The notes under the pieces are model-generated. The model was not told where the DNA came from. It searched no databases and saw nothing but the letters and a program-made list of their open reading frames with translations. A stretch of DNA of 64,000 nucleotides from the NCBI GenBank assembly GCA_017654735.1, contig JADPYG010000003.1, positions 186,001-250,000 on the forward strand, in the 5' to 3' direction. The DNA is from Vishniacozyma victoriae (taxonomy: Eukaryota > Basidiomycota > Tremellomycetes > Tremellales > Bulleribasidiaceae). A program made the position numbers and the translations under genes. The stretch's first letter is position 1. Each line of letters starts with the position of its first letter. Shown here piece after piece: positions 1 to 64,000 of the stretch.

Positions 1-949
1 GAAGAATTGATAGGGGAATGGTTCGCCAAGACTGGGAATAGGGATAAGATCTTTATCGCTTCGAAATGTGGTATAGCGGTATGTCCCTCTCACCCAAGCA
101 GGGCAGTACCTGATATGTAGGTACTTGAAGATGGAGAAGTCAACAACACCCCGGAACATATCAACGCCTATATTGAGGGAACGATCAAACGATTAGGATC
201 CACCCCAGATCTGTATTACCTACACCGCATTGATCCCAAGCAGGACTTGGAAGCTTCAATCACTGCTTGGACAAGTTGAAGAAGGATGGGAAAACAAAGT
301 ATATCGGATTGAGCGAATGTAATGCCCAAACCTTGAGAAAGGCCTGTTCTTGTGCGTCCACCCTCACTCCTCTCTAAACACAGCTGACAACTAGATGCTC
401 ATATCGACGCCCTTCAAATCGAGTATCCACCTTGGTTCGTCGACCATGAACAGAACGGTCTGATCGATACCGCAAGAGAATTCGGGGTGACCATCGTCGC
501 CTACTCTCCACTCGGGAAAGGTGTCTTGACGGGATCGTACGTTCCTCCTTCGCACCCAAGCTGATGGACAGAATTGAAAACCTAGACAGTCTCCCTCCCA
601 ACGACCTAAGAAGATCAATCCCGCGATTCCAGCCCGAATACCTACCTGCCAACTTGAGACTCGTTCGAGAGTTCAAGAACATGGCAGATAAGAAAGGATG
701 TTCCCCAGGTCAACTTGCCGTTGCATGGGTTATAGCCCAAGGAGCAATCCCAATTCCTGGTACAAGGAATCCAGAGAGGTTGAAGGAGAATATCGGTGGT
801 GGGGATGTGGAGTTAAGTGAGGATGATTGGAAGGAATTGAGGACTTTGATTGAGGATGCGGCTCCCAAGGGCGATAGGTGAGTTTGACCGTTCGAAACAT
901 TGCTCATATTAGGTATGATCCTACCCAGCTTGCTCGGGTTGGGAATTAG
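1..949 (+). pseudogene. Aldo/keto reductase, 5'-truncated by the window and frameshifted
   Basis: NAD(P)H-dependent aldo/keto reductase family (TIM barrel), reducing aldehydes or ketones. The conserved run [10 protein letters not shown], then KYIGLSE, ALQIEYPPW, YSPLGKGVLTG, AVAWVIAQG and the cofactor-binding IPIPGTRNPERLKENIG region are all visible. Inferred introns are 79-120, 352-394, 537-571 and 878-912; the stop is at 947-949. The frame breaks near base 267: the reading ...EASITA runs into a stop at 274-276, while one extra T would restore the usual [15 protein letters not shown] continuation. The rest is well preserved, so this is either a recent pseudogene or a one-base assembly error. 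The 5' end lies outside the window. Confidence 0.75.
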
Positions 950-1461
950 GGATCGGAATGCCCACGCAGATCGTAGTTGTCGACACTTTCTGAGTGTGTT
1001 CTGCCTCATCTGCGCATGAAGTGACTCGACCATGTACCAAGCTCAAGCCGCCTGTCTCGCATGCTAAGTCATGGACTGAATGCCACGTAACATCCTTATC
1101 AGCCGGGTATGAGAATGGTCCATCAGACGAGCACTATCTTACCATCACATCAACAAACATCGGACGCACAACTTGTCCAGGAGCGGCTGCTGCTATGTTA
1201 CAATCCTGTCAGAGTGATTTCAACAATGCGTCACATATCACTCGATCTGACGCATGTTGACTGTTTCGGTAGCAGCGCCTATTAGATATTCAGATGACGC
1301 ATATGACCCGAGGTCGTAATGACGACGTAGACAAGGTCTGTGCGCAAACCTACTAAAATCACTTGTCCATTACTCACCTGCTCTCCTCTTTCCTTTACTT
1401 CTCCTCTCTTGTACCATTCTCACCATCAAAAGCAAAGAGCAAGCACCAAAAAGCAAGCACC
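950..1461. other. Intergenic region with three TGACGCA elements
   Basis: No convincing gene. It holds three bZIP-type heptamers, TGCGTCA at 1227-1233 and TGACGCA at 1248-1254 and 1295-1301, upstream of the decayed F-box-like gene. Short open frames here lack coding character. Confidence 0.5.
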
Positions 1462-2650
1462 ATGCCAGTAAGTCCACCTTGAACCATAGGATATCGCACC
1501 TGATGACAGGTAAACAAGAAAAGCGAGGCCGGCGGTGACGCGCCGAAACTCGACACTGAAACAACACCTTCCCTTCCCTCCCTAATCCAATCCCCCGCTC
1601 TACTACTCCCACTTCAACTTTCGAGATCTACTCCTACATCCTGGAGAGGCTTAATGATGACGGCAACAAGCCCTATCTCGCCAGACGTATGCGAGTTTCG
1701 AGCACATTGAACAAGGTTACCGCACCAATTTTTTACCGAACAGTAACTCTTCGAGCTGTTTCAACCAGTCCATACGATACGACTTGCGGTCGCCGTAATC
1801 CGGCTCGTATTTCGCCTAATACGGCTGACAATATCGAATTGATCAAGAAAGTCATCATCAAGTCGCACCACACTCATGATACCGTCGATGGATTATTCCA
1901 GGGACAGACCGATGTCGAAAGCGTCAGACTTTGTCCTTCGGCTTTGATGCCTGGTAGGAAATGTTCGCAATGTCCGGCCAATGGACCGGCAAATGTTACA
2001 CATCAGCCATACCAAATTATGGACATGTTCCGACCCAAAAAGCTTATCCTATTCGGTGGTCGCTGTGGTTTGGGCTTCGAGACCATCCAGACTGTGGTCT
2101 TTGTGATATCATCTATACAAGGAAGGATACTTACCAGATCCAACCGACTTCAACAGGGATCAAGCGCATCGTCCAAATATTCTGGACGAAGAGACCAACT
2201 GGCTTTTGCGGCTATCCTCCAATAGGTTCAGGCTTGATGCATCCCTCTGACAGCCCGCGACCCGAGGGTTACGTCGAGTCATTTGCGCTCGGATTCTATC
2301 GACTCTCCTCATAGATCAGCCTCGACTCAAAGACATGATTGTAGTCAGTAGTGGACACGTTCACCATCAGGGCCTTGGACTCCAGAACCCAAAGTCTCGT
2401 CAGGAGAAAGAAATCAAATTCGAAGCGACGGTTTACAGGACGCTTCCTGAACAACCTGGAATTAAAGTCGAGTGTCAACAAGGCGAAGTCAGCGCCGAAT
2501 ATGACGACAAGACCAATAAGCGAACCATTGAGATCAAGTATATGTCTCTGCGAGACTAACTCCAGACCTACGACTGGTCGGGGGGAATTTACCCAAAAGG
2601 GGGTAAAGCCATGGATGGAGGACGATCCCGAAATCGAGATACTATAGGCA
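1462..2650 (+). pseudogene. Decayed F-box-like gene, paralogue of the gene at 5766-6923
   Basis: The start ATG at 1462 is followed by only two codons (MP) before an intron (1468-1509), the same odd layout as the intact paralogue (MQ then intron). Matching pieces follow: PKLDT near the N terminus, an F-box-like stretch with RRMRVSSTLNKVTAP (paralogue GRCMRVSSAFNAMTSP), and a C-terminal QTYDWSGG (paralogue RDYDWAGE). They lie in different frames: one break near 1535-1625, another near 2110-2130, stops around 2250 and 2314, and a stop at 2557-2559 inside the C-terminal homology. No GT-AG intron set that I could find rescues all the breaks. If it was an F-box protein it would have been a substrate adaptor of an SCF ubiquitin ligase; that role is an inference from the N-terminal motif. 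Confidence 0.7.
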
Positions 2651-3170
2651 GGGGGAGGCGAAGTATGTGTAAGTCCGAGCACGAGCCCCGAAATCCGAAA
2701 GCTGACGCCAAGGATGTCGTAAGGATGCCGGAAAACAAGGAAATGTCAATCAAGTCAGGTACGACGCGTCTATTTGTATCCCCTCCCCTAATCTTAGCAC
2801 AAGCTAACTAGCAGAGTGGTCAAAGCATCGTAGACAGCGCATGCACACATCCAAGCGTAATCCGCCAAGTAGGGTTTCGGGGTGCATCCTTAAAACCATT
2901 TAGAAAGGGGGTGGCGTTGTGTGTGTTCAAGGCACTTTGATCTATAATAGGGATTCCTTCCTCCCTAATCGTCACTCAACGACCAGGTAGATGTAGGAGA
3001 GGTAATCTGTCAAAGGGAGGTCAAATCTTCACTACCACCAAAGGGAGGTGGGGTTGATTCTTTTCTGAGCTCGAGCCGATCATCGCGCAACTCAACCACT
3101 GACTGTCCTCCCCATTTCTCTACAGCCATTGACGTTCAACTACAGACACTCATCCAAATACAACGACAAC
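2651..3170. other. Intergenic region and promoter with a repeated CAAAGGGAGGT
   Basis: No gene seen. CAAAGGGAGGT occurs at 3011-3021 and 3039-3049, about 120-160 bases before the start of the membrane-protein gene. The element resembles the HMG-box pheromone response element ACAAAGGGA known from Ustilago, with one mismatch at the first base. Confidence 0.45.
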
Positions 3171-4930
3171 ATGGCGACTACAGTACCTGCCAATGCGGAC
3201 CTCATGGCCATCGTCGTTTTAGGCGTAAGCTCTGTCCTAACAGCCATTGAGATTTGGCTGATCAGTAGGGAGGGATCTACACTCTTCACCACTGCTACGC
3301 ATTTGATGGATTCAAATGTCTTGTTCCCTCCCGAAAAGATTGGTTTCGTATCCTCCTCACCGTGGGTTGAAGATTGGAAGGAGTATGAGGTGGAGCTGAC
3401 GAAATAGTGGATGCTAGTTACCACCAGTGTCTGCCTTTCTATTTGGGGATGTGGGTTCTGCTGTAAGTCCAAAAAACATATTCAATTAGCCATCGTTGCT
3501 GACAACACTAGACATGAAGCATAAATATGGGTACATGGAAGTACCGGGCGTTGGCTTCTTTTCGGTTCCGCCTGATTTATTTACATCTCGAGATCGCAAC
3601 ATTATCCAAATCTTTAACGAGGCCGTTACTCGTGAGACTCTTTTCAGCTACCTTGGTAGCATGATACAGAGCTGACAAGTAGTGGCGGTCTGTCTTCAAG
3701 TCTCGCTTAATGCCGAGGAAGGTTTGTACTGGTACCACTTGATGTCGGCTGTTCGAAAGCCCCGATCGTCAAAGTCATGGCTCAATTCGTCTTTCTTCGT
3801 CGCTTGGATCGTCATTAGTATCATCACCTTTGTCATACCTCACTGTGTGATTTACATTGGAGTCAAGAGTGAGGTGGAAAGAGTCGGAAAGATGTACACT
3901 GTGCTAGGAGCGCTTGAGCTCATGTGAGTCTCGAGCGAGCGATACTAGAGTAGCTGACATTCAGCGTCGCTTTGACAGCTTCGATCGTGTCTATCAAGTT
4001 CCCCCAATTTCTCGAGGATGTTGTATGTTCCTTTTTTTCCTTGGTGAACAATGGGTAGCTGATCCCCAGCGACGATCAGGAGCCAGTAGAGAGGTACGAA
4101 GTCGACTCTATTTCTACCATGGCAAGTTTCCCCGCTGCTGCACCGGACTGAACTTGCTAATCATCAGAGGCCAACAAGCTCAGGACCTTTTTCCGAGTCG
4201 CTTTCGCCGCTGCCGCTCTGACTCTCGGTGCGGACGGATTGACAGCCAAGAAACATATCAACTCAACTCGGCAAGTCATCCTCCCTTTTCAGCCCCGAGG
4301 TCTTCCTTCTGGTATTAAAACTGACCTACAGATGGCTCGCCGAAGCTCTGGAGCAGATATCGTTCACTTCCTACTTCTTGGCAATTGTTGTTTCCGTCAC
4401 TGTAAGGTCTTTTATCGACGCCAATCTATCCAGCTAATCCCAGCTCTATCTTCCCCGAACATACTCCTCCGCCTCTCACGATGGTAAAGTCATGATTGGT
4501 AACCCCGTTCCCCGAGGTGGTGAAGATGCAGTATCCAACGCCTTGATGTCTCTTCTCCGAGAAAACGGAGGTGCTCAATGGGACGAGACCGATCTCAAGA
4601 TGAGGCCTGATGGATCTGCGGTGGACCTCAAGGGAGAGGAGTTGGAGGATTGGAACAAGGAACAAGAGAGGAATGATGTTGTAGGTCCACTCCTCTTGTT
4701 GTATGTGGATGTTACTGATGAAAAGTTGGCGAATTTCATTTCACCTATTGGTAAGTCCATGCTCGGGTAACGGAATCGTGAACTGATGAAAAGCCGTCGC
4801 AAAATCCGCCAACGAGATCCCTACCGAGATCCGAATCCACATCCAGCAGGAAGTCATGCAGCACGCAGATGGTGATTCGATGCACGCATCCGACGCTCCT
4901 TCCGAACTCGTCGTTCCCAAAAAGTGGTAA
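3171..4930 (+). CDS. Multi-pass membrane protein with GPCR-like topology
   Basis: Spliced protein with about six or seven hydrophobic segments, including ADLMAIVVLGVSSVLTAIEI near the N terminus, FFVAWIVISIITFVIP, ALELIVALTASIVSI and FTSYFLAIVVSVTLYLP, then a long hydrophilic C-terminal tail ending VVPKKW. Exons by frame arithmetic: 3171-3382, 3428-3462, 3512-3631, 3683-3923, 3965-4022, 4070-4121, 4168-4270, 4332-4401 and further exons to 4930. Introns 4122-4167 and 4271-4331 begin with GC, not GT; both are needed to keep RLYFYHEANKLR and HINSTRWLAEALE in frame. I do not recognise a named family. A seven-helix receptor is plausible from topology only. ATG 3171 was chosen over an in-frame ATG at 3129 because the extra 14 residues are hydrophilic. 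Confidence 0.7.
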
Positions 4931-5765
4931 TCGTCAAGATCGTCGAGAATCACCCCAAATCTCCCAACTTTCCTGTGTATATTCATCCTTCATTTTCACC
5001 TGCATATATATTGTCCTAGTACACACACGATATCGCCCTTCCTGTCAAGATTATCATGCATATACATGTCTGCCGCGCAGTGATCCTGATCAGATCCACC
5101 TCGTCAAGAAATCAACAACAATCAGTTTTGTTACCATTCTCCAGTCTGGACGTCGTGTCTTGACTACCTACCCGAGCCTCCGGCTTCATCACCCATTGAC
5201 TCGAGACGATCGTCAGTCAGCCAGCACTCAGCCTTAGTGTATGACCATGATGGATGTAACCAGAAACGATCGTCACCAGGACACGGGCCGGATATCCTGC
5301 AAATATATATGTGCCAACCTCCGTTCTCTTTTTCATTAATCGCATATCCCAAACCAGCTCAAGTCATATCTCACACATTCTCACCCTTTGCATATCCTAC
5401 CGTATTCTGCAAGCTCTTCAACGCTACCGGATTTATCAAGACGGATCAGATCGTCTACCGCCCAAAGGTACATTACACACTTCAAAGAACGAAGACTCCG
5501 CGAGGAGCGACCACTCGGAGTAGGTCAAGCCGTCAAGAAGATGAAAGAAGAACAGCGAACTTGAGGTGGAGCGCTAATATGTTTGGTAATCAAAGACGTT
5601 TCGTTCTCATGAGAATGCATTCATTTCACTAGATGATGCTTAGCATGTCATTCCCTCTCTAATCGTCTTCCTTCTCGTCTGATCGACTATCATCAGTGAC
5701 CGCATATCGGTAGGCGGGATGATGTAGACTCACCCCATTCACCGCCGTTAATCAACCGTATCCCC
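4931..5765. other. Intergenic region, no supported gene
   Basis: Lies between the 3' ends of two converging genes. The stretch 5290-5520 is pyrimidine-rich after a TATATAT run and could be a transcribed leader, but no open frame has coding character. Nothing else seen. Confidence 0.4.
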
Positions 5766-6923
5766 TTAAATGACCTGCTCCTCCAGTTGCGCTGCAGCCC
5801 TTTCAGCCTCTTCTTCCTCCAGCAATGGCCTCACTTCTTCATCTGTAAACTCTCCTGCCCAGTCGTAGTCTCGAAGGTACTCTCTCATTGAACGATACTC
5901 GAACGTCGGATATTGGAGTGTGTTGGTGGTTGTGCTAGTTTGCGCTTTCCGGTTCGAGAATTTTTGGTCTGCGTCGTGCTTCGATCGTAGTCCTCGTGCA
6001 ATGTAGTCTCGGAGAGGTATTTCAGATCGCCCCGTCGATCGCATGCTGGGGGAGTTCACCATTGTGATTGTCTTCAGGGATCCTTGTTTGGATGCAGCGT
6101 CAATCAGGACCCAGGCGAGATTCTTCAACAGACCGCTGTCGTGGTTGAATCTTCCTGAATCGAGGCACACGTAGACGATAGACTGCAAAAACCTGGAGGA
6201 CCAATCGATGGGAGGGTAAGATCCGAAGGTAGGTTCGATTACGACGACGCCTTTCTTGCATGTACGCGATAGCCGATCGAGCGGCGCTTTCGCTATGTGG
6301 CTCGTTCCCGTGAATACGAGCTTCTCAATGTTGGTGAATCGTGCTATGATTTCGTCTATTTGTTTGTAGTGGACATCTCCTGGACTCGAGCAGAACCTCA
6401 ATCGAATACTCTTGACACACTTGAAGACTTTGGTCTTATCGGCCGGTTTGATGAATTTCGGAAACTGGTTGAGATTGAAAAACCCCTCGAAGAAGATGTG
6501 TCGCATGTATCCTAGGTCCTTCTCCTTCCCTTGCGTCTTCTGCTTATCCTTGGGCTTCTTCATCCAAGCTTTCTTGACCGGTATATCGAAGACCCCTCGC
6601 GTCGCTGGACCGAATGGATCCGACAATCCCGACGGTTCTCCGAGAGTGATGATCGTGTATAGCCTAGGGGAGGTCATGGCATTGAAAGCTGAGGAGACTC
6701 GCATACATCGTCCAAGAGTTCGTTTATCGTACTGGTCGATGTGTCCAATGATACGCTCTACCACCTCAACTGGGAGACTTGGGATGTTGGGTGTGTCATT
6801 GGTAGTAGAAGGTAGTGTGGTATCGAGCTTTGGTCGTTTAGCGGGAGGTGACTATTTGATTAGCTATCCCCCTCGATATATGCAGTGACTCCAGCTGATA
6901 ACTTGAGTGCTACTCACCTGCAT
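5766..6923 (-). CDS. F-box-like protein, intact
   Basis: 363-residue protein from two exons: ATG CAG at 6923-6918, then intron 6917-6852 (minus strand), then one exon to the stop at 5766. Residues about 25-70 (SLPVEVVERIIGHI, then GRCMRVSSAFNAMTSPRLY) fit an F-box-like helix bundle that would bind Skp1 and recruit substrates to an SCF ubiquitin ligase. A basic KK-rich insert follows, then a diverged body, ending in a strongly acidic EEEEAERAAAQLEE tail. The two-codon first exon and the RMRVSS-type motif are shared with the decayed copy at 1462-2650. F-box assignment rests on motif only; substrate unknown. Confidence 0.7.
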
Positions 6924-7403
6924 AGCTGAGATGTTGTACCAATATCACTATTGTATTGATCGCGTTTAAAAGGTCCGGCTAGTCTGATGTTGAAGCGCGA
7001 TATTCCGCACTCATGTATGCAGTGAGTTTCTGATTCGACAGGAAGTGGTCAGCCTGTATTGTATCCTCCGTTGCTTGTCGAGATATTGATACTGGTTGAA
7101 GTGGGAGGTAGAATGGTAAGAGAAGAAGAGAGTTGAAGAAGGGAAAGGAGGGTTGAATGACTTACCTCCACCTCCTCCTCAGTCCAGTCAACCGATACAC
7201 CTTGTCTACCTTCTTCAATTCCATACACCAATACCAGACACCCACACATTCCGTTAGCGAATCCAGCAACGACTGTCCTTCTCCGATGACATTGCTAATC
7301 ACATCCAATACATACCGTAATCGTAAATATCTAGATCACTAATCCCAATTTGGCCCGCCTAGTCCGTCTTTTGCTCTCCTTTTCAGACCCCGTGCCATCT
7401 CGC
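6924..7403. other. Intergenic region
   Basis: Promoter side of the F-box-like gene and 3' flank of the sterol dehydrogenase gene. Open frames are short and low-complexity. Nothing supported. Confidence 0.4.
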
Positions 7404-8786
7404 CTACTTGGTCTTTTCACTCTCTTGTACCAAGTTCTGCTTCTCCAATTCTCCCTTGTACCAATCTGTCCACCTCTTCATCCCGTCATCCAATCCAACG
7501 AGGGGCTCATATCCCAACAACCTCCTAGCTTTTTCAATATCATAATTCCTGTTCAAAGTAGCCTGAGCAACCCTAAACTTGGTGAATCCAGGTTCCTTTC
7601 CAGTAAACCATGAAATGTATTCGGCAATAGTTGCAATAACGATACCTAGACCAGATGGGATGGTCCAGATGGGAGGAGGGACGTGTCCGAGGTTTCGCCA
7701 GATTGTTCGTGTGAAATCCCAGAAGTAGACGGGTTCGCCGTTTGTAATGAAGAATGCTTGTCCTGCGATTTGTTCTCCTCCAGTATCACTATCTTCCCTG
7801 TTGGCTTGGTCGGCCCATGCATCCATCTTTGACCTCAATACCGGTCGCAAGTCGGATTCGGGGTATTCGCCCGATTCGAATCGCTTGGCAGCAAGTTGAT
7901 CGGTCTCGGAAGGGTTCTTGTTGGGTCCAAGAGGTCGAACCTCGGAAGTAGGGATTCGAGCAGATCCAACCGAAAGCGTAATATCGGCAAGGGGTTCTCG
8001 GAATTGAAGGTAAGGGTAGGTCTTGTCGAGTTTGTCGACAGCGAGTAAATGGGCATGAGCGACATTTCCAACATAGGTGAAATCGGCAAGATTGGCATTA
8101 TCTCCAACCTGGAATCGAGTCTGTTTGTTGAGTACAACCTGATAGAATCCAGAGATCATCTGTCTATCTCCAGGTCCAAAGATCCCAGCAGGTCTCAAAG
8201 CGCAGGTCAAGAGATCATCTCCGTTGGCGGCTAGAACGAGTTTTTCACCAGCGACCTTGGTTTCATTGTATGCGTCCAAAGCTTTTGCTGGGTATTCGAT
8301 ACGTTCATCGGCACAGATGATTTCGTTCTCTCCGTTGTAGACGACACCGCCGGAACTGGTGTAGACGAGTTTACGGACGGTGGAAGATTCTTGACAGGTA
8401 GCAATAACGTTCTCGGTACCAGTGACATTGACGAGTTCGTAGATTGCCTTGCCGAGTCCGTGGGCGGGAGAAGCAGTGTGAATGACAGCAGTAGCTCCAG
8501 ACTATCATCAGCTCCTCATCTTGCACATCAGAGACGAGACTCACCTTGTTGATGGCATTACGAACATCATCAGGTTTAGTGATATCCCCGATATAAAAAG
8601 TCACATTCCTGTACATCAGCTTCATCACCCTAATAGCTAATAGGATCCAACGTACGTGTCGAAATGCCTCTGGACAATATCAAAGACAGCAACCTCAGTC
8701 TCTCCCCTCGCCAACAACTGCTCAACGATATGTCGTCCAAGGAAACCACATCCTCCGATAACCAAATAAGATTCACGTTCGGGCAT
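7404..8786 (-). CDS. ERG26: Sterol-4-alpha-carboxylate 3-dehydrogenase (decarboxylating)
   Basis: NAD-dependent 3-beta-HSD/isomerase family enzyme acting in C-4 demethylation of ergosterol precursors at the ER. Exons: 8786-8656, 8608-8545, 8501-7404; 430 residues. The N terminus YLVIGGCGFLGRHIVEQLL is the Rossmann nucleotide-binding loop (GGxGxxG), VIHTASPAHG follows the sugar-binding strand, YNETK is the catalytic YxxxK, and RPAGIFGPGD is typical of the family. A hydrophobic segment near IPSGLGIVIATIAEYISWF fits membrane association. ATG 8786 (MPERESY) was chosen; an in-frame ATG at 8957 would add a 57-residue leader, so the start is not certain. Confidence 0.88.
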
Positions 8787-9187
8787 TTCTTTGTCCTCTT
8801 TTTCGTAGTAGTCTTGTTTCCAGCGGTGATATGTGCGGAGGAAGAGCAATGTGCGACGGGGTACGAGCTGTAAGCGGTAGATGTGGGTGAATGAGTAGTG
8901 GTAGAAGATCAAGAAACGGTAGAATGGATGGGCCGAGCCAATATTCAGGAAGGACACGGTTGAATTCAGGGTTCAGGGGTAAACTGACCGGGGCCAGCGG
9001 GACGTGGCATTCAGTGTAATTCAAACCATCCACCTTCGCTACGTTATCACATAACTACATGCTGCGGGCTACAAACATGTCAGAACAACTCTGCACAGCT
9101 CAATTGACATACAAGAGGGATAAGAAAGAGGGTAGGATAAACCTTAAAGAGAAAAAGGAAACACGTCTCGCCCGCCGGCAAAAGATT
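8787..9187. other. Intergenic region between ERG26 and the tRNA gene
   Basis: Holds the ERG26 promoter. The ERG26 frame stays open upstream to 8957, so part may be coding if the longer start is used. Otherwise nothing seen. Confidence 0.4.
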
Positions 9188-9278
9188 AACCCCGACAGGG
9201 GATTGAACCCTGGACCTACAGATATCATGACTGATTCAGACGTCGAAGTCTGTTGCGCTACCACTGCGCTACCAGGGC
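9188..9278 (-). tRNA. tRNA-Arg(TCG): tRNA-Arg (anticodon TCG) with intron
   Basis: The minus strand folds as a tRNA: acceptor GCCCTGG with TCGGGGT (some G-U pairs), D arm GCGC/GCGC, anticodon stem ACAGA/TCTGT with loop CTTCGA, and T arm CAGGG TTCAATC CCCTG. The anticodon TCG is at 9244-9246. A 19-nt intron separates the base after the anticodon from the 3' half of the stem. A TTTT tract follows the 3' end as an RNA polymerase III terminator. CCA is not encoded, as expected. Confidence 0.85.
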
Positions 9279-9420
9279 GATGAAAATCTTCGTTTTGCGT
9301 TAAGTATCAAGGGACCAAGACTCCGCAGCCCCTCCTCACCGGTTACAATCCCTTCCGACAGGTCTAAGCCCTCTTCACTAGCGCAAACGAACCTTCTATT
9401 GTTCAGCACCTCATAAGACC

Positions 9421-10662
9421 ATGCACCCGCTACTACTCCTGGCTCTACTGGCCCCTATATATCCCGCATATTACCTCTACGACCGCCTATTCTTTTTCGG
9501 AGCCTTTCGCAACTCCTTCAATTCAATTTCAACATACTCAGATGAGTACTTTACAATCCCAATCGCTCAATCGGAAGATATTGCCCTTCATTCCCCATCT
9601 AGTCTGATATTTGCTATTGGTCAAGGAAACGTCGAGTCAAGGGCGGGCTGGTTCCCCGGTTGGGCTAATTTTGATCGACCTAGTGGTGCTGCAGAGGCAG
9701 ATGGGGGGATTTGGGTTATTGATCCGAAAGTGAGTTTCATACCGGGAATTAGCTAACGATAGACCTGGGACTATGAGAGGGTAGAGATTGTCGGAATGAG
9801 CGGACCGTTCGTTACTCATGGAATCGATATCTGGTACGACCACTCGAAGCCAAACTTGGTGTACCTCCATGCCGTCAATCATGTCCCGGTATCTATCGAC
9901 AACGTCGCCCAACCATACTCCGACTCCCGTATTGAAGTCTTTCTCATCGATCTTTCCGCCGAAAAAAAGGTCGCAAAACACCTCCGATCCCTCAACCACC
10001 CTCTTGTCCGTACGCCAAATGACATCTACTCGCTAGGCCCATTCGACCTACTCGTCACTAATGACCATGTAAACACTCATGGTCATCTCAGGCTTGCTGA
10101 AGATCTATTGACTTTCAGATGGAACTGCAAGACCTCGATCGTGAGATTGAATGAGAATGGAGCAGAGGTAGTGGCGGATGGATTGCATAATGCAAATGGG
10201 TTGGGACATGGACCCAACGGGACGATCATCCTGGGTGACGCTGCTGGCGGAGACCTCACCATTTTCGAGCTATCGCCTGGTAGACTGATCAAGAAGGACT
10301 ACCTCGCATTGAACATCAACCTCGATAACCCAACTTACTATACCGACCCATACCCAAATCAGGCCGATGCTTCAGGACACGTCATAGGAGGTCTACTAGA
10401 TGGTATTCACCTCGATCAGACCTGCCGAGATCCGAACGCAAAAATCGGTTCCTCCGTATGGATCGTTCGAAGGGATGGTAGTGGAAAGATTCAAAAGAAA
10501 ATGTTATTCGAGGATGATGGAACTTGGGTGAGCGGGGCATCAGTAGGGTTAATCATACCCATCAAACCGGAGAATGGAAAGAAAGAAGGCTGGTTAGTGG
10601 CAACAGGTCCATTCTCTCTACAAATGGGAGTCGCCAAGATCAGCTTAGATGGACTTTGGTAG
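9421..10662 (+). CDS. Paraoxonase/arylesterase-like beta-propeller protein
   Basis: 402 residues from two exons (9421-9729 and 9763-10662; the intron is only 33 nt). The N terminus LLLLALLAPIYPAYYLY is a signal peptide or anchor, so the protein is secreted or in the secretory pathway. The body matches the serum paraoxonase family, six-bladed calcium-dependent hydrolases of lactones and esters: NDIYSLGPFDLLVTNDH, then HNANGLGHGPNGTIILGDAAGG are the propeller motifs that include calcium-binding Asn and Asp residues. The natural substrate cannot be read from sequence. It starts 143 bases after the tRNA gene, on the other strand. Confidence 0.8.
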
Positions 10663-10820
10663 ATGGTCTTATACTATAAAGCTTGGCGATGCATACCTAC
10701 CTTATAACGACGCGCCTGACAACGCGTCGGTGAATATCCGGAAGATATCGGTAGAAAGACCGACGATCCAGTCTTCATCCGGATACCCGGCAGATTAACC
10801 TTTCTTGTCCAACATCAGCC

Positions 10821-12924
10821 ATGTCCAAGCCAACGGATATGTAAGCTCCACCCAGACTCATGAAAGGAATACCCCATCACCTTCATTTCCATCATTGTAT
10901 AATTGAGCAGAATGAGCCCAATGTTTTTAGGATTGGACGCTTCGACCCAAGCTCTAAAAGCTTCTCTCCTCACCTCCACTCTTGATGTCAGAAAGGAAGT
11001 AGCTGTAAATTTCGATGCGGATTTGCCCCACTACAAGACCAGAGGTGGAGTTCATCATGGGCCAGATGGTCAGGTCCATTCACCTGTCGAAATTATCATC
11101 GAGGCTTTTGATGTCTTGTTCGGAAAGATGAAGGAGCAGGGATGGCCTTTAGGGGATGTCATGGGTGTTGCCGCTGCAGGACAGGTAAGCTCCCTCTGCA
11201 TAGCCGTCTGATAAAGCTGACATGGTAGCAACACGCTTCGGTATACTGGAATCAGAACGCCTCTACTACCCTCGGCAACATTGACACCGCCAAGCCACTC
11301 CTGGAACAGATGAAAGGAGCATTCTCTCGAGCCGTCATCCCAAACTGGCAAGATTCATCCACTACGGCTGAATGTCGAGCCATCGAGTCCGCCGTCGGAG
11401 GAGCAGAACAGCTAGCCGAAATAACAGGCTCCAAAGCCCACGAACGATTTACCGGTCCTCAAATCATGAGATGGATCAAAGCTCATCCCGACCAGTTCAA
11501 GGAGACATCACGAATCAGTCTGGTCAGTTCATACATCACCACCCTCCTATGTCTGGACGGAGAGGTAAAGGGTATCGACGAGAGTGATGTTTGCGGTATG
11601 AACCTCTGGACGATGAATACTTCTGCGAGGGGGTGGAATGGGGATATTCTGAAAGCTATTGCTGGATCCGATGCTGAAAAATTGAAGGGCATGCTTGGAG
11701 AGGTCGAGAGGGACGGTGGAAAACCAGTGGGAACTATCGGGAAATGGTTCGTAGAGAGATGGGGGTTCAACAAGGAATGTCTAGTATTCAGCGGTACTGG
11801 AGATAATCCAGCTACCTTCCTTTCTCTTACTCGTAAGTCATTCTCGAAATTTCCCAATTCAATAGCTAATTTTAGTCCGACCTTCCGAAGGGCTGATCTC
11901 CCTCGGTACATCCGACGTTGTCCTAGTCTCTACGAAAGTCTACGCCCCAAACAAGGAATATCACGCATTCTTTCACCCCGCCCAGATCCCCCCTGATCAA
12001 GGTGGGAGTGAAATGAGGTACTTCAACATGCTGGTCTACAAGAGTATGTTCACTCTCTTTTTCGAATGTTGATGCTAATGATAGATGGTTCCCTCGCCCG
12101 TGAACACGTTCGAGATCAGTACTTTGATAAATCATGGGATAAATTCAACGCTGCCGTTGACTCCCGTCGCCCAAAGTCAGCTGACGAACTACCAAAGCAG
12201 GCGGGATTTTACTGGCTTCTACCTGATATCATCGTGTGTCCTTCATATATGAACTCAAGGATATACTGACAAACAGCCAACAAACGCATACGGTACCCAC
12301 AAATACATCTCCTCCCCCACTTCCACCACTACCGAAAAGGTTCCAGAATTCTCTGACCCCGATTCAAACGCTCTGTCCATCTTGGAAACGCAATTCCTAA
12401 ACTACGCCTCTCGAACCGGATCAATCCTAGACGAAGCCGCTTCATCCCAATCTTCCCATGGTGGTGGTATACCACGCCTAACCAGGGTATATGCCACAGG
12501 AGGAGCATCAGCAAACACTACCATTCTCTCTCTAGCAGCCGATATCTTCGGTTCAAACGTCTGTAAGAATGTCGAATATGAACCCGAGACTGGATGGGTT
12601 GGGGCCAATTGGAATGCATGTTCTGTTGGGATGGCATATAAAGCTAGGTGGGGATATGAGAGGACAAAGAAGGGGAAGGAGATGATTCAGTTTGATGAGC
12701 TTATTCATGATTGTCGAGAAGAGAGGAGAATAGCGAGAAAAGAACACGAAGGGAAAGATTTGAGGGTCGATGCGGATGTTGATGAGGGTGTCAGGATCGT
12801 TGCTAGGCCTGGGAAGGGTAGTGAGGCATATGCCAAGTCTATCGAGTGGTGGACTGGTCTGGAGAAGAGGGCTCTAGGAGAGAGCGAGGCCGCGGTCGAG
12901 AATGGGAAAGTCAATGATCACTAG
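10821..12924 (+). CDS. XKS1: D-xylulose kinase (FGGY carbohydrate kinase)
   Basis: Phosphorylates D-xylulose to xylulose 5-phosphate with ATP, feeding pentose sugars into the pentose phosphate pathway in the cytosol. The first exon (10821-10840) encodes MSKPTD and joins through intron 10841-10910; further introns start at 11185 and in the body. Motifs: FLGLDASTQALKA (phosphate 1 loop), VMGVAAAGQQHASVYW (substrate region), CLVFSGTGDNPATFLSL, then SEGLISLGTSDVV and RVYATGGASANTTILSLAADIFG (C-terminal ATP-binding FGGY domain). About 600 residues, normal for fungal xylulokinases. CGG-N8-CCG lies upstream at 10750-10763. Convergent with the NDP kinase gene. Confidence 0.9.
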
Positions 12925-13058
12925 ATGATTCTCTCTCACCACCTTGTCGACGTAGTAGACACACGATTGTACAGTATACACGATGCCTGCTGATAATGGA
13001 CACTTGACATGTAATGCATTCTTTTCGATTTTCAGTTTCGCAATGAGCAATTCTAGAC

Positions 13059-14253
13059 CTAGTTGTCGGCCATGGTCCATCCCTACTGGTCAGCTATAAT
13101 AATCACACATACAGGAATAACATACCCAAGCAGCGGGCTCGTACTCGCTCAACTCGGAGTCGTTGAACCAAAGTCCAATCTCCTTGGTAGCGGCATCGAA
13201 GGAGTCGGAAGCGTGGATCAAGTTTCGGCTGGATTATCAGCATTCTGCTCTTATACTTCAAGACAGGAAGCTATAGAAAAAGAGGATAGAAAATGGACGT
13301 ACCCGACAGAGACGGCGTATTGACCCCTGACCGATCCAGGGTCAGATTCCTGGGGGTTGGTAGCACCCACGATCCTTCGCTATTCATCAGTCCCATACCA
13401 CATATTTTAAGGAGACGTACACCCTGCTTGATGATATCCTTGCCCTCCCAGACCCTGTTAAATCAGCTCAAGCCCAATCGCGACAAAAAGAGAAATGATA
13501 GCTTACATAGCGACAACGGGGGTACCGGAGGTGATGTACTTGACGAGACCGCCGTAGAAAGGTCGAGCCGACAGGTCGGAGTAGTGTTCCTTTGCAAGAG
13601 CTGGGGAGGGGGTAAGGGATTTGATACTGTAGATCAGCTCGAGGTCGTATAAGACTTGGAACAAGTAGCTTACGCGACGAGCTTGTATCCTCGTTCTGAT
13701 CATCAGCATCTATTCCATGACCTTTGTGGAGACGTACCCTCGAATCGAGAAACAATCTGTATGATCAGTTTCTACTCCCTCAGAAAATAGTGGACTTACC
13801 TTTCCAACAAGCTGTCGGGAAACACCGTCAGGCTTGATCTACCCAATCAGCTCCACTCTATGCATGTGATGAAGAGAGAAGGACGAACCATGACGAAAGA
13901 CCTCTCGCTGACGGTTCCCTTCTCACCAGCAATAGTCTTAGGACCCTCCATCATCAAAGGAGACCTCATAGCTATTATCAGCCTAGTCCCGGACTAGAGA
14001 TGTGTGAAGTACATACACTCATAAGTAGCCCATCCAGCAACAGCAGCTCCAGCAGCGACACCGACGGAGAGCTTGGAGGCAGAACGAGCGGGGATGGTAG
14101 AGAGGGACCTCACTATCATTAGTTAAGCTAAACTGCGCCGTAGTGGGGGCATACCAGAAGACCTGGAAGCGGTTCGGAGACCTGCTCATCAGCTCTGTAT
14201 ATTCTGTGATGCGAGATAGAGGGCTGACCTTGTCGGATAGAGTTTGCGAACAT
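13059..14253 (-). CDS. NDK1: Mitochondrial nucleoside diphosphate kinase
   Basis: Transfers the gamma-phosphate between nucleoside tri- and diphosphates through a phosphohistidine. The gene has about nine small exons. The spliced core reads SFVMIKPDGVSRQLVGK, KEHYSDLSARPFYGGLVKYI, GTPVVAMVWEG, GATNPQESDPGSVRGQYA and RNLIHASDS; the His of IHASDS is the catalytic residue. A leader of about 75 residues precedes the core: Arg- and Ser-rich (MFANSIRQGLRTASRSS...), then a hydrophobic segment VGVAAGAAVAGWATYE, which predicts mitochondrial import and an inner-membrane anchor. The last intron (donor GTATGT after PAAW) places the stop at 13059; without splicing the protein would end a few residues later in another way. 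Confidence 0.87.
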
Positions 14254-14434
14254 CTTTTCTAATATGTATAAAGAGTACAAAGAGGAATGTAGTGTCGAAA
14301 TGGGCGTGGTTGTGTTTGAGCGGAAATGCCCGAACCAATCAACTTTCCTGTCTAACCCCTCACCATTACACCCCTCCCCACGACAAGGACGTGTTCACTA
14401 AGCATGCAAGGATGAGACAACAGGATCGATCCTT

Positions 14435-15139
14435 ATGAGCATTTCCTCAGAGTCGTCTTTCGACTCCCTCTTCGACGAGGCTGAGGCGACACCGATAGCA
14501 TCACGGACTGCACCGCCTATACCGGGCTTATGGGTCTTTCCAGGTCTTCTACCTTCCGAAGCAGCTGGTGTGTCACTTACATACCTCAATATCGAAAGTG
14601 CTGATCATACAGAACAGGCGTTAAATGCGTTTGTAGAGGATGGGATATTTGCTGGGAAAGATCAAGTACTGTTGTTCACCCGACCACCCCCACATCCCTC
14701 TTCCCTACCGCCTTACCTCCTCGAGCTCCAGACTACCGTCCGTACCCTCCTCGAGCCCCTCCTACCCCAGGACGACTTCAAAATGGCTCTTGATCAACCG
14801 CTAGCAAGACAAATCATCCTGAACCTCTATCCACCGGGAGAAGGGATCTCACCACACATAGATCTACCGAACCGATACGCAGATGGAATCATTGGCGTCT
14901 CATTGAGTGGGGGGACCACCATGACATTCCAAAATGGAGAGAAGAGACACGATGCATACCTGGCCGAACGGACTATCTACGTGATGATCGGGGAAGCTAG
15001 ATGGGGATGGACTCATGGTATTGAGGGGCGGATGAGTGATATAGTAGAAGGGAAGGACGCAGTGGAGACGAGGTTGCGGAGTACAAGGGTTAGTGTAACA
15101 TTTAGGTGGATGAAGGAGGGGGCGGAGATGCTCCATTAG
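14435..15139 (+). CDS. AlkB-like 2-oxoglutarate/Fe(II) dioxygenase
   Basis: AlkB-family dioxygenase that would remove alkyl groups from nucleic acid or protein by oxidation. Iron ligands are seen as HxD in SPHIDLPNRY and the distal His in WTHGIEGR; RSTRVSVTFR carries the paired arginines that bind 2-oxoglutarate and substrate. The N-terminal part has LWVFPGLLPS, typical of the entry to the fold. The frame is open throughout, but 14568-14612 is a good 45-nt intron (donor GTGTGT, branch CTGAT, acceptor CAG) whose removal stays in frame and gives SEAAEQALNAFVEDG. Both forms would be translatable. Divergent from NDK1 with 180 bases between starts. Substrate class (ALKBH4, 7 or 8 type) undecided. 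Confidence 0.83.
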   Translation: MSISSESSFDSLFDEAEATPIASRTAPPIPGLWVFPGLLPSEAAGVSLTYLNIESADHTEQALNAFVEDGIFAGKDQVLLFTRPPPHPSSLPPYLLELQTTVRTLLEPLLPQDDFKMALDQPLARQIILNLYPPGEGISPHIDLPNRYADGIIGVSLSGGTTMTFQNGEKRHDAYLAERTIYVMIGEARWGWTHGIEGRMSDIVEGKDAVETRLRSTRVSVTFRWMKEGAEMLH

Positions 15140-15635
15140 GTCATCTACTCAAGTCAACCCTCCAACACTAGCCATCGAATTCGATACTCGCTTCGTTGCG
15201 CTACGCTGGCGATGACGGACGATCACGATTGAACGCTGTTGCAAAATCCCTTTCACGGAGATCGACCATCTTGGACTATCAAACATGGTCCCGCGTTGAT
15301 ACGCCCATGGATATTTGCTCGGCGATGAAACAACTAGCGTCTCGTTCGACCCTTTCATTGCCTCACCATCCCCCCTCATGACACGTCGATCCTTCGGCCA
15401 ATCCGGCCCTGCTGTGTAATACCTTTGTCTTTTCGCCTCTCCTCGAACGTCATATCAAATTACACTTGGGCACAACAGGTATATATAATGCTCACCATTC
15501 CCATTCTCACAAATCAACTTCTTGAAGTAGACTATAATCAAACAGCAATCAGTCTATACAGTATGTGCCCTTTCTACCTTGTAACGCGATGTTTCCAGGC
15601 TGACATTCAAGGAAGGATACTAGCATCTACGCGCA
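15140..15635. other. Intergenic region and promoter of secreted protein A
   Basis: No gene seen. CCTTTGT (reverse of ACAAAGG) at 15422-15428, 208 bases before the ATG of gene A. A CTCGCTTCG motif near 15187 resembles the short GC-rich repeat seen in DIM1 introns. Confidence 0.4.
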
Positions 15636-16161
15636 ATGTTATGGTCCGCCTTTTTACCGATATTAGCTATACCCATCGCCCTCGGCAGCTTGGTCGAAAG
15701 GGACGACATTTGCGGACCAATCCATGCCACTCCACTCCGCTACTGGTTTTCTTATACCCGTGAGCTCAACTCTCTTTTCGAAAACACCTCTGACAACCAG
15801 AGGACAAGTGCAAAGGAGACGCGATCGATGTTCAAGGCGAGATCATGGCCGATAACAAATGCAATCCCATCGGACTCGCCAAATCTTTTGCACCAGGATC
15901 TAAGGACGATGCAGATGGCGGGTACTGTCTCCTGAAATTTCGAGATAAGGGACGCGATGCCTGCAAATGCATCGCACAAGTCGAAGACTATACATTTGAG
16001 TCAGGCAAGAAGCCGCCATGTATCACCATTGATGATGGTGAATGGACTTCCTACCAGTGGGTCAGGAAATGTGATGCCTCCGTAAGTGGTTCTCTTTGAC
16101 GTTATGATGCCGAGGCTCATGACGTCAGCCCGACTGTCCAGAGGCCACAAGCTGCCCTTAG
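15636..16161 (+). CDS. Small secreted cysteine-rich protein A
   Basis: 145 residues, three exons: 15636-15759, 15801-16081, 16129-16161. Residues 1-18 (MLWSAFLPILAIPIALGS) are a signal peptide, followed by LVER. The mature part has ten cysteines. Landmarks: YTQDKCKGDAI at the exon 1-2 join, DGGYCLLKF, ACKCIAQVED, PPCITI, SYQWVRKC, and exon 3 encoding PDCPEATSC. Intron phases are 1 and 0. Gene B shares the same landmarks and the same ten cysteines. No enzyme motif is visible. It is probably extracellular and disulfide-stabilised; effector, lectin or cell-surface roles are all possible and none is shown by the sequence. Confidence 0.8.
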
Positions 16162-16840
16162 GCTGAGCGAAGCGTCATGCGCGGTTTGTAGTGTGATGTA
16201 AAGAGATACAATGACCGTCTTTGCGTAGGATAAAGCCCACATTGGAATTCTGGGTCTTGGATGATCTCATGTCTTGAGAATTCCACGTTAGCGTGGCGGT
16301 GAGGCGGATGCAGAAGGGTGCAGAAGTGCTCGTTTAGCCATCTCAGGCAGACTTGAAGGGTGCTACGATAGATGACTCGCCATGGTACGTTTCTCCCCCG
16401 ATCACCACTCTCGAATTCAATGGAGCCTGATCTCGGAAGTCCCCGTCCGACACCTTCCACGAAATCGATCGTCACCGGGGATCAGCATCTATTCTCGACG
16501 CCTGACGTACTCGTTGGGAAGAGTGTGTCGATCAAACGCAAGATGACACGAGCAAACCTTTCATCCTCCCACAATCAACCCTTGTGATTTTATATTTGGT
16601 CGATCAATCAGGTAATGCTGTGTGCGACCTTTGTCTTCCATCCCTCGAGGATCGGCATATGCGTGCTATACTTGGACGTGAGATAAAGATATGAAGCTCG
16701 CAATCCTCTTTCTTTCTCCACATATATCACTCTGCGTTGAAACTTTGCATCCAACGGCAATTCGAAACATTACGTTTCAATCGTTCTGGTCACATTTCTC
16801 TAGCTCGGTCTGACGCTTGGAGTCCCAAACAACTCAAACA
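16162..16840. other. Intergenic region and promoter of secreted protein B
   Basis: No gene seen. CCTTTGT at 16628-16634, 207 bases before the ATG of gene B, almost the same distance as in front of gene A. The rest of the two promoters is not clearly similar. Confidence 0.45.
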
Positions 16841-17353
16841 ATGTTCTGGCACGCTGTCTTACCTTTACTCACTCTACCAGCCGTTCTTGGCGAGCTAGTA
16901 GCAAGAGAGACTTGTCCTACATTGGCGAGTGGCAAAGACCGACGCTCTTACTCTTTCGCCAGTAAGTTTCCGTACTTGAGACACCACTGATCTTTAGACG
17001 GTGTCTGCGATAGAGCCACAATCACTCTCGAGGGCAATCTCGTAGACGATCCCGTTTGTGTCAAAGAACCTAATGCCAAATCGATCATCCCCGGATTCCC
17101 AGGCGAGAGGTCCGGGTCTTACTGTCTCTTGAAACACGATGATTTCAACTGTAAATGTGTCAGTGATGTGGTTGAACTAGAATTCAAAGAAGACGAGCAG
17201 CCGGATTGTATCCCCTTGACGGACAGTACCTATTTTTCCTATAGCTGGGTGAGGAAATGTGGAGTAAGTCCTCAGCTCCCAATCAGTACTGTGTTGACAA
17301 ATTAGCCCGACTGCCCTGCGATCTCTCCTCCTGACTGTTCTGGCGTCCAGTAG
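16841..17353 (+). CDS. Small secreted cysteine-rich protein B
   Basis: Three exons: 16841-16961, 16998-17263, 17306-17353; 144 residues, ten cysteines. Signal peptide MFWHAVLPLLTLPAVLGE, then LVAR. Exon 2 shows NGVCDRATITLEGN, GSYCLLKHDD, NCKCVSDV, PDCIPL and SYSWVRKC; exon 3 encodes PDCPAISPPDC. Intron phases 1 and 0 and the motif order equal those of gene A, so the two are tandem duplicates that have diverged strongly outside the cysteines. Function unknown. Confidence 0.8.
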
Positions 17354-18120
17354 TGTAGTCAACGGCTCCGTGCGTAGATTAATGCAGACCCTCATCTCCC
17401 CAAGTGACTAACATCTGTACGGCGAGAATATAAGACTGCGATCCATTGCTTACAGCCAATCTGACAGGGTGTACAGTAGTCACCCCGCCCAAAACCCGAC
17501 TTTCCTCTGATCGAGTTAGTCTATACAAAGGTTCATGTGCTGATCATAATGCTGATCAAGTTTCGAAAGACCTGATACACGTCTCATCACCCTGGTCAGG
17601 GGGTTAGTGGGCAGTACAAAGGTCCACTTGGCCAGAATGCAAATCAAGTTACACAGACCTGATGCATGTCGCATCGACCCACTCAGGATCCAACCCTTCA
17701 TTATGCACCTCCGTGAATTGGAGGACCCGTTGGCCCCGTCCGCCCATCATCGCCATGACCGAACCTCCCTTTGACCGGATCGGAGGGTGCTAAGGATATG
17801 ATGTACTACTAACCTACTGATTCCGTTTCAAATACTTGATCCACGTCTCATCACCTTCGGTCAAAGATGAACCATTCATCACGCCGCCCCATGCTAGGGG
17901 AACGCTGATCATTTCGGTGTTCCTTACATGCCCCTTGATCCCCTTCTTGAGCTTGTGCAGAGATTGATCCTATATAGGGATTGGAGCCTCGAGCTATTCT
18001 TGTTATTTCAATTGACCCAACAAACTTGTACAATCGACAAGTTTTACCTGTTTATAAAACAAGTACGTCCACATACAGCATAAATACAGTAGCCACCCTC
18101 TCCCAGACAGACAATATACG
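17354..18120. repeat. Intergenic region with diverged ~90-bp tandem repeats upstream of gene C
   Basis: Two diverged copies of a unit of about 90 bases begin near 17524 and 17615: each has TACAAAGGT, then AATGC..ATCAAGTT, then GACCTGAT.CA.GTC.CATC. A third partial copy is at 17836-17864 (TTGATCCACGTCTCATCACC). ACAAAGG falls at 17525-17531 and 17616-17622, once per unit. The third copy resembles 48993-49020, upstream of the second cluster. No gene seen. Confidence 0.5.
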
Positions 18121-18793
18121 ATGCGATATCTTTCTCTACTCCCATTGATCGCTGTACCTGGTGTACTAGCTCGCTTGGTCCCACGAGAGAGAATATACAA
18201 AGGCAATGATGGTCATCAATACTTTTTAGACCCTCTGACTGGTGAAAAAACAGCAGAGAACCAACGTTACGCCAAATGTTTTACCGGTATGTCCCCTCTT
18301 CAACTGTACAGCTGTCCTCGGCTTATGCGAAAGATGGCAACTGTAACGGCGACGCCATAAAGAACGGGACCTCGAACGATCCCGCCCAGTGGGACATGGA
18401 GTACAGAGAGTATATCACCGACACGTCGATAAAGTCCTTCCAACCAGGGGGTAAGGTTGAAGCCGGGTTTAGCATGCATTCCGCGCAAGCGGGAATGCTG
18501 GCCGGAACATTCTGCCTGATGAAATACACGTTGGAGAATGGACAATACTGCATTGACGACGAGAACACATCTCTCTTCTATATGAAATACGAGGATCCAG
18601 CTTATTGCATCAATGTCGAAGCGAAAGACGGCAAGGAGTACGTGGCGTTCAACTTCGAAAGAACTTACGACCATTGGGTGAGACTCTTCTCACTCTGCTC
18701 TGAGGCCAAAGAGCTGATGCCGTATAGCCAAAATGTCCTGCTGGATGCTACGATCTCGAATGGGCGCCACAATTGGTCGACCCTAATAAGTAG
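18121..18793 (+). CDS. Small secreted cysteine-rich protein C
   Basis: Exons 18121-18286, 18334-18677 and 18728-18793. Signal peptide MRYLSLLPLIAVPGVLA, then LVPR. Exon 2 reads TDGNCNGDAIKNG at the join (gene A: TQDKCKGDAI), GTFCLMKYT, AYCINV and ends HW. Exon 3 encodes PKCPAGCYDLEW, close to ECPVRGCYGLD of gene D. Phases 1 and 0 as in the family. If the second intron were retained the frame stays open to 18872, but the CP-type end would be lost, so I take the spliced form. Longer (about 191 residues) and with fewer cysteines (seven) than A and B. It links the two clusters: head like A, tail like D. Confidence 0.75.
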
Positions 18794-18945
18794 CCAGTAT
18801 AAGTGTTCTGGCTTGAAGAAGACGATAAGCGGAAGCAGTAAGAGTAAGTTAGAGTACAATAGAGTACAATAGCGTGAATGTAACGGAGTGGATACTGCTC
18901 GAATACCGTGACCGGTTGATGATACTATACATTCCAACCAGGCAT

Positions 18946-20593
18946 CTATACCAACTTCCAAGCCCCACCCTCCTCCTTGATCTCCACACTCCTCTTCTCA
19001 TCCAAACTGATCCTACCAGCATGGATAATAGCAGTAGTCAATACCGTAGCCTGAGCGGTAGGTAGTCCCTTGCCCTCGTAATCTGCTGCTGTCCTCTTTC
19101 CAGCAGTAACCTGTCGTGCGGCATCGACAAACTTCTCGAGGGAGATGTATCCGTAACCTTTTGATCCGTCAAAGAAGCCGTCCTCATCTGTTTATTAGCA
19201 GATGCCTCATAAAAAAGTTGAGGGGGTACGTACCTGGAGAGTACTTGACGTAGAAGGGGTTGTACTACTGATCAGTATTGCTAGTGAGAGATGAGAGAAA
19301 CTTACATCCAACTTTCCAACATCATCCTCAACGACACTGTATCCTCGATGAGCCTGGTCGACCCTGACCTCTCCCTTGGCAGCCATGTAATGGAACCTCT
19401 GTTCCGAGTGCACACCAGCTTTCAATGGGGCAGCCCAGGAAGCGGTGTAGACAGCTGTACCCCTCTGATTTGGGTCGGACAAATTCTGCCAGTCGACAAG
19501 AAGAGTGATAGTGTCTTCTGTCTTGGAGTCACAGCCCATGGAGGTAGCGATACCGGTAGTTGCTGATGCGGTGACCTTTGTCGGCTTGTATCGGCCTTCG
19601 ACCATCCAGCAGTGGATCTATAGGTCAGCTTGGGGCTCCAGGCAGGACGGACGAGCTTACATCAATGTGGTGCGAGTTTAGGTAGTACGAGATATCAGAA
19701 TCGATACCGGCCCATGACTTGAATGTCTCGAGCTGGAATTTGGGTTGTGACATGTCTATTCATTAGTGATCGTTCTGCAAACGGAATATAGACGTACAAG
19801 AACAGTAGAAGTTGAAATCACCGAGCTTTTGAGCTCGGGCTCGAGCATCATTGTATGCGGGGCTATATATCAGCTCAAGTCTAAATGCTGGAAGAGAAAC
19901 GACTTACTCGAATCGCTTGTGGTGCTCGACGAAACAGATCAATCCCTTCTCCTTGGCAATATCGATCAATTTCTGGTGATCCTCGACTTTCTGAGTAGCA
20001 GGCTTGGTGACTAGGACGTGGTGACCGAGGTTCAAGGCCTCGGAAGCGATTGGGAAATGGGTAGAATCGGGAGTGAAGATGATGACTGCTGATCCCTTGG
20101 GAAGAGCTCGGAGAGCGGACTTGTCTGCTCGTCAGCCACGACCGTGGGGATGAGAGGATACGTACAAGCCTCGGCGTCTCGGACATTGCTTTCAGGGAAC
20201 CCCCTGAAGTCGAGGTCGAGACCCTTGTAAACGTCTCCAATGTTCTTCTGGAAGTGTTCTCGGATCTCTGGGAACTGGTCGTTAGCTCCAGCCTTGTGTG
20301 ACATACGGGAGAACATACCTTTCCACCGTTGGTACCAGCCATCAAGATCCTGCTGATTAGCTATACGTCCATCGAGAAGAGGTTGATAAGCTTACTCGCT
20401 GACCTTTCCTCGTCGTCTGAGGTCAAACATGGTGACTCCGACAACACCAATCTTCTTGTCCGACTTGGACTGACCGGAGGGGGTGATACCGGTGGTGTAT
20501 TCACCCTATCATCAGCCCTAGCACCTGTCTACAGCTAAGAAGACTTACGGTACCCATAAGGCCGACTGAGATAGGAGGGAGCTGGTCTGTCAT
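18946..20593 (-). CDS. Gfo/Idh/MocA-family oxidoreductase
   Basis: NAD(P)-dependent dehydrogenase acting on a sugar, sugar acid or cyclitol. The N-terminal Rossmann part starts SVGLMGTGEYTTG and [25 protein letters not shown] is the family's catalytic-lysine motif (usually EKP), EHHKRFDPAY and HHIDIHCWM follow in the second domain. The gene has about nine exons with introns of 40-55 nt. The start ATG (20593-20591) gives MTDQLPPIS. The upstream region has CGG-N-CCG and a CCGGTC/GACCGG palindrome. The 3' end is convergent with gene C, 152 bases away. The exact substrate cannot be told; xylulokinase 6 kb away makes a pentose-related role possible. Confidence 0.82.
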
Positions 20594-20680
20594 TGTGTAT
20601 ATAATGTAGTATGTATCGCTGGAAGAGTATTGAGGATGAAAGTAATAGAACAACTTCTTTTATAAGGAGGAGGATATACT

Positions 20681-20708
20681 CCGGTCCCGACCGGGATCCT
20701 ACGGACCG
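20681..20708. promoter_or_regulatory. Palindromic CGG-type sites between the oxidoreductase and helicase genes
   Basis: CCGGTC-CC-GACCGG at 20681-20694 is a perfect inverted repeat with a two-base gap. CGGACCG at 20702-20708 is a CGG-N-CCG palindrome. Such sites are bound by Zn(II)2Cys6 regulators. They lie about 90-115 bases before the oxidoreductase start and 145-170 before the helicase start. Confidence 0.4.
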
Positions 20709-20852
20709 ACATACCGGTGCCTGCGAAGAATGATGCTAAATGAGGTGTATAAATAAATAGGAGGAGTATTCCGACGGGAGCATTATTTTGAAGATGATCG
20801 GGCATGTAATAGTAATGATGAGTAGAGTAAGGTTATCAACGCTCATATCACC

Positions 20853-23372
20853 ATGCTACCAAGATCAGCATTAGCAAAGACCCGTCTGGGTCTAGGGAGA
20901 ATACCTTTATCAAGGGCTGTTCTACCAAGGCAGATCGCTGCTTTATCGATCGCGTCTCGACCTGTCAAGACCGATATCCGTACGTTCATCTACTTGAATT
21001 CTATGCAACGCGAAGCTAAAGTACAGGTCTACGTCAATCACTACTAGCTGCCAGATGGTACGCTTCATCCGCTGCTGCCGAGAAGCAAGACGAGGATGAC
21101 TTCTTCTCTTCCGATGTTACCGCCTCCCCCCAAGCATCTACTTCATCGACCACCCTCTCCGAAAGCACCGACCCACTATCCGTATCATCACCGCCACAAG
21201 ACTCTGAATCAGACCTGCCTTCCGAGCCATCAACACCCGCTATCCAGATCACACCATTCACTAGCTTAAAAGGCAAAGTCGACCACGACATCCTCAAAGC
21301 GCTTACGGTTCGACCATTCCAGCTGACCGCTATGAGTGAGGTTCAGAAGAGGGTCCTTGCCATGATGCCGGAGTTGGCTGGTGGAAAGCCCAAGCGATCT
21401 GTTGTGGAAGGAGAAGATGGAGCACAAGAGACAGAGGAGACTATTCAAGTCAATGCTGTTGGGCAAAAGGTTTCGACTGCGGCCCGTGGAAAGCATGATT
21501 TGTTGGTCAAGGCCAAGACCGGTACCGGAAAGACCATTGTACGTTCCATCCCTTTGGTATGAAGCGATGTACTGATCTCAGGCCTTCCTCGTACCCGCCA
21601 TCGAGTCCAGGCTGAATCAACTGGAAGAGATCATGAAGAACTCGGAAGATCGATCAGAAGGTGGTCAAAGGAGAAAGGCAACCGCCAAGAACTCTGTAGG
21701 AGCTGTCATCATTTCCCCCACCCGAGAACTCGCTACCCAAATCGCCAACGAAGCCATCAAAGTCTGTACATGGCGCAAAGAACTCAATGTCCGATTATTC
21801 GTCGGTGGAATGTCTCGATCAGCTCAACTGCGCGATTTCAAGCGAAACCGAAAAGATATCATTGTCGCTACTCCTGGTCGAATGAAGGATATGCTCACCG
21901 AGCCGGATGTCATGGAGGCTGTTGGAGATGCTCAGACTCTAATCTTGGATGAGGCCGACACGTTACTGGATATGGGATTCTCGAAGGATCTGAACGACAT
22001 TATCTCGGCTTTACCGAAACAGAGACAGACTTTCCTGTTCTCCGCCACCGTTTCGCCTCAGATTAGGGATGTCGCTCGAAAATCGTTGAAACCAGATCAT
22101 CAATTCATCGATTGTGTACCGAAGAACGAAACCAACACCCATACCCATATTCCCCAGTACTACACTGTTCTACCTTCCGCCGCCGAACAGATCCCACATA
22201 CACTCAAGTTGATCGCCCATGATCAGATGGAGAACCCTGATTCGAAGGTCATTCTATTCTTGCCAACCACGAAAATGACGATGCTCTGGGCGACAATGCT
22301 CCGAGAACTCAACAGCGTTCTTCCAGGCCGAACATCAGTCCATGAAATCCACTCTGGTCTCGATCAGCGACGTCGATCTCGAGCTTCCGATGATTTCAGG
22401 AAGGACCAACGACCTTCTATCCTCGTCACTTCGGATGTATCAGCCCGAGGAGTCGATTACCCCGGTGTCACCCGAGTCATTCAAGTTGGTGTTCCATCAT
22501 CAGGTGAACAATACATTCATCGAGTCGGCCGAACCGGTCGAGGAGGCAAGGAAGGTGGACGAGGAGATCTGGTTCTACTACCTATCGAAGCTGGATTCGT
22601 TCAGGAACTCAACAAGGTCCCCATCAAGTCGGTCTCAGTCGATGAAATCACTGAACAACTCGCACCTGTCTTTTCCCCTGAACAACTCGCAAATATCGAT
22701 ACCAAAGTCAACGGTCTATTACCTTCTCTCGACCCCGAGGCTATTCGGGAAGTCTACACTAGTTTAATAGGTTATTACCTAGGTCGATCCGATACGATGC
22801 GAGTAGGCACCATGAAGATCTACGAAGCTCTTCAGAAATGGTCGACGGAAGCTGCTGGTCTATCCGAGGTACCTCACCTAAGTCCTGCTTTCTTGTCAAA
22901 ACTAGGTTTGAACAAGAAATCAAGTTTCGGTAGTAAATCCGGCGGCGGTGGACGAGGTGGATTCGGAGGTGGAGGACGAGGTGGTGGACGGGGTGGATTT
23001 GGAGGTGGTGACCGTGGAGGAGGAGGAGGGTTTGGATCTAGGAAACCCGCTTTCGGAACTCGAGAACGTTCATTCGGAGAGAGCGGCGGACGTGATAGGG
23101 AAGGAGGTGGAGGAGGGTATGAAAGGAAAGAGCGGGGTGGATTCTCGGGCGGAGGCGACCGGGAAGGTGGAGGTGGTGGATATGAAAGGAAGGAGAGGGG
23201 TGGATTCTCAGGTGGTGGTGGACGAGGTGGAGGTGGAGGAAGGGGTGGGTTCGGTGGTGGAGGTGGGAGGGGTGGATTCGGTGGAGGAGGACGTGGAGGT
23301 GGGGGTGGAGGAGGATTCGGTGGACGTGGTGGTGATCGTGGAGACCGGGGAGGTGGTGGAGACCGATATTAA
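20853..23372 (+). CDS. Mitochondrial DEAD-box RNA helicase (MSS116-like) with RGG tail
   Basis: ATP-dependent RNA helicase, probably for mitochondrial intron splicing or translation. Exon 1 encodes a basic presequence (MLPRSALAKTRLGLGRIPLSRAV) and joins exon 2 through a phase-1 intron with acceptor CACTACTAG; a second intron follows AKTGTGKTI (acceptor at about 21582). Motifs in order: AKTGTGKT (I), PTRELA (Ia), TPGR (Ib), DEAD (II), SAT (III), SARGVDYPG (V), HRVGRTGR (VI). The last 150 residues or so are Gly/Arg-rich (RGGFGGGGRGG repeats and two copies of a GGYERKERGGF unit), an RNA-binding RGG tail encoded by 22940-23370. Yeast MSS116 has a shorter basic tail. Confidence 0.9.
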
Positions 23373-23867
23373 GTCTTCCTACTCCACTTTTCACGTTCCC
23401 ATTCCCATTGTGAAAATACGAAGATATCAATAACTTTCGCATCATACCCAACCTTTGTTGTACCCGGAGATCAATACTCCACCTTCCAAAACTAAAGCTG
23501 TTTACATACAATCGTACTACGTACATTAGAAGATATTCACATCATTACGACACCCCTCCATTCATGCATACTTTCCTTGCAGCTATTATATACACATTCC
23601 CTGCGAGTATGAGATGAGTCATTGGAGTGGAGAAGGGCCGACCCGACCGGCGCGCTGGCGCCAAGTCGAAAAGATCGGATTGACTTCGGCGAATACCCCG
23701 GCTTGTCCGGCGAGTAATTTCTCTACTCTTGGTATGTACATCGGGGCAACCTCGTATGAACCACTCTTCCCAGCGTGCTCCATTCTCCCTAGTCCATGTA
23801 TATATATATATCCCCCCACTATCTCTTCATCCTCTACTATATCTGCTTTGTATAACGAAAATTTAAA
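23373..23867. other. Intergenic region and alpha-glucosidase promoter
   Basis: No gene seen. GGCGC-GCTG-GCGCC at 23649-23662 is a perfect 5-bp inverted repeat; CCGACCCGACCGG lies next to it. A TATATATATAT tract at 23800-23811 is a likely TATA element 57 bases before the start. Confidence 0.45.
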
Positions 23868-25846
<1,979 letters not shown>

Positions 25847-26607
25847 TGTAGTACAGAATGTGAATAGGACAGTGTATATAGAAGAGTAGTATTGTCTTGC
25901 GTATATGCAAACTTGCTTGCTCCACTCCTAGTACAAGCATCATAAGTCATGTCAACAACTGCCACTTCTGAACGATCATGATGAATGCCACAAACCAACT
26001 TTACTCCGCCTCTTACCGACCACTCACACCTCATCAATATGTCATCCGCACCCCGGCACAAAACTCCCGGGAAGCAACCTACGATGCATCAGCGCTTTCG
26101 CCATATGGCGTCCAAAGGCCTCTTTTCAAGTTTTGTATCGATAGTTCCTGAAAATGACATCTGCCAAGGTTGCCAAGCGAAACAGCTCCTCGCTGCTTTT
26201 ACCTTTGTCATCAGAGTTGACATCGTCTCGCTCGGGTTTTATGCTCGTCAAGCACAGCGAGATGATTGACGATGCCAAGGAAGCGAGGAACAATCACCGA
26301 GGCTTGGTAGGAACAATCACATCAGTAACTCCCATATCCAGGAAGGGGATGGAGGGGGCGGATGTGGGAATTTAGGATCGTCCTTCTCGTCTTACCCCTT
26401 ACCTCGCCCCATACGTGTCCTACTGGAATATGGTATATGTCGCTCAATCCGCTGATGTGCTTTACCGTCTTCTTGGGTTTTGGTATTTGTATTCATCAAG
26501 TCACTTTTGACGTGAACCTATTAACTTCTTTGGACCTTGGACAGCTTTCAAAGCGGTCTCATTCGACGGTAATCGACTACGGCCTCAGATATACGGAAAA
26601 CGGCACG
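25847..26607. other. Intergenic region upstream of the SLC6-type transporter
   Basis: No supported gene. An open frame at 26154-26375 (73 residues, Ser-rich, no motif) could be an upstream ORF or a leftover exon. The transporter frame is open back to 26362, but that part shows no conservation-like signal. ACCTTTGTC occurs at 26200-26208. Confidence 0.4.
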
Positions 26608-28933
26608 ATGGGATTCAAGGATACAGCACGAAATGTACGGGATAAGGTGATTCCTGCCCCAATACAAAGAGGGGCAGTCAAGGTATTAAACATCATCGCT
26701 CCCATGCCCGCCAAATCCGATGATGGACGAGATCAATGGCCTTCAAGAGCTGCTTTCTTGTTGGCAGCAATGGGAGGATGCGCCGGACAAGGTAATCTGT
26801 TGAGATACCCTTCGGTAGTATACAACAATTACGGATTACAATGGTTTATCCCTTACCTCCTGGCCATCGTCCTCGTCGCTATCCCAGCACTCATTATCGA
26901 AATCAGTATCGGACAAGCGTACCGAGGTGGAACAGTTATCGCATTCAACAACATCCATGGTCGACTCAAGGGAGTAGGGATCGGTCCGGTCATTGTCAGT
27001 TTTATCGTCGTACAATACTTTACAGTCAATCTCGCTTGGATCATGGTTTATTTCCGAAACTCTTTCTATTCACCTTTACCATGGGAAGGAAGGATTGACG
27101 ATTTCTACAATAACGACGTTATCGCCAACCCAATGCCTATCAGTGGTGAATTATCAGCAGATGGTAAATCGGTCCTGAGCTACACTTCATACCCCTCAGT
27201 CGGCCTCATTGGAGAAACAGTCGGATGGAGCGCTTTCGTTTGGTTCCTCATTTGGTTCTCCATCTTCCGAGGAGTTGGAACGACTGGTCGAGTCGTCTAC
27301 TTTACCATGGGTCTACCTATTGTCACGACAATCATTATCGTCGGTCGATCTTTATCACTCGAAAATGCCGGTGCAGGAGTTAGGCTACTATGGGCAACAT
27401 GGCGAGGAGAAGCTCTTCGATCTGGAACAGTCTGGCAAACGGCAGTCGGACAAGTTTTCTTCTCGACAGGAGTCGGATTCGGTTATTTCACATCATACGC
27501 TTCATATAACCAAAAACATTCCAACGCAGTCATGGACGCTATCCTCATTTGTTCATCCAACGTCTTGTTCGAGAATTTCGCCGCGCTCGCCATCTTTGGA
27601 ATTGTCGGATTCCTGCGTCGATGGCCATGGGAGTCGGAACGACTAGGAGCGTTCGTAGTTGGATTCTTGACTTTACCCGAGGCAGTCCTTCAAATGCCAG
27701 GATCACAATTCTGGGCTTTCCTCCTCTTCTTCACCTTGATTGTCCTCGGTTTCTCGTCCGCATTCGTCATGCTCGATGTCGTCGCTACCTTACTAGTCGA
27801 CTCTGGGATGAAATACTCTCGACCAACCATCGTCACTGCCCTCACGCTCATCTCATTCCTCATGTGTCTACCGTACTGTACCGAATTCGGATATTACCTC
27901 CTAGACGGAATCGACAGGTGGATGAACAATGTCCTCCTTATCTTTGTAGTCTGGGCCGAAGTAACCTCGTGCTCAACGGTATATCGATACAAAGACGTCA
28001 TTTCACAAACTGGTAAACCAGCTTTCATCGTCTACAACTTTGGATACCTCTTTGGTCAATTCATCGGAATCGTCGTCGCACACGTAACCTATGAACCGGG
28101 ATACGGAGCGGCAGCTGGTATTGGATTATACATCGTTTGCTCAATCATCTCGATCATCCTTGCAAAAGGAGCGGAACCGCTTGAGATGCGATTAGACAAG
28201 TCGAACGGATGGGGAGCTAGGGTGATGAAGAAATATTGGAACCCAGATTCGAAATTCGGTCAAGCATTCAGGACTGTTTGGTCAAGGTTTTTCTACCTCG
28301 CTTTCTACTCTGTACGTCTATCGTCTCTTTACGTGGGGTTCACTGGCTGATATACAGGGAAACCAACTGCGACGAGATCTAAATCTGATCGTGGGAACGG
28401 GGAAGAATTGGAAAATCCCAGTATTCATGCCAGTCCTACTTCGATACATCTCAGGTCCAGTCCTCGCTATCATCCTATCGTTTGCTGTACCAGAATTCCA
28501 CTCGCTTCGATACGATCCACTCATGATCCTGGGGTTCATCGCTTCGATTTCAGCTATTCTTCTGTAAGTCAATGATATTTCGGTGAAATCCGATCTTTTG
28601 AAAAAAATCGATTTACCTTGATCCCTCCTTCATTTTTCCTTCCATTCTACGAGTGTTTCTGAGCATTGCTGACGCTATAGGATGCTCATTGGATTCTTCT
28701 TCCCAAGGTACTATACCAGTGAAGACATCGGAAACGTAAGCTGACTTTTAGATTCTACGAGCCCCTAGTCCCTGTACATCGAAGAACAGAAGGAACAGAA
28801 GAGACAGTAGTCAACGAACTCAGACAGAAAGACTCGATAGACTCCGGATCAGGAACTACAGTCAACGTCGTAAGTCCGAGCGACAACCCGCTATCAAGCT
28901 ATCGGGCTAATGGTATAGGTCGAAAGTGCCTAA
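26608..28933 (+). CDS. Sodium:neurotransmitter symporter family (SLC6/SNF) transporter
   Basis: Plasma-membrane or organellar carrier of amino acids or related solutes, with the LeuT fold of about twelve helices. TM1 has MGGCAGQGNLLRYPSVVYNNYG with the unwound glycine region that binds substrate and sodium in the family. Other helices: FIPYLLAIVLVAIPALIIEISIG, VIVSFIVVQYFTVNLAWIMVYF, VVYFTMGLPIVTTIIIVG, FENFAALAIFGIVGFL. Exons: 26608 to about 28311, then short exons ending ...VNVVESA at 28933; intron 28708-28752 or so starts GTACTA. ATG 26608 (MGFKDTARN) is chosen; an upstream in-frame ATG at 26362 would add 82 residues. Substrate unknown. Confidence 0.87.
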
Positions 28934-29468
28934 AGGAGACGGTTGTTTGAGATATAGCCATCTGGCCCCGATGGAATATGCTTTTTTGTTAGGATATACT
29001 ATGCATGTAGACTCTCGGCCCCTCTATACTTGTCCGGCCATAGCTTGCCTACCTCCCAGATTCGCAGACTCGTGTCGACCTGCACCGGGTACAGTATCAC
29101 AAGTGCGCCACTCCGCCACGCCGGATCCCGGTTACGCAAATTCTGCTAGCTCCTCCTCTTACTATTTTTACCTCGTCTCTTCGGTCTTCTACAGATCATT
29201 TAATCGGCATCTCGGTCATACCACGGATGTGTGACTCAGGCTGCACGGATGTCGGAAACAATCTGCATACAGTCTATTTGACGTCATACAACCCACCTAG
29301 ATCCGTCGGGAGCTCGGTGGGGTACCCGAATGGTTTAGTGGAGTACCGGCGGCTTCGGAGACCTGATACTAGGTGATGAGGAGATCTCGGTCATACTCAC
29401 TCAGACTCAACCTATAAAGATGACCTTGAGTTGAATGCACAACTCCATCCGCCATCCATCGATCCAAC
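28934..29468. other. Intergenic region and GH39-like gene promoter
   Basis: No gene seen. GC-rich stretch 29305-29370 with GGGTACCC (29319-29326) and several CCGG/CGG words; TATAAA at 29412-29417, 52 bases before the ATG, is a good TATA box. Confidence 0.45.
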
Positions 29469-30909
29469 ATGATCACACCAATCTACCTACTCCTCTGCTC
29501 TCTAGCCGTTTCCGCCCACCCCCTCGAGGGTCGAGCAGATAGTGTCACTGCAAATGTCAACTTTAGTAATAATACCGGCACACCTAAACATCTCGCTTCT
29601 GGCATTCTCTATGGTGTACCCGACCAACAGAATCAAATCCCAAGTTCATTTTATACGGGTATGGGATTCAATTATTTGAGGGCGGGAGGTGCTCAGGTAG
29701 GAGCGCCTGGAAGGGGTTGGATTTGGGGTATGAATGAGTATAAAGTATGTCCTCTATTGTAAAAAAATAGGAATAAGGGCTGACGCAAAGAACCGCTTCG
29801 CATCAGTTTTATCGAATTATAAAACCGCTCGACAGTACAACGCACCATTCGTCTTCCTTCCCCACGATCTATGGGGAGCCGATTCGACTCAGAACAGTTC
29901 AGCTCCTTATCCAGGTGATAATGGAGATTGGACATATTACGATCAATACCTCACCACCCTATTTGCCGATATGAAATCGAACGGTATGGTAAACGGTGTA
30001 ATTTGGGATTCATGGAATGAACCTGATCTTGGAACTGTATTCTGGGGTCGATCACAAGATCAATACCTCCAAATGTGGGGTAGGACCTACGCCAAAGTAC
30101 GAGCTGCATTTGGGACTGCTGTTCCTATTTCAGGTCCTTCCACTTCTTCCGAACCTAGTACTGGGAACAATTGGTGGAATAACTTTGGGTCTTTTATCAA
30201 GGCGAACGGATCAATCCCCGATCAGTGGTCTTGGCATATGGAGACTGGGGGTGGATCTATGACGGGATCATTTGGAGGGTTACAATCCGTTTTATCAAAG
30301 TATCAACTCCCTCAGAAACCGATCAATATCAACGAATACGCTGTTTTCAATGAACAAGTACCCGCAGGCGCTGCTTGGTGGATCTCTCAACTTGAACGGG
30401 TGAATGCTATCGGCCTACGAGGAAACTGGCTATCCGCCAATCAACTGCACGATTTCCTCGCTTCCCTGCTCAGTAAACCAGGAGCACCCAATACCTACTC
30501 GGCAACTGGTACTGGATACTACACCAATGGAGAATATCAAGTCTACAAGTACTACGCAAACAGCATGTCCGGTTATCGAGTCGGAACAACCGCATCGTCC
30601 GATCTCGCTCTGGATGTCTACTCGACAGTTGATAAAACTGCTAAAATCGCCCGAGTATTGGTTGGTGTCCGATTACAACAAGGCACATGGTATGTCCAGC
30701 TCAACAAGCTCTCATCATTGGGTCTACCGACTTCTGGATCGCTCAATATCCATACGTTTGGATTTGCCGATAAGGGCCATTACACCGAAGTTGACGGTCC
30801 GAACGATCTGGGCTATTACTCGCATGATTACTCGGGAGATAGCGTTACTTTCCCTATTTATCAGAATGACAAGTCGACCGCTTATGCTTTCGAGTTTGCC
30901 TTGCCCTAG
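29469..30909 (+). CDS. Secreted glycoside hydrolase, clan A (GH39-like)
   Basis: 464 residues from two exons (29469-29744 and 29791-30909). Signal peptide MITPIYLLLCSLAVSAHP. The TIM-barrel core has GVIWDSWNEPDLGTVFW, where the Glu of NEP is the acid/base, and KPININEYAVFNE, where the Glu of NEY is the nucleophile position of clan GH-A. Upstream SGILYGVPD and YLRAGGAQ fit the family entry strands. A C-terminal beta domain follows (ALDVYSTVDKTAKIARVLVGVR...). Family 39 includes beta-xylosidases and other exo- and endo-enzymes; the exact activity is not readable. Likely acts on external or cell-wall polysaccharide. Confidence 0.8.
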
Positions 30910-31170
30910 ATTTAAGGAGATGTGATGGGAAGGAGGAAGAGAAGGTCGAATGGAAGAAAGAGTGATAGTATCAGGAGAAAAAGATTGGACGGGAGAAATC
31001 TGAACCACGAAGAACAATCGTAATAGGCCTATGCATGACGTACCATTGCACTACCTTTTGTTCTACCTAATTTGTGCTTAACCTTCCTTGCCCACTTTGT
31101 TCTACCACGAGTGTGCGCTCGATCAGCGCCCATGCCTGCTCTCGGCCTCATCATACGCTGTACGTCGAAT

Positions 31171-32933
31171 CTAGATCTTCTCGAATTCATCAATCCGCGC
31201 CTTCTCTCCATCTAATGAGGTAGTTTGAGGGCTCTCTTCGTGGCCTCCATGGCTCGCGTCTCGTAGTTCCTGAGAGTCAGCTTCGTCATCTCATTCTTCA
31301 GGAGGACCTACCGCTGGGAGATGTAACAAAACTTTCGGACCTGTAAACAAAAAATCAATTTGCTCCAAAGACAATTTGGCTGTCTCGGGGTAGAAAAAGT
31401 AAACGATGGGTACGAAACAAGCGTTGAATATGCAGAAATAGACATATGTGTAATGACCGATAGATTTGATTGATATTGGGGTAATTTCGACCACGAGGAA
31501 TGTAAAGATCCAATTGGATGCTGAAGCGAGAGCAGCGGCGGATGCTCGAATGGGTAGAGGTGCGTATTCGGCGGGTAGAAGCCAGGGTATAGCGAGTAGG
31601 CCGACTGCGAAAAAGAAATTGAAGAGAAACAACATTGCTGCTGCTATGATACCTGTTGCGTAAAATGAGACCGAGGTGCAACCGGCTAAAATGGCCATAC
31701 AGCCACATTGACCGATGGCGGCGAAAAGCATGAGCTTTCTCTATCACATGAGCAGGATTTTCAACCCGTAGAGATTGGGGCTTACTCGTCCAACTCGATC
31801 AATTAGCCAGATAGGTATTAGGGACGACAAGAAGTAGGCGACACCATTCCCACCGGCGAGAAGAAGTGACGTCTCTCGAGTGAGACCTATGGATTGCTCA
31901 AAGATCACGGGTGCGTCTGAGGTTTAACATCCAAGCCTGTGCGAAGTGACTCACAGTAAGTGATTAGATTGATACCGCAGAGTTGCTGCATAAATTGAGA
32001 TCCAACACCAAGCATCACACGATGAAAGTATCGTTCTTTACCATTCGTAAAGCACGCCCTGACCGCTGACAGGGGTACTCCATCTTTATTTCGAACGATC
32101 GCTGCTTCTTCCGCCGCCAGAGCCGATTTGATTTCCAACAATTCAGCATCCACTTGGGCGGCTCTGACGTCGTCACCGTGTATCGAAAGTTGGTCAAGAA
32201 CAGCGAGTGCTTGATCTTCTCGTCCATGTTTCAGCAACCATCTAGGTGATTCCGGACAAAACAGGATAAGGATGACTGTACCGATTGCGAAAACGATTTG
32301 AAGTGCGATTGGGAGTCGAAATTGAGCAGGAGAGGTAACGTAGCTCATGCCATAGTCGATCCAGTAGGAGATCATGACTCCAAAAATGGTAGTTGCCAAC
32401 TCGATACCAAGGGCCTGTCCTCGATTATGGGCCTTTGTAGTCTCGCTGTGCCATACAGGTACTGTAGAGGTGTTCATACCGGTACCGAGTCCAGTGATGA
32501 TTCGTCCCACGATCAATTGTGGAATCCCGAACGATGCCGTTTGAATAGCTGCGCCAATACACAAGACGGTACATCCCAGCATGATGGTTCTTCGTCGACC
32601 AAAGACTTCACCGTAAAAGAAAGTGAAAATGGATCCGAAAAGACACCCAATCTCGTAAATCGCGACCACAGTCCCTTGCAAAGATGCAGAACCAGTGCCA
32701 GTGGATGTAGTGTCTGCGGTCAGCTCACACTCCGACGGAAAGACCTACCTATTTCAGGGAACTGAGCAGTGAAGGCTGCACCAGTCAAGAGTCCAGACAT
32801 GACACCTTGATCATATCCGAATAGTAAAAAGGCAAGACCACAGCTAATCATCAGCATGGCTCAGACGAGTCACTTACCAAGCTGTGATGGCCCAGTTCGC
32901 GACCTTCCCCCGCAATACTGTATTTAGTGGCAT
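31171..32933 (-). CDS. MFS sugar transporter
   Basis: Sugar/H+ symporter of the major facilitator superfamily, plasma membrane, twelve helices. Starts MPLNTVLRGKVANW; then LLFGYDQGVMSGLLTG (family signature), YGEVFGRRRTIMLG (loop 2-3 motif), CPESPRWLLKHGR (PESPR motif), QQLCGINLITYY (QQxxGxN substrate motif), DRVGRRKLM (loop 8-9) and FYPETAKLSLEQID (PETxxxxLE). Seven or so exons. The C terminus is uncertain: splicing at GTAGGT after HLPA gives a 32-residue hydrophilic tail with the stop at 31171; read-through would stop at about 31291. The upstream region holds three CGG-N-CCG sites. Divergent from nothing close; GH39-like gene ends 262 bases from its 3' end. Confidence 0.88.
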
Positions 32934-33287
32934 TGTCTCTGAGTGATTTTAGAGGGGATATGTATGGTCCGATGATCATGGGGAGTATAGGGTCCCCATG
33001 GGATCACCCTTATATACACTCGAGAGCGGACTAGACGTCAAGAGTCGAGGCGTACCATCGGTCCGGGGTAGGTGGTACATTACACCTCGGACCGAGATCT
33101 GGAGAGGCTAGGCGATTTGCAGTGCCTAGCATATCATGTGTTGTACCTTGATCGCCATGATTCCCGCTCATCTATCCAGGTATGGGTTCCGCCGGCGAGG
33201 GTCGGGTGTAGAGATGACCGGAATGTCGGGACATGGCTGAATTACTCTCGGTCCGAAATGATTCGGGACGCCACCTAAAAAGCGTTG
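32934..33287 (-). promoter_or_regulatory. Sugar transporter promoter with three CGG-N-CCG palindromes
   Basis: CGGTCCG at 33059-33065, CGGACCG at 33088-33094 and CGGTCCG at 33249-33255. The first two form an imperfect inverted repeat (CGGTCCGGGGTAGGTG against CACCTCGGACCG). Sites lie 126-322 bases upstream of the transporter start. CGG-N-CCG is a Zn(II)2Cys6-type operator. TATATA at 33012-33017 may be the TATA box. Confidence 0.45.
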
Positions 33288-33688
33288 TCATCTCCTTTTT
33301 TGGCACCTTTCACTGCAAGTCAGTACCAATGTGATATTTCTATGTATTGCCAAGATCTCCTGATCCTTCGGTGGTGCCGAGGTGAAGACGATATTGTGCT
33401 TGGTGCACTCGAATGGGGTGGACTGAATGTCAAATTGACCTTCGGCGCGAATGCTCTCGCGGCCCGATCGCTCTGAGTCTAGAACGATCCTCACTGGTCT
33501 TTGATTGAAGATCTCAAGTATTCACAGGTGCACTCCGGGCGGATCTGATGGTCTTCAGCCAGAACGAGTGTTGCTTCAATCCGCACTCCCGGCGACAGCT
33601 TCGGTTCTGGCGAGACTGGAATGAGCTGGACATCCAACGAGGCCCGGTCTTGACCTGGTGACATAGCGAATTTCATTTCATTGACCAC
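33288..33688 (-). CDS. Candidate small protein or gene remnant
   Basis: Two open stretches in different frames have coding-like composition: one from ATG 33688 with VQLIPVSPEPKLSPGVRIEATLVLAEDH, the other with RIVLDSERSGRESIRAEGQFDIQS to the stop at 33288. A 32-nt intron (GTGAATACT... to GACCAG) would join them as PECTLRIVLDS and give about 120 residues. That is at the lower limit of intron size here and has no clear branch site. So it is either a small real gene or a frameshifted remnant. I do not recognise the sequence. Confidence 0.33.
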
Positions 33689-33787
33689 ATGAGAGTGCGA
33701 GCCCTGATGGCGCGAGCAATGGTATCCTGATGCAATATATGTGATAATGGTACAGATCTAGGTGAGATACAAATTTTCGGCTTAATC

Positions 33788-34573
33788 CTACATCAACTCA
33801 AAGTCATCCAACTACACCGTTAGCTCCTTCTCTTCGTCATCAATAAGGATGGTAACTCACCTCATCGTTGTACTTCATGATCGTCCTCTTCTTGGCACTA
33901 GTATCCACCCAAGTAACGAAATCCTCCAACGACCTATTGACCAACATTGCCGGATCTGTTACTGGAGTTGGTCCAACTCGGATATGTCCTTGTTCTATCG
34001 TTCGGACCGCCTATTCATTAGCATTATCTTGTGTGGTCATAGGTGAAGTACATCTGATACTGTCTCTGCCATCCTTAGCTTGGTGACTACTACCGCTAAT
34101 CTCCTTCGAGCGACACTGGAGACTGTCAATTTGTTTTCGATATCAGATGGTTTGGCGTTTAGGTCTATATGTCAGCTGGCACCTATGTACTACAGGGGAG
34201 AAAGTACCTAGGACGCCCATATCATATAGCTTGTTGAGCATTTCCGATTCTTTCTGAGCTCGAAATGGGTCTTGAGCTGGTAAAAGTGATAATTTGTGAA
34301 CCAGTGACCTCATGGATCCGCATAGCTTGTTGTACCTTCCATCAGCTCTTGAGCCGCAAAGAAAGAATGGACATACTTGTGATAATCCTCTCTATCCTGG
34401 ATATGGTACTTTCTCATCACCTTGACTTCTCTATGTGACGCATCTTGTTTCCACTGAAGATTTGATCAGCCTCCACCATTGATTGTAGATTCTTGAGCAT
34501 GGGGTATATGACTTACACTTAGGAAGTCTACTTTCTTTAGTAGTTTCTGTTCGTGATGCTTAAGCTGCCTCAT
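33788..34573 (-). CDS. IMP3: U3 snoRNP protein IMP3
   Basis: Component of the Mpp10 subcomplex of the U3 snoRNP, needed for 18S rRNA processing in the nucleolus. Spliced protein: [23 protein letters not shown]..., [57 protein letters not shown], then the S4 RNA-binding domain [17 protein letters not shown] and [17 protein letters not shown]. The end [26 protein letters not shown] is the family's C terminus. About 185 residues, the usual length. Six exons or so with short introns. Confidence 0.93.
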
Positions 34574-34786
34574 TGTGTATGTATGTATAGGATGTATGAT
34601 ATATGTATAGTATATATGACCAGTAGTATAACAAGTGGAGGGAAGGGAAGTGAATGAATGAACGCGAAATTATATCACCGCCAATCTCCGTATTCATTAT
34701 ATCATTCATATTCATCATTCACCTCTATTATATACTCTTCTAACTACCCCCTTGTACCATCCATCCTATCCTCAAATAGCATAGAG

Positions 34787-35194
34787 TCATCTATCACAGC
34801 AATACATAAACAAATACGCATATATCAATATCCCAAAACCACCCAAATCAAAGCTAGCCAACCCATCATTCTTCAGCTCGGATCCGTAAACCGGTCGACT
34901 CGTCACCTTCGATCGTCCCTGTAATCTATCAAGGGCATTCGTCACGGGCTTCATAGTCAGGGAGGATAGACTCACGCTAGGATAAGAAAGGAGGGAGTAG
35001 TCCTGATCTTGAAATAGGAGCTGGATAGGAGAATCGCGCTCAGGTTGAATTGTACGTCGTGTGGCCACATTATCTTTCATCATCGCGAGCTCGAGAATCT
35101 GTTGTAGACCATCTGCTGATACTGTTGTAGGATACAGAGCCCTTCATTGCTCATTCCCTCGCTTTTGACCTTCGGCATCAGCAAAATATTCCAT
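34787..35194 (-). CDS. Candidate small tail-anchored protein
   Basis: A three-exon model of about 100 residues: ATG 35194 encodes MEYFADAE, intron of 48 nt (donor GTCAAA, acceptor CAACAG), exon 2 VSADGLQQILELAMMKDNVA... to SLLSYPS, intron of 57 nt (GTGAGT...CTGAC...TTACAG), exon 3 GRSKVTSRPVYGSELKND and a hydrophobic end GGFGILIYAYLFMYCC. The last segment would be a C-terminal membrane anchor. The second intron is good; the first donor is weak. The exon 2-3 frame is also open without splicing. No family recognised. Confidence 0.42.
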
Positions 35195-35545
35195 TTACTG
35201 GACCCATCATCTCGTGAGTGATTCAGATCCATGATCCACCCCTTGAGTCAATGAATCGGTCTTGCACCCGCACTTCCGTCTCAGATACTCTTCTCCCTTG
35301 AACACCAGCAACTTGCCTACAACGCACACCCTGTAAACATACCCGTACAAATCCTTTCAACCCCTTCACAACCCTCTTTTCAATACACGGAGCCTGATTT
35401 GTGAACTCAGCTGACACTCTATTTCCCCCCTTGTCATCTCTCAACTATATCACCCTACCGTACTTGCTACATTATGGTCACAGTCTTTATCGATTATTCG
35501 CCCTCTTTCCCACCCCTCTCCCCCGACAAGTTGGTACTAAACAGC
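35195..35545. other. Intergenic region, promoter of the La-motif gene
   Basis: Pyrimidine-rich 5' leader-like sequence. An in-frame ATG at 35474 would extend the La-motif protein by 24 residues. Nothing else seen. Confidence 0.4.
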
Positions 35546-38353
35546 ATGTCGGCCTCGCCACCCCCTTCCGTCTTTAAATCACTCGGATCATACGCCGATA
35601 GAATTGGGAAAACGCCAAACGGACAACATATTAAATCACCCCCTCCAAATTCAACTCCATTACAATCTACCCCTGCTCAATCATCTTCCATGTCGTCAAA
35701 TACAAATACAAACACAAGTACAACCTCCGCTACGGCATCTACAAAAGTTTCAACACCCACAACACCCCCAACTGGAGTTGAAGTACAAGTGGACGACGGA
35801 CCATGGGAGACTGTCAATCCTAAAGCAAAGGGAAAACAGGATAAGGAGAGGGATCACGTAGAAAAGGGGAGTAATTCACGTAATTGGCGAGACAGGCCAA
35901 GGGAAAAGGCAGGAGAGAGTAGTAAGGATGGTCAGTCGGAAAAGAAGGCGTCAGCACATGTCGGAGCTGGAGGTGGGACAAAGGGGAAAAAAGGATCATC
36001 TTCCAATCCCGCTTCTGCCGCCTTGTCATCATCAGTGACGAGATCAAGTAGTGATAATGGTAAATCACAACCTGCCGCTTCGACATCGCGCACAACCGCA
36101 CCTCCCTCTAAACCCGCTTGGGGTCTTCCGGCATCAAAGCCAGCTACCAAGGCTACCGCTTCAACATCCACCGACCCACTTCCAACAGCAGCTCAAGCGA
36201 CTGGAAAGCCAAATACTTCGACCAAACCAAATCCTGCGCCAGCATCACCATCCACCAACGGCACAACTGCCGTATCATCTATATCCGGTGACACTCCAGC
36301 CGAGCCGAAGCAATCTACCTCAGGACCATCAAGTACCCCCTCCGCCAAGCTGAATAAAGAGGTCAAGGAAAAGCCAGTCCCAACGCCAAATCAGGAAACG
36401 CAGGAAAAAAAGGAAGAACCCAAGGCCGAGATCAGTGCGCCCGCCCCAGCTCCTGTTCGAGTCGCAGCACCTCCACCCACAAATCCATGGAATAATCGAA
36501 AACCCGTCCTCGCTTCTCCAGCCACCATCACTGTCGCTGCATCTGCTGGTGAATCCAAGCAGACAAGTCGGATACAATTTGGTCAATTAAGTCCTTCGGC
36601 TGAAGCTGCCAATCCACTCCCTAATGGACATGCGAATGGACACGCCGAGGAGCCGGTCAAGATTGGTGGGAAAAAGAAGAAAAAGGAGAGTTCACCTGTA
36701 GTGATTGATGCGAGTCAGTGGCCGGATGTTGCTCAGGCTCAGGTCGTCAAGACCGAGACCAAGAAGGAGTCGAAGGTTATAGAGGAGAGTGTCGAGGAGC
36801 CTCAAATAGGTAGTGAGTCCGGCTTGACTGATGGTGAGGACGTGGCTGATCGGTAGAAAAACCAAAATGGAAGGCTATCCCCGCTAGCGAGCTTCTTGCT
36901 GCTGCGGATGAAGCTGCCGCCATCGCTGCTGCTGCCACTGAAGCCAAGCAGCGCGCTGAAAGGAAACGAGGAAAGGGTGAATCGTCGAAATCGCCCATTG
37001 ACAAGACGACCCCACTTTCTGCCGGTGGGAAAACTAGGAAAGGAGATGGGAAAAGGAGTGAGATTCGGTTACCGCCGAATCCCGCCCAAGGCTCCAGGAG
37101 CGGATTCAAATCTACTTTCGGTAGCGTCGAGTCTGAAGCTGGTGAAGAGGTATTTGTGAATGGAAATGGGAACGGCAATGGACATGCGAGTGCGCCATTA
37201 TCAAGACAAACTAGCCGAGCTAGTAAACGAGGATCATCCCCTTCTCGATCCGTCATTCCATCTTCCACATCCGATTCGGCAATCCCCCTCGACCAGACTA
37301 TGCGATTCGGTAATGGCCCCTTGAAAGGTCAAAGTCAAAATGCAACCGCCCCATTACTCCAACAACCTTTTGTCCCATCTACATCCGGTCTTCCCCGCCC
37401 ACCTCGAGGTGGCCGAGCATCATTCTCTGGCGGAAGAGGACGAGGTGGACATCGAAATCGTAGTGGAAATGGAACTGGATTCGACCCGAATGTAGCTGGG
37501 CAATATGCCTACTATGGACAAGCACAGGCACAATATTGGGGTCAACAACCGATGTTTGATCCTATGCAAGCTCAGAGTTATAATATGCAAATGTACGGAC
37601 GAGGGCCTATGCCTCCTCCTCCTCAACCCCAGACTGTTGTTCCCGGGTTGAACATGGATCCGCTCAGGTTCTATGTTCTTGGACAGGTAAGTCTTGTTTA
37701 CTCGTGCGCGAAATGGGGATACAGCTGAATAGTAGGTGGAATACTATTTCTCGATGCAGAATCTCGCCATGGATTTCTTCCTACGTCAACAGGTGAGTCA
37801 TCTTATCGGACGTAATGGAAAGAGCTAATTGCAGATGGATACCGAGGGATGGATCTCTATTCCCATGATCGCCTCATTCAACCGAATCAAATCCCTCACA
37901 CCCGAAGTTCCCCTCGTCAAGGAAATGATGGAACTCTCCTCCCTACTCGAGGTCCAAGGCGAACACGTCCGTATAACAGGTGAAGATGCCAAGAAATGGG
38001 TACTTCCCGATGCGAAACCATCTCCTTTCCCACCTTCAACATCCATCACTCCAGCCACAGCATCAGTATCCGATACATTCGACGATACGAGTCTTGAAGA
38101 ATCCACTGCTGTTTCAGTTGCTGAAAGTGGAGTATCGATGAATCCCGAGAATGCGTTTGATATGCGAGATATGGGATTTGGGACTGAATTGAAATATCAG
38201 CCTGATGAAGTTAAAGCTGCGTTAATGAAATCTGGGTCTGGGATGGGTGGAGTCGGAGGAGGGGAAAAGGAGGTACTGGTGGATGAAAAGATGAATGGGG
38301 ATGAAGTGAATGGAGAACATGATGTTGTCGAGGTGGAAAGTAAAGCCGATTAA
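35546..38353 (+). CDS. La-motif RNA-binding protein (LARP1/Sro9-like)
   Basis: Binds mRNA or tRNA-like 3' ends and affects translation; cytoplasmic. Long disordered N-terminal part rich in Ser, Thr, Pro, Ala with VDDGPWETVNPKAKGK and PNPWNNRKPVL. A Gly/Arg patch (RPPRGGRASFSGGRGRGG) and a Tyr/Gln-rich stretch follow. The La motif is split by introns near 37690 and 37790: PLRFYVLGQVEYYFSMQNLAMDFFLRQQ, then EGWISIPMIASFNRIKSLT and VKEMMELSSLLEVQGEHVRI. Intron 36810-36856 joins PQI to EKPKWKAIP. The C terminus is acidic. Start at 35546 (MSASPPPSVFKSLGSYAD) is favoured over 35474. Confidence 0.87.
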
Positions 38354-38908
38354 ATACGAGGTCAAGGTAAGTCTGCGCTCCCCATCACTGGCTCTGACTG
38401 ATGGATAGTCAAGGAAGTTTAAGAACCGTCAAATTAAAGGACAATCATCAATGCTCCTACGCCCCTACATTCTTCACGACATTATCATTCGATTTTCTCC
38501 ATATATTTCGAATTCTTTGCATACAATACATCATTTTCTGTAAATTACTACCTTCTTTCACATTCCTCCTCTTTATTTTCGATTCGACTTGAGCCTTCTG
38601 AAGGCATGGTACTAAGATATGCTTTATGATATATATGGTGAATGGGATTGAGGCATTATCGTACATTGGATCGCATATTATACTCTCTTCTTTTCACGTT
38701 CTATGTTATTACGTTGCTCTTTCATGCAGATTTGTGTACATGTACACTTACGTTGCTCTGCAGCTTCGAGCGATGCAATGTGCGTGACTATTGAGCTATT
38801 GAGTGCTCATCTCGCTGGGTGAGGTAGAGTAAACAGGTTGTAAGCATATATACATGACAGGTCGTACAACATTCCAAAAGCAAAATTGATAGCGAAGAGA
38901 GCAGAAAT
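38354..38908. other. Convergent 3' region
   Basis: AT-rich 3' untranslated sequence of the La-motif gene (+) and DIM1 (-). No gene seen. Confidence 0.45.
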
Positions 38909-41536
<2,628 letters not shown>

Positions 41537-41957
41537 TGTATGTAAAGTATAGTAATCTCAAAGAATGTTAACTTGACTTGAAATGCAACTTTTAAAGATC
41601 CGTGCCTGGCAATCCCACACCGACACAGTCAACATTTGATGGGTATAAGATACAGTAGCTTCGGACAATACTCAGTATATGTACGAGTACTATCACAACT
41701 CCTACTCAAGAGTCAAGCAAGCAGCTACCGCCGCATGATGGTGGCCATACTATCATTATTCATACTAATTACAATGTCCACGACATGTTGCTTTCTCGGG
41801 TTCTTTGCCCTTGTTGCCACTCAATCTTCTGATACCAACATCACAGCGCTGCCGCCGTCCCTCCGCTCATCCGCTACTTCACATCTCACCCTTGATGACT
41901 CCCTCCACCTCGTCAGCTCGCACCTCACACCTCGCTTCGCTCGGCGCTCGGTACTCG
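41537..41957. other. DIM1 promoter and 3' flank of the KH gene
   Basis: Holds the DIM1 promoter. CTCGCTTCGCTCGG at 41931-41944, next to the KH gene stop, is another copy of the short GC-rich repeat. A 110-codon plus-strand frame here is judged spurious. Confidence 0.45.
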
Positions 41958-43496
41958 CTATGCCATAGACTTCTGCTTCTCCTGCTCCAACCTCGCATAC
42001 AACATCTGAACAGCGGTATTAATATTATGTGGTAATCCAGTAATCGTAACCAATCTCTCTTCGGGATTTGGTTCAGATCCAGCAATAGCGGGTGTTCCAG
42101 GATCGGTGACTCGGACTTGACATTGTGAAGCTTGTCGGATCTCATTAATCTTGGCTCCGGCTTTACCGATTACTGTTATTAGCTCTGTCCTTCTATATAT
42201 ATTTATATATAAGGGGGAGACTCACTGGCACCGACGAGAGCATTTGGGATGAAGATCTGTTGAGTCTGAGCACCGGGCATGGATGCTGTATCCCTCCCAC
42301 CACCTCCTGCTACTGGTGGACCATTACCCATTTGAGGAGGTGGTCCACCTCGAGCACCTTGTTGGCGGTATAATCCAGTAGCGGCACCGGGGTTACGTTC
42401 ATTGAATTCAAGTAGAATGTTTCCGATATAGTAGACTGCAATGTGGACTGCGTCTGCTACTCCGGACACTGAGAGGACTCGCTACACGTCAGCTCAATAC
42501 CGTGACCTGGAAACGGGAGCTCACCTCGGTGGAACCTGGGAGCATGGATTCGGAAGCATTCAAACGAGCTCCGGAAGCTTCTTGGATTTCCTTGATCTTG
42601 GCTCCTCCTTTACCGATCCTGGTTATCAGCTTGACGTCTCGGGAGACTGATAGGAAAGCTTACACACTACCCATGCGTGAGTTTGGAATGATAAATTTGA
42701 TAGTGACCGCTCGGGATCCAGGTACAGAAGCGATATCATATGGCTCGTCATTGATTCGTCGGACAATCAGACCGAATGCCTGTCATTAGCTATGCTCATA
42801 GGAACAGGACCATTCAGCTGACCTTTGCAACCGCGTCCAAAGGCCCAGAGACGTTGAGGATACGTTCCGGGTTCCCAGGGATTGACTCAGATACAGTCAC
42901 TCTCGCATTTGACCTTTCCTACTCATCAGCTATATCCAAACAAATGGAAGCTATGAGCTGACCCTGATCTCATTAACGTGAGCACCGGCTCGACCGATAA
43001 TCACACTAGCATCCCCGGTAACGATCAAACTCCTCATTTGGATATTCTGGACTGGAGGTTCACCGGCAGTAGCGGGTGTAGCCGGGATAGAAGATGGAGG
43101 AGGTGCTAGCGAAGATGCAGAGGTGGGCATCGATGGATCGCCCTCGCTACTGGTCAGCTCGAGTCCTGATCAAAAAGACGCGTCGGCGAGATAGAAGACT
43201 CACCCCTCCATTTTGTCACCATTCATCTTTTGGGCCGAATGGCCGTTCCCGTTCTCGGACGATGCAACAGTTGTAGATGCAGTATCTGATCCTGGTTCCT
43301 CTTTTCCTTGTCCTTGTCCTTGTCCTTGTTCCTGTTCCTCCTTGACTTCAGCTACAGGTACAGCGTCTCCGTTCTCTGCCTTTGCGCGTTTTGTCGAACT
43401 TGAATCAGAGGATCGTTCGGGGGAAGAACCTCTTTCTCGTTTAATTGAAGTCGCGCTAGTAGCAGTGACGGGTGGTGAAGAGTCTGTTTCGGCCAT
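41958..43496 (-). CDS. Three-KH-domain RNA-binding protein (PCBP/hnRNP K-like)
   Basis: Binds C-rich or poly(A)-associated RNA; nuclear or cytoplasmic mRNP protein. The N-terminal 95 residues are disordered and Glu/Gln-rich (EQEQGQGQGQGKEE, from a repeated TCCTTG unit at about 43300-43330). KH1: SLIVTGDASVIIGRAGAHVNEIR; KH2: IKFIIPNSRMG ... IGKGGAKIKEIQEASGA; KH3: QQIFIPNALVGA ... VIGKAGAKINEIRQASQCQVRV. Each GxxG loop is intact (GRAG, GKGG, GKAG). Introns cut each KH domain just before or after the GxxG. Start ATG 43496 (MAETDSS). Divergent from ITC1. Relatives include yeast Pbp2 and human PCBPs. Confidence 0.88.
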
Positions 43497-44535
43497 TATT
43501 GTATTGTGTATAATAGAGTAGTAATAAGAAGGATTCAATCAGTTCCTTGTACTTGGACTAATGTTTGCGAGTAGGTTTAGATTCGGGCCAGGGGAGTGTA
43601 GATAGTAGTAGTAGTAGTGAAAGAAGGAAGTCGCCAGTCGGGAGTGTAATATGATGTCGTGTCAAGATATAAGGTGGAGGATATGTGGTCAGGTGGGGGA
43701 AAGGGTGAATGGGGTATATATGAATATTACTCACCTAGTCTAATGTGTTCTATCTCCTTGGTACTGTACTGTACTGTGGTGTAGTGTACTTTGTTGGTGT
43801 ATTATAGTAGGAAGACTAGACAACAACGGAGAGTATACACCTTCCCTTCCTTTGTGTCTACTGTAACGCACAGACACTGAGACCGGAACTACACGGAGTT
43901 AATTACACGTGGTAGACCCTGTACTGAGTGTGGCACTCATGTTGACGCGTCGAGATATCAGTCATAACTTTTACAGTCAGATCCAAGATATAAATTTAGT
44001 ATAGGCAAGAGGAAGGGGGTATGCATAGTAGTAGGGGAAATAGTACCAACAACCAGTCAGGTCTCACCCAAGAGATTCACTATGCATTTCTATACTAACA
44101 AGAAGAAGTTGTGAGAGAGCAATCAACAAACCACACCCCTCTCTATACCCCGCCAGATCTGCCACTCCAGGGCAGACTTGAAAAGACCTACCCGACCTCT
44201 ACCTCGGTAGTCTGAACCGTTGCTCTCTATACTACACTCTCTCATTATCCAACGTCTGACAACTAGTCAAGGTATCCCGACGAGCTACTCCCACACATAG
44301 CTATCGACTACCCTTACTGCCTGTAAAGTTGAAAGTGGAGGTTGTCCAGATTATCGGTACATACTAGATTGTTGATCGCCAACTCGAACAAGGGATACGA
44401 CAACTTATCATATACGATTCCAACCGCTTCAGAACATAACGACCAAGCCCCTATCAGCATCTTGTGAATAGTGACCCCCGACACCTACCTCAACTCAATC
44501 ATTACTACACCCACCTCCCTATCAAAAGAACCAGA
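43497..44535. other. Divergent promoter region of the KH and ITC1 genes
   Basis: About 1 kb without a gene. A TACTGTACTGTACTGT-type short tandem repeat lies at about 43761-43780. Pyrimidine-rich leader sequence precedes each start. An in-frame ATG at 44464 would add 24 residues to ITC1. Confidence 0.45.
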
Positions 44536-47500
44536 ATGCCCCTCTTAAAACGTAAACCAGTAATCTATCAACCCCTCCCATCCCTCTCTACGATCCTACA
44601 ACCAATAGCCTCATCTTCAAAAGATATCAACGAAAATACCCCACCTCCCCCACTCGGTCCCAATTCTAGTAAATCCAAAAAGAAAAAGCCAGACCAAGAA
44701 TCAGAATTAGGAGATGATGACACCAAATCCCAGTGGGTACCACCAGATTGTGAGGATGATAAAGATCAATTAAGGTTATTGAGTAGGGTTTTCGAGGAAG
44801 GGTTTACCAGGGGAGCTGTTACTAAAGGAAAGAAGGCTGGGACTTGGATCGTTAATGGTGGAGTTAATATCCATCCACCTCCGAATAGCGAGAATGGTGA
44901 TGTGAAGGAGGAGGATGTAAAGATGGAAGAATCTATTGGAAATGGTACAGGGGGGATGTTACCTCCTCCACCACCAGTAGCTTCAGAGAGCTGGAAGATT
45001 ACGGATAGGGAAGTCTTTTATATCCCAGAGACGGGAGAGATCTTTACGGAATACGAGTGAGTCCCTCTCCACTCTTCTAATTCATTATCGGAATTCGGCC
45101 CCACTAGAAGATCAGAACTGATAATAGACCGTACTTGAACAGAATGAACTTCTACCAACAACCACTCTATCAATGTGAAGGTATGTCCCCCCCCTCCTGT
45201 TCGACTCATTCCTCTTCGACTCATCCCTCTTTCACTCGGATCAGGGATAAAGGAGGATCCCTCATCTGAGACTATATCTCTCACCTGAGTGAGAGTGGAG
45301 AGGAGAACACCGCCAGGGGCTAATAGGCAGTAAGCGGAAAATCAGCAATGTCATATTTCGCAGCCCACGCAAATGAACGTAAAGAAACGAGGCAACTTCA
45401 TACGAGGTTCCCTAAACAGTTGAAGAAGGCTGTATTGAGTGCTGTTCAATTCCGTTAGTACCTCCCCTATTCACCCTTCTCTTTTCCCTCTCGAGCTCCA
45501 GTACGACGATTGTCTCCCTCTCCATCTCTAGTGAGACGATGTGGAAATGTAAATGCGAGAAGGATCGATGGGAAACGAGGAAATTGAACTAACAAACAGA
45601 GGTCGAAGGTAAACTTGAAACACTCGCTGATAAGATCTACGAGAGGTTCGTAAACAGGTTCTTCAATGACGAAAGTAAGTCCCCCCCTCTCATCCTCATT
45701 ATAGTATTGAAAAGCTAACAGGAATAGAAGTATTCGTAGATGTACAAGGAGACAAATACCTAGCTCGCATCATTAAAACTTTCCCCCCTAAAACCTTACC
45801 TCAATCAACATCAATATTGGAATATCACCCCCTAGCTGCCAACTTGAACCTTGAACCAGAAGAAGTATTGGAAAGTGATGATCCGATGAAATATTTTTAT
45901 TCGGCTAGATTGATTGTTGAGGGATCGGAATGGAGTGGGACGGGAGAGGAATTTGAGGGTAGTTTGATGGAGGTTCAAGCTGATAAGATCTCGTACGTTC
46001 CCTCTCCTTTCTCTCAATTCGGGGTCCACGGACCATTGGATTTACCCTCGTTGCCCTACTTCATCCGCGATTGACTGTCCTCTCCCAAACGCCCACCTGC
46101 TTTCCAGTTGATCATTCCCCGCTCGCTCATCTGCTTCGCAGATGACCTCGCTGACAAGCAGCCGAGACCGTATAAACTTCTCTCGAGCAATGTTGAAACG
46201 TTTCATCCGCGACTGCGTAGATCGTGACCCAGCAGTCTACTCCCCCTGGATCGTAAAACCCCAACTAGCAGCTCGATACGGTATCCCTACCGAAATGTCC
46301 GACGAGGTCCGGGAAGAAATTGAAAACTTTAGAGAAAGACAGATGGATAGGCGGAAGAGGGAACGGGATGAGCGGTTGGGGTTGGTTGAAGAGGAGGAAG
46401 CACCTGCTGGGAGAAAGAAGGTTAAGAAGGAAGTTGAGGTCAAGGAGGAAGATAAGAAGAAACCAATGAAGTTTCCTGCTGAAGGTATGTCCTTTCTCTC
46501 TTCCCGTCCCCCGTCTCACTGCTTCTCCTCTTCATCCTCCAACCCTCGAGTTTTGTCTTTGAGGCCAAAATTCGACTAGGCTGGTAGAATTACGCTGATA
46601 TCAGACCTTTTGGTGGAATATGTCGAGAGGGACGAGAAAGAAGGTCGGATCCTTGTTCGTCCGGCTGTTGGTCGGAATTTACCATTTGGAGATGGATTTG
46701 AGAAATTGTTATTGGCTTGGAGTTTCTTGAATGTCATGGGGTATGTTCTCTCTTTTCCATTCTACTTTCAATTTCCATCTCGAATCTCATCTCGAACACA
46801 ATTGCGTCAGGTGATACAAAGACTCGGAGAAAACCAGAAGATGAGATGACACGGAGAAAAAGGACGACAGCCGGGGAGATGACAAGAGAGGGAAACTGTG
46901 GAAGAGGAACTAGGGCTGACCTATAGCAAACCTCTCAACCTATCCCCCTTTACGATAGACGAATTCGAGCAGTCCCTCTACCACAAAGAACCAAACCCCC
47001 TCATGACCGAGATCCACACGTCCCTCCTCAACACCCTTATCACCGACCTATCATCCGGTACAGGCGAAGCAATAAAACCAATTGGTACACCAGTCAATCA
47101 GGCCGGAGAAGAAAACGACACAGATTACTGGGAAGGTCTCAAGGGAGCCACCACCGAGACCCTCCGACCTGTCGCCGACGAACTAGCTTCCAACTGGACG
47201 AACCAAATTGGTAAAGATCGAAAAGGATGGGAATCATCCCTAGTAGGTCTCCTCTGGGATAGGGGTACCCTAGCATCTCTCCCGACATACCTCGACAATA
47301 TCCTACATTTAACTTTCGAAGATAAACCAGCCCCCACACGACCTACATGGGCTACTGGCCCCACTTCAACTTCCGCGCATGGATTGATTCCTTCGAAACC
47401 TGAGAAAAGATATGGGACGTTACATCATTCTCATAAATTGGGGATTATTGGGTGGATCATTGATTTATGTTGTCAGACTGGGGCTGTTAGGGATTTTATG

Positions 47501-48794
47501 GAGGAGAGTATGAGTGCTTTGACAGAGGTTAGGAAGGAGCAAGTGGATGTTAAGAGGGAGTGGAAGAGATTGTAAGTGGTCGAGCCTTGCGATGAAGGAG
47601 CAGGCGAGCGACCTGTATCTCTCAATCGTCAAGGTCGAGAGCAGGCTTCTTGCTTGCCGATTGCAATGTCTGGAATTGGATTGCGCTGACAAACAGACAA
47701 GCGGAATTAGCTGCTATGGAACCTAAAAAGGAAACCAACGGGAATGGTGATGCCGAGGAAGACATCCCTGCCGGCTCGGTCTCGGCCGCAGTAAGCGAAC
47801 ACGATGAATTGGAAGAAACCCCAGCACCCTCCGAGGCAGATCACGAAGAACCGCCCACATCCCCATTATCCGAACCAGCGGTCAAATCTCGTCGTCAAGC
47901 CAACGCCCAACAGGCAGCTGCTAGAGCCGAAGAAGAGGCTCGTATAAAGCAAGAGCGAGAAATCGTGAAAGCTAAAAAGAGCGAATCGAAAGCAATCATC
48001 AACGAAAAGAAACGATTAATCGATGAAGAAGAGAAATTGACTATACGCCTACGGGAATTGGATTTGGAATTCAGAACTCATATTTATACTTTACGATCAC
48101 GACCACTTGGGTACGATAGATTTGGGAATAAAATATGGTGGTTTGATGGGATTGGATCTGGGACTCCTTTATCCACTTCTCCCTCCGCCGACGGAGGAGG
48201 CGCAGGAGGAGGAGCGGGGTATGGGACTGGAAGACTATATATCCAAGGAGTTGATGATGAGGAGATTGATTGGTTGGTCATTTCTGGAGAGGTTGAGAAG
48301 AGTTATATAGAGGGACGGAGGGCGAAGGAGGAGGGGGAGAGGTTGGGTGCGGGAGAATGGGGTGTTTATGATACTCCAGAACAGGTTCGTTTGTTTCTTT
48401 CACAACTCCTTTTCCCGTCCCAAGCGATTCCAAGGTCTCTAATCCCGGTGTTTCGCCTACTCGACGTAATCATCCATCGGATCCTCCGACGTCATGAAAG
48501 TTGAAAGAGTAACTAATAGCAGTTACAAGAATTCAAAACATGGTTAAACCCCCGAGGAAATAGGGAAGGAGCACTCCTGAAATCCATCCGTACTTGGCAA
48601 GTAGAGATCGAAGCAGGTATGAAACGAAGGAGAGTAATCATGGGGTTAGATAAGAATGTAGATGAGGAAGAAGGGTTAAAGAGGCGAGTCACAAGGAGAG
48701 GTGGGGAGGAAGAAGGGTTTTTGGGGTGGAAGGTAAGGTTTTCCTTTTGCTTTATGAGGAGGGGGCTGATGGATAGAATAAACGTGCTGTTTAG
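44536..48794 (+). CDS. ITC1: ISWI chromatin-remodelling complex subunit (ITC1/ACF1-like)
   Basis: Accessory subunit of the ISW2-type remodeller in the nucleus. Domains in order: WAC domain (EVFYIPETGEIFTEYEPYLNRM... QPLYQCEVSGKSAMSYF ... RFPKQLKKAVLSAVQF), a basic KKEVEVKEEDKKK stretch, DDT domain (LVEYVERDEKEGR ... FEKLLLAWSFLNVMG, SPFTIDEFEQSLYH), a long helical region (LGIIGWIIDLCCQTGAVRDFMEE), a coiled coil rich in Glu and Lys (RAEEEARIKQEREIVKAKKSESK), and the WHIM3 motif RPLGYDRFGNKIWWFDG. About a dozen exons. Intron 46002-46190 or so contains the hairpin CATCTGC-TTC-GCAGATG (46128-46144). The last exon encodes NKRAV and stops at 48794. Confidence 0.92.
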
Positions 48795-49685
48795 ATGATA
48801 TGAATCCTACCCGGATTTCCTCATCAACTAGGGAGCAGGTATGTAGAGTAGGGTGTAGAGTGTCTAGATTTGGTATAGGTATACATACAGACAGACATAG
48901 ATAGTCAGTAGGTTCCTGCATGGATAATCATTGTCCCTCCTACGATTCCGACAGCCCGGCCGAGGGGATGGACTACTGAATCGACTAAAGCTGTTGATCC
49001 GGGTACCTCACCTTCGGTCAACAACGCTCCGGGTACTCATTGATCAGGACCGAGGCGGAGGATGAGGAGCGAATTCAATGTCGATCGAATAATCAAAGGA
49101 TATGATCAGCGACGATACCGGGACACAACGAAGGATATTAAATCTCCCCGTAATGTCCTACCGTCTCGCGATTCCACCACCTCGTCAAGAAAGGGAATGC
49201 CAGATTTAGGAGATAGAAGGCACGCATATATCTCACTAGCCATCACTGATGGAACCCTGATAGCTCTTGTTGACTGATGACCGAGCTCCTTGAACCCCTG
49301 CAGATCTTGGACCGAGCATCTTACCAATCAGCCTCATTCTTTTCACTCGATTCATATCTACCTTTGTCCTGTTCAAACACGCCAAGCTGTCTCTGTTATT
49401 TTTCAACCTACATGTTAGTCCCATGCTGATCAGGGCGAAGATCATCTTCACCCTTTGAGCCCCTTGAACATAGCTGTTTCACTGGGTATCCGTCCCTTGG
49501 AACCTGTCGATCATGCAGATCCCTCCTTGGTAACTTGTTTCCCGGGTCCCAAAGTCCAATATACATCTCCTCAAATCGCGAGTGGTGAAACCCCATTTAT
49601 CCTTACATCGTCTAGATAATCTATAAAGCGTATCTTGAAGCTTGACGCTACAATTGACGATCAACCTATACCATCTTTATTTTAA
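48795..49685. other. Intergenic region upstream of the second secreted-protein cluster
   Basis: No gene seen. CCTTTGT at 49361-49367 is 319 bases before the ATG of gene D. 48993-49020 (TTGATCC...TCACCTTCGGTCAA) resembles 17836-17864 before gene C. CCCCTTGA occurs at 49461-49468 and a related form at 49290. Confidence 0.45.
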
Positions 49686-50237
49686 ATGCTCCCCAATAGT
49701 CTTTTAGTTTTCTTCTTGGCACCAGTCTGTCTGGGGATAGGATTTCGCGAGCGATACGCCACGTTTCACACTAGTATGTCCCGTCATTGGGTATGCAGGA
49801 TACCACTGACAATAGGCGACGATTGTAGTGATCCGGTCGATCCCAACTACGAGAATTCCAACATGGATTCGAACGCCTGCATTAATCAGCAAGGCCGACA
49901 CTCATTCATGCCGGGCAAAAAGGCAACCACTGCCGCCGTATATTGTTTTGTATATTACGAGGAAGACAATTGCAATTGCATCAAGGGTGCTCGAAAGATC
50001 CATCCCACTTGGAAGGAAGAGCCAAAATGCGAAACCAAAGAGGTGGCGGGATACAAGTCGTATCATTTCGAGCCAGCACAAGATGTGAGTCGTCCTTGAC
50101 ACGAGCCGGTAGACGGAACGCTGATACCGCAGGGTGAGTGTCCCGTCAGGGGATGTTATGGTCTGGATCCCGATGGCGGAAAGTACCCGGTGGAATGGCA
50201 GTATGTAGAGGAGGATTCCCAAGGATTTGAGGAGTGA
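49686..50237 (+). CDS. Small secreted cysteine-rich protein D
   Basis: Exons 49686-49773, 49816-50084 and 50133-50237; 153 residues. Signal peptide MLPNSLLVFFLAPVCLG, then RERYATFH. Exon 2: DDCSDPVDPNYE, GRHSFMPGKK, AVYCFVYYEEDNCNC, PKCETKEVAGYKSYHFE. Exon 3: GECPVRGCYGLDPDGGKYPVEW. Eight cysteines after the signal peptide. Phases 1 and 0. The CF-x(8)-NCNC pattern corresponds to YCLL...CKC of A and B. Closest relative in the window is gene F. Confidence 0.8.
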
Positions 50238-50812
50238 TTTGGCGGGATAGAAGCAAATGAAGTAGTTGTCCTGCATGTGTTCCTGTCTCGGTATTCGTAT
50301 TTGTAACCAGATCGGTGCTCTCTATGCAGCCAGTATTGAGGTGGCAGACGCCATGCGCAGATGCTCTACAGGCAGTGTAGATATCACGTCAACATCTCAA
50401 CGAGAGCTCCACCGCTGGCTTAAGCGGCGAGAAGAGCGGGAGCGAAAGACAAGAGCTCTGATAAAAGATCGCCGACTGAGTCTGACCCTGTAAGAGAAGA
50501 AGAAAGCCAAGGTCTTCGATCGCCGTTTAGCCCCTTGACGCTGATCCGAAATCCGTAGCTATGCCGATCATCGATCACTCTTGGCGGAAACAGCGGTACT
50601 TTGGGAGACAGACAAAGCAAGGGAGGTACCAAAGGCAAGGCTTTGTCAGGGGAGATTAGCATATTTTGCGTTTCCGAAGTCGTTTCGGATATTTATTTCT
50701 AATCCTAGATTCCTAGACAGAGGACAAAGACTTTGCCGAAAGGCTATAAGATCCGGGTGATCTCTGTGTCTCAGTCTGCATGCGTACCATCTTATCACCT
50801 CAGATCACCGAG
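50238..50812. other. Intergenic region between secreted proteins D and E
   Basis: No gene seen. ACAAAGA (one mismatch to ACAAAGG) at 50724-50730, 83 bases before gene E. CCCCTTGA at 50533-50540. Confidence 0.4.
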
Positions 50813-51336
50813 ATGAAGCTGTCCCTCCCTTTCCTTTTTGCCTTTGTCGGAGCCGTACTAGCGGTGAACAAGCAAAAAATGAGGCTCAACGAACAAGCCA
50901 TGTTTTTCGATGGTGAGTCATGGCACCCAGAGTTCGGAACTATGACTAAAATATACAGAGATCGATGAAACCAGTGAGCTGCAGAAGTTCGGCACAGTAC
51001 TAATGAATGCAGTGCAGTGTACAGGAAATCACGGCGGAGCAGTCAGCATGAACAACAATGGCTGTCTCCGCTCCGAGGCAGCCAGGAGCTGTCTATTCAT
51101 CGGTCCGGACACTTATCCGAGAGACTGGTGTTTCCAGAGGTTCGACGACGATAATTGCGAATGTCAATCCATGGGCGAACCGCTGAGCATGGGACCCGGC
51201 CAAAACTTCTTTTTAAGGGATGGACCCAAATCCTATAGTTTTAGAGTGGTATGTTAGTCATCAACCGTGATGTCTATTGCTGATCCAATCTCAGGGAGGC
51301 TGTACCGATAGAAAGGAATGGAAATGTCACAAGTAG
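50813..51336 (+). CDS. Small secreted cysteine-rich protein E
   Basis: Exons 50813-50912, 50959-51248 and 51295-51336; 143 residues. Signal peptide MKLSLPFLFAFVGAVLA. Exon 2: VQCTGNHGGAVSMNNNGCL, RDWCFQRFDDDNCEC, GPKSYSFRV. Exon 3: GGCTDRKEWKCHK. Eight cysteines. Phases 1 and 0. The WCF-x(7)-NCEC pattern and the SYxF end of exon 2 match gene D, but overall identity is low, so it is an older branch of the family. Function unknown. Confidence 0.78.
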
Positions 51337-51913
51337 GTAATGATCACGAGCCTGAACATGGTGGCACTAGGCCGTTGAAAACCCTCGATATGGTGCGTAT
51401 GCAAACTCTAGTAGACGATGTGTTTGGGTGGTGTTGTCCGATGTGAGGCTTATTTACTTGTTCTCGGGTGGCGAAATATGAAACATGACGATCCGGCCGC
51501 TTGGCAAGGTTAGATCGCGGATAACGCGACCTGATGATCAGTCCTCTGCTAGAATTCAGGATCTCAGCTTGGGCTTTGATTCACTCATACTCATGACGAT
51601 TCCCTACCTACCGCATTTCACAAACGAATCTCTACCCAATCACAGCAAGTGCCCCTCAAATCGGAACAAAGGAGCTGATTCCATCTCCCCATGCAAATCC
51701 TGATTTCAACGGACACTCCTGCCGATCAAGATGGATCACTCCTGTGACTTCGACAACATCAACGTTTGAGCGACAAGGGGACAAAGGATTTGTCCCGGAC
51801 CATTCCCTGGCAGGACGATCATCAACTTTATACTGTACAAAGCTTCGGCTCGGCACTCGCTGTGTCCATTACATTTGGATCAATAGAGAGCAACCCACGC
51901 AAGACGCATCAAT
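51337..51913. other. Intergenic region between secreted proteins E and F
   Basis: No gene seen. ACAAAGG at 51781-51787, 127 bases before the ATG of gene F, inside GGGGACAAAGGATTTGTCCC, a 20-base near-perfect inverted repeat. Confidence 0.45.
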
Positions 51914-52546
51914 ATGCTTTGCCAATACCTCGTTCTCCTGTGTCTAGGGGTCGCAGCACACGCAAAAATTGTTTACGATCGATACGCCACTTTCTACAAT
52001 AGTGAGTTTATCTTTCTGTCCCCTCATTTTCAGCTGACCGGATGATAGCCCGCAACTGCGATGCAGATCTCAAGTCCGAAGACTACGACCACACCGTTGG
52101 AATGAGCATGACAAAAGGAGAATGCATACGTGAAACTGGCCGCCGGTAATTCATGCCGGGCAAGAAAGATACAAAGACTGGCAACATTTGCTTTGTCTGG
52201 TATCAAGAAGGAGACGGAAATTGCGAACGTATACAAGGAGCAAGAATGATGCATTTCATCAAGGATCCTGCATTGGTATACTGCGAAGCCGACAATGTAA
52301 CTGGTCACACCTCTTATCATTTCGAATGGGCAAGGCCTAACGATAAGAACGGTGAAAAGGTTAGCCTAAAACATTTATCTTGTGTCTTGCTTACCTTAGA
52401 ACCTGTGCCCGTCTAGCGGATCATATGTCAAGAATGAGGAGGGCGAAGACACGGTAGTATGGACCGAGATGGCATTAGATGGTCGGGTGGGGACTGACCC
52501 AGAATCATTTGACGAGAATGGCTGCCCGGCCTGGCCAGTCGCATAG
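51914..52546 (+). pseudogene. Secreted cysteine-rich protein F with one in-frame stop
   Basis: Exon 1 encodes MLCQYLVLLCLGVAAHAK (signal peptide) and YDRYATFY; phase-1 intron (donor GTGAGT at about 52001, acceptor GATGATAG). Exon 2: NCDADLKSEDYDHTV, ECIRETGRR, then TAA at 52147-52149, then FMPGKKDTKTGNICFVWYQEGDGNCE and TSYHFEW. Gene D has GRHSFMPGKK at the same place, so the TAA replaces a Ser codon (TCA to TAA is one change). The rest is intact: second intron phase 0 (donor GTTAGC), exon 3 NLCPSSGSY to the stop at 52546. A very recent nonsense mutation, a sequencing error, or read-through. Confidence 0.75.
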
Positions 52547-52883
52547 GTGGAACCCAGCTGTGAATTGGCATTTGGTACCTTTATCGATCGGAGATCAAGC
52601 AAGGAAAGTAGTCTCGATGTTGTACCATGTGTAATAGTAGGTGTTGATACTTTGTATACTATTGATCCAAGACCTTGACCTCATCAACCCCTTGAACCCG
52701 ATGGCAAGTCCCTCCGCTTGACGATCAAACGTTGTCATTGACCGAGCCCCTGGGAAGGAGGTATCTACCTTTGTCCACCCCATATTTAACGTCCCTCCCT
52801 GGTGAGATGATGTTATTTTTGTTCTCTTCGATCTCACCATAGCGAGACCAGATTTGTCTCCACACAATACTCAAATCAATTCC

Positions 52884-52977
52884 ATGTTGAAGGCAAAACC
52901 GTCCCTGTGGCTCCTAGCCTCCCTCCTACCGATCGTAGTAGCCATCGAACTATGGAGATATGCCACGTTCTACGATT
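52884..52977 (+). pseudogene. Exon-1 remnant of the secreted family (G)
   Basis: ATG 52884 starts MLKAKPSLWLLASLLPIVVA (signal peptide) and ELWRYATFYD, followed by a GTAAGC donor in phase 1, exactly as exon 1 of D and F. The next 370 bases have no cysteine-rich exon in any frame. CCTTTGT lies at 52768-52774, 110 bases upstream. The copy seems cut off at the intron, beside the gene on the other strand. Confidence 0.65.
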
Positions 52978-53351
52978 GTAAGCTTCCTCATACATTCCTT
53001 GTTGTCAGCTAACGAAAACCCTGTGAGGCGAACTCGATTCGACGAAAATGGAACCCGGGGAGAGGAGTATATATCGTAAAATTGAGTCTTGACGGCGAGG
53101 TCGTGAGCGACATGGAGTCTTGACTACCGTTTGTATCCATTAGTTGATTAGGTTATGTAGTGAGTAGGTAGTAAGAGTACAGCGTATTCAGCTACATCGT
53201 TATATCGCATTCTATACTACAAGTCAACAAACTTTATTCTCGTGTATCAAACAATAATTCCCCACATCAGCAACAAATATCTGCTTCCACATTCGTTATC
53301 TCCAACCATCTCGCACCACGAGCGAAATCCTGATTTAGACTCGTATGTTGA
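52978..53351. other. Intergenic region after remnant G
   Basis: No gene and no homologue of exons 2 or 3 seen; 3' flank of the minus-strand gene that follows. Confidence 0.4.
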
Positions 53352-55622
53352 TCATCTTCTGACGCCTTCATCGTGTACCGGTCCATAATCCGATTCACTC
53401 TCGAAAGTGATAGCACCTATCATGAGCTCTTTTCCATAAACCATCGAAGACTCACTCTCACTCAATCCAGCACCACTTGATTTCCTATTCAATCCCCACT
53501 TCCTTCCTTCTCCAGGCCCAATCGGCACCCCAGTACCTTTAGTCTGTACACTCGGAGCCACAGCCTCAGGTCTTCCTAGTGTTGGATGTATACTCAACCC
53601 CCCAAAGTGAGAAACGAAAAGTGGATCACCAGCCGATCGTTCATGTACGTAGACTTTCGATTGAGAGAGTGATCTCGACATGGATTGGCGTGGTGAAGTT
53701 GGCGTTCCTTGACCTGGACCGGGTCGAGGAGAAGTCATTATTTGAAGACCGACATACGTGTTGGATTTATGTGATGGACTAACACCAAGAGTGAGAGAGT
53801 TTGGAAGTGGTGAGTGACCTTGTGATTGGAATGGATCGATTGAAGCTTGATTGCCCGCCCTCTGAGCTGGGGTGGGTCGGGATGAAACCTCCATTTCCTC
53901 TTCATCCTCGTCTTCACCGATTGCTCCCATCATTCCTAATCCCATTGCGGGACTGTCGGGCTGTATCAACCCGAAAGCACCGGCGAATTCTTTTTCAGCC
54001 CGTTCTCGTTCTTCCGGATCAACAGCTTCCAACCCTTCGATCCAAACTTGATTTCGAAGTTTATAATCATCCTCCTCGTCCTCATCATCCGTATCTGTAC
54101 TAATCCCCCATGTGGATGGTAATCCATCATCCCCTCCTGCATTCAATAAATCCCCATCACATCCTAGACATGTTCCCAACTTTTCCCAATGAGCAATAGA
54201 ACGCTTTCGACATGCTTGTCGAGCTCGGAAAATGAATTGATAATCCGGACATTGAGATCGGGGGAGGTGTAGATGTCGCATAAACTCTTCCCAACTCCAA
54301 ACTTCAGGAGAGAGGGCTTGCCAATGTTCTCTAGCTTTATCCTTGGGGAAAGCGGCTTTTAATTCCGATACCCATTTCCTATTATTCTCATGAGCCAGTA
54401 ATTCTTCCACTTCTTCAGGTCGTTCCACAAATGGCAACAGTACATCTTCATTCATTTGAACGTATTCGACCGGTTCAAGCGCAAGAGGTGGTTTAGGTTC
54501 TTCGGCAGCTCCAGCGAGGGAGTGGCTGGAAGAAGATCGTCTGGCGCCAGATGATTTTCGTCGTTTAAGCTCGGCTCCTTTAAATCCTCCTTCGGGGATG
54601 GCTACGGGTGATTTGAGGCTATTTGCAATTTCGTAAATATCACCAGGCGACATTGGTTTCGAGCTTCGATCGAATAGTCGGTTCGAGGTATCGGTCACAT
54701 TGCCAGATGAAGGGGTACGGGTATGAAGTGGTTTCAATGAACTAAACAAGGGCGCAGCAAATGATCTCCTAGGTCCTCGATCGGAAGTGGGAGATACAGA
54801 AAACTCGTGACTTGCAGCAGTGAATGGTGCAAGGGCGGATGATGATTTGGAGCGGCTACACATATCAGCACTACTTTCTCTTTTCTGGAAGGGGGGGACG
54901 TACACTTTTCCAAAAAGCCCATCAGCCTCTTTGGGCGCTTTACACAAGATCAACCTCGACGACTGTGCCGATCCAACTTCTACTCCCTCGTTCTCAGCCC
55001 CAGACTCTCTCTTCCAATCCGCAGCACTTTGTACCATACTCTGCCTCCTACTCGGGATCCGTCCCAATGAAGCCGGTTTGATAGGCGTCGACGATCCAGA
55101 CCTCGGTTTGGGGAGAGACATCATGGTTTGCATAGGTGATATACCTTGCAATGGTGATAGCGCGGTCAAACCATGATGAGGGCTTCTGGAAGGTGATGAT
55201 CCGCTTCGAGCTGCCCTTGGGGCGGAAAGCCTGTTGGGTGAGATATCCATATTTCGTCTGGTTGATGAGGTGTTGATGATATTCTTGGGTGAGGCGAGTA
55301 CTCGTCTTGGTTCAGGCTGCTGGACATGCGCGAGGGGCATTTTGGAATGGATATGATCAGGCGAGAATCGTGATCGCGATGAATAAGGGTTTACGTTTAC
55401 GTTCACGTATGGTAGGGGTAGATCAAGAGGGTGTAGATCAGGAATAGGCGAGTGAGAGGGTGTAGGTATCGGTGTGATGGTGAGTTGATCACACGACGAA
55501 GTGGACGTAGAAGTAGTTTCGTAGATAGTATCAAGATGATGTTGACGATTCGAATCAAGTGGATAGAAATGTAATATAGCGTCGAGTGTTGAATCAAAAG
55601 GTGTAGAAAAGGCAGTAGCCAT
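53352..55622 (-). CDS. Large, mostly disordered protein of unknown function
   Basis: 756 residues in one exon from ATG 55622 (MATAFSTPFDS). Ser/Pro-rich with many RS, SP and KRRKSS sites in the first 380 residues. A folded-looking part at about 395-500 contains LLPFVERPEEVEELLAHENNRKW, SPEVWSWEEFMRHLHLPRSQ and FIFRARQACRKRSIAHWEKLGTCLGC. An acidic DTDDEDEEDD stretch and a disordered tail follow. No family recognised. A separate open piece at 55877-56026 (MMFSHYPSIHH..., ending at a GTGAGT donor) looks like a 5' exon, but no acceptor in phase was found, so it is left out. Confidence 0.75.
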   Translation of the reverse strand: MATAFSTPFDSTLDAILHFYPLDSNRQHHLDTIYETTSTSTSSCDQLTITPIPTPSHSPIPDLHPLDLPLPYVNVNVNPYSSRSRFSPDHIHSKMPLAHVQQPEPRRVLASPKNIINTSSTRRNMDISPNRLSAPRAARSGSSPSRSPHHGLTALSPLQGISPMQTMMSLPKPRSGSSTPIKPASLGRIPSRRQSMVQSAADWKRESGAENEGVEVGSAQSSRLILCKAPKEADGLFGKVYVPPFQKRESSADMCSRSKSSSALAPFTAASHEFSVSPTSDRGPRRSFAAPLFSSLKPLHTRTPSSGNVTDTSNRLFDRSSKPMSPGDIYEIANSLKSPVAIPEGGFKGAELKRRKSSGARRSSSSHSLAGAAEEPKPPLALEPVEYVQMNEDVLLPFVERPEEVEELLAHENNRKWVSELKAAFPKDKAREHWQALSPEVWSWEEFMRHLHLPRSQCPDYQFIFRARQACRKRSIAHWEKLGTCLGCDGDLLNAGGDDGLPSTWGISTDTDDEDEEDDYKLRNQVWIEGLEAVDPEERERAEKEFAGAFGLIQPDSPAMGLGMMGAIGEDEDEEEMEVSSRPTPAQRAGNQASIDPFQSQGHSPLPNSLTLGVSPSHKSNTYVGLQIMTSPRPGPGQGTPTSPRQSMSRSLSQSKVYVHERSAGDPLFVSHFGGLSIHPTLGRPEAVAPSVQTKGTGVPIGPGEGRKWGLNRKSSGAGLSESESSMVYGKELMIGAITFESESDYGPVHDEGVRR

Positions 55623-56631
55623 GATCAGCATTGACCTTTACTAGTTCATTATAAGGGGGGGAATGGCGGACATCTAGGGGTTGTATGTGATGGTGGTTTG
55701 GAAGGATCATTGACAAAGGAGGGGTATGACAACGGTTGAATGCGGGGCTGCGAACAACGGCCGGAGCATATAGATGCTGTGTAGATGTGTACGAAGAATA
55801 CGGGGTTTAAGGTATAGGTGTGTGAGAAAGAAGGTATAGAAGGACATCCAGTCCCTGTATGGAAGACAAAACTCACCTTCTTCTCCTTATTAAACGGATC
55901 CGTAAATTCTTGTGTGGGTGTTCTATCCCCTTCGTCTTCTATATGTATAATCTGACTCTTTGATTTCGGACTTGGTGGATCGTTGAGTGTAGAATGATGA
56001 ATAGAAGGATAGTGTGAGAACATCATGTGTGTTCTATTCTACATGTACTCGGCAGAGGATGATGATTTCAGGAACGAGGTTCAGGGGAATGACGTTCGGG
56101 GAATGGGGGTGGCGGGGCAATTTACTACTGTATCTGTATCTGTTATTTACTTCTATAGATACGGGATGATTCTATATTGTAAGAAGGTAGTGATAGTCTC
56201 GGGAAGAGGGACGAGTCGGTCATCCCACCTAGCCTTCTTTATACCTAGTCTGTGAAGCAACCAAGAGATAAGAACTAGCCTAGTTACGTGTATTCTGCCC
56301 CGTCATGGCCCCCCGTCTTGGACCCTGTATTAGACGTGCCTTTGAGCGAATTTACGTGAGACAGTCGACACCTCGGCTCCTTGGCAGGGAACCACGTCAG
56401 CATTATGGTTTGATTATTGTTACTCGTAACAAGCAGACTTGGTACATGTGATTCGTCTTCCGAGCACGAATAAATTACATGTTCAACAGCCTAATTGCGG
56501 ACTACGGAATGAGAATATAAGTCATGTAAAACAATGATTTGGTAGTATAGAATATTTAAGATTGTAAGAGTACACGGCTTCCTGGACTCCCGCCTAGCTC
56601 CCCATGCGTTGCTTCCCAACACATCGCTCGC
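55623..56631. other. Intergenic region
   Basis: Promoter of the gene at 53352-55622 and 3' flank of the next gene. Holds the possible upstream exon 55877-56026 (minus strand). Nothing else supported. Confidence 0.4.
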
Positions 56632-59284
56632 CTACGACATGACAAACCCACCTCCACCCCGCAAGATCCTAGCGACACTTCTCCAGAACAAGGCCTCTGC
56701 GCCATCCAACTCCCCCTCACTCCTAGCCAGATGACCCCTGTACCTAACAACATCCCCATCTTTAACACCCTCCTTGTCCTTCATCCTCCTCACAACAACT
56801 TCCACAGCATCTTTAGCAGCTACTTTCGTATCCACATCGATTGACTCGGTAGTAACTGCCCTGAACCACCATGTTCTGAGAAGTAGCATGACTGCCTTTT
56901 TACCAGATTCATCTGCTCGCCATGAATTCGTTCGACGGTCGGCTAGCATTGATTCTTTCGTTCCTTCAATCAAGAACGACCATCCGACTTCCCTTGCTGC
57001 CCAAGTCGAGTAAACTTCGGAAGTCACTAGTAGGGAAATCTTTTTCTCGGCGGCGATAGATAATCGAGGAGCTAATGAAGCCATGAATAATGAACAGTAT
57101 GCGATTGCGTATAAAGTATCGGTCTTGGCTTGGGCCATGTGGTTGGTTGCAAGGTCACTCGTGGAAATAAGGGATAAGGCGGTCTTGTACTGCTTGACAG
57201 CTGAGTCCAGTTGTTCCCAAGCGTTTTGAGCTAGTTTCGAAGATGGAACAAGTCCTTCGGCAGTTTCATCCGTAGCGAGACCGATGACTGATGCTTTTCG
57301 TGACCAAGCTGATACACCATCCGATTCAACCAAAGGATTAGACATGGATGATAATCGTCTATTCCTAGATCGAGTGGATTGAGCAGATTCTCCATGGGTA
57401 GGAAGCCAAGAACCACGCCTGGCGGAAGGCATGTATGTGGATGAGGAATGGGATGGTCGAGCGGCATATGAAGATACGGCGGTATCGTCGGGGATGATGG
57501 CGAGAGCCGATCTGGGCGTAGACGGTTTAGATCCTTCTTCGGATCCACTTTGCCTCCTTGAATCTGATTGATCCAATCGCGATGGTAAAGGAGCTGACGT
57601 CTTGCGGAGATGTCCAGCAACTGCTGAAGGCGACCCTAATGATTTACGAGGAGTAGCGTCCAGATGATCTCCTGATCCACGCCTGAAATTGAATGCGTCG
57701 AGGAGTTGAGATGTCTTCCTGGGGATACTATGTCTGGGCGTCTCTGATGCCCTGGGTGAGAAAGATCCATGATTAATCCCTAATCCCCTTGGGGTGCCTT
57801 CCTCCTCTTCTTCCAAAATTGTAGGCTCGGCAGACCCGTCGGAAGCTCTGGACAACTTTCGTCGATCGGAAACACCCATACTTGCTTTCCTTCCCTGTTT
57901 CCTCCTCCTCCAGACCATTCTCATTAAATTGGCATAGGTCAATTTAGCATCTCCCAATTGCTTAGTAGCTTCCCAAGCTAATGTAGCTGCCGCAGCTCCC
58001 TTTGACCCTTTGTGCTTGACTGCTTTTTCTCGGCATTCGGTAGCTAGGACTTTAATGTCGGAGATTAAGGCTTTGAAATCATCATCGTCCAATTCAACGC
58101 CGAGGAGGAAGGTATGTCGTAGTCGTTCAATTGAGGATTTACCAGATGCGAGCTGGACTCTGGTGATGAGTGATGACGAGGAGGTTTTCGATTTCGATTT
58201 AGAAGAAGCGGCTAGAGATGCCATGTTGGAAGCTTGGTCGAGAGCTTGTTCGGCTAGTTCGATATGCGAGTCGACCGTTGTTAGGTCGATAGCGAGGGAT
58301 GAGACTGTCAAAGCAGCAGTCGAAAGAGCGAGGAAAGTTTCCGCCATGGCAGGAGCGTGAGTCGCTGCGGTGTCGGATCGTAACTGCCTCATCCTATCCA
58401 TTTTGTCCCCTGCTACATCCTCAAGTAGACTTAATGCTTCCCTTGCCAATCCACCGATATTCCCATCCCAGACTTTAAGCTCGTCATCGGCGGTATCGTC
58501 AATCTCCAATAGAGTTGATGACAGTAAAGCACAGGCTTGAGCGAGTGTTTCCCTTGCACTGAGTGACTTTGGTGCAATGACGAGTAAGTCTCGAAGGAGT
58601 GAGGTGGCGTCTTTCAAGGAGGCGGTAGCGACTCGTGGAGGCTGGTAGGATGAGGCGAGAGTGATCAAAACTCGAGCACGAGCCAACATAGATCTAGCGT
58701 CTGATTGTTTGAAATCGAGACAGAGGTTGAATAGGTCGGATGCTCGGTTCAAGTGGTGGTAGGCCTTTTCAGTTCCTACGTGATATGTCTTTGCTTTGGC
58801 CTCGTGTCCAATACCACCTGTCATCAGTACTATTTCATGTAAACATTATTATAGACTCACCCTCCATACACCCTTCATAGGTGTTGTATCCATTGCCCTT
58901 CCTAGTAGCGACATATGGTTTATCCAAAGGATCCTGATCCAAATCCAACAATGTAGCACTCGACTTGGAAGACGCACCAGCACTAGTAGTACCTGATGGC
59001 ATCACAGTCCTCGAACCAGAGTTGGACCCACTTCCACTTCCACTTCCACTTCCACTACCATCACTTCCATTTCTAACCATATTCATCGTGGCTTCAACAG
59101 GAGGTGACCGAGGAGGTGTAGGTAAACCAGTAAGTTTATCGATATTCGAGACAGGTTCTTCATGCTTTTCACCATCTGGACCTAGGGCTAAGGATTTGCC
59201 TTTTTGGGATAGCGGGGCGGAAGAGGCGGGAGATACCGAGCCGGGAGAGACTACGGGAGAATAGTCGGAAGCGAATAGCGACAT
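56632..59284 (-). CDS. Large helical/disordered protein of unknown function
   Basis: Two exons, 59284-58861 and 58817-56632; 869 residues. The N terminus (MSLFASDYSPVVSPGS) is low-complexity with a GSGSGSGSGS run from a short tandem repeat at about 59033-59065. From about residue 150 it is alpha-helical with TPR-like spacing: AYHHLNRASDLFNLCLDF, ARARVLITLASSYQPPRVATASLKDA, ARETLAQACALLSSTLLEID. A basic Ser-rich insert lies in the middle (RRRKQGRKAS..., RRGSGDH...), then a second helical part (AQNAWEQLDSAVKQYKTALSLIS, AYCSLFMASLAPRLSIAAEKK). TPR-like scaffold is an inference from helix pattern only. Confidence 0.77.
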
Positions 59285-60126
59285 CTCGACTGGCCTGTGG
59301 GTTGGAGAGGGATAAGGAGAAATCGTGGCGGTTTAGTTTGATGATTACTAGATGACTGTCTGTGAGTGATTGCCTGTCAAGTCGAACTAGTGGACTTACA
59401 AAGAGTCGTACAGTGAGTCCCGCTCACTGTTGTTTCCCTGCTTTCTCGACGAGTAATGATTATATGCCAAATATCATTCGTCTTATGAAATAATCCAGAT
59501 CAGTTGAGTAGACAAAGAATAGTAAATGAAGTAAAGAGTCGAAGTTAAAGATCGACGATGCCCAGAGATATAATGACCACGCTGGCTCTGAATGTCTAGA
59601 AAAGCCTCTTATCCAGGATCAATCAGGAATAATCACCGACGCCAATGATCGTCTCACTCAAGCGGACTAACCGCACCAGGCATAAACTCAAGCCAAGGCC
59701 GCCTCCAGACTCAATTGCCTAGGTCAAGTCTACGTCGTTCATACCCCCTAAAGGCGATGAGTTACTAGCGAATGATCGTCGGGGGCGTCTGTGAAATGTC
59801 TCAGCCCGGCCAATCCAGACTATAAACTCCCTGCAGGTGACGATACTCGGGAACAGGGAACAATTATACTCTCGCGGCCTGGCCGGTGACAGACCGGTGG
59901 CTGGACCTTCCATCATGTGTGCCTGACAGGGGATTGAGTTTAACCTAAATTGGGTCCGGAAGCGGACGTGGCACAAATGACTACAATGGGAGGGAATGTT
60001 TAAAGATACCCAAGAAACACGCGTCTCGAGTTCCCACGGTGTACTCTGCTGCGCGGTGGTGGAGGAATGGAGGCCCGTGCTTCTATTGATGCTACGTAGA
60101 GTAGATCATATATACATGACATAGTA
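59285..60126. other. Divergent intergenic region before ATG5
   Basis: No gene seen. Contains the promoters of ATG5 (+) and of the helical protein (-). Open frames here are GC-biased and without motif. Confidence 0.4.
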
Positions 60127-61831
60127 ATGAGTCAATCCACTACATCCCTCTTCAGAAGGCTAGCTTGGCAGAGTAGTGTCACACTGGAAATCAGGTTCGC
60201 AGAGGATGGGCCGGGAGGAGGAGGTGTTCCGGAAGTGTATTATGTGAGTCGAGCAGCGAGCGATAACGAGCAGGACGCCTTGTGAGCTTGAAGACTAGCG
60301 AGCAGTGAGCGGGTCTGGTACGGAGGGCGAAAGTAGTGGAAATTGAGCATGGTCGAGGAGGACTAGCGAGCAGAAGTAGGATAAGCTAATGATAGATGCA
60401 AGTCCCACGACATACCTATTTACCACTTTTAATCCCGGAGGTTAAGGAGAACATGGTAGAACTAGCACTGGACGATTCGATATTATCAGGTCTAGATGAA
60501 AAGGATTGGTGGTTTGAGGAAGAACCTCCCAGTGCGGAAGAGGGGGAAGTGTTCGCAGGGCAAGGGGTATGTAAATGGTATGTCTGCTTTATTCTTTTTC
60601 ATCACTTCTGCTTTTGCCTTTATCACTACGAGATGCATTTAGAGGTGGAACGGAGCTGATAGTAGGCATTGGCCAATAGATCTCATCCATCTCCACTCTC
60701 TAATATCCCGCCCTATCCCCTCATCCGCCTCATCATCATCAACAGCACCCCTAAAACTACGATTACACCTCACAAACCCGCCACACGAGAAACTGAATCT
60801 CCCAAATAACCCAGAACAGTGCAGGACACAATGGGTTAATCAGGTTAAAGAAGCTGATTTTGTGAGATGGAGAAATACGAGTCGGAGTACTGGATTGAGA
60901 AGGGGGGAATTTGATGCTGGTTGGGATGGGATTGTTAATGGTAAGTCTGCGAGCCCGATAGGGCGAGGTCGTGTAGTCCGGAGGCAAGGTGCATCGGCCC
61001 ATCAGGCGAAGGGGCGAGAAGAAATTAGCCTGATAGAGCAAGGGGGAGTCATCTGAAGGGTCGGAGAGGATGAGACGGTCCAGAGGGACCTGTGCTGCCT
61101 TGGATCAGAGGTTGTGCGGTATTCGCGATATCACCGGATATGGAGGATGATAGACGAGCGAACAGGGACAAGACCTCTGCCGTCAAGAGATTCCCAGACG
61201 CGCTCGAGTTTCGAAGGGAGCCCACAATCTCTTGACATCAACACCATCACTCATTGTATGTATAGAGCAAGCTAACAACCAGACGACTTCGACTCCTTCT
61301 CCAGATTCTCATCACGTATCCTCCCCCTCCCCCTCTCCCCACCACCACCAACCACCTCATCCACACAAGTCAGACCGGGAAGTACGGACCCCTCTGGCCC
61401 TAAAGCCGATTCAGCATATACTGTCCGTGCTATACCTATCAAGATTTATTTACCGGATAATGCACCTGTCGTTCATGAGATGATACCTCCATTAGGGGCG
61501 GATGGTGAGTTATTCTTCTCCTTCATTCTCCTTCCGACACTTCTTCCTCTCACACCTCGTCATCATCATTGTATACCTACCTACCTTATCAACATTCAGA
61601 AATAGACAGGGACGGAGCTAACATCCAGGTAAACCAACAACGATCCTCATAGCCCTCCAAACTCACCTGCCCCTCCTCTTTCCTAAATCGAAATCAAATC
61701 CATACCCGCTAGCAACCCCAATATTTCAAGGTGTAGAATTACCCCCCGAAGCGGATTTAGCTTGGTTAAGTACATGTTGCTGTGGAGCTGATGGGTGGTT
61801 GAGAGTGGGAATTAGATTAAGGGCTGGATAA
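60127..61831 (+). CDS. ATG5: Autophagy protein 5
   Basis: Receives Atg12 as a covalent conjugate and, with Atg16, acts as the E3 for Atg8 lipidation on the phagophore. Exon 1: [24 protein letters not shown], then exon 2 [31 protein letters not shown], the helical part [12 protein letters not shown], and the second ubiquitin-like fold [72 protein letters not shown]. About five introns; intron 1 (60245-60398) is long for this genome and contains GACTAGCGAGCAG twice. Ends at 61831. Confidence 0.92.
60245..60398 (+). repeat. ATG5 intron 1 with GAGC-rich repeats
   Basis: GACTAGCGAGCAG occurs at about 60292-60304 and 60361-60373, with CAGCGAGCGATAACGAGCAG near 60252. The intron is about 154 nt against 40-60 nt elsewhere. 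Related to the GAGCGGAGCGAG repeats in DIM1 introns. Confidence 0.55.
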
Positions 61832-62244
61832 GTATAACATGTAGTTTGGTGGGTCAGATATTGAGGGCAGATTGATTCTGTTCGTTGTAAAGTATTGTAA
61901 TCTAATGCATGAATCTCACGACCACAATCCTATAGCTAGCTATGTATCCTCACTACCTCTCACTCGCACGTATGGTGCTCCTCTCGGCCGTTCGGTCACG
62001 CGGTCATTTATAGCCGAAGATCTACATTTCTACGGGGTTTTAGCGTGACTCGGCATCGGTCTTTGATACGGGGGTGATTTCAAGCATCACCCTTCCATTC
62101 ATTTGATTGTCAATCACGACACTTGTATATAGCATTGTGTGTAGTGTATATAACAAGAGAGAGATCATACATCGGTTCACATTAATATCGTCGACGTATC
62201 GAACAAGAATAACGAAAAGTGTATTATCGATAAACAACCAAACC
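61832..62244. other. Intergenic region before the SNG1-like gene
   Basis: No gene seen. A 62110-62150 TATATAG/TATATAA stretch about 100 bases before the start is a likely TATA element. Confidence 0.4.
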
Positions 62245-64000
62245 ATGTCGCACCAAGAATCACACGGCGGTATCATCGTCAACGAGGGTGAAGAACATCC
62301 TTCCCACCTGAATATAGAGGGGCAGAACGCACAACATACAAATGCTGCTGGAGAGGCATTATCAGGTGGATCATCTCGTTCGGAGACTGATGAGAAGGGA
62401 GGTGGGAAACCTGTAATGGAGAAATATGCTTATCACAGTATGTCCTCATTCTTCCTTCACATTTGAACTCCTCTTGTCTTTCTCATCCTATTCGTCAGGT
62501 TACAAAAGATGGAGCAAGAGATACACATGTATTGAAGCTAACCTACAGTATTCTCACCCGAGATGGCTGGATTACGGAAGGTGATTTTGAAGATCCTAAT
62601 CCCGGCTTTGATCTTGATTATCATAGTCATGTGGGCTTGTTTACCGTTTTATTGGGGATCTCGTGAGTCAGGCCGTTTGGCCGTCTTTTCTCCTCTAGGC
62701 CGCATCACCTTCCTTGTCTATGTCGACGTGAAGGCAGTTGTCGATCGTAGAAAGGAGCTGATGAGCAGTTTGGAAATCTAATAAATATACCGATAAACTC
62801 ACTGTTCGAGTGATTGATCGTGATCAATCAACGATAGGTCGTGGGGTAGTTGATTATCTCGTAAGTCTCCTCCTCCATTACCATACCCGGTTCATAAGCC
62901 CAGGAAACTAATGATCAGTTCTCCCAAACGAATCTAGGTTACTTTCCAACCTCCCCTTCCTCCCTGCCCACGACCGAATCAATTGAGAACGATATAGTCC
63001 AAGAAGGAGCTTGGGCAACTGTAGAAATTATCGCTGGTGCTACTCAAACATTGGAGACGAGTCGGGCGAATGGCGATTCGGGATATAATTCATCGAGGTT
63101 GATTCAGGTTTATTATGCCCAAGCTAGGAATGAACTTGCGAGTGGGAATTATCTGGTACCGTACCTCCAACAGGCATTGGGAAGGATTACGGGGGAATTG
63201 GGGATCAGGTTAAGTGCTGAATAGTGAGTCTTCTCTCGCTCACCATCACTTTTTTGTCTTCTCAGCAATCCCTTCTTCTACAATACCGCTCTATCCTCTT
63301 CCCTTGACCACTCTACCCCCCCTCACCTACCTATACCGCCTCACGGCGTCTAAAGGGATACACTAACACTAGCCTGCAAGCCAACGCCGGTAATCAGACA
63401 GCAATGAACCTCCTCGCTCAAGCTCCATCAACAATCGTAAACCCAGTCTACTTTACAATGAACAATATTCGACCATATAATCAACCTGTCGCTCAGGCTA
63501 TTACACTCGTTGGAGCTATTTATCTATTGATCTTTTCCTTCATCGTTTCCATGGTCTTGTTCCCAATCAGGGAGATCATGTAAGTCTTTCCATTCCGCTT
63601 CAGTCAAGGATCGCGCTGATGCGCTCCTTCTAGATCACCCTTCCTTACCACCCGAGCATATATCGCTTTCCGCCTAATATTCCCTCCTACCATCTATCTC
63701 CTCCTCGGTCTCTTATTCGCAATGGTCACTCTCCCCTTCAAAGCCCATTTCGGAGCTCACTATACCTACGCCGGCGGATTCTTCCTATGGGCATTCACAG
63801 TCTGGTTAGGAATGTGTGCTTTGGGCTTATCCCTCGAATTCGCAATAACGATCCTAGGAACGAAATTCATGGGATTCTTCCTTGTCGCCATCATTATTGC
63901 CAACGTATCAGTCGCATCATTACCGCACGAGTTGCAACCTTGGATATACAAGTATGGGGCTGCTATGCCTTTCCATAATGTCGGTCAGGCTGTTCGAACG
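62245..64000 (+). CDS. SNG1/DUF3533-family membrane protein, 3' end outside the window
   Basis: Family linked in yeast to resistance to nitrosoguanidine and to plasma-membrane organisation. Start MSHQESHGGIIVN; hydrophilic N terminus, then FSPEMAGLRKVILKIL and a first helix (PALILIIIVMWACLPFYWGS), SLWKSNKYTDKLTVRVIDRDQ (family motif), a lumenal part with EGAWATVEIIAGATQTLE and LASGNYLVPYLQQALGRI, then five helices (ITLVGAIYLLIFSFIVSMVLFP, IFPPTIYLLLGLLFAMVTLPF, GFFLWAFTVWLGMCALGLSLEF). The intron from 62440 to about 62547 joins KYAYH to IFSPEM. Truncated at GQAVRT by the window edge. Confidence 0.87.

Follow-up and report, generated by a model that had tools for sequence, protein, structure and literature searches.

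What are the seven small genes, A to G, that lie in two clusters in this DNA: do they belong to one family, are they switched on together, and what might their products do? The window, by which we mean the whole stretch of 64,000 nucleotides that was analysed, covers positions 186001-250000 of its contig, in a source genome of 11.58 Mb and 17 contigs. Neighbours in the window include genes for an F-box protein, a DEAD-box helicase, an alpha-amylase, proteins of the sugar-transporter and neurotransmitter-symporter families, and DDT/WSD domains. Intron size and gene content suggest to us a basidiomycete yeast, probably a tremellomycete. We read the seven as coding for orphan small cysteine-rich proteins, presumably secreted, of a kind common in fungi. 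The gene models are as follows.

Gene A, exons 15636-15759, 15801-16081 and 16129-16161, forward strand: 145 aa, 10 cysteines past the presumed signal peptide.
Gene B, exons 16841-16961, 16998-17263 and 17306-17353, forward strand: 144 aa, 10 cysteines past the presumed signal peptide.
Gene C, exons 18121-18286, 18334-18677 and 18728-18793, forward strand: 191 aa, 7 cysteines past the presumed signal peptide (an odd number), the most divergent.
Gene D, exons 49686-49773, 49816-50084 and 50133-50237, forward strand: 153 aa, 8 cysteines past the presumed signal peptide.
Gene E, exons 50813-50912, 50959-51248 and 51295-51336, forward strand: 143 aa, 8 cysteines past the presumed signal peptide.
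Gene F, 51914-52546, forward strand: pseudogene with exon 1 at 51914-52001, exon 2 from 52049 and exon 3 at 52400-52546.
G, 52884-52977, forward strand: exon-1 remnant with a hydrophobic start, RYATFYD and a phase-1 donor; no exon 2 was seen.

The preliminary description had proposed a shared three-exon layout with a phase-1 and then a phase-0 intron, and this holds in the spliced models of all five of A-E; F has its introns at the same positions (intron 1 in phase 1, the second at 52360-52399 in phase 0), and G stops after its phase-1 donor. The introns of A-E are 36-50 nt long and run from GT to AG, and 7 of the 10 carry a branch-site-like pentamer, [CT]T[AG]A[CT], 10-15 nt from the 3' end (the exceptions are A intron 2, C intron 1 and E intron 1). 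F is interrupted by a stop codon in exon 2 (52147-52149), and its sequence 3' of that stop still matches D in the genome search, the shuffles and the profile. Hydrophobic N-termini, the presumed signal peptides, are found in all seven (mean hydropathy of the best 12 residues 2.26-2.82), and the presumed mature proteins of A-E are 126-174 aa long with 4.0-7.9% cysteine. As the last residues of exon 1 include RY in A (RYWFSYT), C (RYAKCFT), D (RYATFHTS), F (RYATFYN) and G, exon 1 may encode more than the signal peptide. The proposed exon-2 core is likewise borne out where it concerns Y/W/F/I-C-L/F, present in A-F, and CxC, present in A, B, D and E (F has C-x-R instead). SY-x-W/F occurs in A, B, D, E and F, and C has AFNF instead; the exon-3 motif, C-P-x(2-6)-C, occurs in A, B, C and D, with E lacking the proline and F lacking the second cysteine there.

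Whether the genes form one family was judged by several kinds of comparison. In leave-one-out HMM searches of 8996 six-frame pieces (282,879 bases), the omitted gene was recovered with E values of 1.2e-13 (A), 2e-16 (B), 3.8e-15 (D), 1.3e-9 (F), 0.0044 (E) and 1.5 (C), each profile still holding the nearest paralog of the gene left out; in the run for C, two unrelated pieces (0.28 and 1.2) outscored it. Omitting pairs gave 5.1e-6 and 5.1e-8 for A and B, 6.8e-13 and 0.0026 for D and F, and 0.0098 and 0.0012 for C and E, with the best unrelated piece at 1.2 in the last case. Seven of the 15 exon-2 pairs had scores reached by at most 2 of 2000 shuffles, both full and cysteine-keeping; the corresponding counts were 0 and 5 for B-E, and 1697 and 1705 for C-E, which is chance level. 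Profile-profile comparison gave E values of 2.9e-6 (A-D), 8.5e-7 (B-D), 5.7e-5 (D-E) and, as the weakest, 0.019 (A-E). In single-protein searches of the whole genome, B found A and D, D found F and B, and C and E found themselves only; three first-look candidates were scored for each of these four queries, and none was an additional member. The profile likewise found no further member in the 282,879 bases, with 19 kb of fetched flanks and a 200-kb genome sample.

We take A-G to constitute one orphan gene family, in which the relation among A, B, D and F is secure and the membership of E likely. C is weakly attached, through its gene layout and intron phases and one profile comparison with the A group (hhalign, 3.6e-5). 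The seven members initially counted are therefore better described as three secure intact genes (A, B and D), a likely one (E), a layout-supported one (C), a pseudogene (F) and a remnant (G).

Relatives of the family exist elsewhere. A set of 5.8 billion proteins yielded 17 (as protein clusters), which on our reading of the alignment comprise five of A-type (P0005-P0009), one of B-type (P0001), three of D-type (P0002-P0004) and eight of E-type (P0010-P0017), and none for C. Where they are named at all, their annotation is 'hypothetical protein', and several of the sequences run through introns, like the output of an intron-blind gene caller. Identity in exon residues versus intron-read residues is 145/152 versus 22/29 for D and P0002, 101/118 versus 13/17 for D and P0003, and 106/128 versus 8/11 for B and P0001; the contrast is clear for P0002 only. 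Identity to E is 59-79% among the E-type relatives, and W-C-x-x-x-F-DDD-x-C-E-C-QSMG is kept in all nine E-type sequences. Joint loss of cysteines was considered as evidence for specific disulfides, but we judged it too slight to use; the cases are F, with its C-x-R and without D's second exon-3 cysteine, and P0004, which lacks the stretch holding one of the first two cysteines and one cysteine of CxC.

None of this leads to a described family. In Pfam, A, B and C have no family at E<=10, D (0.12) and E (0.24) have sub-threshold matches only, and nothing exceeds the curated cut-off for A-E; a scan of 23 aligned members at E<=1 gave a single match (E 0.061) in one member. The family profile found no match beyond chance among PDB sequences at E<=10, and neither Pfam hmmscan nor that profile search (E<=10) revealed sequence similarity to killer toxins. 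With the E-type profile, the one type tried, no relative was found in viral or prokaryote contigs, and among the titles and abstract openings that literature searches listed, we saw none on this family. That the family is unrecognised accordingly stands, and its supposed tandem growth and decay fit the stop in F, the stub that is G and the absence from P0004 of 18 residues present in P0003. Rapid divergence is a mixed case: the paralogs are very unlike one another, yet close relatives of A, B, D and E occur in other sequenced samples and the E-type motif is invariant. The underlying observation is thereby confirmed and its overall interpretation partly supported.

Beyond that earlier account, the locus offers two new elements, namely a shared sequence upstream of the genes and a possible killer-toxin-like fold. 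The upstream sites are these.

15421-15429, reverse strand: GACAAAGGT, upstream of A, about 210 bases from the start codon.
16627-16635, reverse strand: GACAAAGGT, upstream of B, about 210 bases from the start codon.
17525-17532, forward strand: ACAAAGGT, upstream of C, first of two.
17616-17623, forward strand: ACAAAGGT, upstream of C, second of two.
49360-49368, reverse strand: GACAAAGGT, upstream of D.
50611-50729: GACAAAG three times (50611, 50641 and 50723), upstream of E, the next base never being G.
51666-51672, forward strand: ACAAAGG, upstream of F.
51778-51796: ACAAAGG within a perfect inverted repeat, GGGACAAA-GGA-TTTGTCCC, upstream of F.
52767-52775, reverse strand: GACAAAGGT, upstream of G.

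The upstream set comprises seven regions (4418 bases), and k-mers were required in at least four of them. ACAAAGG, which was first spotted by eye in these regions and counted afterwards, occurs at eight sites (A, B, C twice, D, F twice, and G), the expectation being 0.57 by a 200-kb sample of this genome and 0.96 by the remainder of the window; for comparison, of 49 ORFs of 200 aa or more, 3 have it in their upstream regions. For ACAAAGGT there are 6 sites in the 4.4 kb versus 4 in the 200 kb (0.09 expected). With the 200 kb as background, ACAAAGGT leads the 8-mers in enrichment and ACAAAGG has the best score among the 7-mers; with the remainder of the window as background, the 7-mers rank in the order CTTTGTC, ACCTTTG, ACAAAGG, all pieces of one element. 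Among 300 random length-matched sets of seven background stretches, none reached the best 8-mer signal and three reached that of the 7-mer. Common descent accounts for part of the sharing: for three of 21 promoter pairs (A-B, D-G and C-D), no more than 1 of 200 shuffles aligned as well, and the aligned block includes the element in A-B, is the element itself in D-G (the 15-base block TATCTACCTTTGTCC) and lacks it in C-D, so that the element sits within kept sequence in A-B and D-G. Allowing one mismatch, the 15-base form has five further places in the genome (four for a reversed-pattern control), and the 3-kb stretches around those five gave no significant match to the family profile (best 0.44). 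Downstream of two of the five, at 450 and 595 bases, lies an ATG that opens a hydrophobic N-terminus; one of these two we read as transporter-like. Same-strand pairs of ACAAAGGT at most 30 bases apart do not occur in the genome.

The ACAAAGGT/GACAAAGGT element resembles, at the level of sequence, sites bound by HMG-box proteins. With GACAAAG it matches the opening part of the site of the Podospora HMG factor, (A/G)ACAAAGAA (PMC3730723). It also shares ACAAAGG with the pheromone response element of smuts, ACAAAGGGA (PMC3248468), from which the ACAAAGGTA found at A, D and G is one mismatch away. The shared GACAAAGGT suggests one regulator for the family's genes, which are probably co-regulated.

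As for the proteins, the models predict a core that is a small beta-protein, and its fold may be similar to that of a yeast killer toxin. The D-type model, of low confidence (pLDDT 45.7), resembles the betagamma-crystallin/WmKT killer-toxin fold; the better one, of A (pLDDT 73.6), has no clear match and does not single out that fold. An internal Greek-key repeat was found in none of the four tested, and the A model has no significant viral fold match. The first row of the Foldseek output for the exon-2 model of A is the Fusarium effector Avr2 (PDB 5od4; E 0.25, TM 0.33/0.28, rmsd 11.9), a match that is not significant; Avr2 is itself placed with ToxA in PMC10462633.

Taken together, we tentatively propose an account that is possible as a whole, if short of probable: one family, under a shared regulator, of secreted killer-toxin-like antagonists. 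The small proteins would leave the cell with exon 2 forming a beta-sheet core, presumably stapled by disulfides, to which exon 3 would add C-P-x(2-6)-C or a similar pair of cysteines. A single regulator, plausibly of the HMG-box class, would switch the genes on together through GACAAAGGT, and the products might then act extracellularly against other microbes, much like small beta-fold yeast killer toxins, with the paralogs diversifying through duplication and decay. Extracellular antagonism is to our minds the most likely role.

Because of the upstream element, the nearest alternative is that these are extracellular proteins of the sexual stage, under pheromone-response HMG-box control in mating or filamentation, which coat or join the producer's own cells. 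We consider this rather unlikely, as the family motif differs from the Mat2 element of C. neoformans, quoted as AAAGAACAAAAAGACA in PMC7349709, and the exact smut element ACAAAGGGA occurs nowhere upstream of the family genes. Profiles for mating genes (STE3, the STE12 domain and the fungal pheromone) were silent here and in all 14 control genomes, and are thus uninformative. A bolder combination, in which a chromosomal battery of killer-toxin-fold (betagamma-crystallin) proteins stands under an HMG-box mating-type switch, so that cells entering the sexual programme would release diversified antagonists or recognition proteins, strikes us as quite improbable.

Mycoparasitism is widespread among tremellomycetes, which speaks for effectors that act on a host in mycoparasitism or in association with leaves or plants, as do the tandem duplication, divergence and decay of the genes and the Avr2 row; that row is insignificant, however, and the E-type relatives are well conserved, and we hold this reading to be improbable. 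The same grade applies to structural or nutrient-related cell-wall proteins with neither an antagonistic nor a host role. Such roles are common among the small proteins that saprotrophic yeasts secrete, but nothing specific points that way here. On the contrary side, the five models A-E contain no known Pfam domain, and neither repeats nor a C-terminal hydrophobic anchor are apparent by eye in their sequences. Finally, the genes might be cysteine-rich look-alikes of no single family, whose introns agree by chance. The failure of C in its leave-one-out profile when omitted singly, the chance-level C-E pair and the weak A-E profile similarity would suit this idea; the strong mutual recovery of A, B, D and F (with E recovered weakly), the relatives elsewhere and the common upstream element make it very improbable.

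Orphan secreted cysteine-rich families constitute a large share of unexplained fungal secretomes. Since the present one offers a conserved gene layout, relatives for four members and a specific upstream element, its regulation and fold are directly testable. Should both the HMG-box site and the killer-toxin-like fold prove true, a mating-type regulator would be linked to secreted antagonists.

Among the closest known systems is the killer toxin WmKT, or HM-1, of Williopsis (Cyberlindnera) mrakii (PDB 1wkt). Orphan candidate effectors of 20 Pezizomycotina species often take toxin folds as well, including betagamma-crystallin/WmKT, according to a survey (PMC10462633). Unlike the family described here, with its tentatively predicted fold, those proteins come from Pezizomycotina and not from basidiomycetes. 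In both cases the proteins are presumed secreted, shorter than 300 aa when mature, free of Pfam domains and divergent in sequence, with a predicted beta fold.

A conserved L-V-x-R/K motif directly follows the presumed signal peptide in exon 1 of the orphan family genes A, B, and C (LVER, LVAR, and LVPR, respectively), and it is also found in the B-type relative P0001 (LVAR) and the A-type relative P0005 (LVEK). This motif is possibly a propeptide processing site.

In gene D (49686-50237), the lengths of both introns are divisible by three, and a stop codon is present inside intron 2 only, with none in intron 1. The reading frame of its D-type relative P0002 runs uninterrupted across both introns, so that a protein would still be made if these were retained. 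Two other D-type proteins, P0003 and P0004, both originating from metagenomes, differ from each other by the loss of 18 residues, with which one of the first two cysteines disappears, and by an Asn-to-Ser substitution adjoining the CxC motif of the exon-2 core, yielding SCNC where the other reads NCNC.

Upstream of pseudogene F lies a perfect inverted repeat that includes the shared site ACAAAGG, and two other features are found elsewhere in the window:

51778-51796, perfect inverted repeat GGGACAAA-GGA-TTTGTCCC
9188-9278, minus strand, tRNA-like gene, anticodon undetermined (ARAGORN call)
26329-28350, plus strand, protein of the sodium:neurotransmitter symporter family (match to PF00209 at E 1.1e-74)

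The last of these sits in a fungal genome, and transporters of this family are uncommon in fungi.
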